DNA of 64,000 nt from Phycomyces nitens (Eukaryota; Mucoromycota; Mucoromycetes; Mucorales; Phycomycetaceae). The stretch lies in assembly GCA_022702545.1 (NCBI GenBank), contig JAHRBC010000005.1, positions 2,914,001 through 2,978,000 on the forward strand. Direction: 5' to 3'. This document shows, one piece after another, positions 1-64,000 of the stretch. How positions within the stretch are numbered: position 1 is the stretch's first letter; each line of letters starts with the position of its first letter. The translations under genes were made by a program, and so were the position numbers. The notes below the pieces were generated by a model that was given only the letters and a program-made list of their open reading frames with translations, searched no databases and was not told the origin of the DNA.

Positions 1-28
1 AATCGATACATGGTGCCTTCTGCCAGAA
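1..28 (+). promoter_or_regulatory. End of 5' LTR and putative primer-binding site
   Basis: Bases 1-10 are the LTR 3' end (ending in CA). The next bases begin TGGTGCC at position 11. A TGG directly after the LTR is the expected start of a tRNA-complementary primer-binding site. The tRNA cannot be named without the genome's tRNA set. Confidence 0.5.
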
Positions 29-166
29 GCCTCAATAATAAGATTATTTTGCATCTCTGGAAACAATCAATCAACCTCTAACCAACAAACATAAACCAAA
101 ATTTCTACTGACAAAACCCTTAAACCAGACCTGCAGAATCTTGCAAGAGTAGTACTGGGTATATCG

Positions 167-1223
167 ATGACCAAACCACCAATTTTCCAGAAATCAACTG
201 GAGCGACAGGATGGATAAGACACTTCGAGGCCTTTGCTAGAACCAGTAGATTAACAACGGATCAAAATAAGTTGGACGGCGCACTACAATGTCTACCCAC
301 CAAAAATCAGAAGTGGTTCTTCAGACAGAACTTCACCACTTGGGAAGAATTTACCATCAGCTTCAAAGAATAATACAACACTAAAAAAAAGATATGGACA
401 CGCTCCAACAAATCATCAAGGCAAAACAAAAAAAGAAAGACTCGGTGAGGGCCTACGGAGAAAGGTTCCAAGAGCTGGTCAAAGAATACAAAGAGGAGAT
501 CCAAGGAGACGAGGAAGTCTCCAAGCTTTCTGAGTGGGATGTGAAGAAGAAATTTATTGCTGGTCTTTCAAGTAGGGACCTCCGGAGCAAAGTGAAAAGA
601 GAGAAACCAAACAACCTCAAACAAGCAGTAAAAAGTGCCCAGGAACTTGCTGAAGAATCGGACAATTTGGACGAGGAAGAGTCGAGCCAAAGCTCGAGTG
701 AGGAGAGCTCAGAGTCGAGCGAAGAGGAAAGTGAAGAAGACCAAAGAACCCACTCAAAACACAAACATAAGGGCAAGAAGAAGTCCAAGGGACAGGTAAA
801 ACCAGAAAAAAAGAAGAAGTAACCACCGTGGAAAAGAAAAAAAAGGTAGCCAAAGCCGATGAACGTATAGAAGAACTGGTAGATCGAATGGACAAACTAC
901 AGATCTTCCTAGCCGAATGGTTATCAACACCCACCAAGAGGACAGCATGCAACAATTGTCAAGAGGAAGGACACGATGCGTCCATATGCAACCAACCTTG
1001 TAAAATCTGTAAAGGATCTGAGCAGCCAACGGGCCATCCTTTCTTCAAGTGCCCATGCAAGGGTAAGAAGTATGGGCCCCAAGGGACAATGTTGGCCTTA
1101 GAAGGTGGTACAGAGGAGGCTGAGGTAGAGTTGGGAGGGTCACCTGAAGCGGCATTCGTTAAAAGGGACACGGAGACCTGGCCCACCCAGGAAGGCAAAG
1201 AGGTGACAGAAGTGAATAAATGA
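167..1223 (+). pseudogene. gypsy-1 gag (capsid/nucleocapsid), frameshifted
   Basis: Three open segments in three frames (167-373, 394-822, 828-1223) together read as one Gag. The first two resemble the retrotransposon Gag capsid fold (a segment with WIRHFEAFA, later the KFIAGLSSRDLRSKV region). The second ends in a long Ser/Glu-rich acidic tract followed by a Lys/His-rich basic tract. The third carries a Cys/His cluster (CNNCQEEGHDASIC, then CKIC with a further H and C), a nucleocapsid-type zinc knuckle. The frame changes near 373-394 and 822-828 and the stop at 1221-1223 show decay. The third segment shares its frame with pol downstream, so the ancestral element probably encoded one Gag-Pol polyprotein. 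Confidence 0.8.
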
Positions 1224-1262
1224 ATTTGGATACAAGACCTCGTCAAGGATGAAGACGACCCA

Positions 1263-4200
1263 ATGAGTGGTATCGCTCAACCGCCCAAAAAGGAGGGTCA
1301 CAACCAGACAGGACTGGCGGATGACTTGATGCGTCGACCAGTCTACTGCTTGTCTCTCGCACAGATTGCTCAATTATCACCAACAACGAGGTCAGATCTA
1401 CGCAAGCAACTAGTGCTACCAAGAAGAATCAAGAGTCACAAAAAGATCAAAACCAGTGCGATATTGTCCACACCAGATCCTACGGGGAATGGAGCACCAA
1501 GGGTGAGGGCCAAAGTAAATGGACAACCAGTCAATGCGATTCTGGACGGAGGATCTACATCCTGTATAATCAGTCTACAGATGGCCAAGAAGGCTGGAGT
1601 GAAGGATCTGGTGCCAACAAGTATGGTCCATGTTATGGCCGATGGTCACAAAGTCAAGTCGTTGGGCGTAGCCACAGACTTAGTAGTAAAGATTGGAGAG
1701 TTAACAGCAGTGTTGGTGGAGGCCATATGTTTTGATATACCTGATTATGAGTTCCTAGTCGGACGGCGAGCAATGAATAAATTGGGCATTTCTACTAATT
1801 GGGCCACCCACTCATGGCAAGGAAGAGGAAGAGATGGAGCTATAGTTCCATTGGAAGTAACCTATCCCAGTCTCTTGGTAAAACAGCAAGAGGTATTGGA
1901 AGAAGCCGACACAGAGGAATATTCAGAGGAAGACAGCTCCTACTTAGTGGTGCCAGTAGAAGAAGCGGAGGTGACCGAAGATGCAGTAGGAAGGGCAGAC
2001 GAGGAAAGCTTCATCGCTGCATTGACAGAGGGGAAAGACAGACCACCCGCAAGTCATGACATCCTGGTGAAGAACTTAGAGGAACGAGTCAGACAAGCAG
2101 ATGTGGGGCCTGAAGAACAGGAGAGCCTCAAGGACTTAGTATTAGAGTTCAAGGACATATTTGGAATGAGCTACTATGACTTAACCCAAACCAATATAGT
2201 CAAACTTCATATAGACACTGGAGATGCTGTCCCAGTGACCAAAAGGCCCAATAATTTTATGTCGCATGCAGAAAGAGATATGTTGAAGGAGGAGATCAGC
2301 ACTATGCTACAACATGGGATAGTCATGCCCGCTACACACGCGCCAGACAAAAGGGGGAATTGCTCTGGAGGATGGTCTTTCCCAGCCCTTTATGTAAAGA
2401 AAAAGGACGGCGAGCGTCGACTATGTGTACAGTTTCAAGACCTCAATAAGGTCACCGTCAAGGATCCTTGGCCATTACCATTAATCGGAGATGTCCTGGA
2501 GTCATTCCAAGGAGCCAAGTATTTCACTACCCTGGATCTCTTGAAAGGATTCAATCAAATCCCAGTCGCCGAAGATAAAATACCCAAGCTAACCATGGCA
2601 ACCCCTTGGGGTAACTTTTTGTACAAGGCAATGCCATTCAGAATCATCAATGGACCAGCTACATTCTCCCGCGCTATATACCTTGCTATGGCGGATCTAT
2701 CAACATTTGTCTCCACCTACATCAATGATCTGACAGTGTTTTCGAACACATGGGAAGAGCACCTATTACACTTGAGACAGGTTTTCGAGAAGTTGAGGGA
2801 TGTACACATGAAATTAAAACCTAGTAAATGCTTCTTTGCTAGACACGAAGTTGATGTACTAGGATTCACTGTCACTAAAGAAGGGATCAGCCCGTTGACT
2901 AGCAAAATCAACAAGATTCAAGACTTCCCAGTCCCTCGGAACAAAACTGATATCAGAGCTTTTGTCAACCTAGCCGGTTATTACCGAAGACATGTGCAAG
3001 GGTTTGGAGAAATAGCCACCCCACTCAACGCTCTACTCAAACACAAAGCACCTTTTGTATGGAACACCCAGCAACAAGAAGCCTTTGACCAGCTCAAGCA
3101 AGCACTCTGCAACGCTTGCACCCTGAAGTACCCGGACCCCACACTACCCTACATATTGTATACAGACACATCTGAAGCAGGTATAGGTGCAGTGTTAACA
3201 CAAGAGGACCCTCTCATGGAAGGAGCAGAAAGACCAGTCTGTTTCCTATCCCGGCAACTCCAAGGAGCTGAAATTAACTATCCAACGATTGAAAAGGGGT
3301 TACTTGCAGTTATATATAGTTTGAAGAAACTACAAAAGTATCTGCTTGACAAACAATTCGTCCTATGCACAGATAACACTGCCATTCACTATCTATTTCT
3401 CAAGGCGGAACCAAGTTCCAGGCTACAACGGTGGGTCATGGCAATCCAAGAATTCACTTTTAAAGTACAACACATACCCGGAAAGACAAATGTGGTAGCC
3501 GATGTACTTTCCTGGTACCCAAATACAAAGAGCAAGCATACAGAAGTCGAGGAAGCCTTTGAGGGGTTATTCCCAGTATGGTTTGCTGAGGAACAACAAG
3601 AAGAGTATGAGGAGTACTTGGAAGAAATCAAGAAATATCTACAAAATCTGGGGAGACCGGTATCCGATAAACTTAAGGCCAAAAGCAGGAAGTTTGGCTT
3701 ACATCAAGGACAATTGACGCGGAAGGTTGGGGATCGTATGCTTAAGGTACCTCTCCCACTGGAAAGAGGAAAGGTACTGCAAGAGGTGCATGATGGACAC
3801 GGGCACTTTGGTCAAGAAGCTACGTGGGTGCAACTATTCCAGCAATACTGGTGGCCGGGAGTATATCAAGAAACTAAATCTTACATTGAGAGTTGCCCAG
3901 AATGCCAAATTTACAATATAGCCAGGGTAGAAAAGAGAGTGCCAGTGTCTATTCCAGTAAATCATATCTTTGAGCATTGGGGAATCGACTATGTTGGACC
4001 ACTCCCGGAAACAGAAAGAGGGCATCGTTATCTCATAGTGGCAGTCAAATATTACACAAAGTAGCCTCTGGCAAGAGCGGTAGATAGAGCTACTGCGGAA
4101 CAGGCAGCATTGTTTCTATATGAGGAGGTTTTCTGTCAGTTTGGACCACCAAAGACTTTGCTGACAGATGGGGGTAAGCACTTTGACAACGAATTGTTGA

Positions 4201-4784
4201 CTAAATTTATGGGCTTGGTAAATACCAAACACGTATTCGCCGCCCCATACCACCCCCAGACGAATGGACTTGTGGAGAAATTCAATGGGACACTCGTCTG
4301 CAGCCTCAAGAAATTGTCGAGTCAGGAACCTAGGGATTGGGATTTATACATTGCCCAAGTATTATATTTGTATCAAACGAAAGCCCATGCTACCCTTGGA
4401 ATCACCCCATTCAAATTAATGTTTGGTACCCCGCCCAGACATCCATTGGATGATATACTCCAAAGGTTAGGACGGAAGTTAGGTAGCAAGAGAATGGTAG
4501 CAATGAGAGAGGGACAGATGCAAGATGAGGAGAATTCGGTTACGAATATCCAAGGAGTGACCATGAGACAAGACCAAGGGCCGGGAATCTTCCAAGAAGG
4601 AGACCTGGTTATCAAGAAAAATTACCAGCGAAAGCATAAATTGGACGTCGCATACAAACCCAAGGTGTGGAGAGTACTGGCCGCGTTTGAGAATGGATCG
4701 TATGTGTTGGTTGACAAGAAAGGGAATACAGCAAAGCGCAGGGTAAACGGTGCCACGCTACGTTTGTTTCATACAAGAAAATAA
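1263..4784 (+). pseudogene. gypsy-1 pol: protease, RT, RNase H, integrase, with one internal stop
   Basis: One frame runs from 1263 to 4784 and is broken only by TAG at 4062-4064. Domains in order: aspartic protease (AILDGGSTSCIIS near residue 95), reverse transcriptase (LCVQFQDLNKVT, then TTLDLLKGFNQIPV; the catalytic box reads YINDLTVF where YVDDIL/FVDD is usual, so an Asp is replaced by Asn), RNase H (LYTDTSEAGIGAVL), integrase zinc-binding HHCC region (HGHFGQE then CPECQ), and integrase core (D in WGIDYVGP, D in LLTDGGKHF, E in NGLVEKFNGT). A GPY/F-like C-terminus follows; no clear chromodomain. The stop replaces the W of the usual 'TKWP' motif (TGG to TAG). The changed RT active site is a second sign that the copy is dead. 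Confidence 0.88.
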
Positions 4785-4796
4785 CTCTCGCTGTGG

Positions 4797-5042
4797 AATG
4801 GGCAGGGGAGTCTGTAATGAGGGTGTAAGGTGAATCACGGGATTTGGACATAAGGTCCCAGAACGCCACAGGCCCCACCTCATAATTGATTTCTAAGACA
4901 AACAATAAACGACAGTCTTCTTTCCAATATAATATCATGTATCAACTATAATCTTTTATTCCTAAGAATTCTCAACCCCAAATCATTGACTAGCCATCCC
5001 TAACGGTATCTTAAAAAGCTTATCAATAGCATAATCGATACA
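4797..5042 (+). repeat. gypsy-1 polypurine tract and 3' LTR (about 230 bp)
   Basis: A purine-rich run (GGGCAGGGGAG, ending near 4810) precedes the LTR start at about 4813, which begins TGTAATGAGG. The LTR ends ...AATCGATACA at 5042, giving TGTA/TACA inverted termini. The end is fixed by the match to bases 1-10; the start is inferred from the polypurine tract and the TG dinucleotide. The flanking duplication would be CTCCT (5043-5047), but the left side is outside the window. Confidence 0.7.
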
Positions 5043-5366
5043 CTCCTACAAGCCGAATGAAGAAATTCAATAAGCCAACTCTCAACTTTGACCATGTTCG
5101 AATTAGAGAGGCATTCCCTCAGACATGCAACAGTGTTGACTACCTGGTCCTTTTTAAGAGTTAAAAAAATATATTATATCAATTATAGTACTAAAATTCA
5201 CTTTTACAAAGAAAAGTCTACATTAGTTTTTTTTATATCCTTGTGGTGGGAGTGTATTGAGGGAGTGTATGAAGAACTAATTACAATCCTCACAAAAAGC
5301 CTATGTCAGACTTTTTTGGTTTTTTGACAGGCAGAGTGTAATAAGGGAGTGTATCAAGAATCTCCC
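5043..5366 (+). mobile_element. 3' end fragment of a MULE-OTU element
   Basis: This stretch aligns almost base for base with 33514-33920, the 3' end of the complete MULE-OTU element. It holds the last codons of the OTU gene and most of the terminal inverted repeat, ending CAAGAATCTCCC at 5366. It lacks one roughly 80-bp subterminal repeat unit (GGGAGTGTATTGAGGGAGTG-type) present in the other copy. Here the last coding exon reads through an Arg codon (CGA at the position of TGA 33570-33572 in the other copy) and ends at a TAA matching 33633-33635. It therefore preserves the ancestral C-terminus. Confidence 0.85.
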
Positions 5367-6954
5367 AAATTTTACTATAATTTGTGTAAATAGCAAAATT
5401 TCACTTAATTTTCTTTTTTGTGGACTGTAATTTGAGACTGCTACTCTTTGGGTATGAAATCATATTGTCACCCCTATTCTTATGATTCTTATATGCTTTT
5501 AATACCTGAGAATTACACTCAAGAATGCTTATATTATTAAATACTTATATAGATATCAATATAAAATAACAGAGAATTATGAGTTTTAAAACTATAAGGT
5601 AATAAGCATTATCATTGCTCAGTGGATTCTTAGATGGTTTTGTTATTCTTTTGCGTTAATATTCTTTATAGTTATGCTTTTTATTTGAGCTTTGCCATTA
5701 ATATTTTTACTATTTTTTTGTAGAATTCCATTTCATAATATAATGTCATGAGTTTATTGCTTTACTTTTTATATTCAACTAAGATTTATTACCTAGTATC
5801 ATGTAATTTAAAGCCTCTTTTTTCTCATTCTTAATCAGCGTGAGTAAATATGCACTCCTAGTCAATAAACCAATCAGATATTATCATATTAGTTTATTTA
5901 GTGGATGGGACACATTCCTTTCTTTACACTCCTCTTTTTCTCTGTTGTTCTCTTTATACCTCAGTAAGTTCCTTTGAGAAATTTCCTTTGCCAATATACC
6001 TAACTTCTGTTCTTTATACAGAATGCTTTTAATCAAGACAAGTAACTGTATGGCTTCAAAATCACTTTGGTAAAGACTATGATGGGCAACTTATCTTTTA
6101 ATATAAAAGCATGTTTCTAATCACTCAATACTTTTCAAGAAACCAAAAACAGCTCTTGGATATCAAATAATAAGTTGTTTGCAAGCACTGCAGTCAGATA
6201 AGCAATAGTAAAGTATATCATCAAACTGATATCATGTATACCAACACTATTTCTCATATAAATCTTCTATGATTTTTTTTAAAAGGATTAATACACTCTG
6301 TCAGAAATATATGCTAATAGAATTGTGAGGTTAGTTCTCCAGACTAACTAAACAGGAACAGAGAAGTGCTGTGATCATCTTATATTTTATTGAGCAAAAA
6401 GAAAATTGAAACAAATTAGAGAGGTCTGGGGATTTTATTTTCACTTTCACATTGTACGTCATTATGATGTATCATTTTTTTATTTTCACTTTATTTTTGC
6501 TTTGTATAGTGATCCACCCTTATCAAGTGTATATTTTACATATACAAAAGCTATAAGTGCAGATGAGCTGAGAGCTAATAAAGTACGATAAAGGAATCAT
6601 AGCAATGCATCGGAATAATAGTAACACAGACGTGAAGCTCAGAAGCTTATCATATATAATATCTTAATGTGGTAAAAGACCACATATATAAGGAAGTCAA
6701 AGAGTTAGTGCAACAGCACATTGAAAGAGTATATAAAGAACGGCACATTTTGTATCTTAATAAAGACAAGCTTATATACAGTCTCAAAGTATCTACTTAC
6801 TGTCTATTTTCTCTCTATTGTTTTTCCCCTGTGAATTACCACACTTTGTCTTCACATCTCCTTTTTTGAAAAAAGTGTTTTAAATTCTATCAGTCAAACT
6901 TCAATGCATAATATCTTTCTTTATTCTATTAAAAACACTTTACTTTATTAAACA
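5367..6954. other. AT-rich stretch, nothing recognised
   Basis: No convincing gene. Short open frames here (for example 6406-6591 and 6669-6869) have biased AT-rich composition and no recognisable motif. The right part probably belongs to the left flank or terminal region of the PIF/Harbinger element, but I could not find its inverted repeat. Confidence 0.5.
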
Positions 6955-7730
6955 TGAAATCCACTCGTTATCTAGCAGCAGTTGCAATTCTCTACAATGA
7001 CATATACAATGCAATCATACACTGAGTGGGAGAAATTAAAGAAACGTTTTTTAAACTCAATAAATCTTTTAAACTTGGAGCAGTTTTCTTTTCTTTTAAA
7101 TCAACAACATTTATAATGAATCAACAAATCAACAACACGAAATTACTGCCTGAGATCTCTTCTAAAAGCAAGAAAAAGGCGGACAATGTTACACGTGCCA
7201 TCATTATACATGAGAGCATTGTAAATGGCACTAAGCAATGTGACATTTCCAGAAAGCTCAATGTTAGCAAGCTTGTTATAACAAGAGTACTCAAGCACTA
7301 CAAAAATACTGGCTCATACAAAAAAGTTAAGAACCCAGGCAGACCATTAAAGCTTACAGAGAGGGATGGGAGAGAGATTCTTTAGGAGATCATGAAGGAT
7401 CCAACACAGACAATGTCAGCTTTGAGAAAGTCTGCTACCACACCTACATCAGCCAAGACTTTCCGCAAGTTTCTTCATAAATAAGGAATATACTCTAGGA
7501 GATTGATCAAAAAGCCTAAGATCTCCAAAGAAAATCAGAAAAAATGGTTGAAATGGGCAATGGCTCATCTCCATTGGAGCATCACAGAATGGAACTCCAT
7601 CATCTGGTCTGATGAATCGTGCTTCAAGCTCCATGGAAGTGATGGACGCCGGAGAGTCCTTTGGTACAACAATACTGGTCTTCTCTCCACTTTCATCTCA
7701 CCAACTATGAAGTTTGGAAGTGGTTCTGTT

Positions 7731-9171
7731 CACTGCAAAAATGACCCCAATTTTCATATGTGAAATAAAGTAGGATTCTGAGAAATAGTGACAATAAAAC
7801 CTGGGTTCCGATGAAAATTTATCTGAGCTACAGATACATGGGCACATATGGAATGAATTGTTTCCTTCGGCAGACAGAATAGTCTGTGCGTGGACAATGG
7901 TTTCTTTAGTTACCATGAACCCAGAAAACTCAATTAGGATCAATATTTCTTTATATTTCCGATTGTGATCAGTCTATTTCTATTTAAAAGACAGTGTTTT
8001 TGAAAGGTCTTTCGTCTGTCGGCAGTGTGGAGTGTCACTGCCTACCACTGTATGGCAGTTTCTATTGGATATCATATTATGTATTCTATTGATATTTCTT
8101 GATATAATTGTCCAGAACCATTTTCTCGAGCTTCTTTAAAAGAACAATTTATGGGAAATAGTTTATGAAAAAAATTTATTTGATAAAAAATATTTATTTT
8201 CTAGTTGGATTGCCTAGTTATCTATTCAAAGCATGGGCTATTCATATATTAACATTATGGATTACCTTTTACAAATGCAATTGAAATGAGCAAAAACAAT
8301 TTACAGCAATTGAATATGAAATGGGAATACTACTTGGATATATAATGTGAATCTCTATACTGAAAACAAAACATTGATTAGGTTTATGTATTATGTCTTT
8401 TACCATTAGAGAGAGAGAAAACTTACTTGAGGCAGATTCAGCATACTTGGTACTGAATTGAAAACAACAAAGATGTTAATAATGTATTATGAATAGAGAA
8501 TATAACAGAGAAGTTATACTTATAATACACTCGCAAAAAGTATGACTAATATTTAAATATAATATTGCAAGATCTATGAGAGTAAGATAATAGAATATGA
8601 GTGTTAGTCTACATGGGGTTATAGTGTTATTGATTATATATACCATATTATATACTGCTATGGTTCTCAGCCGTGTAAAGTGCGCAGTATCTATAATTTA
8701 TAAATGTTTAGTAAGAAAATGAATATTTGTATGGGTCAATCTTTATCTTACCAGTGAGATAAGTTGCGGTATATTTAATACTATTAGTAGTTAAGCAATA
8801 TCATTTAGTAAAAGTAAAAGTAAAAATAAAAGGAAAAAGACTTACTTGGATATTTAACTTAAAAAAAAAAGAACAAATGAGTAAGCAAAGAGGAAAAGGC
8901 AAATGGAACCGAAAGAGTGGTTTAAATTGTAAAACAAAATAAAAAATATCCTAAAAGAAAAATCATTGAGTCCAAAACCAAATCACAAAACTCATATTCA
9001 TATTACGCTTTCACAAATCATTTATAGCTATAAAAGATGAATATCGAATTCATTATTATATTCTTCATATCACTTAAAGAAATCTTTATTACTTACTGTG
9101 AACTATATTGTATGTATATCTCTTTACTTGTATAATCCTTAATAGTATTTAACTAATTTTGCCTATAGAAA
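7731..9171. other. Noncoding left arm of copy A
   Basis: About 1.44 kb without a supportable gene. It contains AT-rich sequence and a short run of AGTAAA/AAATAA units near 8805-8835. Copies B, C and D have similarly long left arms (1.5-1.7 kb) and short right arms (about 230-580 bp). It presumably holds the promoter of the partner gene and binding sites for element proteins, though I could not define a repeated motif. Confidence 0.6.
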
Positions 9172-10387
9172 ATGCCTCCCAATTCTACCAGATCAAGAGC
9201 AAATCGAGAGGCCAGTTCTTCTCAGCAGGTGACAGCTGGTCGTATTGAGCGACACCAACTTGGCCCAAGCATACCTCTAAGCAACAATAGGGACCAGCAG
9301 TTTAAAGATCTTTTTGATGAGGTAAAGACTGTCCAGGTTGAAATTGCAACTGTCAACCGAAGACTTGGCATGTTGTTTGATACAAACAAAGAGACCAAGA
9401 CAGCCGTTAGCAATTTGGCCAATGCTCATGCCAATAGTGAGGCTCGTATGGCATCATTTGTCCCAATTGCAATGGCTCCTGCTGTTGTATCTGAGAAATC
9501 TATCAGTGTCAGCGATACTGGTAGAATTATCCTGGTATGTTTAACTCAAATTATATATATAGACTAACCAAATTATATCCAGGGCCTCATTAAAGGCAAG
9601 ATGTGAAAGAAGAACTTGGATTCAGATAACCCGGGTGTGATTGCTGAAAACAACAGCAGAAAAAGATGGAATGAGAACAAGCAGATTAATCATCCTGATA
9701 ATGTCGCAATCATCAGTTACTTGAAGGAGTATATTCTTTCACAGCCTGAAGCTTCTGGGTTTTGGCCTGATACGGTGGTAAATAAGATCAAGAACAATTA
9801 CAAGCATTCCCACCGTAAAGCTTGTATGATACCCGAACAAGATGAGGCCAAAAAGCAAAAAGGCCGATCTAACAGCAGGATTGCTGAGGTTTGTACAAAA
9901 TGATTGATTTAAAATATTTTCAGTTTTCTCATATTATATTACATATAGATCCTCCGGCGTCGAATTGCAACATACAAGAGCAACTGGAGGGTGATTGACG
10001 AAGACATGGGGGATAAGCCAGGCAACGCAGCTGAGATGGCTTATCTCCATGTTCTTAAAAAAGAAGTGATGTCAGATGGGGAGTCAGAGACAGAGGAGTT
10101 GGAGCCCGATTACAAGGTGCGTGTGTTGAATGTTGCTCGGCTGAGATGGAGAAGTGATGAGGTAAATATCTAAAGTATATACTTGTAAAACAAGGATGCT
10201 AATAAAGGGAATATAGCTCAACAGACTCATGTCAGTCATTGATCGAGTTGCAAGAGTCTGTGACTCGGCAAAATTCCAGTCCAAGGCAAAGCCAAGAATG
10301 CCAAGGAGACAAAAAACAGAGAATCTTGTTCCCATCCCCTCTCACTTGTGTTCCTCTCTCCCTTCTTGGGCATTTAGAGATGAATAA
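9172..10387 (+). pseudogene. Element partner protein, copy A (four exons, one nonsense codon)
   Basis: Exons 9172-9534, 9583-9888, 9949-10161 and 10217-10387, all with GT-AG introns in phase 0; total 1,053 nt. Exon 2 is 306 nt as in copies B, C and D. The exon 1 product begins polar and contains a likely coiled coil (FDEVKTVQVEIATVNRRL). Exon 3 ends with an acidic stretch around MSDGESETEE followed by a RLRWRSDE box matching RPSWRSDE of the other copies. A TGA at 9604-9606 near the start of exon 2 replaces a Trp present in copy C (FMWNP), so this allele is probably broken unless splicing avoids it. I do not recognise the domain. It is an unknown accessory protein, perhaps the functional counterpart of TnpA of plant CACTA elements. 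Confidence 0.75.
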
Positions 10388-10516
10388 AACATTTTCGTAA
10401 ATGACAAACGACTTATTTTTGGATTAATATAGAATATATAATGGGGTTAGATAAAAGTAAAAGTAAAAGTAAAAGGAAATAAAAATAAAAATAAAAATAA
10501 AAATAAAAATAATAAA
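10388..10516. terminator. Convergent gene end with A/T simple repeats
   Basis: The 129 bp between the partner gene and the transposase end contains an AAAAGT run and then an AAAAT run (about 10451-10512). Similar short gaps with simple repeats or AATAAA-like sequence separate the convergent genes in copies B, C and D. It could serve as polyadenylation signal for both strands. This is inferred from position and composition only. Confidence 0.4.
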
Positions 10517-13500
10517 TTAATAAGAGATCTTTCTGGGAAGAGGGACTACAAGTCTTTTTCTAATATCTCCGGTTGTTTTGTACTCCATGATTGCAACAGA
10601 CATTAGGATACGATGTACTGGGAGGATACACTCGAAATCAAGAGGGTAGAAGGCATCTTCAACAATCTCAATTCCCTCAAATTCTCTACTCCTGTCTGAT
10701 GTAGTTTTGAACCACTTTACGAAAGCAAAGGTATGCTGACTATTGTGGACATTTTCATGGTGCAGAGAAGAAACAACAGGGCTAAATGTATGAATAAATA
10801 GGTATTGAATCTCTCCAACATACGCGTACTCTACTCCAGTCTTGTTTTCAATAAAAATCGCTTGAATATACGATCCACGATTCTCTTTGCCATTGATGCC
10901 CTTGAATGTCTGGCCTAGGAGATTAACTGACTTCAGCTTTTCAAACCAGTCATTCACAAAAGCCGTGCCTTGCATTGTGTCTTTGCAGCTACGGATCTCA
11001 TTGTCGTTATATGCAACCTGGTAGTACTCAACCAAGCAATCATATTCTTCCTTTGGAATCATTGCTTTTGATCGCTTTTGCTGCATAGTTATAGGTAATG
11101 GAAGGGGCTCATTGCCTTGGACAGGTATATGTGGATTGTCAGCTGATTCAAGGAAGTCTGGGAGCGAGAATTGAATTTGAGTGTTTTGGACAGTTATTGT
11201 TGAATGCTTTTGATGGTCTGCATTTGTCAACTTGTACAAAATGTCGGCACAGGGAAAACTTGGTTGGTGCTTCAAAATTGTATGGACATGATCGTTCTTA
11301 TAGGTCTCTTCCAGGAATTGTCTCATGTAGGTTGATTCGAACCCACTTCGCCTGTTTGTGTCTATGTTTTTTAAGATACTGTTGTACCTTTCGAAGCTAA
11401 AGAGCCAGTAACCATAGAACGGTCCAAAGTCATTGATTGTCTGGCGAAGGTGGAGGTGGAGGTGCATGTTTGGGGACAGAAGACTATGATCGTAAATCTC
11501 CTCGCATCCTTTACAGAACAGCTCAAGAGATGTGTGGCCTTGCTCGATCTCATTGTCAGAAACACTGGGCTTGGTAAGTAGACGGCATGCATTGACGAAA
11601 TGCATCCAGTTTGAGAAGTGAAGGTCTGGAATTACGCCCTTTAACGCCACTGGAGAATAAACCAGGCACCACGATTTCCACTCGTCTGCCTTCATAAATG
11701 GAAACCCTTTTCCAATCTTCGTCTTAATCTGGGTATAATCGGCCGGCAACACCATCTTCTCCACCATCTTCTGCATGGCAACGAGACTCTTATCATTGAT
11801 TACTCCATCTGCAACCCATCTCTCCATCATCCTCTTGGCAGTGCCTAAGAAAAGATTATGCATTGGATCGATGATCGTGCAGCGGACAACATCAAAGTAC
11901 TGGAGACGATGCAGTTCGGACCAGCGAACACCACTGGCAACTTCAAGGCGCTGCCTCTCAGCTTGAGTGGGTGCATTTCTCCAGACCTCAGCATCCTTAC
12001 GATTATCATCTCTAGTGCGAAGGAGCCACTTTGAAGAATCAAATCCAGAATAATCAACAGAGTTCGTTCCAGCTAACCGATTGAACCGATGATTGCATTT
12101 GTGGCAGGCGTTTGTACTCATATGGGACGTAAATCCACATACTTTCCTTGCAGCGGGGATGTCACAAGCGACCAGAAAGAGAGCGGCACGGACGGTTGCA
12201 CCAGATGGGTATTGATGGGTCTTGATTTTGATACCCTGGTATAGCTCTTCCAATTCGTCTACAAGAGGTCTGAGATAATTGTTGATCTCTGATGTCTTCG
12301 CTTCTCTTGGCCCTGGCATTAATCCAACAAGGATAATGTTCTCCTTCTTGAACCGGATATCTCGAGGAAGATTGTTAATGGCAAGGTATATGGCTCCACA
12401 AGAATATGTGACTCCATCGAATGGCTGGAACCAGTCAATGTTGAGGGTCAACATTAATGAACGGTCACTGTCAACAAAGGGAATGCCATTTATATCCAAT
12501 ACTTCATTCCACATTGCACCGTCGTATACATCGAACATCATGTCCTTTGCCTTTGGACCACGATTCCACGAACTGATATCATCTTCAAACTCAGGGCGGC
12601 CAAAGAACAGCTCCAGTGATTTCTTGATGGAGTGAAACACGTACATTTTCTTTGGGATCCTAGATCCAGATCCGGACTTGAACAACGGAGTTCCACACAA
12701 GGAGTTTTTTCCAAACTTGTCAAACAAGCAGCAAGAAGGAGTGGAGTCATCGTTCTCATAAATGCTATGGCATTCACCACAAGCAACATACTTCTTTACA
12801 CCATTTGACAAGACGTCAAGACCAGCCAATCGTCTGAGGCCTTGAACACTCACAGGAAGACGGAATGGGTCGCAAAAGAATTCCAAGACCTTGTTCACAA
12901 TTGCAATTAAGACTACGGCACCTCCGTTAACAACATATAATGATATGAAGATGGCAATTGTAGTAACAATGAATCGGTGAATGAAACCTAATTCTGAGAC
13001 AGATTCTGAAAAATAGTCTATTTAAAATGAAAATATTATTAATCCATTATTTTCGTTTCAGGACAAGTATTATATTTAGTACTGTACATACCTTCATCAT
13101 CAACAATCTCATCGTCACTTGAATCATTGCCATCTGATTCATCAGAAGCAGAGCAATTGTCATCCTCATCATCAAACAAAGTGTTGTTCTCAGAAAGAGG
13201 TAAGGTTCCTTTCTGAGATTGAGTGTCAGCATTGGTGCTGTCAACCGAATCTACTAAAAAGGAATATTATTATTAAACTCAAATTAACAATCAAAAATAA
13301 TGTCTTTACCATTGAGATCATAATCCATATCATTGTCAGGACTACGGATATCAATCAATTCTTCATCTTGAGCTGTATCCATGGATACAGTGTTTTCAAC
13401 AGATTGCCTGGCCTCTATAATAAATTTATTATTATCTGAAATATAAATAAATATAATTATAATCTCTTACGTTTTTGTGCATTTAAAATGCTTTGTGTTT

Positions 13501-13621
13501 CTTCATTTTTCATTTGACGTTTGAAGGTCTGAATAGGTACCACGTCGTAGCCACCATGCTTCTTTTCGCAAACAGAGCATCTGCATTCTTTTGTAACTTT
13601 TGAGTTGCGGATTGGGGCCAT
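10517..13621 (-). CDS. CACTA/Plavaka-like transposase, copy A (968 aa, apparently intact)
   Basis: Exons 13621-13471, 13414-13310, 13253-13092 and 13005-10517, all introns phase 1. The N-terminus has a small Cys cluster (CRCSVC) followed by an acidic Ser/Asp-rich linker made by exons 2 and 3. Exon 4 starts with a conserved hydrophobic segment (IAIFISLYVVNGGAVVLI), then a zinc-ribbon-like region (CGECH ... CC ... C). Core motifs follow in order: LNIDWFQPFDGVTYSCGAIY, PGPREAKTSEINNYLRPL, a CDIPAARK-type block, CGFTSHMSTNACHKC, IDPMHNLFLGTAKR, SPNMHLHLHLRQTI and YGYWLFSFERYN. These match the Tnp2/Plavaka group of cut-and-paste transposases. The Asp residues in IDWFQPF and IDPMHN are catalytic candidates, by inference. 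It has no frame break and is convergent with the partner gene. Confidence 0.88.
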
Positions 13622-15854
13622 TTTTAATAAAATATTTGCGTTTGGTTTAGCAGTAAAAGAGAGAAGTTCAAGGCACAGCTCATTTTATTTATTTCTGAGT
13701 TGATAATGCTTTTTTATTTCTACACCGCCCATCAGAACCAATGAAACTGTCTAATAATTATTCAAGTACTTAATTTACAAAAACTGTCTGAATTACAATT
13801 TTATGTTTTCTGTGTCCTGGAATTCCCAGTTGCTGTATATATGAAAATTGAGGTCATTTTTGCAGTGGTTATGGTTTGGGGATGTTTCTTTGGGAAGGGT
13901 GTCGGAGATTTAAAATTCGTGCTAGGGAAGATTGATTCCAAGAAGTATATCCAGACTTTAGAAGAAGGATATCTTCCCTCCCTTGCTAGATTTAAGGAAA
14001 AATCAAGTTGGAGATGGTTCAGACTACAAGAGGACAATGCCAGCTGTCATGTGAGCAAGATGACTATGGCATGGAAGCAGCAGCACAGGCTGAAACTTTT
14101 GCCTGACTGGCCAGCCCAAAGCCCTGATCTCAATCCAATTGAGCACCTTTGGGACTATCTTGGAAAGAGAATCAGGTCCAGAAGATATAACTTATACAGT
14201 TTATATCATATCAGACATGCTTTGGAGAGAGAATGGAGGTGTATTCCAAAGGAATATTTGGAAAGCCTAATTTCCAGTATGCATAAAAGATGCCAGACAG
14301 TCATAGATGCCAAAGGTGGTCCAACAAAGTATTAATAAATAATCAATATTATTATATATTTTGAAAGAAAACAATTCTTTTTATTCACTCTGAGTTTTCT
14401 ATACTCATTACATTATTTTTTTCCATCTTTTTTGATGTATGAATGTGAGGTTTTTTTTGTGAAGTTTTGTGGGCTATAAAAAGTTTCTTTAATTTCTCCC
14501 ACTCAGTGTAGAGCAAGACAAGGCTGAAGACAAACTGCTCATTTGTTTGCACCATGATTCCAGAGCTTATGCATTGCATACCTGACAGATGCCTTTGGAG
14601 ATCTCCTTATTAGACAATGATACTTGCAAGTCATTGTTCAGATTTACATACACTGAGATTCAGCTGATAGCAAGAGTGTTGGGCTTCCCTGAGCAGGTTT
14701 CTTTCTGCAATGGAACAAGCCAAAACTTCTCATTGCACAGAGATCTATCACTTTCTATCATGCTTAGAAGGTTTTCATATCCTTTGAGGCTGATGGACTT
14801 GGCTTTATTGTTTAAGATGAATAAGACAACAATTAGTGTTGTCTTCAATTCTATGATTGGATTGCTGTATAGCCAGTACCATGAAGGGATCAGATTCAAC
14901 AAAAGGCATCTGCATCCCTTTAATCTTGCAAGATTTTCTGATGCCACAGAAAGAAAAGTTAAGTAATTGATTTTGCAAAAGATACTTGATAATAGTGCCA
15001 TCTCTAATTATGTATCTTTTATCAAGGATCTTGCTACAAAGGGGTCATTGGATTCATCAACGATATGCTGAATGGCATAGCACATCCAGTCAGGCACCAG
15101 GAGCATGTCTACAATGGCCATGTTGTATGTATCCTAAATAACTATATAAAACTTCAGGACTTCAATTGTTAAACTCTGTGATTATTTAGCAATACCATGG
15201 TCTGAAATATCAAGGTATCATAATACCAGATGACATAACAGCCAGCCTGAGTAGACCTTTTGCAGGATCTGTCCACAACCAGAGTATGCTGGTGGACAGC
15301 GGCATGATTGGTGAACTCCAGGAAAGTTTGGACAAGAGAGGCAATAGTAAATAACTGTATGCTATTTATGGCAATCCTGCATACAGTTCTTCCGACATTC
15401 TCATCAAGCCTTTCTGGAATAGTAAGTTTTTAATTAATTCTTATATAGTAAATGTATTAATCTTTTCCATTACAGGCCAGGCAATGCCTAGGGTTGAGAA
15501 AGACATCAACAACACGATATCTACTTTCAGGATTGTGGTTGAATGGGAGTTTGGCCATGTTGCCAATTTGTTTGCCTTTGTCCAGTATAGACCAGGGCAA
15601 AAGGCATTGCTGAGCAAGTATGCTCATTTTTATTTGGTTGCTACACTGATGAAAAACATACACATTTGTGTTAGTGGTGGGCAAACATCAAAACACTTTG
15701 ATATTAGCCTACCATCACTTCAAGAGTATATTTCTGAGATAATACCATAATAAAAATAATACCTTTAAACATACTGTATACTTATAACATGTATTTATTT
15801 ATTGTTTTTGCATCTAGCACTAGGGGGAGAGGATGTTGACTGGTGAGAAGGCAT

Positions 15855-17124
15855 TTAGGGCAGCTGTCTATATGCCTTCTCCAAAAAAGCATTGAGGTTG
15901 CCAATCATTCTACAAAGATTGGTATGCAGCTGGAGAGACTGCTGCTGCATGATATTTTGTATCTCCAAAACTGCCAAAAGACGCTGATTTGTCTTCTTCT
16001 GTGTGGTATACACACCACATTTGAGTGAAATACAAACTCCACAACCGATATCTGGTTCCTCTTTGCTAATGACCATGACAAGATAACATCCCAGGAGCAG
16101 TTACACACCAGGCACACGTACACTTCACACTACTACAGTGATAACTGACCATTACACAATAGAGATTAATAGAACAAGGGAACTAGAATAATAACTATAT
16201 AAACCACCATAATATTCTTTCTTCAATAAATAACACTCTCACAGTATCTACAAGTTCTCCCTAAAACCCTCAATTACCACATTCTGTTCTTGTAATAGCC
16301 CATCTTGCTTCTCTGCATATTTTTCTATGCTTGCAGAGGCACGCTCAATTACACTGATGGCCTTTACTTCATGGGCCATCTTCTCACCAGTAGTCTTCAG
16401 TATGACCTCCAAGTTATGCTTCTTGCTCAACAGATAAGATCCTGGATTTGGACAGGTTTGCTTTGACTGTGGTCTATCCAACATGTTGTTCTCATACTCA
16501 TCTTCACTGGTTTTGTCAAAAACCATTTCCGGGCCATCTGCCAACATCTGATTGACATTGATTTTGTCAGCAAATGACATTGTTCTCCTTTCTATCCCAT
16601 GTTGAGAGTTTGAGACCAGGTAGGCCTGGTCAACCCATTTTTTGGCATTTGCCTTGGTGACATTCTCATGGGCCATGGCTTTGGACTCCTTACTTCTTTC
16701 TATCTTTATATATAAAAATGCTATGATATGTGTAAGTAATAGCCTGAACATGGATAATCAAACTTTCTTGTTATAAAAACAGAGTTTCTTACCAAAGATG
16801 TTCAATTTTTGTCTCAGAGTCGTTGCTTTCTGTCCCATAGGTGAGATTGTGGATGATCTTCACTTTCATTGCCTTGGTAAGACTATCAATCTTCCTGTCA
16901 ATGACTGTCTTTCCAAGCTTCTTACACTCTTGGTTGGTTTCATTGACTGCATTATATACATTTTTCCATGCAGCTGCCTTTTCACCTCTTTTCAGATCAA
17001 AAGGATGGAACTCGATTGTTGCTTCAATAGCAGCAATTTTGCAGTTGGCAGTCCACTTGCCATAAGCTCTACCATTTCCATTGCTAGAAAAAGAGAAAGA
17101 TGTGTTTGCAAATTTGTTAGACAT
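15855..17124 (-). pseudogene. PIF/Harbinger Myb/SANT-like partner protein, interrupted by a solo LTR
   Basis: Starts at 17124. Exon 1 (to about 16793) encodes a domain with GKWTANCKIAAIEATIEFH and later AAWKNVYNAVNE and TVIDRKIDSLTKAMK, the spaced aromatic pattern of the Myb/SANT-like DNA-binding partner of PIF/Harbinger elements. The second part (about 16710 down to 16287) continues with a likely coiled coil. The reading frame then enters the solo LTR (16281-16002) and resumes at 15996 with KKTNQRLLAVLEIQ, ending at 15855. The phases across the only intron do not fit cleanly (phase 2 against 0 or 1), so there may also be a small indel. Its convergent position next to the transposase supports the assignment. 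Confidence 0.6.
16002..16281 (+). repeat. Solo LTR of the gypsy-2 family
   Basis: The 280 bp starts TGTGGTATACACACC and ends ACCACA. It aligns over its whole length with the gypsy-2 5' LTR at 58664-58941. It is flanked by the perfect 5-bp duplication TTCTG (15997-16001 and 16282-16286). No internal element sequence is present, so it is the product of LTR-LTR recombination. It lies within the last coding part of the Harbinger partner gene. Confidence 0.92.
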
Positions 17125-17537
17125 TTTGTTGTATGGGTTTTAGGAGTATTTGAGTATATATGAGAATTTAAAAGCATATCTAATTTCTTAAACTCTTCTT
17201 CTTTTATAGTAGTTAGAATATCATGACATCTTCTAAGTATCATAACTTGTTTTATATATCTTCAGCATAGTATATGCTCCCTTTGTTCTTCTCAGACTAC
17301 ATATATCTTCCAAAGGAGTACAGTTCACTTTGCAGAATTTCTTTTAACCCTTGTGTATTGTGTTTCATCATTGATACTGCTCAGAAGAGTTTTACAATAA
17401 ATTGGTATAGGCCTCTCTAGTGCCAAAGACTTTAGATAAAGCAGTAATAGAATCTTTATTCTTATCTATCTTTATTTATTGATCACGCCTATATTATCAT
17501 GTTTTATTTATCTATCCCACTGTCACTGACTTGTAAC
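17125..17537. other. AT-rich stretch between Harbinger and copy B
   Basis: Upstream side of the Harbinger partner gene. No gene or terminal repeat that I could support. Confidence 0.4.
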
Positions 17538-18378
17538 CACTGGAAAAATATACGCAAATCATAGAAATAACAGGTGTTGGTTATTGGGATATTATGTAAC
17601 ATAATAATACTTGACAGCATAATATTATAGAATACCTAGCTGACATAATATTGGATTTTTGCCCAAATGGTATTGATTACTTTGTCATTATGAAAGGGAG
17701 CTTAGGTACATTATCTGTGTGCAAACCTTAATTGAAAGCCAAGTATCTGTAAAATTACAAATATAGATTACTAAAAAACCCCATTTATAAACCACCTGGA
17801 TTTGAGAGGGCTGTTATTTTTTCAATACTAGGTGGTTTTGGCTGCCTATTGATTCATTCTATTGGATCAATTGCTTCAACAATATCTGGTATTGATTAGA
17901 TTTTTAAAAAAACACATTTGATATTGATTTTGTTTTGGTAGGATATAATAATTTTATATATTTTATTATAATATTTTTATTTGTAAAAGCACTAGCAATA
18001 ATATAATCTCTTGCTCTGGACTACATGGTCTTATTCTAATAATACGTCTAATGGTTCTTGCAGACCATATTTTATTTCCTACTTGAAAAACATAGATTCC
18101 GATTATATTTACCTGACCAAGTTTTATAGTCTAGCAATAGAATAAAAGAGCACATTTTAGATTTTTTGTTATAGCATTTTATAGAGTTGAAAGGCAAGGT
18201 ACTTACTTGGCAATTGGGTATTTCATTAAATTAAAGAAACCAGAGTATACTGATATAAACAAGCCAGTATATATTCATATGCTTGTAATAACGGATACAT
18301 TTGGGCATGGATATACTATAATTAATATTAGAAAAATATTTTTAACAAGAGAAATAGTTCAAAATACATACCTTTGGC
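17538..18378 (+). repeat. Long inverted repeat, left arm
   Basis: About 840 bp, near-identical in inverse orientation to 24018-24855 with scattered substitutions. The outer end is the CACTGGAAAAA terminus. The inner end is CATACCTTT at about 18378, the point where the right arm also stops (AAAGGTATG at 24018). Confidence 0.88.
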
Positions 18379-19057
18379 AGTTGAATAAATGGATATTTGG
18401 TTTACTAAGAGTATACAACGTAAACTGCAATCATGTTAGAGCAATGTCTTTTTTATAAATGAGAAAGTAAAGAAAGGAAGAAATACATACATAGGTGCAA
18501 TAATAACTTTTTTGATAAACATGGATTATAAAATGATATCATGGCAAGTCGCGGCTATTTGAAAATATTATGGTAAGAGACATGACCAACGTGTAAAGAA
18601 TGTGATTGATAGTAATTACCTTTTGTATAAAAGAAATCTGATGTTTGGCACCCTATGTGTATATAATGTAAGGTGCGAGAATTTTAGGTGATATACTTAC
18701 ATAGTGTTAAAGAGCAGAAAAAGGATAAAAGAATAAAAAATAAAAATTACGATTAAAATATCTATGCCCCCTGAAATATGCATGGACATTCTCTCTTGCT
18801 TTGAAATCGGAGAGTCATGTTAATTATACATTGAAAGTGCCCAAGAAAAAGGTTTTGGTCTATATATTAATAGGAATTTGACTCCGTCTTGGTTTATAGA
18901 CAAAGTATAATAGAGTCTCTTATATTCTTATTAATATCTACATATACTTCTTTACTCTTTCAATAACTCTAACCACCATCTTCTTTATCATGTAAGTTCA
19001 TAATGGGCTATCAAAATATATTATATATGCTGATTTATTTATTGAATAATTAAGAAA

Positions 19058-20227
19058 ATGGCACCAAGAATCAATACCACCAGAAATGCATCTGCAAATG
19101 GATCAATGTCCAGACCATTGATTAATACTGTCAGCAATGGCCATGTAGGACCTGTTCGTCCTTCTCTTGTTCCTAGACAAGATGTTGTTGGGGTTTCCAG
19201 AGAGGAATTTGATAACATAGTCAACCTCTTGTCCACCTTGGACAAAAAAATGACAACTATGTGCAATGATATTGGCACACTCAAGGATAGTGGAAGCAAA
19301 ATGATGGCTTCCGTGGATGGTCTTGTCTTTGATGCAATGAAGAGACAAGAAGCTCCTCAGTTGGCCAGTCCACAGGCTATCCAGAGTATTAATTTTGAGA
19401 TCCAACTGCGAGATGTTGTTGGCAATAGCAGAAATCCAAAGATCTCAGTAAATATTAAAAGTAAACACTGCTTGAATCATTATTAATCAATATAAACTAG
19501 AAACTCATTCGTGATTGCCTCAGAAACATGAATCTCAACACTGATGATCCCCAAACAATAAGTGAGAATGATGCAAAGATGACTTGGGATGTCAGTGTTG
19601 GGTTGTCTGATAAGGTCAACAAGAATGTGGCAGATGACTTGTTGGTGTATCTGCATGGCCAGAGTGAGTCTGCCTTTGTTCCAACAAAAGAATTATGTGG
19701 TATGATAGTAAACAACTATTACAACTGCATGGCCAACAGCAAGCTCTCGTTGGAAGGCAAACTAGCAAAAAAAGAGGCAAACAGAAGAGGCAATTGCAAG
19801 ACAGATGTAGGTGGCTCTATAAAAATAAGAGAAACATAAATATATTTATTATTATATTTTTTAGCTCTTCAAGAGACAGAAGAGAACATTTGCCAAACAC
19901 AAGGCCACCTCCATCAAAAAGTTTGGGAGAGACTACAGTGGCGTCTTTTATAAAGATGTCATGTCTGATGATGAAAGTGATACAGACACAACTGTAACAG
20001 TGCTTCGCCCAAGCTGGCAAAGTGATGAGGTAGCTATAACATATATTTCCACTTTTATTATATGTTTAACAAAGAAAATATTTTGATAGTTGAATGAGTT
20101 CTTTGACTTTCTTGATACTCTTGCAATAAGTGATTTGGGAAAGAGAGCAGGCCAGCTGAAGGCTTGCCATCACGTAGTTGTATCAAAAGCAATTCCTCGT
20201 GGCTTAGTAGCCAAAATGCCCACGTAG
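19058..20227 (+). CDS. Element partner protein, copy B (four exons, 332 aa)
   Basis: Exons 19058-19447, 19501-19806, 19865-20029 and 20090-20227, all phase 0; 999 nt with no internal stop. Exon 2 is again exactly 306 nt and starts KLIRDCLRNMNL, matching KLINGYIKHPNF of copy D. The exon 1 product is Asn/Ser-rich at the start and then has a coiled-coil-like segment (FDNIVNLLSTLDKKMTTM). Exon 3 contains DVMSDDESDTD followed by LRPSWQSDE. Exon 4 adds a short basic tail. The exon 2 donor is weak (GTAGGT). The gene looks intact although its transposase neighbour is not. Function unknown. Confidence 0.72.
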
Positions 20228-20334
20228 ACAAAACGTGAATAAACAATTACTTGCATCTCTCATTCCTATACGTTTATTAATATTGTTTTGAATACACAAG
20301 TATTGTATGTTTTATATAAGATAGTGAAAGATAA

Positions 20335-20361
20335 TAATAATAATAATAATAATAATAATAG
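20335..20361. repeat. (AAT)n simple repeat in the convergent gap of copy B
   Basis: About nine AAT units between the two convergent genes. The position matches the simple repeats in copy A at 10451-10512. Confidence 0.85.
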
Positions 20362-20376
20362 AAAAGAAAAAGAAGT

Positions 20377-23300
20377 CTAAGCATAAAGCTTTCTAGGCAA
20401 GGGAATGACAAGAACTTTGGCTGCACCACGACCAGAAATATGATTGCCTATCACAATTGGTGAAAGGATGCGATGGACAGGCAAAATATTATCATAGTTG
20501 TACTTTTGAAAAGTCGGCTTATACAGCTCAATACCCTGGTTGATTCTTGGTTGATGGTAAGGGATTTCATACCACTCAACAAAAGCAAAAACATGCTGAG
20601 GATTCAGGCGCACAAGAAAGTTGGCTGGAGTAGGGGTTGGCGAAAAATTGTGAACGAAAAGATATTTAATACGACCAGCGTATATCTCCCCAGGATTACC
20701 GTTTTTCTCAATATACATTGCCTGGATATATGAACCTCTTCCGTTTGCCCCCTCACTGCCTTTATAGACTTGTCCAAGAAGATTTATCGAGGTAAACTTC
20801 TGGATTCTGTCATTGACAAAGTTTGTGCTTCTAATGATGTTCTTTGCACTGCAAAGATCATCATTGGCATATTCCATCTTGTAATACTTCAGCAGGCAGT
20901 CGTACTCAATTTTCCTCATTGTTGTTGGTGTTTTCAGGACCAATGGCAGGGCAGATGACAGAAGGGGCTCATTGCCAAACGTTTGCTTTGTTGGATCCAT
21001 TGCTGATTCCAAAAAGGCAGGGAGAGAAAAAATTGACAGCCTATTTTGCTGAGGTGCAAACACAGTGGTGGGAGACAGTCTGTTGAACAAAGCAAGATGA
21101 CTTGGGCTGGTGATGGTGGCAAGATGAGCTTGGTAAAAGTCACCTTTTGAACCACTTTGGACAAACTTATTCATGTATGTCTTCTCAAAACCGGCTTTAT
21201 GATTGGTATTAAAGTCTTTGACAAGTGTGATATTTGGTAGTAGAAAAGGGACGGTGGATACTTTGAGACTCTTTATTGTGATTGAGAAAAAGTTAAAGTT
21301 ATATCCAGTCTTTTATTCAAGAAGTGTGTTAACTTAGTATTTATAATTATTGTTATAATTCTTATCAGCTTGGATATTCATTATCATAATAGCTGTGTTA
21401 TTAGTTAATAGGTATTTTGGGACTTTGTCCCACAATAGATTGGGTATGGTATTTTCATATTTGGATAAGGATTTCTGGATGGTATAGTTTGTCTTGATTT
21501 TAGATAATCCAGCTATCTGGGTTTATATATCACTTTTCTCTGATATACCATTATGTCAAATACAACAACAAGCCCATTGTAGTGTTCAAAGCTGAACAGC
21601 CAATATCCATAAATGGGCCCGAAATCATTAATTGTCTCTTTTAAATGGAGGTGAAGGTGCATGTTTGGGGACAGGACATCATGCTTGTACAACTCTTCAC
21701 AACCACTGCAGAATCTCTCCAGACTACTATGAGCATGCTCAATCTCTTCTTCAGTTATTGTTGGTTTTGTCAATAACCGGCAGGCATCAACAAACTCGAT
21801 CCAGTTGGCAAACAGGTCATCTTGCAGTCATCCCTTCAACACAACAGGCGAGTAAATCAAGCACCATGATTTCCATTCATCTGCCTTTATGAATGGAAAT
21901 CCCTTTGCAATTTTGGTGGCAAGAGTGGCATATTCTGAAGGCAATGTGATTGTGTTTGCCTCAACCTGCATCTCACAAAGGTTGTTATCATCAAGATGAC
22001 CACACAGGATCCACTTTTCCATCATGCACTTGGCCATTCCAAGGAAGAGGTTGTGCATCGAGTCCACAATGGTTGCCCTGACTGGCTCAAAGTATGAAAG
22101 GCAGTGAAGCTCAGACCACTGCACTCCATTCTCAACTTCCAATTGCTTTCTCTCTGTCAAGCTTGCTACGTTTTTCCACATGATGGCATGCTGGCGGTTC
22201 TCTTCTTTTGTGCGGCCAATCTACTCTGAAGAGTTGAATCCAGAATAGTCAACAATGGATGTGCCTTCAAAATGGAAAAAGTGCCAATTGCACTTATGGC
22301 ATGTGTTTCTGCTGTTGTGAGAAGTGAATCCGCATATCTTTCTTGCAGCAGGTATATCACATGCAACCATCAGCAGAGCAGCACGAACCAAAGCACCAGA
22401 ATGACTATATGTATCAATACTGATACCAGTGTACAGATCCTTGAGCTCATCAACAAGGGGGCGCAGGTAGTTGTTGATCTCAGCAGTGCTTGCTTCTTTG
22501 GGACCTGGCATGAGCCCAATGAGAATCACATTCTCTATCTTATTACGTTCATATCTTGGCAAATTGTTGATGGTAAGATATATTGCACCGCAAGAATAAG
22601 TTACCCCATCGAAAGGCTGGAAACAATCGATGTTGAGTGTTAACAGCAATGATCTTTCTTTGGCCACAAACTGCATGCCATCCTCGTCCACAAACTCCTT
22701 CTACATCTTTCTATCATAAACATCAAACATAGTGCCAGGAACCTTTGGACCACGATTCCACATGTTGATGGCTGTTTCAAATGAAGGACGCTTGAAAAGC
22801 TTTGCCAAGGCAGTTTTCAGCAAGTTGTATACAAAAGTGCGCTTTGCAGTCAATCCATTACTAATTCCAGACTTGAACAGACTGTTTCCACATTCATTCT
22901 GGCGGCCAAGTTTCTTTCCAGTACAACAATTAGGTACTTCACTATTGCTTTTATACAGAGTGTGACAATCACTGCATGCAACAAATGTTGACACACCACT
23001 TGTCATAGCACTGTATCCAGTCATCTTCTTTAAACCGGGGATACTTGTTGGGAGTCTGAAGCTTTCCCCATAGTGCTCCAAGATTGCGTTAATGAATGAA
23101 ATCAATATCACGGCACCCTCATCAACAACAAAGGAAGAAATAAACATGACAAGAAAAATGGCTATCAATCTATGCCATAGATCTTCAGGAAGATTGGCTG
23201 AATTCTCTGTGAGTATTAATGATAATTAAATATTAATATCTTTTATCCAAAGGCACTAGCAACACTTGTTTATTGCTGACCTTCACCCTGCTCGGCCTCT

Positions 23301-23785
23301 TCTTCCTCGGCATCTTCATCAGACAATTAATGCTCAGATGAATATTCTTCAATGAGCTCATCTGTTCCAAAAAGAAAATCTTCGGCCGAAAGAGGTAAGA
23401 ACCCATTGGGATATTCTATGGATGACGGTACATCATTAGAGTAACTGTCATCTATTAAAACCGAGTATAAGTAAAGTGTATATTGAGTATAAAAAATAAA
23501 ATACTATGTACATTCAATGTCCTCTTCAAATTCAAATGCTTCCATGTCCACATCAACACTGCTTTGTTAGACGGGCAAGACTATTTAAAATATTATTAAT
23601 ATTACAGCCCACACTATATAATAGCCATTTTATTTGTGATTGATATTTCTATCCAATTCTCTCTCTTTGTCACTCTGAGCATGATGCTTGGCAGTTCTTT
23701 TGGCAGTGATCATGTAGCCAGCAGGATTGCAAACGCATTTTGAGCATCGGCATTCAACTTCATTAGCATTGGGAATGGCAAACAT
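20377..23785 (-). pseudogene. CACTA/Plavaka-like transposase, copy B, inactivated
   Basis: Homologous throughout to copies A, C and D: N-terminal CRCSKC cluster from 23785, acidic exons (23561-23512, 23451-23281), main exon from 23206. Damage: the first-exon donor GT is missing near 23635; TAA at 23327-23329; TAG at 22701-22703 where the others have Trp (YDGxxW); TAG at 22221-22223 where copy A has Trp; TGA at 21828-21830; and a 342-bp insertion at 21226-21567. Apart from these the frame is continuous, and removal of the insertion restores it exactly. Motifs retained include FQPFDGVTYSCGAIY, PGPKEASTAEINNYLRPL, CGFTSHNSRNTCHKC, VDSMHNLFLGMAK (Pro to Ser in the usual DPMHNLFLG) and YGYWLFSFEHYNG. 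Confidence 0.9.
21226..21567. mobile_element. 342-bp MITE-like insertion in the copy B transposase
   Basis: It interrupts the transposase between YNGLV and KDFNTN. It is flanked by the 5-bp direct repeat ACAAG (21221-21225 and 21568-21572). The ends form an imperfect inverted repeat of about 14 bp (TGTGATATTTGGTA on the left, TGTTGTATTTGACA from the right). Removing 342 bp plus one ACAAG restores the reading frame to match copies A, C and D. It has no coding capacity and is AT-rich. The superfamily is not determined. Confidence 0.85.
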
Positions 23786-24017
23786 TTTTTAAGGTTTATA
23801 TCAAAAGAGAATATATAACAGCAGTAGTTTATTGCCCGTTCCTTTATAGTTTTATTATTACTTTCAGGTACTCCGTAATCTATCTAACCAATAAGATATG
23901 CTTATATCTGTCAATGATACTAACCAAAGGATTTTCCCTGAGTTGCAATTTTTCATATACTGTTATTGATAATAACACCCCACAATTAATCATTGATTTA
24001 ACACCATTTTTGCAGTG

Positions 24018-24855
24018 AAAGGTATGTATTTTGAACTATTTCTCTTGTTAAAAATATTTTTCTAATATTAATTATAGTATATCAATGCCCAAATGTATCC
24101 GTTATTATGAGCATATGAATATATATTGGCTTGTTTATATCAGTATACTCTTGTTTCTTTCATTTAATGAAATACCCAATTGCCAAGTAAGTACCTTGCC
24201 TTTCAACTCTATAAAATGCTATAACAAAAAATCTAAAATGTGCTCTTTTATTCTATTGCTAGACTATAAAACTTGGTCAGGTAAATATAATCGGAATCTA
24301 TGTTTTTCAGGTAGGAAATAAAATATGGTCTGCAAGAACCATTAGACGTATTATTAGAATAAGACCATGTAGTCCAGAGCAAGAGATTATATTATTGCTA
24401 GTGCTTTTACAAATAAAAATATTATAATAAAATATACAAAATTATTATATCCTACCAAAACAAAATCAATATCAAATGTGTTTTTTTAAAAATCCAATCA
24501 ATACCAGGTGTTGTTGAAGCAATTGATCCAATAGAATGAATCAATAGGCAGCCAAAACCACCTAGTATTGAAAAAATAACAGCCCTCTCAAATCCAGGTG
24601 GTTTATAAATGGGGTTTTTTAGTAATCTATATTTGTAATTTTACAGATACTTGGCTTTCAATTAAGGTTTGCACACAGATAATGTACCTAAGCTCCCTTT
24701 CATAATGACAAAGTAATCAATACCATTTGGGCAAAAATCCAATATTATGTCAGCTAGGTATTCTATAATATTATGCTGTCAAGTATTATTATGTTACATA
24801 ATATCCCAATAACCAACATCTGTTATTTCCATGATTTGCATATGTTTTTCCAGTG
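24018..24855 (-). repeat. Long inverted repeat, right arm (inverted copy of the family's left end)
   Basis: Inverse of 17538-18378, abutting copy B's right terminus with no spacer and ending GTTTTTCCAGTG at 24855. It is therefore the first 840 bp of another family member, or of copy B itself, in opposite orientation and truncated. The next base begins a fragment homologous to 35735 onward. The short open frame at 24085-24321 lies in this noncoding arm and has no support as a gene. Confidence 0.85.
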
Positions 24856-25245
24856 GTGTTTATAACCGTGCCAATCTCACATGAAGGAGGCTCATTTGGT
24901 TTTAATTCAAAGAGTCATTGCAAAGACAAGACAAGAGAAGCAAAAAGAAAAAGAAAAAAGAAAGCACACTAAGCATATGCTAAAAATGCAACGGGGCCAA
25001 TAAGAGTTGCCTAAAAAAACAATCTTAAACCCTTGTTTTATTGCTTAGCACTTACACAATACTTGTTTTTGGCGGTATAGAGCTATATTAAAGAGTAGAA
25101 ATATTATATTGGCATTAGATTAGCAATAGATGATCAACAAAGCAATCACCCGTTGCACATCTGTCATGATTGCTAATTTGACGCCATCACCAAGTTGCAA
25201 CATCTCATCTTCAAAAAAGAAAAGAACGACTTGCACTTTGCTGCT
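24856..25245 (-). pseudogene. Fragment homologous to the 3' end of the gene at 35898-36925
   Basis: Starting GTGTTTATAACCGTGCC, this stretch aligns with 35735-36130, covering the last two exons and 3' flank of the four-exon gene at 35898-36925. The acidic exon is recognisable (around 25160-25240) but carries several changes. The upstream exons of that gene are not found beyond 25245, so this is a truncated relic. Confidence 0.7.
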
Positions 25246-27399
25246 ATATTGTGATAAATAATATTGTATTAACAATAATGTGTATTCAAAACATATATTA
25301 AAGAGTCAACTTACTTTATTATTCTCTATTATTTATTTATGAGCTTGGTTATTGATTGTAAAGCCTTTTCCAAGTCTTTTGGTGCACAGCATTCTATAAT
25401 ATTTATATTGATTCTGTGATAGAACATTATATTATTTTATGGCCATAGGATAGTTTTCTCATCAATTAAATAGTGTTTGATAATATAAGACCATGCTTTT
25501 AGTTGATGCTGCGATTCATAGTCAAAGGATGGTTTGAGAAAAATATTAACAAAAACAAAGGTTATTCTCTATGGGTTCTCTTGTGCCATATTTTTTGATC
25601 TTAATGATAAAGCATATTATGTAAATGAAGTTTACTCTTTTCTTTGAGACCACCACCTGTATCAATTGCTAACTTACCAAGCTAATCAAGGTATTTGTCC
25701 AATAGATCCCATTTTATACCAAATATCCATTTATAATAAATGAAAAATATATACAAACCAAACACTTTAACAAACTATTGACTTTTGAATGTCCCTTTGG
25801 GTTGATCAATCTTCATTTGACTGCAAAGATTTTTGGTAAAAATATTAATAAAATAGCTTGCTGTCTGATACTTGCCAAGCATGGATAATAACCATATCCT
25901 TTAGATTGTGAACAAAGGAATGGCCCTTGTATTTTAATATAGCTTTTGCATTGCTAGATAAAATAAAAATCACAAGTTAAATCATAGTATAGTATTCTAT
26001 TATTGTTACAATTGATTATTACCTTTTCCATAAGATACACTTTAAGAATCTGCGCAACTTACTTTCCCAACAAGTTTATAGCAAGACTATATCTCGGTCT
26101 CTTTTAAACTATTCAAAATTACCTGATACACCTTTTTTCATATAATAAATTGCCGAGGCCTATTACAAAGCTGTTCCACTCAATTCATAGAGAGAATTAT
26201 AAGTAAACTGGATAAGCTCATTAGATACTTTGAAATTCGCGGCTATATCAATATAGCAATGAGTATGTATCATAATATTAAACTCTTGTAACCACATACA
26301 TATACTAAAGCTTGTTTTTGGGATATTTTCAATGGGAGAAGTGGTGACCAACTGTGTAAGCTTTTCAGTCAATTTGTCTATTTAAATATTAATGTTATAC
26401 ATGGCATAAGAATAGTATAAATGAAGTTCTGTTTAGTTATTACCTGTGACATACTGATTTGAATGCTATGGAGGTTGATGTTTCCACTGTCATTGTTAAT
26501 GTCCATCATTGGACAGATTCAACTTTGCATTCTTTATTTAAATACCCAATCGGCAATGTTGTAAATGAGTATTGATCACTGCTGAATCTGAGAGTAAGAC
26601 TGAAGGATAAAATAATATCCTCAGCTATTCCAGTTAAACAGATCTGGCTTTATGAGATTATCCAATACACAGATCATTATACACATAATTGATTATTATT
26701 TATTATTATTATTGTTATCACCATAATATGGGATATACAGATATACACATATTTATCTAATGGCATCATCATATTCCATCTACATATTTTGTTGATTATA
26801 TGAATACTTGATTGAGAGACTACAACTACAATGAATTAATAATTCTAAAAACATTACCCAAGTATCTGGGTCGGAATATTAAAATATTACCAATAGCATA
26901 AATGCTCTTCTTTACCAAAGCTCTCTGGCTGATCTGACTGGAGAAGTATCATATCAATAGGTCTCTCTGGATCTTTCCAGAAAGACAATACTCCTGGAAG
27001 ATGACTCATTGTGATAAATATTACCAAAGCATATACTGAATTATAAATCAGAAAACATATAAATATCAGTAGTTAGTTCTGTGTAGAAACATAACCTTTT
27101 TCTTGATAATAAACACCCTACACAAGTTCTCACGAATTCTTTCGTATCTTTCTTATTTTTACTCTACCCACAACAGGCAAGATTAGCACCAACAATCACC
27201 ACCCAATGCCCCCTTGTCCTTGTAGAAAATAAATATAGTATTAGTAAAAACACAAAGTAAGAATCACTTGTTATTTGTACATGCTTACCTAGCAATCACA
27301 ATATAACTAATGAAAACCAGCTCATTAGTATTGTTTATCTCTACTTTTAGTATAGAGATTAAGACTTTAGTTAATATTTTGTTACTTTAGAAAAAACTC
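25246..27399. other. Eroded AT-rich sequence
   Basis: No gene that I can support. A 69-codon open frame on - (26372-26163) has no recognisable motif. The right side probably contains unrecognisable upstream parts of the Tnp2-like gene whose 3' end starts at about 27400. Confidence 0.4.
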
Positions 27400-28052
27400 A
27401 TGAAGGAGCACGGCATTGCAAATGATGACTTGTATGTAGCAGAAATAAAGTAGCAGCCCGTACTTTGTACAACGGGCTATATACTACAACCGACATTTGC
27501 AGTTGTTAATGTAGATGACGTCCAACATCAACAACTCAATCAATACCTACCAGACAGAAATAATTCTATTTTATTGCACTGTACTACATATTTAAGAATA
27601 ATTGACGTGTTACCATGAGTAGTCTCTCTATTCTATAATTCATTCTTTATAATGCCCTCTCTATACTTCTTTATATTATTATATGGACACCAAATAAAAT
27701 AAAGCAGCTAATAATGTCAAAAACAAAAATTTGGTTTCAAAAAACGGTAGTTATGTTACCGTTTCTTTCACACAGGACAAAAATTATTTTTCTCAAGAAT
27801 GCACAACATCTTCAACACCAAATAAAATGCTCATTTCGATAAACAATGTTACCTAAAATTTTACGAGCCCTTTCTATGGTACTACAACTACCTCATTGCC
27901 AGAGGAAAAGAGATTCTATGAGACTTTTATGAATTGGCATCAATGACATTACCTTTCAACCACAATCTGTGGAGAAAAAGCAGTCTAAAATCAGAAAAAA
28001 TGGCAGTTATGTTACCATTTTGGTAGCTGTTCCCACTCCTCTCGCCGTAGTG
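27400..28052 (+). mobile_element. 3' end fragment of a CACTACGG-ended Tnp2-like element
   Basis: Aligns with 57897-58539: remnants of the last coding exon (27404-27590, broken) followed by the same subterminal region and the terminus CGCCGTAGTG ending at 28052. The shared coding end plus shared terminus in two unlinked copies shows that the Tnp2-like gene and the CACTACGG/AACGGTAG end belong to one element family. Confidence 0.78.
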
Positions 28053-28786
28053 GTTATGTAGCATAAACTGGTCAAGAAGGTTTACAGACAGTTAGAGACT
28101 AGTTGATTTCACTCGGGACAATCAACGGACAGAAAACGGGCAGATAATACAGACAACAGACAATGGAACCAACAGTGAGACAGAGATCTTATAACTTTAA
28201 TGGAAAACAGCTTTGTATTTCACTCAGGACAATATAAACTCGAATTGGGTTCAAAAGAAAATAATCGGAAAACTAAATGAATTTTATTGATAGAGATATT
28301 GCTCTTCTTTTATACAAAACTATTGAATAGTTCTTCTTACTAATTATGTTATTCAAATGTCATTCCAATCGTAGCTAAAGATAAAAGAGATTATATGAAC
28401 AAATCCGGAAAAGTGTCAATAAACAAGAAGTATAAAATATGGGGGGTAAGCTGGAAAGAATTATCGAAGTGTGAACAATGGAATGGGTAAAGGTAAAAAT
28501 GTCAGGGTAAATTGAAGTAAGGGGAAATAATCTTTAAAGATAAAAAGGGAAAAAGAATTGAGACAATATTCTGGACAAGAAATCCGGAAATTGGGGATAA
28601 CTTCAGGTCCCGCTGAAGTTCTGACAATGGTAGTAATGGTTAGTTGTGACATAGCACTCTTTCTTGGTGGGGCCCTTAGTGACGTCATGGAATTTCTGCT
28701 AGTTTTGTGGTGCAGCTGGCAAATCTACAACACCTGTGACAAACATGACGCGTGATGTGTTTGTATGGTTGTGTATGGTAACCAAA
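28053..28786. other. Spacer between CACTACGG-family ends
   Basis: No supportable gene. Open frames at 28461-28688 (-) and 28558-28755 (+) overlap each other and lack motifs. Confidence 0.4.
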
Positions 28787-29160
28787 CACTACGGCTAAGA
28801 AATCGGCAGTTATCTACCGTTTTGGTAACATAACTGCCGATTTTTTGGTGGGGAAAAATGGTAGATATGACCCTGTGTAAGGCGAATTTGGTAGTAGCTA
28901 CCGTTTTTATAGTGGCAAAAATCGGCAGATAACTACCGTTTTGGTAACATAACTACCGTTTTTCTTCACTAAAAAAACGGCAGTTATCTACCGTTTTGGT
29001 AACATTGCTACCGTTTTTTTGGTGGGGAAAAACAGTAGATATGACCCTGTGTAAGGCGAGTTTGGTAGCAGCTACCGTTTTTTGCTAATAAATAATTGGC
29101 AGATAACTACCGTTTTAGTAACATAACTACCGTTTTTTTTATCCAACTAAAAATACTTCC
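28787..29160. repeat. Subterminal AACGGTAG repeat array with about 178-bp tandem duplication
   Basis: Many copies of CGGTAG or CGGCAG and their inverses CTACCG or CTGCCG, often paired as short palindromes. A block beginning TTTTTTGGTGGGGAAAAA recurs at about 28847 and 29025, giving two tandem units of roughly 178 bp. Dense palindromic subterminal repeats are typical transposase-binding regions of CACTA elements. Confidence 0.85.
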
Positions 29161-29433
29161 CACTACGGCGGAAGGACCGGTAGCTGTGCCGAAAACGGTA
29201 GCATAACTACCGTTTTTTATGATTTTTGAGCACTTTATCTCCGCAGATTGTGGTTGAAAGGTAATGTCATCGATGCCGATTCATAAAAGTCGCATGGAAT
29301 GTCTTTTCATCAGGCAATGAGGTAGTTGTAGTACCATAGAAAGGGCTCGTAAGTTTTTAGGCAACGTTATTTATTGAAATGAGCATTTTATTTGGTGTTA
29401 ACGATGTTGCGCATTTTTGAGAAAAATAATTTT
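29161..29433 (-). mobile_element. Inverted terminal fragment of the CACTACGG family
   Basis: Begins CACTACGGCGGAAGG and is the inverse of the 3' end region seen at 27770-28052 and 58260-58539. It stops where the MULE begins. Sequence beyond the MULE does not continue the family consensus, so the MULE insertion was accompanied or followed by loss. Confidence 0.8.
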
Positions 29434-32400
29434 GGGGAATTCTTGATACACTCCCTCAATACACTCCCTCCGCCAAAAAATCAAAAAAGTGTGACGTAGA
29501 CTTTTCGTGAGGATTGTAATTATTTCTTCATACACTCCCTCAATACACTCCCTCCTACACTCCCACCAAAAGAAAATCAAAAAAGTGTGACGTAGACTCT
29601 TTTGTAAAGAGTGAATTTCAGTGTTCATATTTTCAAACCTTCTTTGAACTTTACCTTGTCAAAATGTTTTCTCAATCTAACCGAACTCGCGATAACATGA
29701 ACACCGAATTCAAGAAAAGCTTTGCCATTGGCAGGCAATTTCAATCGAAAGAAGAGCTTACCAAAACTGTTAAAAGCTTTGGAAAGAAATACAACGTTGT
29801 CTTTTCTATTAAAAGCTCGAGTCTTAAGCAAGGCAAATTTGCTTACATTTGCAAGCATGGAGGATTGAAGCGTGAATTGGAAAAGAATTCTGCCGGAATC
29901 AAGAATCAAGAAGCAATTGAAGGCGCCGAGACCATGAAGAAAGAAGTGAAACGGAGCACCCAAAAGTTTGATTGCCCTGCTTCTTTCAACTTGTTTGATT
30001 TCGCCATAACTAGAAGTAACATGGAGCATAATCACCCCATCTCACAGGACAACACTACTTATGCAGTCAATCGTAAGCAGCCACCTAAAATCATGGAACG
30101 AATCTACACTTTGCTGGCTAGTGGGCATAAAGACCCAGTTACAAGTGTTATGGACATAAGTGCACATATCAACACTTGGCAACTATTTCTAAATTATTTT
30201 TACCTAGACTTTGAAAGCTTTGAATGTAACAAATATCATCAAAAAGGATATTCATAACATCCAAACTCTTTTTTTGAAGAATGAGAATGGAAAAGAAATG
30301 TTTCTCCTTATATCCTATCTTGAAAGCATTGGATATACTGTTCGCATTCAAGTAGAGACGAAAGGAGACATACAAGAAGTTAAAGGAATTTTCTTTATTC
30401 ACTATGCAGCAATTCAAGAAGCAAGAATTTGGCCCGAGGCAGTTACGATCGATGCAACCTACAAGACCAATGCCCACAAGTTGTCTCTTGTAAATGTTGT
30501 TGGCACAAGTAATGCATCCTCTGATAAAGGAAACAATAAGCTGCAAACTTTTGCAATTGCAGCAGCTTTTGTTAATTCGGAAACCAAGGCAACATACACC
30601 TGGATCCTAGAGGAATTGCGAGAGGCCATTTGGTCTACAAATTAACACCCTTTGCCATCAGTTTTTGTTACTGACAATGAGCAAGCTTTGCGCAATGCAA
30701 TTGGTGCTATTTTCCCCAAAAGCCAGCACTTGCTCTGTTCCTGGCATTTGTGGAATACCATGGCAACGAAGCTCCCAATTGGAACAATAGATTCAGCCGA
30801 GTATAATCTTCGTCGTGCTCAAGCTGAATTGGAGTTCAAGGCGATCATGTCTAGCTTTGACAAAGCAAGCTATAAGGAGGCGCTTGGCAGCTTTGAACAG
30901 CTGATCACAACCCATGGCTACTTCAAGAACAATGGAAGTTTGGCATTGCGTTACTTGAAGGATGTGTAAGCTATAGTGCTTTTGTTAAAGTCTTTTACTA
31001 ATCATAATCTTGTATTAGTTTGCTCCAGGATGATGAGGTCAAACACTGGGTGGGTATGTATGCCAATGATCACACTCACATGGGAAACCGAACTTCTGGA
31101 AGAGCAGAGAGCTTCCATTCAGGTTTGAAAAGAGCTTTGGGTAGCCAGTCTGCATCCAAGCTCACGCTTACTGTTAAGCGAATGAATGTGTACTATGAGC
31201 AAAAGGTAAATGGTTAATCCCAGACAACCCATCATCCATATTTTAACTTTTTTAAAGAGACAAAATCGCTACAGAAAGCTAAATATTGAGAGGATCAGCA
31301 TTGATTCAGTTCTGTTTGACAGAGAAAAAGAGTTTAGATTTAAAAATCTTGCTTTTAAAGTTGTCAGATTTGCAATGGACAAGATCAAGACAAACACAAT
31401 CACCAGCCTGCAATCTGATTTTGTTTCTAGAGGTGCCAATTGCAAGTGCTGGGATCGCATCAGATACAAGCTGCCATGCCCTTGCATTATTGCTGCTAGT
31501 CCTGAGGTTTTACCTCTTGACATTGTTGATATGCGCTGGCAGTTTGAATGTGACAAAAGTTTGTATCTTGAAAGCAATTATGCTAAGAATAACCTTTATA
31601 TGTTCTGACTGATATTTCTTTACATAGACTTTGAAGAGAAAACAGAGAATGTCCCTCTCAGCTCTGTTGTTGAGCCTGATCTAGAGAGCAAAGAAAACTT
31701 AGGTAAGTGCTGAGAATCTATGGAGGCTTCTAGGGGTGCATTTATACAGGTAAGTATAATATCAGAGTACCATTAAAAGAAAATAAAACTCCAATTTATG
31801 ATAAAGAGGGACCTTGTTTTTTCTTGGAAATAAAACCCAAATAAACCTGACTACCACAACTTTTATAAAACTTGGCTATTATATATGCTTTATTAAAGGC
31901 TTAATTTTAATGACCCATAAATCATATTACATACTTTATTTGCGCTTCTATGAATGCCTCCCAAGTGCCCATAAATAACTCTTTAAATTAATTGCTTCAT
32001 GTGCTTATTTCATTTTTACATAAATAATAGAATCTGCAAATAATTCGACTGCCAACTCTGTTTTGGTTTCTGAAGCAACTTCTTCTGTTCAGAATGATGA
32101 TAATGACTATTCTTGTAGTAAGAAAAGAGAATTTTTTATTATATAAATGCTAAACCCTTATGATTATCTGTTTATTTTTATTAGGTGAAGATTTTGAGGT
32201 GGTTGACGACACTGAAGATTGCAATGATGATGAAACTGATCCCACGAGTGTTTTGTTGAAAAGCAAAAAAGATGCTGATCAATTTGATAAAAGTAAGTAT
32301 ACAAAATTATATTGGTCATCTCTTGAAACTCTCGTTCTTGGTCTAATGACTCGTGTTTTTTATATAAAATGCAGATCTGAAAAAGGTCTGTCCATCCAAC

Positions 32401-33920
32401 AAAGAGGTCTTATTGGCACGTGTAGAGCAACTCCTTCATGGGATATACAATACTGTCACTTTATACAGTACCCAGCAAGAGATTTCCGATGCAATCAAGG
32501 TTTTGGAGAAAACAGAGGCAGCAATCCTAAAGCCAGCTATAAATATGGATCTCTTGATGCCTCCTTCGACCAACACCAACCGCAAAGGTAGAAAGTCAAA
32601 GAGAGGGGTTAAGAGTGGAACAGGACGGCTGAGAATCCTCCAAGAGCTATTCGATGAAAGCCAAAAAAAAGAAATCAAAAAAAAAGAAAAAGTCAAAAAA
32701 GAAGAAGAGGAGCATAACAAGAAAAAAGACAGTTGGAGATTGAAGAAAGACATGTCAATCTCGAACAGAAAAAAGAAAGTTGACATTGCTTGTACGTGCC
32801 GTTGATGGTAGCTTCTCTTATTCAGACAAAAGCACCATTGAAGCCAAAAAGGATATACCAAGTGTTGCAAGAGATTTATCTCATCACTCCTCTGCATATG
32901 ACAGGTATGTAAAGACTAAAAACAATGCTTATAACCAACTAAATATTGGGCCTATTTTCACTTAGTTTACAAACATATTGCAATGCAAAGAAAGATGCTC
33001 CTTTCCAATGGATACATACGCAGTCAACTAGAAATGCAATTGCTGCCATTCATAGTGTTGGTGCTGATGGTAACTGTGGCTTTCGAGCTGTCAGTTTTGG
33101 TGTACACAAGGACCAATGCAAATGGATTGATGTAAAGGGTGATATGCTCAAGATGTATATGAGATACAAAGACGCTTTATACAAAGCAATTGGCACAGAT
33201 GCTGTAGTCCAGTACGAAGAGGAGAGAATGATCAACAGACTCCAATCCAAAAAATTGTCTTGTTTGGGGCAAACTGATCTATCCTTGTGGTTCAGCACCT
33301 TTATCTGCCCTCAAATTGTTGCTGACACATACCAAAGACCTGTCATAATCTACACATACTCTGAACATTCTGTCAGAACCACAGGAAAACTGAATGCATA
33401 CCATGAATCTCAGGTTTATTGGCCACTCATCCACATGGAATTAACATCTGCAGACTATCCAATCACACTCCTTCTTTTGTTTTCACACTTTTACTACGTT
33501 GAATTTCAGTGTACTCCTACAGGCCGAATGAAGAAATTTGATAAGCCAACTCTCAACTTTGACCATGTTTGAATTAGAGAGGCATTCCCTCAGACATGCA
33601 ACAGTGTCGACTACTCGGTCCTTTTTAAGAGTTAAAAAAATATATTATATCAATTACAGTACTAAAATTCATTTTACAAAAAAAAAGTCTACATTAGTCT
33701 TTTTTGATATCTTTGTGGTGGGAGTGTATTGAGGGAGTGTATGAAAAAGACATTCACTTTACAAAAAAGTCTACGTCACACTTTTTCCATTTTCTTTTGG
33801 TGGGAGTGTATTGAGGGAGTGTATGAAGAACTAATTACAATCCTCACAAAAAGCCTACGTCAGACTTTTTTGGTTTTTTGACGGGCGGAGTGTAATAAGG
33901 GAGTGTATCAAGAATCTCCC
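29434..33920 (+). mobile_element. Mutator-like element (MULE) with long inverted repeats
   Basis: The left end is GGGGAATTCTTGATACACTC at 29434. The right end, read inward from 33920, is GGGAGATTCTTGATACACTC. The inverted repeats extend about 180-200 bp with internal reiteration of CAATACACTCCCTC-type units and a conserved GTGTGACGTAGACTTTT block. TAATTTT flanks both ends (29427-29433 and 33921-33927), a 7-bp candidate duplication; MULEs usually make 8-11 bp, so part may have mutated. It contains one multi-exon gene. Confidence 0.85.
29664..33635 (+). pseudogene. MULE transposase fused to an OTU cysteine protease domain, two nonsense codons
   Basis: Exons are approximately 29664-30146, 30208-30965, 31019-31205, 31258 to about 31550, then several short acidic or basic linker exons to about 32800, and an OTU exon from about 32966. 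The N-terminus has a FAR1/WRKY-GCM1-like zinc region (the SYGEIK-side repeat of Cys and His: FAYICKHGG, KFDCPASFN, MEHNHPIS). The MULE core shows VTIDATYKTN, FVTDNEQALRNAI, CSWHLWNTM and TSGRAESFHSG, with D, D and E catalytic candidates. A SWIM-like CKCW...CPC motif follows. The C-terminal OTU fold has GADGNCGFRAVSF (catalytic Asp and Cys) and HFYYVEF (His). Stops: TAA 30643-30645 and TGA 33570-33572; the latter is CGA in the fragment at 5043, so it is a recent C-to-T change. The true end is 33633-33635. Confidence 0.82.
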
Positions 33921-34764
33921 TAATTTTTCAGACACTAAAAAAAGGTGAAAATTTTTTACAGCTATATTACACTAAAGTTTGTCGTTCCCCACCTCCCCAC
34001 CTGGGAATCTCTGTAGAATATGCATATTGTTTTCTTAATGATGTACTCATTCTGCCAACTACCATTATATTCGAATTAGTTTTAAATCTTATGAGCTGAC
34101 TTTACAGCAATATATTTTCTATGGTAAGAATATTATAATATGTTTACACTCTTTAATTAATCATATTGCGCATTCTCTATTCTCCTTCTACTGCATCTAG
34201 TATTTACATCTGTACGTTTCATATAGTGGCATTAATTCAAGAGATGCTTGGTATACCGATTAACAAGCACAATATATACTGGTATGCTATCCAAAACAAT
34301 ATGCTTGGTTTATTTGATCGCTTCATTCTCTGACCACAATATCTTTATAGCAATTGATGAAGACCAAAGGCCTTCCAAGTCATGACAGTGATTCACAACA
34401 AGATGCTCGGCACGCTGATTAACAAGCACAATATATACTGGTATGCTACCCAAAACAATATATTCGGTTTATTTGATTGCTTCATTCTCTGACCACAATA
34501 TTTTTATAGCAATCGATGAAGACCAAAGGCCATCCAAGTCATAACAACATGTTGTTGGCATCGTGTATAGATTGAGTAAAAGGTTTGTACCATATACGTT
34601 TTATAATATTAAATAGTATTTGCTTTTGGTATGTTTCTATATTATTATTATATATATTTTAATATTATTTGAATTAAATCGAAATTATAATAAAAAATAA
34701 ACCATTATTTCAAATAAATGGCAGTAAAAAAAGAATGGGTGCTAGTATATAAAGAAACGATTTT
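33921..34764. repeat. Noncoding interior with a 159-bp tandem duplication
   Basis: Two tandem units begin AGATGCTTGG at 34242 and AGATGCTCGG at 34401 and run to about 34550. They share blocks such as TTAACAAGCACAATATATAC and TTCATTCTCTGACCACAATA. No gene is visible. Confidence 0.8.
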
Positions 34765-34953
34765 GGTTGGATAAAAAAATGGTAGCTGTGCCTATTCCTG
34801 CCTCATAACTACCCTTTTTTTTCGCACTAAAAAAACAGTAACAGCTACCGAAATCGCCTTATACAGAGTCTTTACTACCGTTTTTTTTGGTGGGAAAAAA
34901 CGGTAGTAATGCTACCAAAACGGTAGTTAGCTACCGTTTTTTCCGCCGTAGTG
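34765..34953. repeat. Right subterminal arm of the CACTACGG element
   Basis: Contains CGGTAG/CTACCG palindromes and ends TTTTTTCCGCCGTAGTG at 34953. It is the inverse counterpart of 28787-29147 without the 178-bp duplication. Confidence 0.8.
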
Positions 34954-35897
34954 TATCCGTTATACACTATAACCTCTCTTTTATAGTACTCTATTTGATA
35001 ATGGGTTCTGCTATTTGTTTACGACCATTCTTTTGAAAGAATGGTTTATTCTTTATTATAGAATGTCTTGATTTAATTCATACCGTATTTTGCACACAAT
35101 TATTATAGAAAAATACTTAAAACTAATGCTATTTAATATTATAAAACATATATAGTACAAACCTTTGTTATAAGCTATACACGCATAATAATACTACGTT
35201 GATATATATTAGATGATCCTTAGCATTCATTCAATTGCTAAAAATTTATTGTGGTTAGAAAAAGAAGCGATCATATAAACCTAGTACATTATTTTGTACT
35301 GCATGCAAGTATATATTATGCTTGTCAATTATTATACCATGCCTTTTGTTTTGAATGATTATACTGAAAGGGATCTCCGGAAATAAACACTATATGTAAT
35401 AGGAGGTCAATAGAATATGTACTGAAAAATTAGTTGAAGAATAATATAATTATTAGACAATCGTCTTACCATAGAAAATCAACTTTGGCATATTCAAATC
35501 ATATGATTCAAAAATGATTTGAATCATTGTAGCAAACAGAGTAATCAGCTCATTAGAAAAGAAAAGTGTATATCTTACAGAGATTGCCAAGTGTAAAAAG
35601 GACAAACTGTATTGTAATATAGCAGTAAAAAGTTTTCGCTCTTTTGTTTCTGGGGGAAAAAGAGCGAGCTGCATTTCATTCCTAAATCAAAGGTAATCGA
35701 GTTGGAGATGCTTCAATCAGAATGTCAATCAGGTGTTTATAACCGTGCCGATCTTACATAAGGAGGCTCATTTGGTTTTATTTCAAAGAGTCAGTGCAAA
35801 GACAAGACAAGAAAAGCAAAAAAAAAGAAAAAAAAGCACACTAAGCATATGCTAAAAAATGCAATGGGGCCAATAAGAGTCGGCTAAACAAAAAATC
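34954..35897. other. AT-rich stretch, nothing recognised
   Basis: No supportable gene; the open frame 35674-35453 (-) has no motif. From 35735 the sequence is the 3' flank shared with the fragment at 24856. Confidence 0.4.
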
Positions 35898-36925
35898 TTA
35901 AACCCTTGTTCTCTTTCTCTTTCGTACTGGCTCAACACTTGTCCTTGGTGGTGTAGAGCTATATCAAACAGTAGAAATATTATGTTAGCATTAGATTAGC
36001 AATAGATGAGCAACAACAAAAACAACTTACAGCACATCTGCCATGATCGGTGATTCGGTGCCATTGCCAGTCTGACCTGCCTCATCTTCTGAAAGGAAAG
36101 AAGTGCTTGCTCTTTCCTGTTATAGCATAATAAAAATATCGTTTTAATTATAAAGTATTCAAATGGTTGTTAATTAATAAACTTGCCTGGCTGTTGTCTA
36201 CAATTCTTCTCCTGTGAGTTTGGCTATCACTTTTGAATGTGTCGCGAAGAAGATTCTTCGCACACCACATTCGTTTGCACTTAAAAATCTCAAGGCCACT
36301 GTCCTTGGCAAGTTTTTCCAGATGCATCATGTAATATTCCCTTTGATGCTCTGGAATACCTCTCCATTCTTTCTTAGTTTCCGGATAATCCTTGTCAATC
36401 AAGTCGCGCTTGATTGCACGGGCCAAGGTTTTGAGCAAAAGACGCTTCATGGTCAATTCGTGCTCTGTCAGAAGGACCAACTGACACAAAGATTGTCCTT
36501 CTGGGACCTCCTTGCACTTTGCTTCCCAGTCTTGATGATGAAGCAATTGCAGCAGCATGTTATACCGTTGGGTATCATACTTTCCTTTGAATTCTCCATC
36601 TGTATCAATCAATCGTTTCCCAAGTCGATTAGGATACTCAGTTAATTGAGCCCTCTTCACAGATTCGGCCACACGCTCAAGAGCTAATAGTAAATATATT
36701 TATATGTATTAATAAAACGATTGAATGCAAATAAGATAAGGAAACAATCTTACCACTTTGCTCCATAATACCCTGCTGTATTACGTTTACTTCTTCTTCA
36801 TTGATTTTTGAGCCAAATTGGTTGTTAAACTGGTCTTGAAGACTGTGTAACATTTGTTTAATGTCTGCGACATCACGTTCAACTTTCTTAACAGAGTTGA
36901 TAAGGGTAGCGTTCATGTCAGACAT
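35898..36925 (-). CDS. Unknown four-exon protein with coiled coil and basic tail (271 aa)
   Basis: Exons 36925-36754, 36683-36187, 36116-36031 and 35958-35898 give an open frame of 271 codons. Intron 2 uses a GC donor (CAG then GCAAGT); the others are GT-AG. The exon 1 product is a predicted coiled coil (VKKVERDVADIKQMLHSLQD). Exon 2 encodes a mixed-charge domain rich in Leu, Lys and Arg with EWRGIPEHQREYYMMHLEKL and FKCKRMWCAKNLLRDTF. Exon 3 is acidic (FLSEDEAGQTG). Exon 4 ends in a nuclear-localisation-like tail (VRKRKRTRV). The layout (coiled coil, middle domain, acidic stretch, short C-terminus, four exons) parallels the element partner genes, so it may be the accessory gene of another transposon. 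A partial copy exists at 24856-25245, supporting its mobile nature. No family is recognised. Confidence 0.65.
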
Positions 36926-37287
36926 GTTGATAAAGTGAATTATTAATAATTTAAAATATAATGAAGGTTGTACTTTGAATTAAAGAATATATATACTTTG
37001 GATCTATTATCACCTTGGTTTATTAGAAAGTATGATATATTGATATAATCATTTGCGAGGCAAAGCTAGGATATAATAAATGATTTACAGTTATCAGGAA
37101 TATATTGGTGTGTAAATTAAGAATCGAAATATAAACGAGCCTTATAACTAATGTACCATGGAGACACTATATATGTAATGATTATAGCCTCTTAATAATC
37201 TAAAGTAAATGACATGACCCTAGTCATATCATACTTATTGTAATTATTGACCGACGTGTATTTTATCTATTACCGCCATTATTAAAC
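36926..37287. other. AT-rich stretch upstream of the 35898-36925 gene
   Basis: Likely promoter side of the - strand gene. Nothing else is recognised. Confidence 0.4.
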
Positions 37288-37514
37288 AAGACATCACACC
37301 CACCGATTTTTATTCTAGTCCCGCAGACGAAAGAGTATTTATAGTTTTAGCGAAATACATACCATATATGGAGTCAAAGTTATACAAAGCTTCTGCTAAA
37401 AAAAGATTTGATATTTGGGGGGTAGGGCAAATAATTGGTAAAATACATAAAATGTAATAATATTATTGGTTTAAAAATATATTTTTTTATTGAAATAAAT
37501 TTTAGTTCCTAATA

Positions 37515-37640
37515 ATACAGCCTACTATTTACGTACTATTTACATACTATTTACATACTGTATAGCCTACTGTATAGCCTACTGTATAGCCTACTGTATA
37601 GCCTACTACACAGCCTACTGCATAGCCTACTACACAGGCT
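37515..37640. repeat. Short tandem repeats (TACTATTTACA, then CTGTATAGCCTA units)
   Basis: About three units of an 11-bp TACTATTTAC(A/G) repeat grade into about seven units of a 12-bp CTGTATAGCCTA-type repeat, the last ones varied (CTACACAGCCTA). They lie in the left arm of element I. Confidence 0.9.
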
Positions 37641-37710
37641 GCAATAGCTACACTACTAAATGCTTCATAGTAATGCCATAATGATGTCTAAGAGACTTAC
37701 CTACAGTACA

Positions 37711-39405
37711 CACTGCAAAAAATAAAGAAATTCCAATAACGTAAAAGTGGCAATGCTGTACTATAAAGCGATGTTTTAACATAGGGTGGTTTTTTTTTCG
37801 ACTATGAGACAAGCTACCTTGTCAGCTATCTCGTTGACGTGCTATCTAGTAGTGGATTTTTGAAATAATGTGCCGCAGGTGAGGGCTGTTAGCACTTTCG
37901 GTGTACTGATCTGATCTGGAAAAACAAAAAGAAATATTTAAAAGTACGGTTCTATTTTGGTGCCGTATTTATGGACCTGGAAATATTGGGAGAATCATAT
38001 ATTCATGAAAATACATGGTCGTGTATTTATCGAAAATATTGAGCATACTCTTCATGAAAGCCAATTAAATGAATGGATTGAAAGCTTCTTTATCCTTCTT
38101 CACCAGTAATATATCACCCATTATTTGATTTCCCGTTTATAATTGATTGGTAATGTTTTACGTTTTTATTTTTATTAGAAAGAATAGAATGTTTCTAGGT
38201 TCAGGGTCTACTATTACGCCTATTCCTATGCCTAGCCGTTTCTACCCGGTTGCTTGCTGCTATTTGGATGGAATATTTTTCTACATAAAAAATACCTGCA
38301 AAAATATGAATATCCAACGATTTTTTGGGCTGCGGGAGTGTTCTGTAAAAGATAAAGAAGTGTTATTGATATGGGATACAAAGAGGAAATTTTTGTGTGA
38401 CAAAAGATACTTACATTGCAAGAGATGGGCAAGAGTGGGCAAAGGTGACTTGAATTGTAAGGCTGGATGGGCTGTGTGGCGGGTTTTACTATAAAAAAGG
38501 GAATAAAAATTAATATGGGTGAACAGAGTGATGATATATTTAATTTACATACCAGGAGCCAAATGGGTTATCAAAGTAGGGGGCATGGTGTGCAAAGAAA
38601 GACCAAAGGAGCCTATAAAACACATAATAATAATTATTAATAAATAGTCTGAATAATATTTTGAATAAGCAAAAAGAGATTTATAAAGAATATTACCTTT
38701 ATGATTACAATCGCGAATGATGGAGGAGGCCGATGGCGTGAATAGACAGGGCAGTCTACAATGGAATAGAGTCAGAGAGGGAACAAGTATGATTGAAAGA
38801 AATTTTTTTACCTGGTGCCAATGGCATCCTTATATAAGTTGTTTGGCTAATCTGAGAGAGAAGTGAAAATAATTTTTATCAAGATGATGGTACCAGTGAA
38901 TGCGGCCAGTGAGTATTTGTCTAGATGGCCATTGTGGAAAGGATGAGTTGCAATGGGAGCGCACATCTATGAAAAAGAGGTTAATTTGTGTGTATAAAGA
39001 GGTATAAAAAATGTCTTACCAGAGAAAGGCGCCGATATCAAAAAAGCAAGCAAAAGGAAAAATAAAGGGAACCAAAGAAAAAGGAGAGAATCTGAAAATT
39101 TTTTCACCTTTGAAACATGCTGCGGAAGGTGTGATGGATTGAGCCCAAAAACAATATCAAGGCCGATTTGCATCTCAGTGCTTCAAGACAATAGAGGAAC
39201 ATCTTTATAGTCATTCAAAATGCCTATATATAACGGCCTTTTTGATAGTATTCAACCTCTCTTACTTTTACAACAACCCACACACACACACACTTACTCA
39301 CCCACCCACTCAAACAGTTTTTGTACGTATATTATATTTATTTTTATTTCAATTGAACAAAAACTAATAATTATAATCGAAATATACTTTACCATATTCT
39401 AGAAA
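37711..39405. other. Noncoding left arm of copy C
   Basis: No gene supported; the 115-codon frame at 38147-38494 corresponds to noncoding sequence in copy E with different frame openness and is rejected. It contains a CACACACACA run near 39280 just upstream of the partner gene. Confidence 0.6.
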
Positions 39406-40597
39406 ATGGTTAACCAAAGAAGAACAATTGCTCCTCGTCCTGCTACTGCTGACATGGATCTGATATTGGAAAAGCTTGTTGCCATGGAGAACAAGATGAC
39501 CATTATGGAAGGCGAGATGGTGACATCAAACGCCAGACTTGTAACGATGGATTCCAGACTTGGTGTCATTATTGTAGGAAACCGTGAGACTATCACTGCC
39601 ATTGATAATTTCGTTGAGGCTGCTCCTGCTGCTCCTGCTGCTCCTGCTGCTCCTGCTGCTCCTGTTGCCTCCACCAGTGCAACTAGCAATGTTGTTGTGA
39701 CGGATCCCATTGCTTTGTCAAACCCCAGCAAGAGAGTTTCCACAGAGGTTTATGTAAGTATTATACTAAAGAGCAAAGACTATACTATCAGTTTGTTAAC
39801 TTTTATATATTATTAGGCTGCGATCCGCAAATTCATGTGGAATCCAAAGTTTCGGTCAACTGTCCCAGCAGAAGTAGAGGCCAACAACGATAAGCCCAGG
39901 TGGAACACCGATGTTCACTTCAACGTGACTCCCAACAAGGAGTTGGTTGATCGAATGCTCGTCTACCTGGGGCGCAAGTTTGCTGGCGACGGAATGAGGC
40001 AAAAGGATCTTCGTGAGAGGCTCCACAAGAATTTCATTAGTAGATGCCGAAAAGTGAGAGAGTCTCCTGCTGTGAGGGCTGCGTTGAACAGACGTTCACG
40101 AAGATCTGGTCGTGCAAACGAAGTAAGTTGTTTGCAATATATTAAAAATCTATTAAACACATATTAATAATAATATTTGTAGAACTATGCTCGTCGTTTG
40201 GCAGCATATGACAATAACAGGGCTGAGATCAACCAGGAGATGGGTTGGAACTGCATAGGTGCACTCCAAAAGGGAGCAATGTCCGAGGGAGAATCAGATG
40301 ACGAAGTCTCTGAAGCAGGAAGAAGACGTGTGGTTCGCACCATTCGCCCAAGTTGGAGAAGCAATGAAGTGAGTTGTTGCGTTGATTGTAAATAATATAT
40401 TTAATGGCTGTTGATTACTGATGTGCAATTGATAGTTTAACCGATTCATCCAAGTCGTTGACAGATTCGTTGGTCTCCAACTTGGAGCAAACTCCCACCA
40501 GTTGTTGTCAAGGGTTTATGACAGAACTGTGGACGTGGCAGTCCCGACTAATTTTAATCCCAGTCTTCCTCAGTGGACTCTTAGACATGGGCTTTAA
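39406..40597 (+). CDS. Element partner protein, copy C (four exons, 333 aa, intact)
   Basis: Exons 39406-39753, 39817-40122, 40183-40368 and 40436-40597; 348, 306, 186 and 162 nt, all phase 0. The exon 1 product has a coiled coil (ILEKLVAMENKMTIMEGEM) and an Ala-Ala-Pro repeat near residues 70-86, encoded by GCTCCTGCT units. Exon 2 begins AAIRKFMWNPKF and includes a PRWNTDVHFN segment and a basic stretch (NRRSRRSGR). Exon 3 has GAMSEGESDDE and RPSWRSNE. Exon 4 is FNRFIQVVDRFVG onward. No stops or frame breaks. The conserved acidic patch followed by RPSWRS(D/N)E is the family signature. Function unknown; a DNA-binding accessory role is inferred from element context. Confidence 0.82.
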
Positions 40598-40722
40598 TAA
40601 AATATTTTTTTTATCTATCCATCTATTTTTTTGACACGCATTACGTTTTGACAACATTTATAAAGGCAATGCTATTTCTGTTTGTTTTTTTTTATGAAAG
40701 AGAAAAGATATTTATTTATTTA

Positions 40723-43700
40723 TTATATGCAAAGCTTTTTGGGCAAAGGGATGACCAGCATCCTCTTCACGCCATTTCGGCTTGTGTGCGTGGCAGTCGC
40801 AACTTCTAAAAGAAGGTGATGCACTGGCAAGATGCACTCATGACTGGGGGGAGAAAAGCCGGGCAAACATATATCAACACCTTCATCCTCACGCAAACGA
40901 TCATAGGACACACCATACCATCTCACAAAGGCGAAAACATGCTGACTTTGATATGATTGGCGATTTGGACGAACAGAGGCAGAGAGAGGCGGCGTAAAGT
41001 TGTGGACAAACATATACTGTATTTGTCCAGTATATGCAGTCTGGTTCTCACCCGTACTAGTGCCAAACAAAGCTTGAATATATGATCCACCCTTGCCAGA
41101 GCCATTGTGACCATGATAGATCTGCCCAAGAAGATTGATTGACTTTATCTTTGTTATCTGATTGTCGACAAACAGCAAAGAAGAAGTGGCGTATTGATAG
41201 CTCTCCAGCTCAGAAATGTCATAAGTATCCTTATAATACTCCAACAAATGAGGATAGTCGCCATCACTCATTGCTGTTGCTGGCCTAGCTTGGAGAGGAA
41301 ACGCAGAGGGTGGAAGAGGCTCATTACCCTTGATCGGGAATTCGGAATCTTGGGATGCATCCACAAAATTTTGAATTCGGAATGGGCGTCGTGTTGGTGC
41401 AGGTGCAGGTGCAGGTGGAGACAAGGTGGCAAAGGACGAAGAAAGTTTGGCTAAGAGAGGAAGGAAAGGAGCAGATACTGATGACTTGAGGATGGCATTC
41501 GTATAGTCCTCCTTGTACGAATTCTGGACAAATGTTTTCATAAATGTTGACTCGAACCCGTCTCTTCTGTTTGTCTCGATGTTCTTCAACAACCCATTGT
41601 ATCTCTCAAACCCAAAGAGCCAATAGCCGTACACTGGTCCAAAATCACGAATGGTCTCGCGAAGATGGAGGTGTAGGTGCATATTGCAGGTGAGGACAGT
41701 GTGTGGGTATTGTTGTTCGCAGGCTTGACCAAATTTCTCCAGGTGACTATGGGCTTCATCAAGTTCGTCAAAAGTGATGGCTGGCTTTATCAAGAGGCGG
41801 CAGGCGTCGACAAAGCTAATCCAATTCTTGAACTTGGCAGCAGGGAGAACGGTCTTCAACAGAGTAGGGGAGTAAACAAGCACCCAGGATTTCCACTCGT
41901 CGGCCTTCATATGGGGAAATCCCTTCCCAATCTTCGTCTTCAACACTGCGTAATCCGCAGGCAACACCATGGTCTCTGCCACCCTCTGCATCTCACGAAG
42001 ATTGTTGTCTGTGATCAGACCACTGGCAGTCCACGTCTCGACCATCCTCTTCGCCGTTCCCAGGAATAGGTTGTGCATGGGATCAATGATCGTTCCACGT
42101 ACTAGATCAAAGTATCCAAGGCGATGCAACTGCGACCATCGAACACCATTTTCGACCTCCAGCTGATGCCTTTCTGAGGGCGTACTTGCACTCTTCCACT
42201 CCTCAGCATGCACCCGGTTTTGAGCACCATTTGCAAGTCTCCACGCACAGAAATCAAAACCACGAAAATCAACATTGTTTGTCCCTTCCAAGCGAGAGAA
42301 ACTACGACTGCATTTGTAGCATGCATGGGTACTGTTATGAGACGTGAATCCACTGGTTTTCCTGGCGGCAGGGATATCACATGCAACCATGAAGAGTGCA
42401 GCACGGACAGTTACTCCACTTGGGTTTTCATAACTTGGAATGGCCATTCCAACATACAGCTGCTCCAACTCGTCGACCAAGGGCTTGAGGTAGTTGTTAA
42501 TCTCCTCTGATCTTGGTTCTTTTGGCCCAGGCATCAGACCAACAAGAATCACGTTCTCTGCCTTGAACCTATCCTCTCGAGGCAAATTGTTGATTGCGAG
42601 GTAAATTGCTCCAGAGGAATGGCTGATACCATCGAATGGCTGAAACCAATCAATGTTGAGAGTCAACATGAGTGAGCGCGAGTCTTCAACAAAGGGAACG
42701 CCGTTCTTGTCCTTCAACCCCTTCCACATCACACCATCATAAACGTCGCACATTGTATCAACGATCTTCAACTCCTGGTTCCATTGTCTGATCTTGCTTT
42801 CGAAATCCGGGCGGAGGAAAAGGACTCTCAACGCCTGCTTGACGGACTGGTAGTTGTATTGACGTTTTGGGACTAAAGCACCAGATGATGATTGCTTCAT
42901 CAATTGGCAACCACATGGAGAAACGGAACCGAGCTTGGCGGAACTGCACCGAAGGGGAGCAGACCCAGCTTCCTCATAAACCGTGTGGCAATCCTGGCAC
43001 ACAACGAATCTCTTTACACCCTTGGTCAAGGCAGTGAAACCCGTCATGCTTTGGAGACCAGAAAGGCTTGAAGGCAATTGGAAGTCCTGTCCGTAAATCG
43101 TCAAGAGTTTGTTGATGAACTCAATCAAGACAACAGCACCCTTATCGACCACATAACGGGATGCAAACAGAACAACGAAAATGGCAATTGCCCTGTGCAC
43201 TGGGTTTTCGGGCATACCAGGAGTAGCAAAAGGGTCTATTATTTAAAAAGGAAAATTATTAACACTCAATTTTTGCTTGCTTTTGTATTGTAGCTATTCT
43301 ATACTGACCTTCACTGTCAAACTCCTCGACCTCAATCTCTTCATCATCGGCTTCATCATCGCTGTCATTGTCAGAGTCATCAGTGATTTCGGCGCCATCG
43401 CCATTGGCCTCATTGTCAACTGAATCATCGTCAGACATCGGGACGGAATCCAAAAATGGTAGGCCGACCTGACCATCCGTTTCCATGGATTCGGATTGAG
43501 AGGTCGGGATTGCTACAAATATAGAATACATTAGTTTATTGCCCTGTACTGGTTTTCAAATAAATATTTTTTACCCTCAACATCAACGTCCATCACGGCA
43601 CTTTGTGTGCCTGAGTTCAATTAAAGGCTAATGGTTATTATTGCGCAGCAAAGATAAAATTAATATTGAAAATAACATACTGTTTTCAAAATCCAAGACT

Positions 43701-43828
43701 TCTTCAAATCTTGCTCTTTTGGCATGACGCTGGGAAGTGCGCTTGGATACAATAGAGAATCCTTGCTGGTTGTTGTTGCATTTGTTGCAGTAACAGGCAG
43801 TGTTGTTAAGAGCGGAAATAGAAGACAT
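40723..43828 (-). CDS. CACTA/Plavaka-like transposase, copy C (966 aa, intact)
   Basis: Exons 43828-43681, 43610-43575, 43512-43309 and 43235-40723, all introns phase 1. The N-terminus contains CYCNKC; exon 3 encodes a strongly acidic linker (DDSDNDSDDEADDEE). The main exon has the conserved hydrophobic block (AIFVVLFASRYVVDKGAVVL), zinc-ribbon-like Cys residues (VCQDC ... C ... C), LNIDWFQPFDGISHSSGAIY, PGPKEPRSEEINNYLKPL, SGFTSHNSTHACYKC, IDPMHNLFLGTAKR, KGFPHMKADEWKSW, CNMHLHLHLRETI and YGYWLFGFERYNGLL. A proline-alanine stretch near the C-terminal third (SPPAPAPAP) is a linker. No inactivating change is seen. Its partner is the convergent gene 126 bp away. Confidence 0.9.
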
Positions 43829-44073
43829 TGTTTATATGATTCGATTGTGAGATAAAAAAGGAAACAAGTGCTACATATTTTAATTTGCTGTCATTTTATA
43901 GATGAAAAAAAAGCTATTGTTTTTTAATCTTTTGCCTGAACCAATAGGATGGATTAGAATTACACTTTTTATTTGAAGTAAAAAAAATATCTGAGATGAA
44001 AAAAAGCTCTATATTTCCACTACCCTTTTGCCACATTGATACAATGCTAAATTTGGGAGTTTTTCCAGTGACA

Positions 44074-44633
44074 GTAGATGAGTTAGTTATGCTGAGCATG
44101 TATATCCTTAGGATAATAATATAAATACCTTTTTTTTACAATGGAAAGACAAGATGAAGGGCCTATAAATGTAGCAATGATAAGTAAATGATGTATACAT
44201 ATAATGTGGAAATAAGATAATAGCATACGTACATACCAAGTATAAGGCTTGTATTTCTCGGTAAGTCTATACATATAACAATACCTATTGACTAATGATA
44301 AAAAAGTTAGTAAAGGTAAATGTAACGCGTGTTTTATCATACCTAGTGTTTTTCGTGTGAAAGTATGAAGCTAAGCTTTTCTTACTATGAAGGTTACGTG
44401 GTAATGACATACAAGTAAATGATTAGCATTAATAAGCTGATGTAATAGAGTCATCTTATTTTTCTTTTGTTTAGAACGTGAAAAACATAAGACAAAAATA
44501 AGAATTGCTTGGAAATTCCTACGTAATGACAATTGTGACTAGCATTAACTTACGTCAAAAGGTTCCTTAATTCTATAAATTAGCCCACCTTTGTTTCTAA
44601 CAAATTGTTAAAGTCCTTTCATACACTATAATT
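44074..44633. other. Upstream region of element I transposase
   Basis: Continuation of the left arm of element I beyond copy C. No gene. It presumably includes the promoter of the transposase. Confidence 0.5.
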
Positions 44634-47600
44634 ATGAACAACAATTACAATAACATCAACAAAAACAACAATAACAATAACAACAAAAACAATACTGGTT
44701 CTTCAAGCGTCCTTAACCTCAGGGTTAACAAGATCAGACAATCGCAAACGTGTCCATGGTGCAAGGATGGAAAAGTCCGTGTTTTTAACTCATTTCGCCA
44801 GCATGTGAGGTTGAAGCATCCAGAGAAGGTGGACTTCGAGTATTTCAAGAAGTTGTTTTCTTGGAAGCAGGAGAAGTAAGTTTATTTGATAAAACCATAA
44901 GTATTATGTATTAATATTAGGACCTTTAATAGTCCCATCTCGATGACTGGATCTGATCTTGATGAATCAGTAGACCCCTCTCGTTCTATGTCTATTGACC
45001 TTGGTGAATTTGCTTTTCAGCATTATGATCTTAATATTGACAACGAAAATGATTCTGGTGATGAAGATAGCCAAGACAATGATCAGAATGATGATGAATA
45101 CGATGATATGTCAGACGCCAATGTCTATAACTCGGATGAAGATGACAACGATGAAACAGACTCTGTACTGCCCCAAATTGATGAAGCACTCCTTCTCAAT
45201 ACGATTCTGCCTTTGTCGAGAAGCTTTGAGGATCAATCGTATGATGCCGTTTCAGACACTACTGAAGAGGATATTGGTCGATTGAATTATGCAACGAGCC
45301 AAACGGAACAAGTGGATCACATTGTGGATATGACAAATCCATTCAAGTCCAGCGTTGAAGGATTGCTCCACGCATTCTTTTATGGTGACGAAGATCTTTG
45401 CTCGGAACGCATGGTGAAGAAGATCCATTATCTGCTGAAGCTCACCTTGAAGTTGCAAGAGGAATCTACGGAGACATTAGTCTTACCAGCCCCTGACAGA
45501 ATCCTCAATTTCCAAAGTTGCATCAAGTCAAAGGTCCCAGTTCTCAGTCCTGTCGAATGCAAAGGAACGAACAAGGATGGAGAAGAGCATGCATTCTTCA
45601 TGAACAAGCCCTCTGAGTACTTGAAGAACATTGCTGCCACACCGGGTATGATTGACCAAATATCTACCCTCCCTGATTTCACGACTGGCCAGATCATGAA
45701 CTTGAATCAGGGTGATAAATGGAAACATCATGAAAGTCTTCAAACACCCATGATGACAGTTAACGGCCAGGACTATTGGATTGGTGATATTGCAAAAGAC
45801 AGACATGGCTACTGCTGGCTATTGAGCAAGTTCCTCACCAAAGAAGGCCAAACTGTTTCTGGAGACAATTCAAAGATGGCTTTTGTTGAATTGTTCCGTT
45901 TCCTAAGCAGCTCTCTCGACAATATCGAACTTGGCATAATGACTGGATTGACTACCAACTTTGCGATCCTTCTGGAGAGGTACTTGGTACCATTGAATGA
46001 ACTTGTTTGCCCGATTCCAAAGGATCAGTCGTTCGGAGGAAATGGCTGTACAGTAGTCTATGACAGTAACGGAAGGTTGTCTCTGGTTTACGATGGCCTT
46101 GATCCCCATATCGCTTGTCTTTGGTCTGGAGCTTGTCCCTCTAATGGATTCAAACGTGCCTATCCCAGCTCTTCTCATAATGGTGCACGATATATGAAGG
46201 TTGTGGTTGCTCCTATCATCCTCTGGTCTGACGATACTTCTGGAAACAAGTCAAAGCAATACAATGTTTTTGACAGCTACTTAATGTACCTTGGCGCCAT
46301 GTCTTTGGAAAAAAGAAGTCGTCGAGAGAATACTTTGTTTGTCTGCACATCAGATAAAAATCTGCGAGCTGTCGATATGCTAGGCCCAATTGTTGATAAT
46401 CTTGCTCAGTTGGAACGTGGTATCGAAGTATATTCATATGATCATAATGAATACGTTCTTCTTGTCGCCCCTCTTCTCTTTTTGATGGCGGACAATCCTA
46501 GACACTCGCAGTTGGCTATGCACAAGGGTACCAACTCCAGATATCCATGCCGTAAATGTTTCTGCCCAAAACATTCTACGCTTTCTGGTCTTGTCCGATC
46601 AATGCCAAACTCATCTGATACGTACATATCTCATGAGTATCCCAAGAAGCACTTGGCACATTTCCGTGATGCTGTTCAATTGAAAGGAACCGATATTCAA
46701 AAGTACAAGGTTATGTCTGATACATATAGCTTTATTGTCAATGGTAGTGAAAAGTTTCTTCGTTTAGGTGCATTTGACCCAGCCCAAGATTGTCCAGTAG
46801 AGGTGCTCCATACTGTCCCACTTGGTTGCATTAAATATCTGGTAGACTATCTGTTGAAGGAAGTTCTTAAACCTTCAGAAAGAGATCGTCTTGGTAGAGC
46901 GATTATGTCTAGCAGAAACAGCTCTGCGTACTCAAGAACTTTCAGGAATAATCTTCGCCACAGTGGTTCATTCGTTGGCCGAGATTATAAGCAGCTCATA
47001 CAGGTTTTACCTACGGTTCTTGGTACTGTATTCTCTGAACAAGTTGAACGTTTTGATGTCTTTATGCAATGCTTTACCTACTTGGGACAGTTGACCTCTT
47101 TGATATACCTTCGTGGTATTGAATGTGGCTCTGATGTGTATATCCATTCTTTACAAGTTGCATTATCAAATTTCACGAGATCTCTTTTTATGTTAGATCA
47201 ACACTTGATTGGAAGTTCTGGAAAGCCCCCCATGTTCTCTTTGCGCCCCAAGATACACATGCTCCACCATTTGGTCGACGATATACAAAGATTCGGATGC
47301 CCCCTTCAGTACGAGACCGAGAGTTCTGAACAGTTCAACAAGTTCATCTGTGAACATCTTTTCCAGACGAACTGACAGTACACTTCTCGCGATGTCGCCA
47401 CTCGTTTTGGAAAGCAGTTCATGTGCCGGCAACTGTTCAACGGTCTATCCTTTGTGTATACCAAGACCTGGAAAGAAAATGGTGTCAAGAAAGAATGCCT
47501 AGTCCGTGGCGAAAGTGGTTCTCTGATCCAAAGATTGCAGACTGAAAACGTGGATTTCAACAAGCACTTCTTTGGTGCTCGAAAGAACCAAACCGACAGC

Positions 47601-47963
47601 TACTATATCAACAAGTCCCAAGTAGTTGATGGCTTAACTGGACTCTTTTTGCATGGCAATACCTTGTTGCTTGGTAAAGTCTTGAGAAATCAAGATGGAT
47701 CTTTTAGCTTGCAAAAGTACTTGTTAGTTACAGCCGACTATGATATTTGCTCTTCTCTTCCTGGTTTTTGCACTGATTCTTGTGGAAACCCGCATATCCG
47801 ACCTTGTGAGATTATCCCTGTGGATACAACTCTGAAATGCAAAGAGGTTATGGACTTTGGCTTTGTCGTTAATGGGCATGGAAACATTCATGTAATTAAT
47901 GTATCAAAATTCGGTTCCTATTGGTCGTTAATTCTGAATGCCCATCTTTTTATTATCCAGTAA
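44634..47963 (+). pseudogene. Plavaka-like transposase of element I (1,094 codons, one nonsense codon)
   Basis: Exon 1 44634-44875 and exon 2 44921-47963 (phase 2 intron). The N-terminus is an Asn-rich run, then a C2H2-type finger (CPWCKDG ... HVRLKH). A long Asp/Glu-rich segment follows at about residues 95-170. The core contains ILWSDDTSGNKSKQYNVFDSY, the signature of Plavaka-family transposases, then NPRHSQLAMHKG and CRKCFC. A TGA at 47373-47375 interrupts the frame after FQTN; relatives usually have an Arg there in a (S/T)NR.xxSRD motif, suggesting CGA to TGA. The frame is otherwise open and ends at 47963. Only this one change separates it from a complete gene. Confidence 0.82.
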
Positions 47964-48485
47964 AAATGCTTCAATATCAGTGATAAAATATAATTGGTTA
48001 GCTATTATTTATTTTAAGATAAACCCCCAGAAAAGCATAGGAGATTAAAAAATATATCAAAAAATAGACCAAAAGTACAAAAAAACAGTGATTACAAACT
48101 CACAGCCAATAATAATTTTTTTTAGCGAAATAATTGCCTAAAACGTGTAAAAAATCAGTGGGTGTGATGTCTTACCTATTACCAAAATTATTGACCGATA
48201 AGTAATTTAACAGTTATTGCCAACATTGAGCAAGAGACATCTCAAATACCATTGGCATTATTATCAAGAGGTGTTTTGTCTAATAGATATATTAACCAAG
48301 AAGAATTTATACTGCCATCATCATCATAATCGTCACTATGAGAAATAGAAAAATTGTTGCAATCATTCAGTGTAAAATAAATCATAAATAAAGCTACTCT
48401 TTTTACCAAGCTATCATCATTAGATTTTTTATAACTCTATATTTCACATCCTCACCCAACCTAGCCAGTTACACTTTTTATCAAT
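47964..48485. other. Right arm of element I and 5' flank of the next transposase gene
   Basis: Element I ends at 48173. The remaining 312 bp precede the Tnp2-like gene at 48486. I could not find a CACTACGG left terminus for that element here. Confidence 0.45.
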
Positions 48486-51042
48486 ATGTCTTCATCTAAT
48501 ACCAACCAATCGAGAGACAAAATGTCTATGCTGACATATCAGTGTGCTCAGTGTGTCTTGACTTTCAATAGTTACCAGCATCTGAAAAACCACAGTAGAC
48601 TTCACCAATGTTTGTCTGAAGATATTGAAATGCAGGATAATGATGAATATATGGGTGACTCAGGTAATAATAATAATAAAAAATCATATTCACTGATTCA
48701 CAAACACTTGTTCAAAATAATACCTACATTTTCTACAGATATCATGGAAGCTGATGAAAGCCTTTCATACAAATGTGGCTGTACTTTTGATGCCACTGAG
48801 AGTAGAGCGCACATATACAATAGTGAGAAAATTGGGCTCAATACCTTCACCAAAGCTGAACTATTGAGTATCCATCTCTCTCACTTGGTGGTCCAGCATA
48901 AAATAGCTAGGGCAGCCTACAGAGACATTGTTAGGTTTGCTAACACACTCATTCGGGATCATGATGAGATCATGCTGGGTAAATGATATTACTTACTGTT
49001 ATTTTACTTAACAATTACTGACATAAATTATATCATTCATTTTCTTTTTAGAGCCTGGAGCCAAGATTAGACATGGTGAAGGAGTAGATGTTCTGCTCAA
49101 GAAGAAGTCGGATCTGGAGGGCCATGACTATGATGTGTGCCCATCAGGTTGTAGACTATACGGCATGGCTGATGGGAAATATGAATGTTCCAATTGTGGT
49201 GAGGCACGCTACAAGATGGAAACCGAGTTGGTGAAGGCACCAGTTGCCCAAATGAAGCTTTTGTCCATTGGGGACATCATATCCAAGATGTTGGCCGATC
49301 CAGATACCCGAGAGCTCCTACAATACAGAGCCAACAGAGAATCACATGCTGGCGAAATCAATGATATTTTTGATGGCAAAAATTATAAGCAGCTCGTAAG
49401 ACAAGGCATGTTTGCCAATCCCAATGATATTGCCTTGGGCATATATACCGATGGTTTTGTCAACCAGAAAAAAGGCAAAGCCTCATATACCATCATTCAT
49501 TTAATCATTTTCAACATCGATCCATCCATAAGGTAATTAATATTTTAAACAAACAAAATACTAATTAAAAGCTTAGATATACCACCCCATACCTCATACA
49601 ACTCGCCATTTTGCCTGGTCCTAAAAAACCATCCAATTTGGATTCATTTTTAATACCCATAATAAATGAGCTAAAGGACCTTGAAGTTCATGGCCTCATT
49701 GTAAAGCACAATGGGGCTGAGATATGCCAATCAAAGGTCCACTTGCTGTTGGCGTCTGGTGATATCCCTGCAGTTGCAGACATGGCCCATCTTGGGTCAC
49801 ACAACAGTTTGTTTGGTTGCCGCATTTGCGAGACCAAAGGAAAGCCAGCGGATAACAGAAGGCATGGAGTATACTTTGATGACAGCTCTGCTCCTCTAAG
49901 ACCTGTTGAAGATTTTTATACCAGCAACCCTGTAAGTATATGAATATTCAATTAATCATTCTTTTTATACTAAATACTTATGTATAATAGATCAAAAACA
50001 TATACCAGCCAAGTCTCTTTGCCAAACTGTCGACCTTCTCTGGCTCTTCATTTTTTGCATTGGACGAACTGCATTTGATTGCAAGAGGAATTGGCCATCA
50101 CCTCTTTGAACTTATATCTGTCGCTCACTCTAAAGACACCAAATTTTACTATACCCAAGAAGACAATACCCAGTCAGCAGACAATTACCCATTTTATATA
50201 CCCAGATCTGACTTGAAGACCATTGGAAACTGCATTTCCAACTCCAGGCAGTTTATACCCATTTCATTCCAAGGCAGCTTCGACAACATCTTCCAGAAAA
50301 TCGATGGCACTCGTGCAGTAGATTGGCTTGATTTCCTTCTATACATTATACCCACAGTTGTCGTCCCCTATTTACCAAGCAGGGCTGCCAAAAATGCCGT
50401 CTTGTCCTTGGTAAAAGGGTGTGCACTTGCCTTACAGTGGTCACTCACATATACCCTGATCGACGAAATGGAAAGGTATGTCAAACAAAAGTGAATCATT
50501 ACTTTTATTTAACATTTATTATTACCTTTTTTTTCAATAGACATTTCAAAGACTGGCATGCATTCCTATTATACCAAGTTCATCAAAAGACACTATCTTG
50601 TAGTGTCTTCCGACCAGTCCAGCATTATCTCATCCATATACCCCATATCATAAGACGCCAGGGCCCTCTAAGGAGTTATTCTACCAGATCAATAGAGAGG
50701 GTCATTGGCGTCTATTCCAAGCTCATTAGGTCAAAGTCCAAAGGCAGGCGAAATGCCAGCTTACTCGTAGAACGATTTGCAATCCACAGATATATCCATA
50801 CAGCCATCGATCTTCATAACCATACCAGCATCATTCATCCTCATACCTACAATGAATCAAGTTTCATAAATATACCCAACGATGAAAGTGGTGCCCAGCT
50901 ATGGGAACCATTTCATCATAATACCCAGTTGCTTGATGATACCATTGAAGGCATAAGCAGCAACATTGTGAGAAATGCGTTGCTCAGATATTATACCCGA
51001 AATACCACCACATATACCACCACTGGAAAAAGTATACGATTT

Positions 51043-51119
51043 TATGGTGGAGAAATATCTGTAGTATTAAAGTACCATCATCGATTTATTGTTATTTCAA
51101 TCTATATTTCTCCACCATA
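51043..51119. repeat. Subterminal hairpin of copy D
   Basis: A perfect 16-bp inverted repeat, TATGGTGGAGAAATAT at 51043-51058 and its complement at 51104-51119, separated by 45 bp, starts 22 bp inside the left terminus. Confidence 0.85.
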
Positions 51120-51360
51120 CAAATATGAATGATACTATAGGGAATGACGCCTGGTCTATCAGAGAAATAGGTCTTTAGTTCCGCTTGAAAAACCTTTGAT
51201 ACCCCCCAACTTTTCTGTTATTAAAGAGGTCTAGTTTATTTTATATTTCGTGTCGAGTAAGCCTATTATTTATTGTATTTTGTGCCATATAAAGCTAATC
51301 GCAATATCGCGATTTACAATCTATTCATATCCTTTACTTTTAACCTCAGTAACTCATCTC

Positions 51361-51510
51361 TTTAGGCTGAAAAGCAAAGGGAAATAGTGTCTTTAGACTG
51401 AAAATCAAAGGGAAATAATGTCTTTAGACTGAAAAGCAAAGGGAAATAATGTCTTTTAGACTGAAAAGCAAAGGGAAATAATGTCTTTTAGACTGAAAAG
51501 CACCATATCA
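51361..51510. repeat. Tandem repeat, 31-32-bp unit, about 4.5 copies
   Basis: Units of the type CTTTAGACTGAAAAGCAAAGG plus GAAATAATGT, nearly identical; the last unit is truncated at AAAAGCACC. It lies in the left arm of copy D and is a candidate protein-binding array. It is not evident in the left arms of A or C. Confidence 0.92.
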
Positions 51511-52608
51511 TACGTTTACATACAAGCCTCATTTGTTGATTTTTAAAAAATAAATTGTTTTTTATTTATTTTTTATTTATTTAATATATATATTTCTAGA
51601 TGAATGCTCTAATCATATAATAATAATATATATGCTATTTCTAGAGTATTGTTTGATATTTTGCATCTAGCAAGACCAACAAGTTCCTACCTGATAGATA
51701 TTGGGTACTGTCTTGGAGAAGAATGGTGCTATTTAATAGTAATAGGAGCAAAGATTAATTAAATAATCGTAGTGGATCAAATTATTTGCTGTTGTACTTA
51801 CAATGTTGATATCGTGAGTAGATGGACTACTTGATAGATTCATGAGAATATCTCAGCATATTAGCTGTCAGTTGAGATTGTCTAAGAATTGTAAAGTTAT
51901 TAGTATTCTAGATATTCATATATACTATATTATCAGCGGTTTTCTTACCTGTGTGATTGTTTGTTCAGGCATGCGGATGAGATTCTTAATATATCTAATA
52001 GAGAATAGAACATAGTTATATATGTATAAGTAAAGAGATATATATAATTTGTAATAATATAATAGCTTACCATGATGTTTGATTACAAGATTGAGTGACA
52101 TGCAAAGCCGTGATGACTGGAGGCATCAAGTCATTAGTAAAGAGAAGCTTTGAGCAAATATTATTTTATGTTATTAAACCATGTAAAATGACCAAAGAGA
52201 AGAAGCTTGTTGATGATCTGTAAAGATAATGGCAAAATTTTTAAGTAATTACATAAAATAATAAGAATAAAATAATTACCAGTATGTGTATAAGAGCAAG
52301 AGGCAAAAGAGAAAGAACAAAAAATAATTTGAGTTCCAAGGTGGTTTACCCCTAAAAAAAGTGCAGTCTCTAAAATCAATAATCCCAAAAACATAATATA
52401 ATTGTCATTTTCATTTTACAGTTAGACGCTTTATTTAATCAATAAAAGACACTAATTAGTTTTAAGCAAGTCATTGTAAAATATGATTATATATTGTAGA
52501 ATAAACATCAGTAACAGTTCATTATACTTCTTTACTTGTAAGAAACATTATAATATCATAAAGATAAAATATTAATAATTGTCATTTAAACATTTATTCA
52601 TATAGAAA

Positions 52609-53848
52609 ATGAACAACTTTGACATCTCCAAAATCTCTACCAGTAGTCCTATCTATGCATCTATTATGCGTAGTGCTATGGCTAATGTCCAGAACAGTGA
52701 ACTTACCACTGCATCTACTTCGGCCACTGTAACAGCAGAAGAGACATCCAATTACCAGGATGATAATGAAATCCGTAGCTTGCTAAACTCGGCAAATATC
52801 AAGATGGATTCTCTTGAAAATCAAAACAAGACAATTGCAAGTGAAGTGGGTGATTGCAAGACGTCAATTTCGCAGCTTGAGAAGGTCATTGATAGACTTG
52901 TCACTGGCCAAATCAGCATCAAGGATATTTTGTCTGGTGGAAATACTCCTGCAAGAACGATTGCAGTGGCCAGTTTGGTACCTCGGGGTGAGGAACCCTA
53001 TGTTGTTGGAAAGAGATATCCAAAGATCTCAGTAAGTCTTGACTAGACATAAAATCAATAAGAAGAGTATCTAAAACCAATTTATAGAAATTAATCAATG
53101 GCTATATCAAGCACCCAAACTTCACCAGTGACAACCCTGTCAAGATAATGGAGAATGATGCCAAGCAAGGGTGGTCCTTGACTAGCTACTACAACAGTAG
53201 CTATAACAATGCACTGGCCATAAGGCTGATCACCTACTTGGGAAGACAAGAGGCAGGAAAGGCGATCCCTTTGAATGATCTTGCCAAAATGGTAAAAAAC
53301 CATTTTGTCAACCAGGTGCGCCAGCGCCAGCGAACCCCAGAGGCTGCAGACAGAAAAAGACTTGCATGCAGAAGACGACAGCGAACTGTTACGGTAAGTT
53401 TATATTTTAATCAATATAAAACTGTTATTTTCTTACACACTTAATATACAGATTCTTCGTCGCCGAATCAAGGCATACAACAAGTACAGAGACCAGATTG
53501 ACAGAGAGATGGGCAGAAAAAATTGCGACCATGCCCTCCAAAAGGAAACCATGTCTGAAGATGAGACTGATGGAGAAGATAAGGTAAAGGCCTTTCGCCC
53601 TAGCTGGAGAAGTGACGAGGTAATTATTTTAGCATAGTTTTTCATATTAAAATTCTATATCTTTTATTAATACACCTTATTATATTCAATAGCTCCAGAC
53701 TTTTATAGATCTTGTTGATGATTTTGCTTCCCAGTCACTAAAGAAAAAGGGAAGCTCCATTTTGAAACGCGTCCGAGTAGTTCGTCAAAAGGATGTACCA
53801 AAGGATTTAGCAGTCCCATTGGCCGTGTGGACAATAAATAATAAATAA
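52609..53848 (+). CDS. Element partner protein, copy D (four exons, 350 aa, intact)
   Basis: Exons 52609-53031, 53088-53393, 53452-53619 and 53693-53848; 423, 306, 168 and 156 nt, all phase 0 with GT-AG introns. The exon 1 product is Ser/Thr-rich and then has a coiled coil (IKMDSLENQNKTIASEVGD). Exon 2 begins KLINGYIKHPNF and ends in a strongly basic run (RKRLACRRRQRTVT). Exon 3 starts ILRRRIKAYNKYRDQIDREMG, carries ETMSEDETDGED, and ends FRPSWRSDE. Exon 4 is short and basic. The same ILRRRI start is found in copy A exon 3. No defects. The family is not recognised. Confidence 0.82.
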
Positions 53849-53933
53849 ACTATCTATTTTATGTTTTATATTTTTTGGCTATCTTTTGCTGCAGATACTT
53901 TTGTGAGATAAGGATAGGTAAAGATATTTATTT

Positions 53934-56900
53934 TTAAGCATATATTTTTCTAAGAACAGGAGCAACAATCATCTTAACATTTCCTGTCTCAGTTGTATGC
54001 TCACCAATGGCAACCGACAGCAAGATTCGGTGCACTGGCAAGATATTTTGATAATCCCCTCGGGCAAAGGCAAACTCATTCAACTCTATCCCTTCATCAC
54101 TTCTTGTGTTCAGACCAGATGACCTATACCATTTGACATAAGCAAAGGTATGATTGTCAGGTTGAAGAGTCTGGGGATTCACAAGCGAGTTGACAAACAA
54201 ATACTGAATCTGACCAGTAAAGGCACTTATACCACGGTCATTGTTCTCTTGGAAGATTGCCTGTATATATGACCCGCGGCGAACTGCACCATTGCTCCCT
54301 TTGTATATCTGGCCAAGCAAGTTGATCGATGGGAACTTCTGGATCATATTGTTGACAAAGACATTGCCGAACAAAGCTTGCTGGTAACTGCGAAGAGAAT
54401 CATCGTCATAGGAGTCTCTGTAGAACTCAAGAAGATGCTCATACTCTTCTTCTACCATTCGTTCATATTGCCCTAGGGAAAGTGGGAAGGCCGACGAAGG
54501 AAGAGGTTCATTGCCTTTGATGTTGACAGTACTGAACTGCGCGGAATCAAGAAAGACTTTTAGGTCAAACCTAGGAGAAGCAACTTGGAAATATGGGGCA
54601 GTGGTGACAGTGGTGGTTGCAGTGGACGCATGGACAATTGGAGCAGGAGGAGGAGTAAACTCGACGAGTTCAGAAAGCAATGCAATATACGATGCATTTC
54701 CAATTACGGCCATCATTCTACAAGCAATATCAACCTTGCAAGAGTCCTCAAGATATTTTCGCATGAACGTGGCCTCAAAGCCGTCTCTCTTGTTTGTCGT
54801 GTAGTTCTTCAGTACACCATTGTACCTCTCGAAGCTGAAAAGCCAATAGCCGTATACTGGCCCAAAGTTGACGATCGTCTCATGAAGATGCAGATGTAGA
54901 TGCATGTTAGGTGAGATAAAATCTGCACCATACAAGTTCTGACATCCTTGTCCAAACAACTCCAAACAGAAATGGGCTTCAGCTAACTCGTCTTCTGATA
55001 TGCTGGGCTTGGACAAGTATCGGCAGGCGTTGACGAAGCACATCCAATTGTCAAGATTGTCCCTTGGCAACCGGTCTTTCAAGAGGACAGGCGAGTATAC
55101 CAGGCACCAGGACTTCCATTCGTCGGCCTTCATGAATGGGAAGTCCTTGCCAATCTTCTTCTTGAGGGTGCTCATATCTGGGGGAAGGACCATATTGTCA
55201 GCCTCTTGTTGCATATCGGCCAAGTCTCTGTTGGTGATCAGACCAGCTGATCTCCACTTCTCCATCACTCGCTTCGAGGTTCCCAAGAAGAGGTTATGCA
55301 TCGGGTCAATGATGGTGCACTCGACTACATTAAAGTACTCAAGATTGTGGAGTTCCGACCAGCGGACTCCATTCTCCTTTTCCATCCTCTTTTGGTCTGC
55401 CTCACTCGATGCACGCTTCCAGGCCAGGGCATCACGACGATTATCTGCTTCGGTTCGAGGCACCCACTCAGAAAAGACAAAACCAGAATAATCAACACCG
55501 CCATTCCCTGGGAGATGGGAGAACTGGCGATTGCACTTGTGGCAGGCATTGGTGCTCATGTGGGACGTGAATCCGCATGTCTTGCGAGCAGCAGGAATGT
55601 CGCAGGCAACAAGGAAAAGAGCAGCACGGACAAGAGCACCAGAAGGACAGCGCACAGTAGGGATCACCACACCCACATACAAGGATTGGAGCTCGGCAAC
55701 AAGAGGACGGAGGTAGTGATTGATCTCACTGGTCTTGGCTTCTTTTGGGCCAGGCATGAGGCCAACAAGAATGGTGTTCTCCTTCTTGTATCGTTCGTCT
55801 CGTGGCAAGTTGTTTATGGACATGTAGATTGCCCCACAAGAGTAAGTAACCCCATCAAAAGGTTGAAACCAATCGATGTTTAGAGTCAACATGATTGATC
55901 GTTCATGAGCCACGAATTGCTGACCATTGCTGTCTTCCAGATTGCTCCACTTGGCACCATCATAGACATCAAACATCATGCCTGCAACTTGCTGTCTATG
56001 TCTCCAGTGATTGATACTGCTTTCGAATCCAGGGCGACAGAAGAGAACGGACAAGGCAGAAATCAAGGAGTTGTACATATACACCTTCTTTGGCAGTGCT
56101 ACGTTTCTCGAAGGCTTGAAGAGATCAGCGCCACATATACCGCCAGAAAGTCTTCTGAAGTTGCAGCACTGGGGAACACCGTCAAACTCCATGTATGTCT
56201 TGTGGCACTCGCCACACACCACGTAGCGCTGGACACCTTTGCAGACTTGGTTGAATCCTGTCATGGAGGAAAGACCACTCAAACTCAATGGCAGATGGAA
56301 TGATTCGCCAAAGTGCGCCAAAACCTCATTGAGGAACTTGATCAAAATTGCTCCTCCAGAGTTTACAACATATTTTGATATGAAAAAGGTGGCAAAGGCA
56401 GCAATGAAAGCATGGGTGTTATCCGCTGGCATGTTGGAGGATGAGAATTGTTCTATTTGGGTTTTGTATATTAATATATGATATCTATGTTTTTCTTGTA
56501 CTTTTACTAACCTTCAAATTCTTCAGCTTCATATTCAGAGCCTTCCATTGTATCAAGCTCAATGATATCCTCATCTTCATTTTCAGCTATAAACAAAAAT
56601 TGGTAACAGACACAGGTAAGTTTTCCATTGTTTTTTTTTTTGGAGCAAAAAAGTAAATATTCAAGTGGCTGCAATTTATTATGCAATTTGAATAGAATTT
56701 TATACTTACATTCAACATGAGCATCAACATCATGGACCTCGGCATCAATCTCCATGTTATTGTCATTCTCCATCTGAATTGCTTCAGCTGACAATGCTAT
56801 ATTTTTTAAAATGTTTAATTACACTTTGAAATGCGAACAAATTATATATATATTACTTACAAGAAGCTGTCTGCATAAAATGTCTGACAAGATCGTTATC

Positions 56901-57005
56901 AGCATGTCTTCGTGCTGTTTGGGCAGATACTGCTACAAATCCTTGGACATCGAGAGAGCAGACTGAGCACTGGCATTGAACTTCGTTATTGAAAGTGTTG
57001 TACAT
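53934..57005 (-). CDS. CACTA/Plavaka-like transposase, copy D (941 aa, intact)
   Basis: Exons 57005-56861, 56796-56710, 56586-56512 and 56452-53934, introns phase 1. The N-terminus has CQCSVC; exons 2-3 encode an acidic linker (ENEDEDIIELDTMEGSEYEA). The main exon: hydrophobic block (FATFFISKYVVNSGGAIL), Cys-rich region (CGECH ... CC ... CGADLF), LNIDWFQPFDGVTYSCGAIY, PGPKEAKTSEINHYLRPL, CGFTSHMSTNACHKC, IDPMHNLFLGTSKR, KDFPFMKADEWKSW, SPNMHLHLHLHETI and YGYWLFSFERYNGVL. It ends in a conserved domain with INLLGQIYKGSNGAVRRGSYIQAIF and NILPVHRILLSV, shared by all copies. The stop at 53934 lies 85 bp from the end of the convergent partner gene. Appears functional in sequence. Confidence 0.9.
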
Positions 57006-58140
57006 ATTGTTTAAAGAGGTTATAGGATTGATATAAAGAAAAGTGGTTCAGGAACATAGTTTATTTTGCTTGTTTTATAGTTCAGGAACCATTTACATTA
57101 CGTACATGCCGTTATTATAAATATTAACAAATTCACTTAATGATTGTATTTGGAAATTGACATTATTTCATTTTAAATATATGACTATATACCAAGTAGT
57201 TGTTTTGTATATACATCTTTTAATAATATGATATCATGTCTATTTCTCCAACTCTTCATTAACCAAAGTACATCGTCATTAAAATATACTTTAACTAAAT
57301 ATATATTTCAAGTAGTCTCAGCTGCACACTCTTGCCCATATTTGATAATTTATTTTCAACATCCCCAAGAATATTAATTTCGCGACCTTCAAAAGACAGA
57401 GAAAATATCGTAGTTGAATAATCAACAAAAATAAAGACATATTCTAATGTCCATCCAATAGAACTACCAAATATTCTTAACGCCGTCTAAAGTGAGCAAT
57501 CAAGAAAAGGGCTAATCCAAGACCTATACTCCCCTCGTTTCAATTGATGTATTCAGAGTTGAAATCGGGTATTTTTTGCAGTGCACTGAGCTCGCTGACT
57601 CATCAATTGTTGTTGCTTCCCGCCTTTTGAAAGACTCTACAGTGTACTCTTCATCCATATACCGAAAAATGAAAAACGAGACCAGCCGCGGTAACCATCA
57701 TATCATGTTTACTTGTACATATAAAAAGTAAGTATTGGTATTAGTCGAAATACAAAGTAGAGATTGCTCACATTCTTAAATCTTCATCTAGTCATCGCAA
57801 TATACCCATCCAAAGCTGGCTCGTTGGCACTGTAGAGTTTTATTTTCAGCATAAAGATACCCATGGCATAACCCACTTTTTGGCATTTGTTGATGTCATG
57901 AAAGAGCATACCACAGCGGCACATGACTTTTCTGTCCCGATTGTAAAGAAGAGACCAACTGATACCCTGCATGGACATATACCCTCACCAACTTTCGCCG
58001 TCATCAACGTAGATGACATCATCCATCAAGTTGGTCTCATTCAATACCCACCAAACAGCAATCAATTTTTTGTGATTGCACCATATTTTGTTTTTAATAC
58101 CAACTTACGTATTACCAAGGGTAACCTATCAATCCTATAA

Positions 58141-58539
58141 TCATTCTCTTATTTTCTCATACCCAAATATTTAATACCGAATAAAACAAAGTGGCTAATA
58201 ATGTCAAAAACAAAAAATCGGTTTCAAAAAACGGCAGTTATGTTACCGTTTCGTTCACACAGGACAAAAATTATTTTTTTCAAGAATGCGCAACATCTTC
58301 AACACCAAATAAAATGCTCATTTCGATAAACAAGGTTGCCTAAAAATTTACGAGCCCTTTCTATGGTACTACAACTACCTCATTGCCAGATGAAAAGAGA
58401 TTCCATGTGACTTTTATGAATCGGCATCGATGACATTACCTTTCAACCACAATCTGCGGAGAAAAAGCAGTCTAAAATCAGAAAAAACGGCAGTTATGTT
58501 ACCGTTTTGGTAGCTGTTCCCACTCCTCTCGCCGTAGTG
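58141..58539 (+). repeat. 3' subterminal region and terminus of the CACTACGG element
   Basis: Includes AAAACGGCAGTTATGTTACCG near 58232 and again near 58486, a block shared with 27740-28052 (ACGAGCCCTTTCTATGGTAC) and the terminus GCCGTAGTG at 58539. Confidence 0.82.
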
Positions 58540-58663
58540 AAATGGGCGACAAATAAAATATATAAAAGAAACAATGAAAGAACCAGTAAAAGACTAACGA
58601 AACTCAACAGAAATATCCCAAAAATGACCAGGCAAAATATAACTGCTCTTCAGAGATCGAGAG

Positions 58664-58941
58664 TGTGGTATACACACCACAGCTGAGTGAAATACAGACT
58701 CCACAACTGATCTCCGGTTCCTCTTTGCTAATAACCTTGGCAGGTTAACATCTCAGGAGCAGTTACACACCAGGCACACGTACACTTCACACTTCAACAG
58801 TTATAACCGACCATTACACAATAGACGCTACATTAAAAGGGAATTAGAATAATAAGTATATAAACCACCATAATATTCTTTCTTTAATAAAGAACACTCT
58901 CACAGTATCTACTAGTTCCCTACAAACCCTAATCTACCTCA
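58664..58941 (+). repeat. gypsy-2 5' LTR (278 bp)
   Basis: Starts TGTGGTATACACACC and ends CTACCTCA. Its limits are fixed by the homologous solo LTR at 16002-16281, which has a perfect target duplication. It contains a TATATAAA-like box near 58857 and AATAAA near 58888. The sequence after the LTR (TTTTTTACTG) is not a usual tRNA primer site, so priming may differ. Confidence 0.85.
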
Positions 58942-58980
58942 TTTTTTACTGTGAATTGTATTTTTATAATTCTTTCAACT

Positions 58981-61900
58981 ATGTCCAATTATATCGCAAA
59001 CGCTTCCATTACCAGCTCGAACGAGAGCATCCAGACTGACATCAGTGATGTACACCAGCACATCGGCCAAGACCAAGTCATGGGTGAAATCATTGACATC
59101 ACCAAGGAGCCCGTAGCCATTGACACCATGGCAATTGGAGCCGACCTAGACAAGCGTCGCAAGAACGCATCGGCCGACCTGATGAAGGTTCTGGCTAACC
59201 ACAGCGCTTCTCCCAAAGAAGTCGCCCTGGCCCAAGCTGCCGTCGACAATACGATGGTGCACTGGAAAGCCTTCCTGTCCGCCCAGGAAGTGCTGGCCGA
59301 CGCCTCGGCAGCAGAGGTCTTGGAGAAGATCCATAAGAAGAAGGAAGGCAGGGACCACGCCAACAAGCTTGACTCGTTCGTTCCCCCCAACCTGCCAGCC
59401 TTCCAGCTCCAAGGTGGACCCATCCGGCAGCCAAGCAAGATGGTACATGAGTCCATTCGGTTGTTCCTGAACGAATTTGAGGTGCAGCTCCGTGCCCACA
59501 ACTTGACATTCGACAAGCACTGGGAACGTCTCTTCTGGCTCACCTGTGACAAAAGCCAGAGAATCTCGTTCCAGTACACCAAGGCCGGAAAGGGGTACAC
59601 CTGGGGCGAGTTCCGTCGACAGATGGAACAAGAACATGGTAACCCTTACCATCTGTGGATGAAGAGACAGGAGATGAGAGCTCTCACCCAAGGGCCAAGA
59701 GAGCAGATCCGTGGGTATGCCAGCAAGTACCAAGAGGCTGCCCACGCCGCAGCACTGCCCAACGGTGAAGAACTGGTTTGGCTCTTTGTCACCTCGTTGA
59801 CAAAGACGGTCAGAGAGAAGGCCTGGCAAACTATTGCCCAACACTTTGGCCTGACCACGCCAAAAGATATCAACCAGGTCATCCCGTTGGTGATAGCTAC
59901 CTGTGGCGAAGAAAACGAGGTCAGACCTCAAGAGGAACACTGGGCTACTGGCAGCAAGCGCCAACAAGAAGACCACCACCACCACCACGAGGACCAGGAC
60001 TCCTTCAAGAAGGGCAAGGTTTCTCCCCAGGTTGGACGTGCCACCACCAATGGGTCCTGCCCAGTCCACCCCAAGGGACAACACTCCTTACAGGAGTGTC
60101 AGGTACTGAGGAATTTGGTTCCTAAAGAGAACAAGTTCTCCACACCGGTAAGTGCCCCAAGAGCACCAACACTGTGCCGCTTTTGCCACAAGGCACCTTA
60201 TGTCCCCGGGCATAAGTGCCAAGAATACCACTTGGCAAAGAACAAGACCCCGGTCTTTGCCAACCGTAGCGCCCGCATGGCCCACATCAATGAACCAGCC
60301 AATGACAACATTGACGTGGACCTCAGCCAGCTGAACCTCCAAGCACAAGGTAAAAAACACCTTTCACATAATAATAATAACAATAATAATGACAACAAAC
60401 TGCCTTCTTCTATCAATGGCTCACTATATGTTCCTATACGTGTACAGAGTAGACGTGTCTGGGCCCTGGTGGACTCTGGAGCCAACGCCTCCTTCATCTC
60501 GCCGCATTTAATGCAATCACTCTCTCTTCGTGTAAATAAAAAGATTTTACATCAAAAAATATATTTAGCCTCCCAAGGCAGTGTAGTAGAACATTTAGGA
60601 ACAATAGACAATGTCACACTATCATATAATAACAAAACAATTCAGCACAGCTTTATCGTCATGAGTTTATCCTTGGATACCCAGATAAGTATTGGCACAG
60701 ACTTAATGCCAAAACTGGGTATGGCCATCACAAACCTAGCCACTACGTGGGATGATCAACATGTCAACTCTAAACAAAAAGACATACCCAACGATGTTCC
60801 AGAACCTAATAATTCCCCTGCAGGTACAACCGATGAATACAAACAGTTTATGAGAGCGATTGAAGTGTCGATAGAAGAAAACAAACTTATTCCCAAAACA
60901 TCATTTTGCACAATACCTGAATCAGTCATTCATATCGACACTCCAGAGGGAGTTACATCTTACAGACGGCAATACCCTCTACCTATAGTATATGAATCAA
61001 GAATACAAGAAACTGTGAACACTTGGTTAGCTGATGGTACAATTGAAGTAGCATCCAACAATACAGCTTGGAACAGCCCAATTACACTAGCTCTGAAAAA
61101 AGATATGTTTGGAAACTATACTGACCGAAGACCGTGTCTCGACCCTAGACATATCAACAAACTCCTCAAAGAAGATCGATACCCTTTACCTCTCATAAGG
61201 GACATCTTCCACACACTCAAAGACGCAGTGATATTCACGACACTGGACTTGACAAGTGCCTTCCACCGCTTCGAAGTATACAAGCCAGATAGACCAAAGA
61301 CAGCATTTACCTTTAAAGGAAGACAGTATATGTTCCACGGTTGTCCTTTCGGATTAAAGCCCATCTCATCTAAGTTCTAACGAGTGATAAACATTGTCTT
61401 TCAAGACATGCCATTTGTCACCACCTTCGTGGATGATATTGTCGTGTTTTCACATAACATGGAAGAGCACGCAAAGCATGTTAACGCAGCAATAAGTCAA
61501 CTCACTAAAGTCAACCTCATATTAAATCCAAAGAAGTGCCATTTCGCACAAAGAGCGGTCTTTCTACTAGGCTTCTGCATGTCAGAGAAAGTTATATCAT
61601 TAGACACACGCAAGGTAAGCAACATACAAGAATGGCCACTTCTGTCAACTGGAAAAGACATACAATGCTTCCTGGGCGTCATAAACTACTTCAGAGAACA
61701 TATCCCTAACGTAGCCCAACTCACGGCACCACTGGACCAACTTCACAATGAAGGTTCTCTCGAACATATATGGAATGACAAACACATCAATAGTTTCACA
61801 AGCCTCAAGGCTATATTACTCAAATTACCAATCCTGTGTTACCCAAACTTGAAATACCCTTTCAGTGTGGCCACTGATGCTTCCAACGTAGGCATAGGTG

Positions 61901-62844
61901 CCGTACTCTACCAAGTCATCAATGGAGAGACAAGACACATCGGATTCATGGCACACACCTTATCCAAGAGTGAATGAAACTATTCTACAACCAAACGCAA
62001 GTTGCTAGCAGTCATATACGCACTAAACAAATTTCACAAATATCTCTGGGGTAACCCATTCACCCTGTATACAGATCACAAAGCGCTCACATATATTCAT
62101 ACACAAAAAATCGCCAATGCTATGATGATAAACTGGCTTGACACTATACTCGAATATACATTTGAGGTACTCCATCTACCTGGTCTCAGCAACATCCTAC
62201 CCGACCAATTATCACGCCTTTTTCCTATGGATAAAGAGCTGGAAGGGGGTAATGACTCTGCAGAAACTCTCAACAGACGAAAAATAGTCATTAACAGACA
62301 ACAAACTCTAGTCAACAAGAACTACGATGAAATGTTAACACCACCGGATAACGAAAGAGAAGACCTTCTCACCAAAGCACATGCTTTCGGACACTTTGGA
62401 GCAGACGCCATAACAAACTCACTTCATAATGAAGGTATACACTGGACAAACATACATAGAGACGCCGTCAAGGTAGTACAAAGCTGTATAGAGTGCCAAA
62501 AGTATAACATAGTGAAGAAAGGCTATCACCCTCTACGACCAATTCATGCATACTTACCATGCGACCATTGGGCTATCGACCTCGCAGGCCCTTTCATGAC
62601 CTCTCACAACAATAACAACTATTTACTCATAATGGTAGACATTTGCACAAGATTTTGTGTATTACGTGCAATACCTGATAAGACACAGGACACTGTAGTG
62701 AACACTGTAATCAACGTCTTTTGTAATTTCGGATTCCCTAGATACCTACAATCAGACAATGGCAAAGAGTTCGTCAACTCACTTATGAAGAAACTAGCTG
62801 AAGCATCTGGATTTGACCACAGATTAGCTATGCCCTATCACCCT
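58981..62844 (+). pseudogene. gypsy-2 gag-pol, single frame with two stops and truncated integrase
   Basis: Starts at ATG 58981. Gag occupies about the first 430 residues, with a capsid-like region (FLNEFEVQLRAHNLTFDKHW, RQMEQEHGNPYHLWMKRQEM) and two Cys/His groups (CPVHPKGQHSLQEC and CRFCHKAPYVPGHKC). Protease: ALVDSGANASFIS. RT: RPCLDPRHINKLL, TTLDLTSAFHRF, and FVDDIVVF with both catalytic Asp residues. RNase H: VATDASNVGIGAVLY. Integrase: HAFGHFGAD, CIECQKYN, D in WAIDLAGP, D in LQSDNGKEFV; the Glu motif is lost to copy E. Stops are TAA 61378-61380 (SSKF-stop-RVIN, likely CAA) and TGA 61975-61977 (KSE-stop-NYSTTKR, likely CGA). An Asn run (about 60370-60392) separates gag and protease. Confidence 0.9.
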
Positions 62845-64000
62845 CACTGGAAAAATGGGTTTGAATACTCATGTGTAAAAGTGCAGTTACTAAGGAGTAA
62901 AATTAAGATTTATTAGATACGCTGTATGGGTTTCTGTATGGGCCAAAGCCAAGTTTTACACAATGAGTTATGACCTGGTTTCTGCATGAGTATTTACTTC
63001 ATGGGCTGACCAAGTGGGGGTTGTTAGTATGAGCGGGTCATTAATTTGACCTGATGTACAGAATAAAAGTCTATTTGAAACCAAGTTTCATTGTTGTACA
63101 CTCTTTATATAAGAGGAAAGTTGAAAGCAAAGGAACTTCTTGACATGATTAAAATCCAATTATACTCAGGTAGATTGAAGGCTTTCTTAATTTTTAACCA
63201 ATATTTGAAGGCTATTACTGTGTAATCAAGCATTGAATGCTCCCCCCATTATTTTATATCCCGTACTTATTAGGTTGTTTATGGTTTATATTTGTGTTTA
63301 TTGGAAAGAATAGAATGGTTCTATACACAAGCTCTAATACTATTACTGTCTATCCTTGCCGCTTCTACCGGCCTACTTGATACTACTTGGATCGGGTGCT
63401 TCACTACTGAACAATACCTGAAAATAGGGTCCGGCAGCAGTTTGGGTGGTTGCGGCAGTGTTCTTATATAATAAAGGTAGTATTAGTGACATATATTCAA
63501 GAGTGCGGGTATTGTTCAAGATGCGAGGTATATTATACTTACATTGTAAGGGATGGACAAGAATGGACAAAGAGGGGCTGAGTTGTGCGGCATGGCATCT
63601 TGCATGATTAGATTGACTAGAGATGGGGTAAAATAAATTAATATGGGTGAATTGATTGATAAAATAATTAATTTACATACCAGAAGCAGAGTTGGCAATT
63701 AAAGTAGAGGGATGGTATATGGCGGCCAACAATAGCTTCTTATTAAGAGTATAAAAAATTATTAGTAAATAGCCAGAATAATATTATGGAAAAGCACAAA
63801 GACCAAGAAACGGCATTACCATTATGATAACCAGTTGTAGATGATGAGGGAGGCAGATGGGGTAGACAGTGATGGTGGTGGCCTATTGTAGAATAAGAAA
63901 CGTTAGAAAAGAAAATTATTATTTTTTTGACACAAAAAGATTTTTTTTACCATAGCACCAATGACGATACCATATAATAAACCATGCCAGTAGAGGAGGT
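62845..64000 (+). mobile_element. CACTA-like family, copy E, left arm only (continues past the window)
   Basis: Begins CACTGGAAAAATGGGTTTG at 62845, directly after CCT (62842-62844, the expected target duplication) inside the gypsy-2 integrase codons for HHP. From about 63230 the sequence aligns with the left arm of copy C (38110 onward), in the same orientation. No gene lies in this 1,156-bp arm; by comparison with copy C the partner gene should start about 0.5 kb beyond the window. Confidence 0.82.

What the first reader, a model, noticed from the sequence alone, without database searches (positions are those of the whole stretch)
7731..57583. A five-member, two-gene CACTA-like family with a conserved but unrecognised partner protein
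Copies A, B, C and D each carry a transposase and a convergent four-exon gene. The partner proteins diverge strongly in sequence, yet exon 2 is exactly 306 nt in all four, every intron is phase 0, and the acidic MS(D/E)-E(S/T) patch followed by R(P/L)xWxS(D/N)E persists. Conservation of architecture over divergent copies implies selection on the partner during transposition. The ends are CACTG(C/G)AAAAA with 3-bp duplications. The combination of Plavaka/Tnp2-like transposase with this partner is the best candidate for an undescribed system here. The role as an end-binding TnpA analogue is inference.
Basis: partly seen in the sequence, partly recalled or inferred. Interest (0 to 1): 0.9.

Follow-up and report, generated by a model that had tools for sequence, protein, structure and literature searches.

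The report
Two-gene CACTA transposon with partner protein
A large clan of jumping DNA elements carries, besides the usual cutting enzyme, a second gene whose protein matched no known family in the searches made, yet keeps its exon layout and changes in step with the enzyme, so it is probably a working part of the jumping machinery.

Summary
The core observation holds. Copies A, C and D are complete elements with CACTG(C/G)AAAAA ends and 3-bp duplications; B has both ends but no duplication and a broken transposase. There is no fifth two-gene copy, only a terminal fragment. All four carry a minus-strand transposase and a convergent four-exon partner with phase-0 introns and a 306-nt exon 2 (A's has an in-frame stop).

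In the window's own unnamed 49-Mb genome the transposase motif occurs 660 times. Of 94 motif copies on contig C1, 74 have a convergent partner, 2 are truncated copies without one, 18 are undecided. Over 17 copies (16 families) partner and transposase identities correlate (r 0.85; 0 of 5000 permutations reach it). Exon 2 aligns over 102 residues without gaps and is under purifying selection in the comparable pairs; one outgroup has 267 nt.

Termini, duplications and Pfam say CACTA/EnSpm, not Plavaka. The partner is basic, with a heptad-rich N-terminus and a predicted five-helix domain; no credible Pfam or PDB match. A TnpA-like end-binding role is the best guess, unproven; dense TnpA-type repeats were not found. 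Other fungi could not be searched. One intact, single-copy partner gene stands without a transposase.

The parts
7731..13867 (.). Element A, 6137 bp, duplication GTT, inserted in a Tc1/mariner-like frame
   Evidence: ends and flanks; flanks read as one frame by eye, DDE_3 hit in 13745-14335
9172..9534 (+). A partner exon 1
9583..9888 (+). A partner exon 2, 306 nt, in-frame TGA
9949..10161 (+). A partner exon 3
10217..10387 (+). A partner exon 4
10517..13021 (-). A transposase main frame, open, 834 aa (further 5' exons not modelled)
   Evidence: (Transposase_21 4.1e-19)
17538..24017 (.). Element B, both ends, no matching duplication
19058..19447 (+). B partner exon 1
19501..19806 (+). B partner exon 2, 306 nt
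19865..20029 (+). B partner exon 3
20090..20227 (+). B partner exon 4, ends five residues early against L026
20377..23225 (-). B transposase, broken into several frames
24018..24857 (.). Inverted 98% copy of B's left arm, abutting B's right end
37711..44070 (.). Element C, 6360 bp, duplication ACA
39406..39753 (+). C partner exon 1
39817..40122 (+). C partner exon 2, 306 nt, predicted five-helix domain
40183..40368 (+). C partner exon 3
40436..40597 (+). C partner exon 4
40723..43242 (-). C transposase main frame, open, 839 aa
   Evidence: (Transposase_21 2.6e-19)
51021..57583 (.). Element D, 6563 bp, duplication CAC
51367..51480 (+). D, four copies of a 20-nt motif about 31 nt apart, left side only
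52609..53031 (+). D partner exon 1
53088..53393 (+). D partner exon 2, 306 nt, predicted five-helix domain
53452..53619 (+). D partner exon 3
53693..53848 (+). D partner exon 4 with stop
   Evidence: open frame to 53845; the model typed ended at 53841
53934..56513 (-). D transposase main frame, open, 859 aa
   Evidence: (Transposase_21 2.2e-15)

Best explanation
These are cut-and-paste CACTA/EnSpm elements that encode two co-evolving proteins: a DDE transposase of the Transposase_21 kind and a basic accessory protein. The accessory protein most likely oligomerises through its heptad-rich N-terminus, binds DNA in the terminal region of its own element through the 102-residue helical domain of exon 2, and contacts the transposase (or a host factor) through the segment MSDxE ... 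RPxWRSDE. Shown: ends and duplications, convergent two-gene layout, co-divergence of the two proteins, purifying selection, domain layout, and a short derivative without either gene. Inferred: DNA binding, oligomerisation, contact with the transposase, and need for transposition. It would work like plant TNPA or TNP1 without being a detectable homologue of them.
For: Complete elements with both genes and 3-bp duplications. Partner beside 74 of 94 motif copies on C1, 2 truncated copies without it, 18 undecided, and within 3.2 kb of 50 of 58 B- and D-type motif copies genome-wide. Identities of the two proteins correlate over 17 copies, r 0.850, 0 of 5000 permutations. dN/dS 0.21-0.42 for exon 2 in seven readable between-family pairs. 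Basic exon 2 (+4 to +15 in 10 of 12) and heptad windows reached by at most 6 of 200 shuffles in 12 of 12 proteins. Five helices predicted for two sequences 25% alike. L039, a 2.3-kb D derivative without either gene, has TTA on both sides. Swapped left arms end 330-410 nt from the left tip, leaving the outer left end with the protein pair.
Against: No DNA-binding fold recognised. No dense repeat arrays at both ends as in plant CACTA: top 9-mer counts 2-4 in 14 elements against shuffle maxima 3-5; D and L017 exceed their shuffles by one, on one side only. Exon 2 of B and L022 is near neutral. The right ends of L011 and C are about 80% alike up to roughly the last 50 nt, so only part of the ends is family-specific. 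Solitary partner copies exist. No transcript or binding data.
Confidence: 0.58

Rival explanations
1. The partner is a regulator or anti-silencing factor: it acts on the upstream arm or on host chromatin to control expression of the element and is not part of the cutting complex.
For: The upstream left arm (from 330-410 nt inwards to the partner start) is shared at 90-97% between families whose proteins differ widely, which fits a common control region; acidic patch and basic domain also suit a transcription factor. Plant TNPA itself also has regulatory roles (PMC1636069, PMC2613891, passages).
Against: A regulator of a shared promoter need not diverge in step with the transposase, but the partner does.
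Confidence: 0.27
2. The partner is a passenger: a host-derived gene caught early by the ancestor and carried along without a role in transposition, perhaps useful to the host.
For: An intact solitary copy at C8:2604520 and no recognised function.
Against: Constraint and co-divergence with the transposase in 16 families; no family was shown to lack it.
Confidence: 0.1
3. The four-exon gene model is an artefact of picking splice signals that suit the eye.
For: No transcripts; exon ends were chosen by similarity and nearest AG and GT.
Against: In 22 of 27 copies with an exon-2 hit the automatic search returned in-phase AG and GT exactly 306 nt apart; the others are L021, L026 and L028 (damaged), A (306 by hand, with a stop) and L009 (267). 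Selection and the empty reversed control also speak against it.
Confidence: 0.02

Closest known systems
Fungal 'TRC' CACTA elements of DeMarco et al. 2006 (PMC1636069, passages read)
   Same: Transposase_21 enzyme with the I/L/V-D-x-M/L-H-xxx-L-G motif, here DPMHNLFLG; Rhizopus oryzae is among the fungal sources named.
   Different: In the passages read the fungal elements have no second protein; the authors found no relative of the Schistosoma second protein in fungal elements. Here a second protein is found in every family modelled.
Fungal EnSpm and Plavaka as defined by Kojima 2025 (PMC12730594, abstract and passages read)
   Same: EnSpm: CAC..GTG ends, 3-bp duplications; C(2)C and H(3-4)H between second D and last E.
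   Different: PlavakaA has TGT..ACA with 2 bp, PlavakaB CATCA..TGATG with 2-3 bp; neither fits. The passages deal with TET/JBP cargo, not with this partner.
Plant En/Spm TNPA and Tam1 TNP1 (PMC2613891 and PMC1636069, passages read)
   Same: A second element-encoded protein beside a Transposase_21 enzyme; such proteins differ widely between families.
   Different: TNPA comes from alternative splicing of the transposase unit and binds dense subterminal repeats; here the gene is separate and convergent and such repeats were not found; no sequence relation in the Pfam scan.
Plant CACTA ORF2 (PMC4158355 and PMC8978399, passages read)
   Same: Second ORF of unclear or supporting function.
   Different: The passages read do not state its orientation; no Pfam model linked to it matched the partner.

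Membership tests
CACTA/EnSpm | Ends beginning CAC(T) and closing (A)GTG | tested here: met
   A-D CACTG; L024 CACTA; 10 of 20 fetched loci show paired CACT ends, 10 were not resolved
CACTA/EnSpm | 3-bp target duplication | tested here: met
   A, C, D of four in the window; 8 of 20 loci, where an equal flank also entered the score; B, L012 and L027 lack it
CACTA/EnSpm | Transposase_21 transposase above the curated cut-off | tested here: met
   A 69.1, C 69.7, D 56.9 bits against 28.6
CACTA/EnSpm | C(2)C and H(3-4)H between second D and last E | tested here: met
   all six motifs in order in the three open window transposases; which D and E are catalytic is my reading
CACTA/EnSpm | Dense direct and inverted repeats inside both ends (plant members) | tested here: not met
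   exact 9-mers only, 14 elements; degenerate motifs would be missed; this is a plant trait, not one that decides the superfamily
Plavaka | Ends TGT..ACA or CATCA..TGATG | tested here: not met
   ends are CACT..AGTG; Plavaka ends from PMC12730594
Plavaka | PF18759 match | tested here: not met
   only D, 13.1 bits against 26.3
TNPA/TNP1 protein family | Sequence homology | tested here: not met
   no such Pfam model among hits of the four partners up to E 5
TNPA/TNP1 protein family | Binds element ends and is required for transposition | not testable with these tools
   needs experiment
BEN domain (idea from recall) | Pfam or fold match of exon 2 | tested here: inconclusive
   no hit in Pfam or among listed folds

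The most novel reading that the evidence does not exclude
The partner is a so far unnamed protein family that forms an obligatory second subunit of the transposition complex of these CACTA elements, recognises the family-specific outer left end, arose independently of plant TNPA, and has at least once (C8:2604520) been left behind as a host gene kept under selection.
Probability: 0.27. Interest if true: 0.75.

Novelty: new variant of a known kind. Interest (0 to 1): 0.57.

Why it matters
Plant CACTA elements need two proteins. For CACTA elements outside plants the second protein has been unclear: the one known from Schistosoma had no detectable relative in fungal elements (PMC1636069, passages read). 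A partner found in 16 compared families of one genome, with both main frames open in C and D, makes the question 'what is the TnpA of non-plant CACTA elements' directly testable. With up to 660 motif copies of about 6.3 kb the clan could make up some 4 of 49 Mb (upper estimate, inference).

Tried and rejected
Fifth member: partner and transposase profiles over the whole window found partner exons only in A-D. The Tnp2-like frames at 44901-47963 and 48465-49940 are distant (Transposase_21 below cut-off) and have no partner exon near.

BEN domain for exon 2 (from recall): no support. A conserved protein gene in the left arm: tblastx similarity occurs in all frames, so it looks like shared DNA, not coding. 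L034 as an orphan: by eye an L015-family copy cut by a retrotransposon. Viral contigs: 45 stretches matched the peptide patterns, none confirmed. Rfam: no match in the window. My own misreadings, mended on recount: the partner exons in L019 and L040 belong to neighbouring copies, so the motif copies at C1:445677 and C1:9585800 are truncated copies without their own partner; my notebook says 20 of 20 and '16 at 1.67-1.73 kb', which should be 19 of 20 and 15.

Print: nine paper searches and passages of seven papers named no such partner for fungal CACTA elements. The library holds open-licence papers only; PMC5751038 is not held. From recall, unchecked: hypothetical proteins with a similar acidic-plus-WRS motif may occur near transposons of basidiomycetes.
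Full report
Observation. The ends CACTGSAAAAA occur ten times in the window against 0.27 expected. Eight pair into A 7731-13867, B 17538-24017, C 37711-44070 and D 51021-57583. A, C and D have 3-bp duplications GTT, ACA and CAC; B has none. A interrupts a Tc1/mariner-like frame; by eye the flanks read on across the junction (DDE_3 hit). Each copy has a minus-strand transposase and a convergent plus-strand gene of four exons: 363/306/213/171 nt (A), 390/306/165/138 (B), 348/306/186/162 (C), 423/306/168/156 (D; the last exon was typed short, its frame is open to 53845). Introns are phase 0 and GT..AG. A's partner has an in-frame TGA; B's transposase is in pieces and its partner stops five residues before that of L026; C and D are open in partner and main transposase frame. 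The fifth member was not found; the extra end at 24845 closes an inverted 98% copy of B's left arm.

Genome. The window is C7:2914001-2978000 of an unnamed 49-Mb, 11-contig genome. The DPMHNLFLG pattern has 660 matches and a narrow partner pattern 143, with 0 for each reversed control (listings are capped at 100 rows). I fetched 20 C1 loci chosen to span nucleotide variants of the motif, not at random. Partner exons on the opposite strand lie in all 20, weak in L009 (two exons) and L010 (one). In L019 they belong to a neighbouring copy; the motif copy itself is cut off after about residue 648. So 19 of 20 have a partner of their own. A further locus, L040, showed that the motif copy C1:9585800 is likewise cut off and that the partner exons there belong to its neighbour.

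With six exon-2 searches (listings capped), 70 of the 94 C1 motif copies have a convergent exon 2 within 3.2 kb. Four more were seen in fetched loci (L009, L010, L012, L025): 74 of 94. Two are the truncated copies just named; 18 are undecided, several of them from families with cut listings. Among the motif copies without a listed partner at the first count, two had an exon 2 near in a non-convergent layout, each belonging to a neighbour. For the B- and D-type motifs genome-wide, 50 of 58 have a B/D exon 2 convergent within 3.2 kb; four have one 4.4-8.2 kb away, one has an exon 2 of another family at 1.9 kb, and three have none listed within 10 kb (an earlier count with a wider limit and fewer lists gave 47 of 58).

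Partner first. Of 20 partner-pattern hits on C1, 18 have a convergent motif within 5 kb, 15 of them at 1.67-1.73 kb. The other two were fetched: L029 keeps the end of a transposase and L030 keeps its end, with a second fragment in the other orientation. Of 91 exon-2 places on C1, 21 have no intact motif convergent within 3.2 kb. I looked at five of these: the two just named; 6218116, whose motif lies 4.4 kb away; and 723951 and 6627644, with no transposase match in the roughly 0.4 kb after the partner. The copy at 723951 is open in exons 2 and 3 with a frame slip in exon 4; that at 6627644 is decayed. Sixteen were not opened. Three other singleton-like places elsewhere (L035, L036, L037) have transposase beside them and L034 is interrupted by a retrotransposon. 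At C8:2604520 an intact four-exon partner stands alone: no transposase match and no CACT end of the searched form in 10 kb. Only itself matches fully; the nearest element family is 62-64% identical in exon 2. Against L016 pS is 0.76 and pN 0.19. That fits an exapted host gene, or a copy left by a lost family.

Conservation. Automatic modelling returned exactly 306 nt in 22 of 27 copies with an exon-2 hit (L010 gave no hit). Exceptions: L021, L026, L028 damaged; A, 306 by hand with its stop; L009, 267 nt. Thirteen partners share I3, N23, W29, N40, M136, S137, E140, P152, W154, S156, D167 and P194. Readable between-family dN/dS for exon 2: C/L024b 0.23, C/L018 0.34, C/L012 0.21, C/L013 0.30, L011/L013 0.31, L020/L027 0.21, C/L025 0.42. 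Transposase pairs: 0.09 (L011/L013) and 0.12 (L013/C). The same table holds other values, from 0.19 up to 1.3, for pairs that are close relatives, saturated, or damaged; near-identical pairs (L014/L030, L030/D, L017/L019) lie at 0.8-1.3 on few changes, and the L017/L019 transposases at 1.5. Across 17 copies of 16 families partner identity (mean 0.34) and transposase identity (mean 0.55) correlate at r 0.850; 0 of 5000 permutations reach it. I left out L009, L012, L014, L019, L026 and L028 by hand; L010, L029, L030, L031 and L024b lacked one of the two proteins or were excluded in the script.

Ends. Eight of 20 loci show paired CACT ends with equal 3-bp flanks (the flank entered the score), two show ends without, ten were not resolved. 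D's left end occurs 70 times with up to 3 mismatches. L039, one of these, is a 2.3-kb derivative with neither gene and TTA on both sides, so its ends were moved by proteins from elsewhere (inference for the last step). Left arms were exchanged between families: L011 and C are 92-97% alike from about 500 to 1750 nt, L025 and L017 90-98% from about 500 to 2250 nt, while the outer 250 nt of the left end are at 50-53% and most coding windows at 51-84% (shared parts begin at 333-411 nt). The right ends of L011 and C stay near 80% up to about the last 50 nt. So the outer left end, but not the upstream arm, stays with the protein pair; this fits recognition there and does not prove it.

Mechanism. 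Shown: two co-evolving genes inside a cut-and-paste element. Inferred: the partner oligomerises, binds the terminal region and recruits or positions the transposase, as TNPA does in Spm. Against it: no dense repeats inside the ends. Main rival: a regulator acting through the exchangeable upstream arm.

Known kinds. Ends, duplications, Transposase_21 and the C(2)C and H(3-4)H motifs make this CACTA/EnSpm in the terms of PMC12730594, not Plavaka. The DPMHNLFLG motif is that described for fungal TRC elements in PMC1636069, whose passages give no fungal second protein. Hence a new variant of a known kind: the element class is known; the partner family is, as far as I could search, undescribed. The homologue search in other organisms could not be made; that is the main gap.

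Noticed in passing
L031 with L032 and L033 (G000:C8:2600300-2610300): Intact, single-copy four-exon partner gene without transposase or element ends, between a helicase-like and a zinc-finger-like frame (named by eye); candidate exapted gene.
   Followed up: partly
L011 against element C; L025 against L017, left arms: Upstream arms 90-98% alike between families whose proteins are only about half identical: exchange of a regulatory module that stops 330-410 nt from the left end.
   Followed up: partly
Left arms of 14 elements: ACTTAC (a donor-like site on the minus strand) lies 646-776 nt from the left end in 13 of 14 elements, several of them related (no shuffle control). A minus-strand spliced non-coding transcript is possible; tblastx gave no sign of coding.
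   Followed up: partly
window 24018-24857: Inverted 98% copy of B's left arm with two bases of B's left flank, directly abutting B's right end; perhaps aberrant transposition or repair.
   Followed up: partly
L039 (G000:C7:2993100-2996500): 2.3-kb D derivative lacking both genes, TTA on both sides, keeping 1462 nt on the left and 252 nt on the right plus a foreign piece.
   Followed up: partly
window 44901-47963 and 48465-49940: Distant Tnp2-like frames (Transposase_21 below cut-off, one with a weak C2H2 finger upstream) without partner exons.
   Followed up: partly
window 771-4784 and 58933-62916: Two retrotransposon-like regions with protease, reverse transcriptase and integrase-like frames, named by eye.
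   Followed up: no
window 29520-30257 and 32943-33572: Frames with sub-threshold FAR1-like and OTU/otubain-like Pfam similarity.
   Followed up: no
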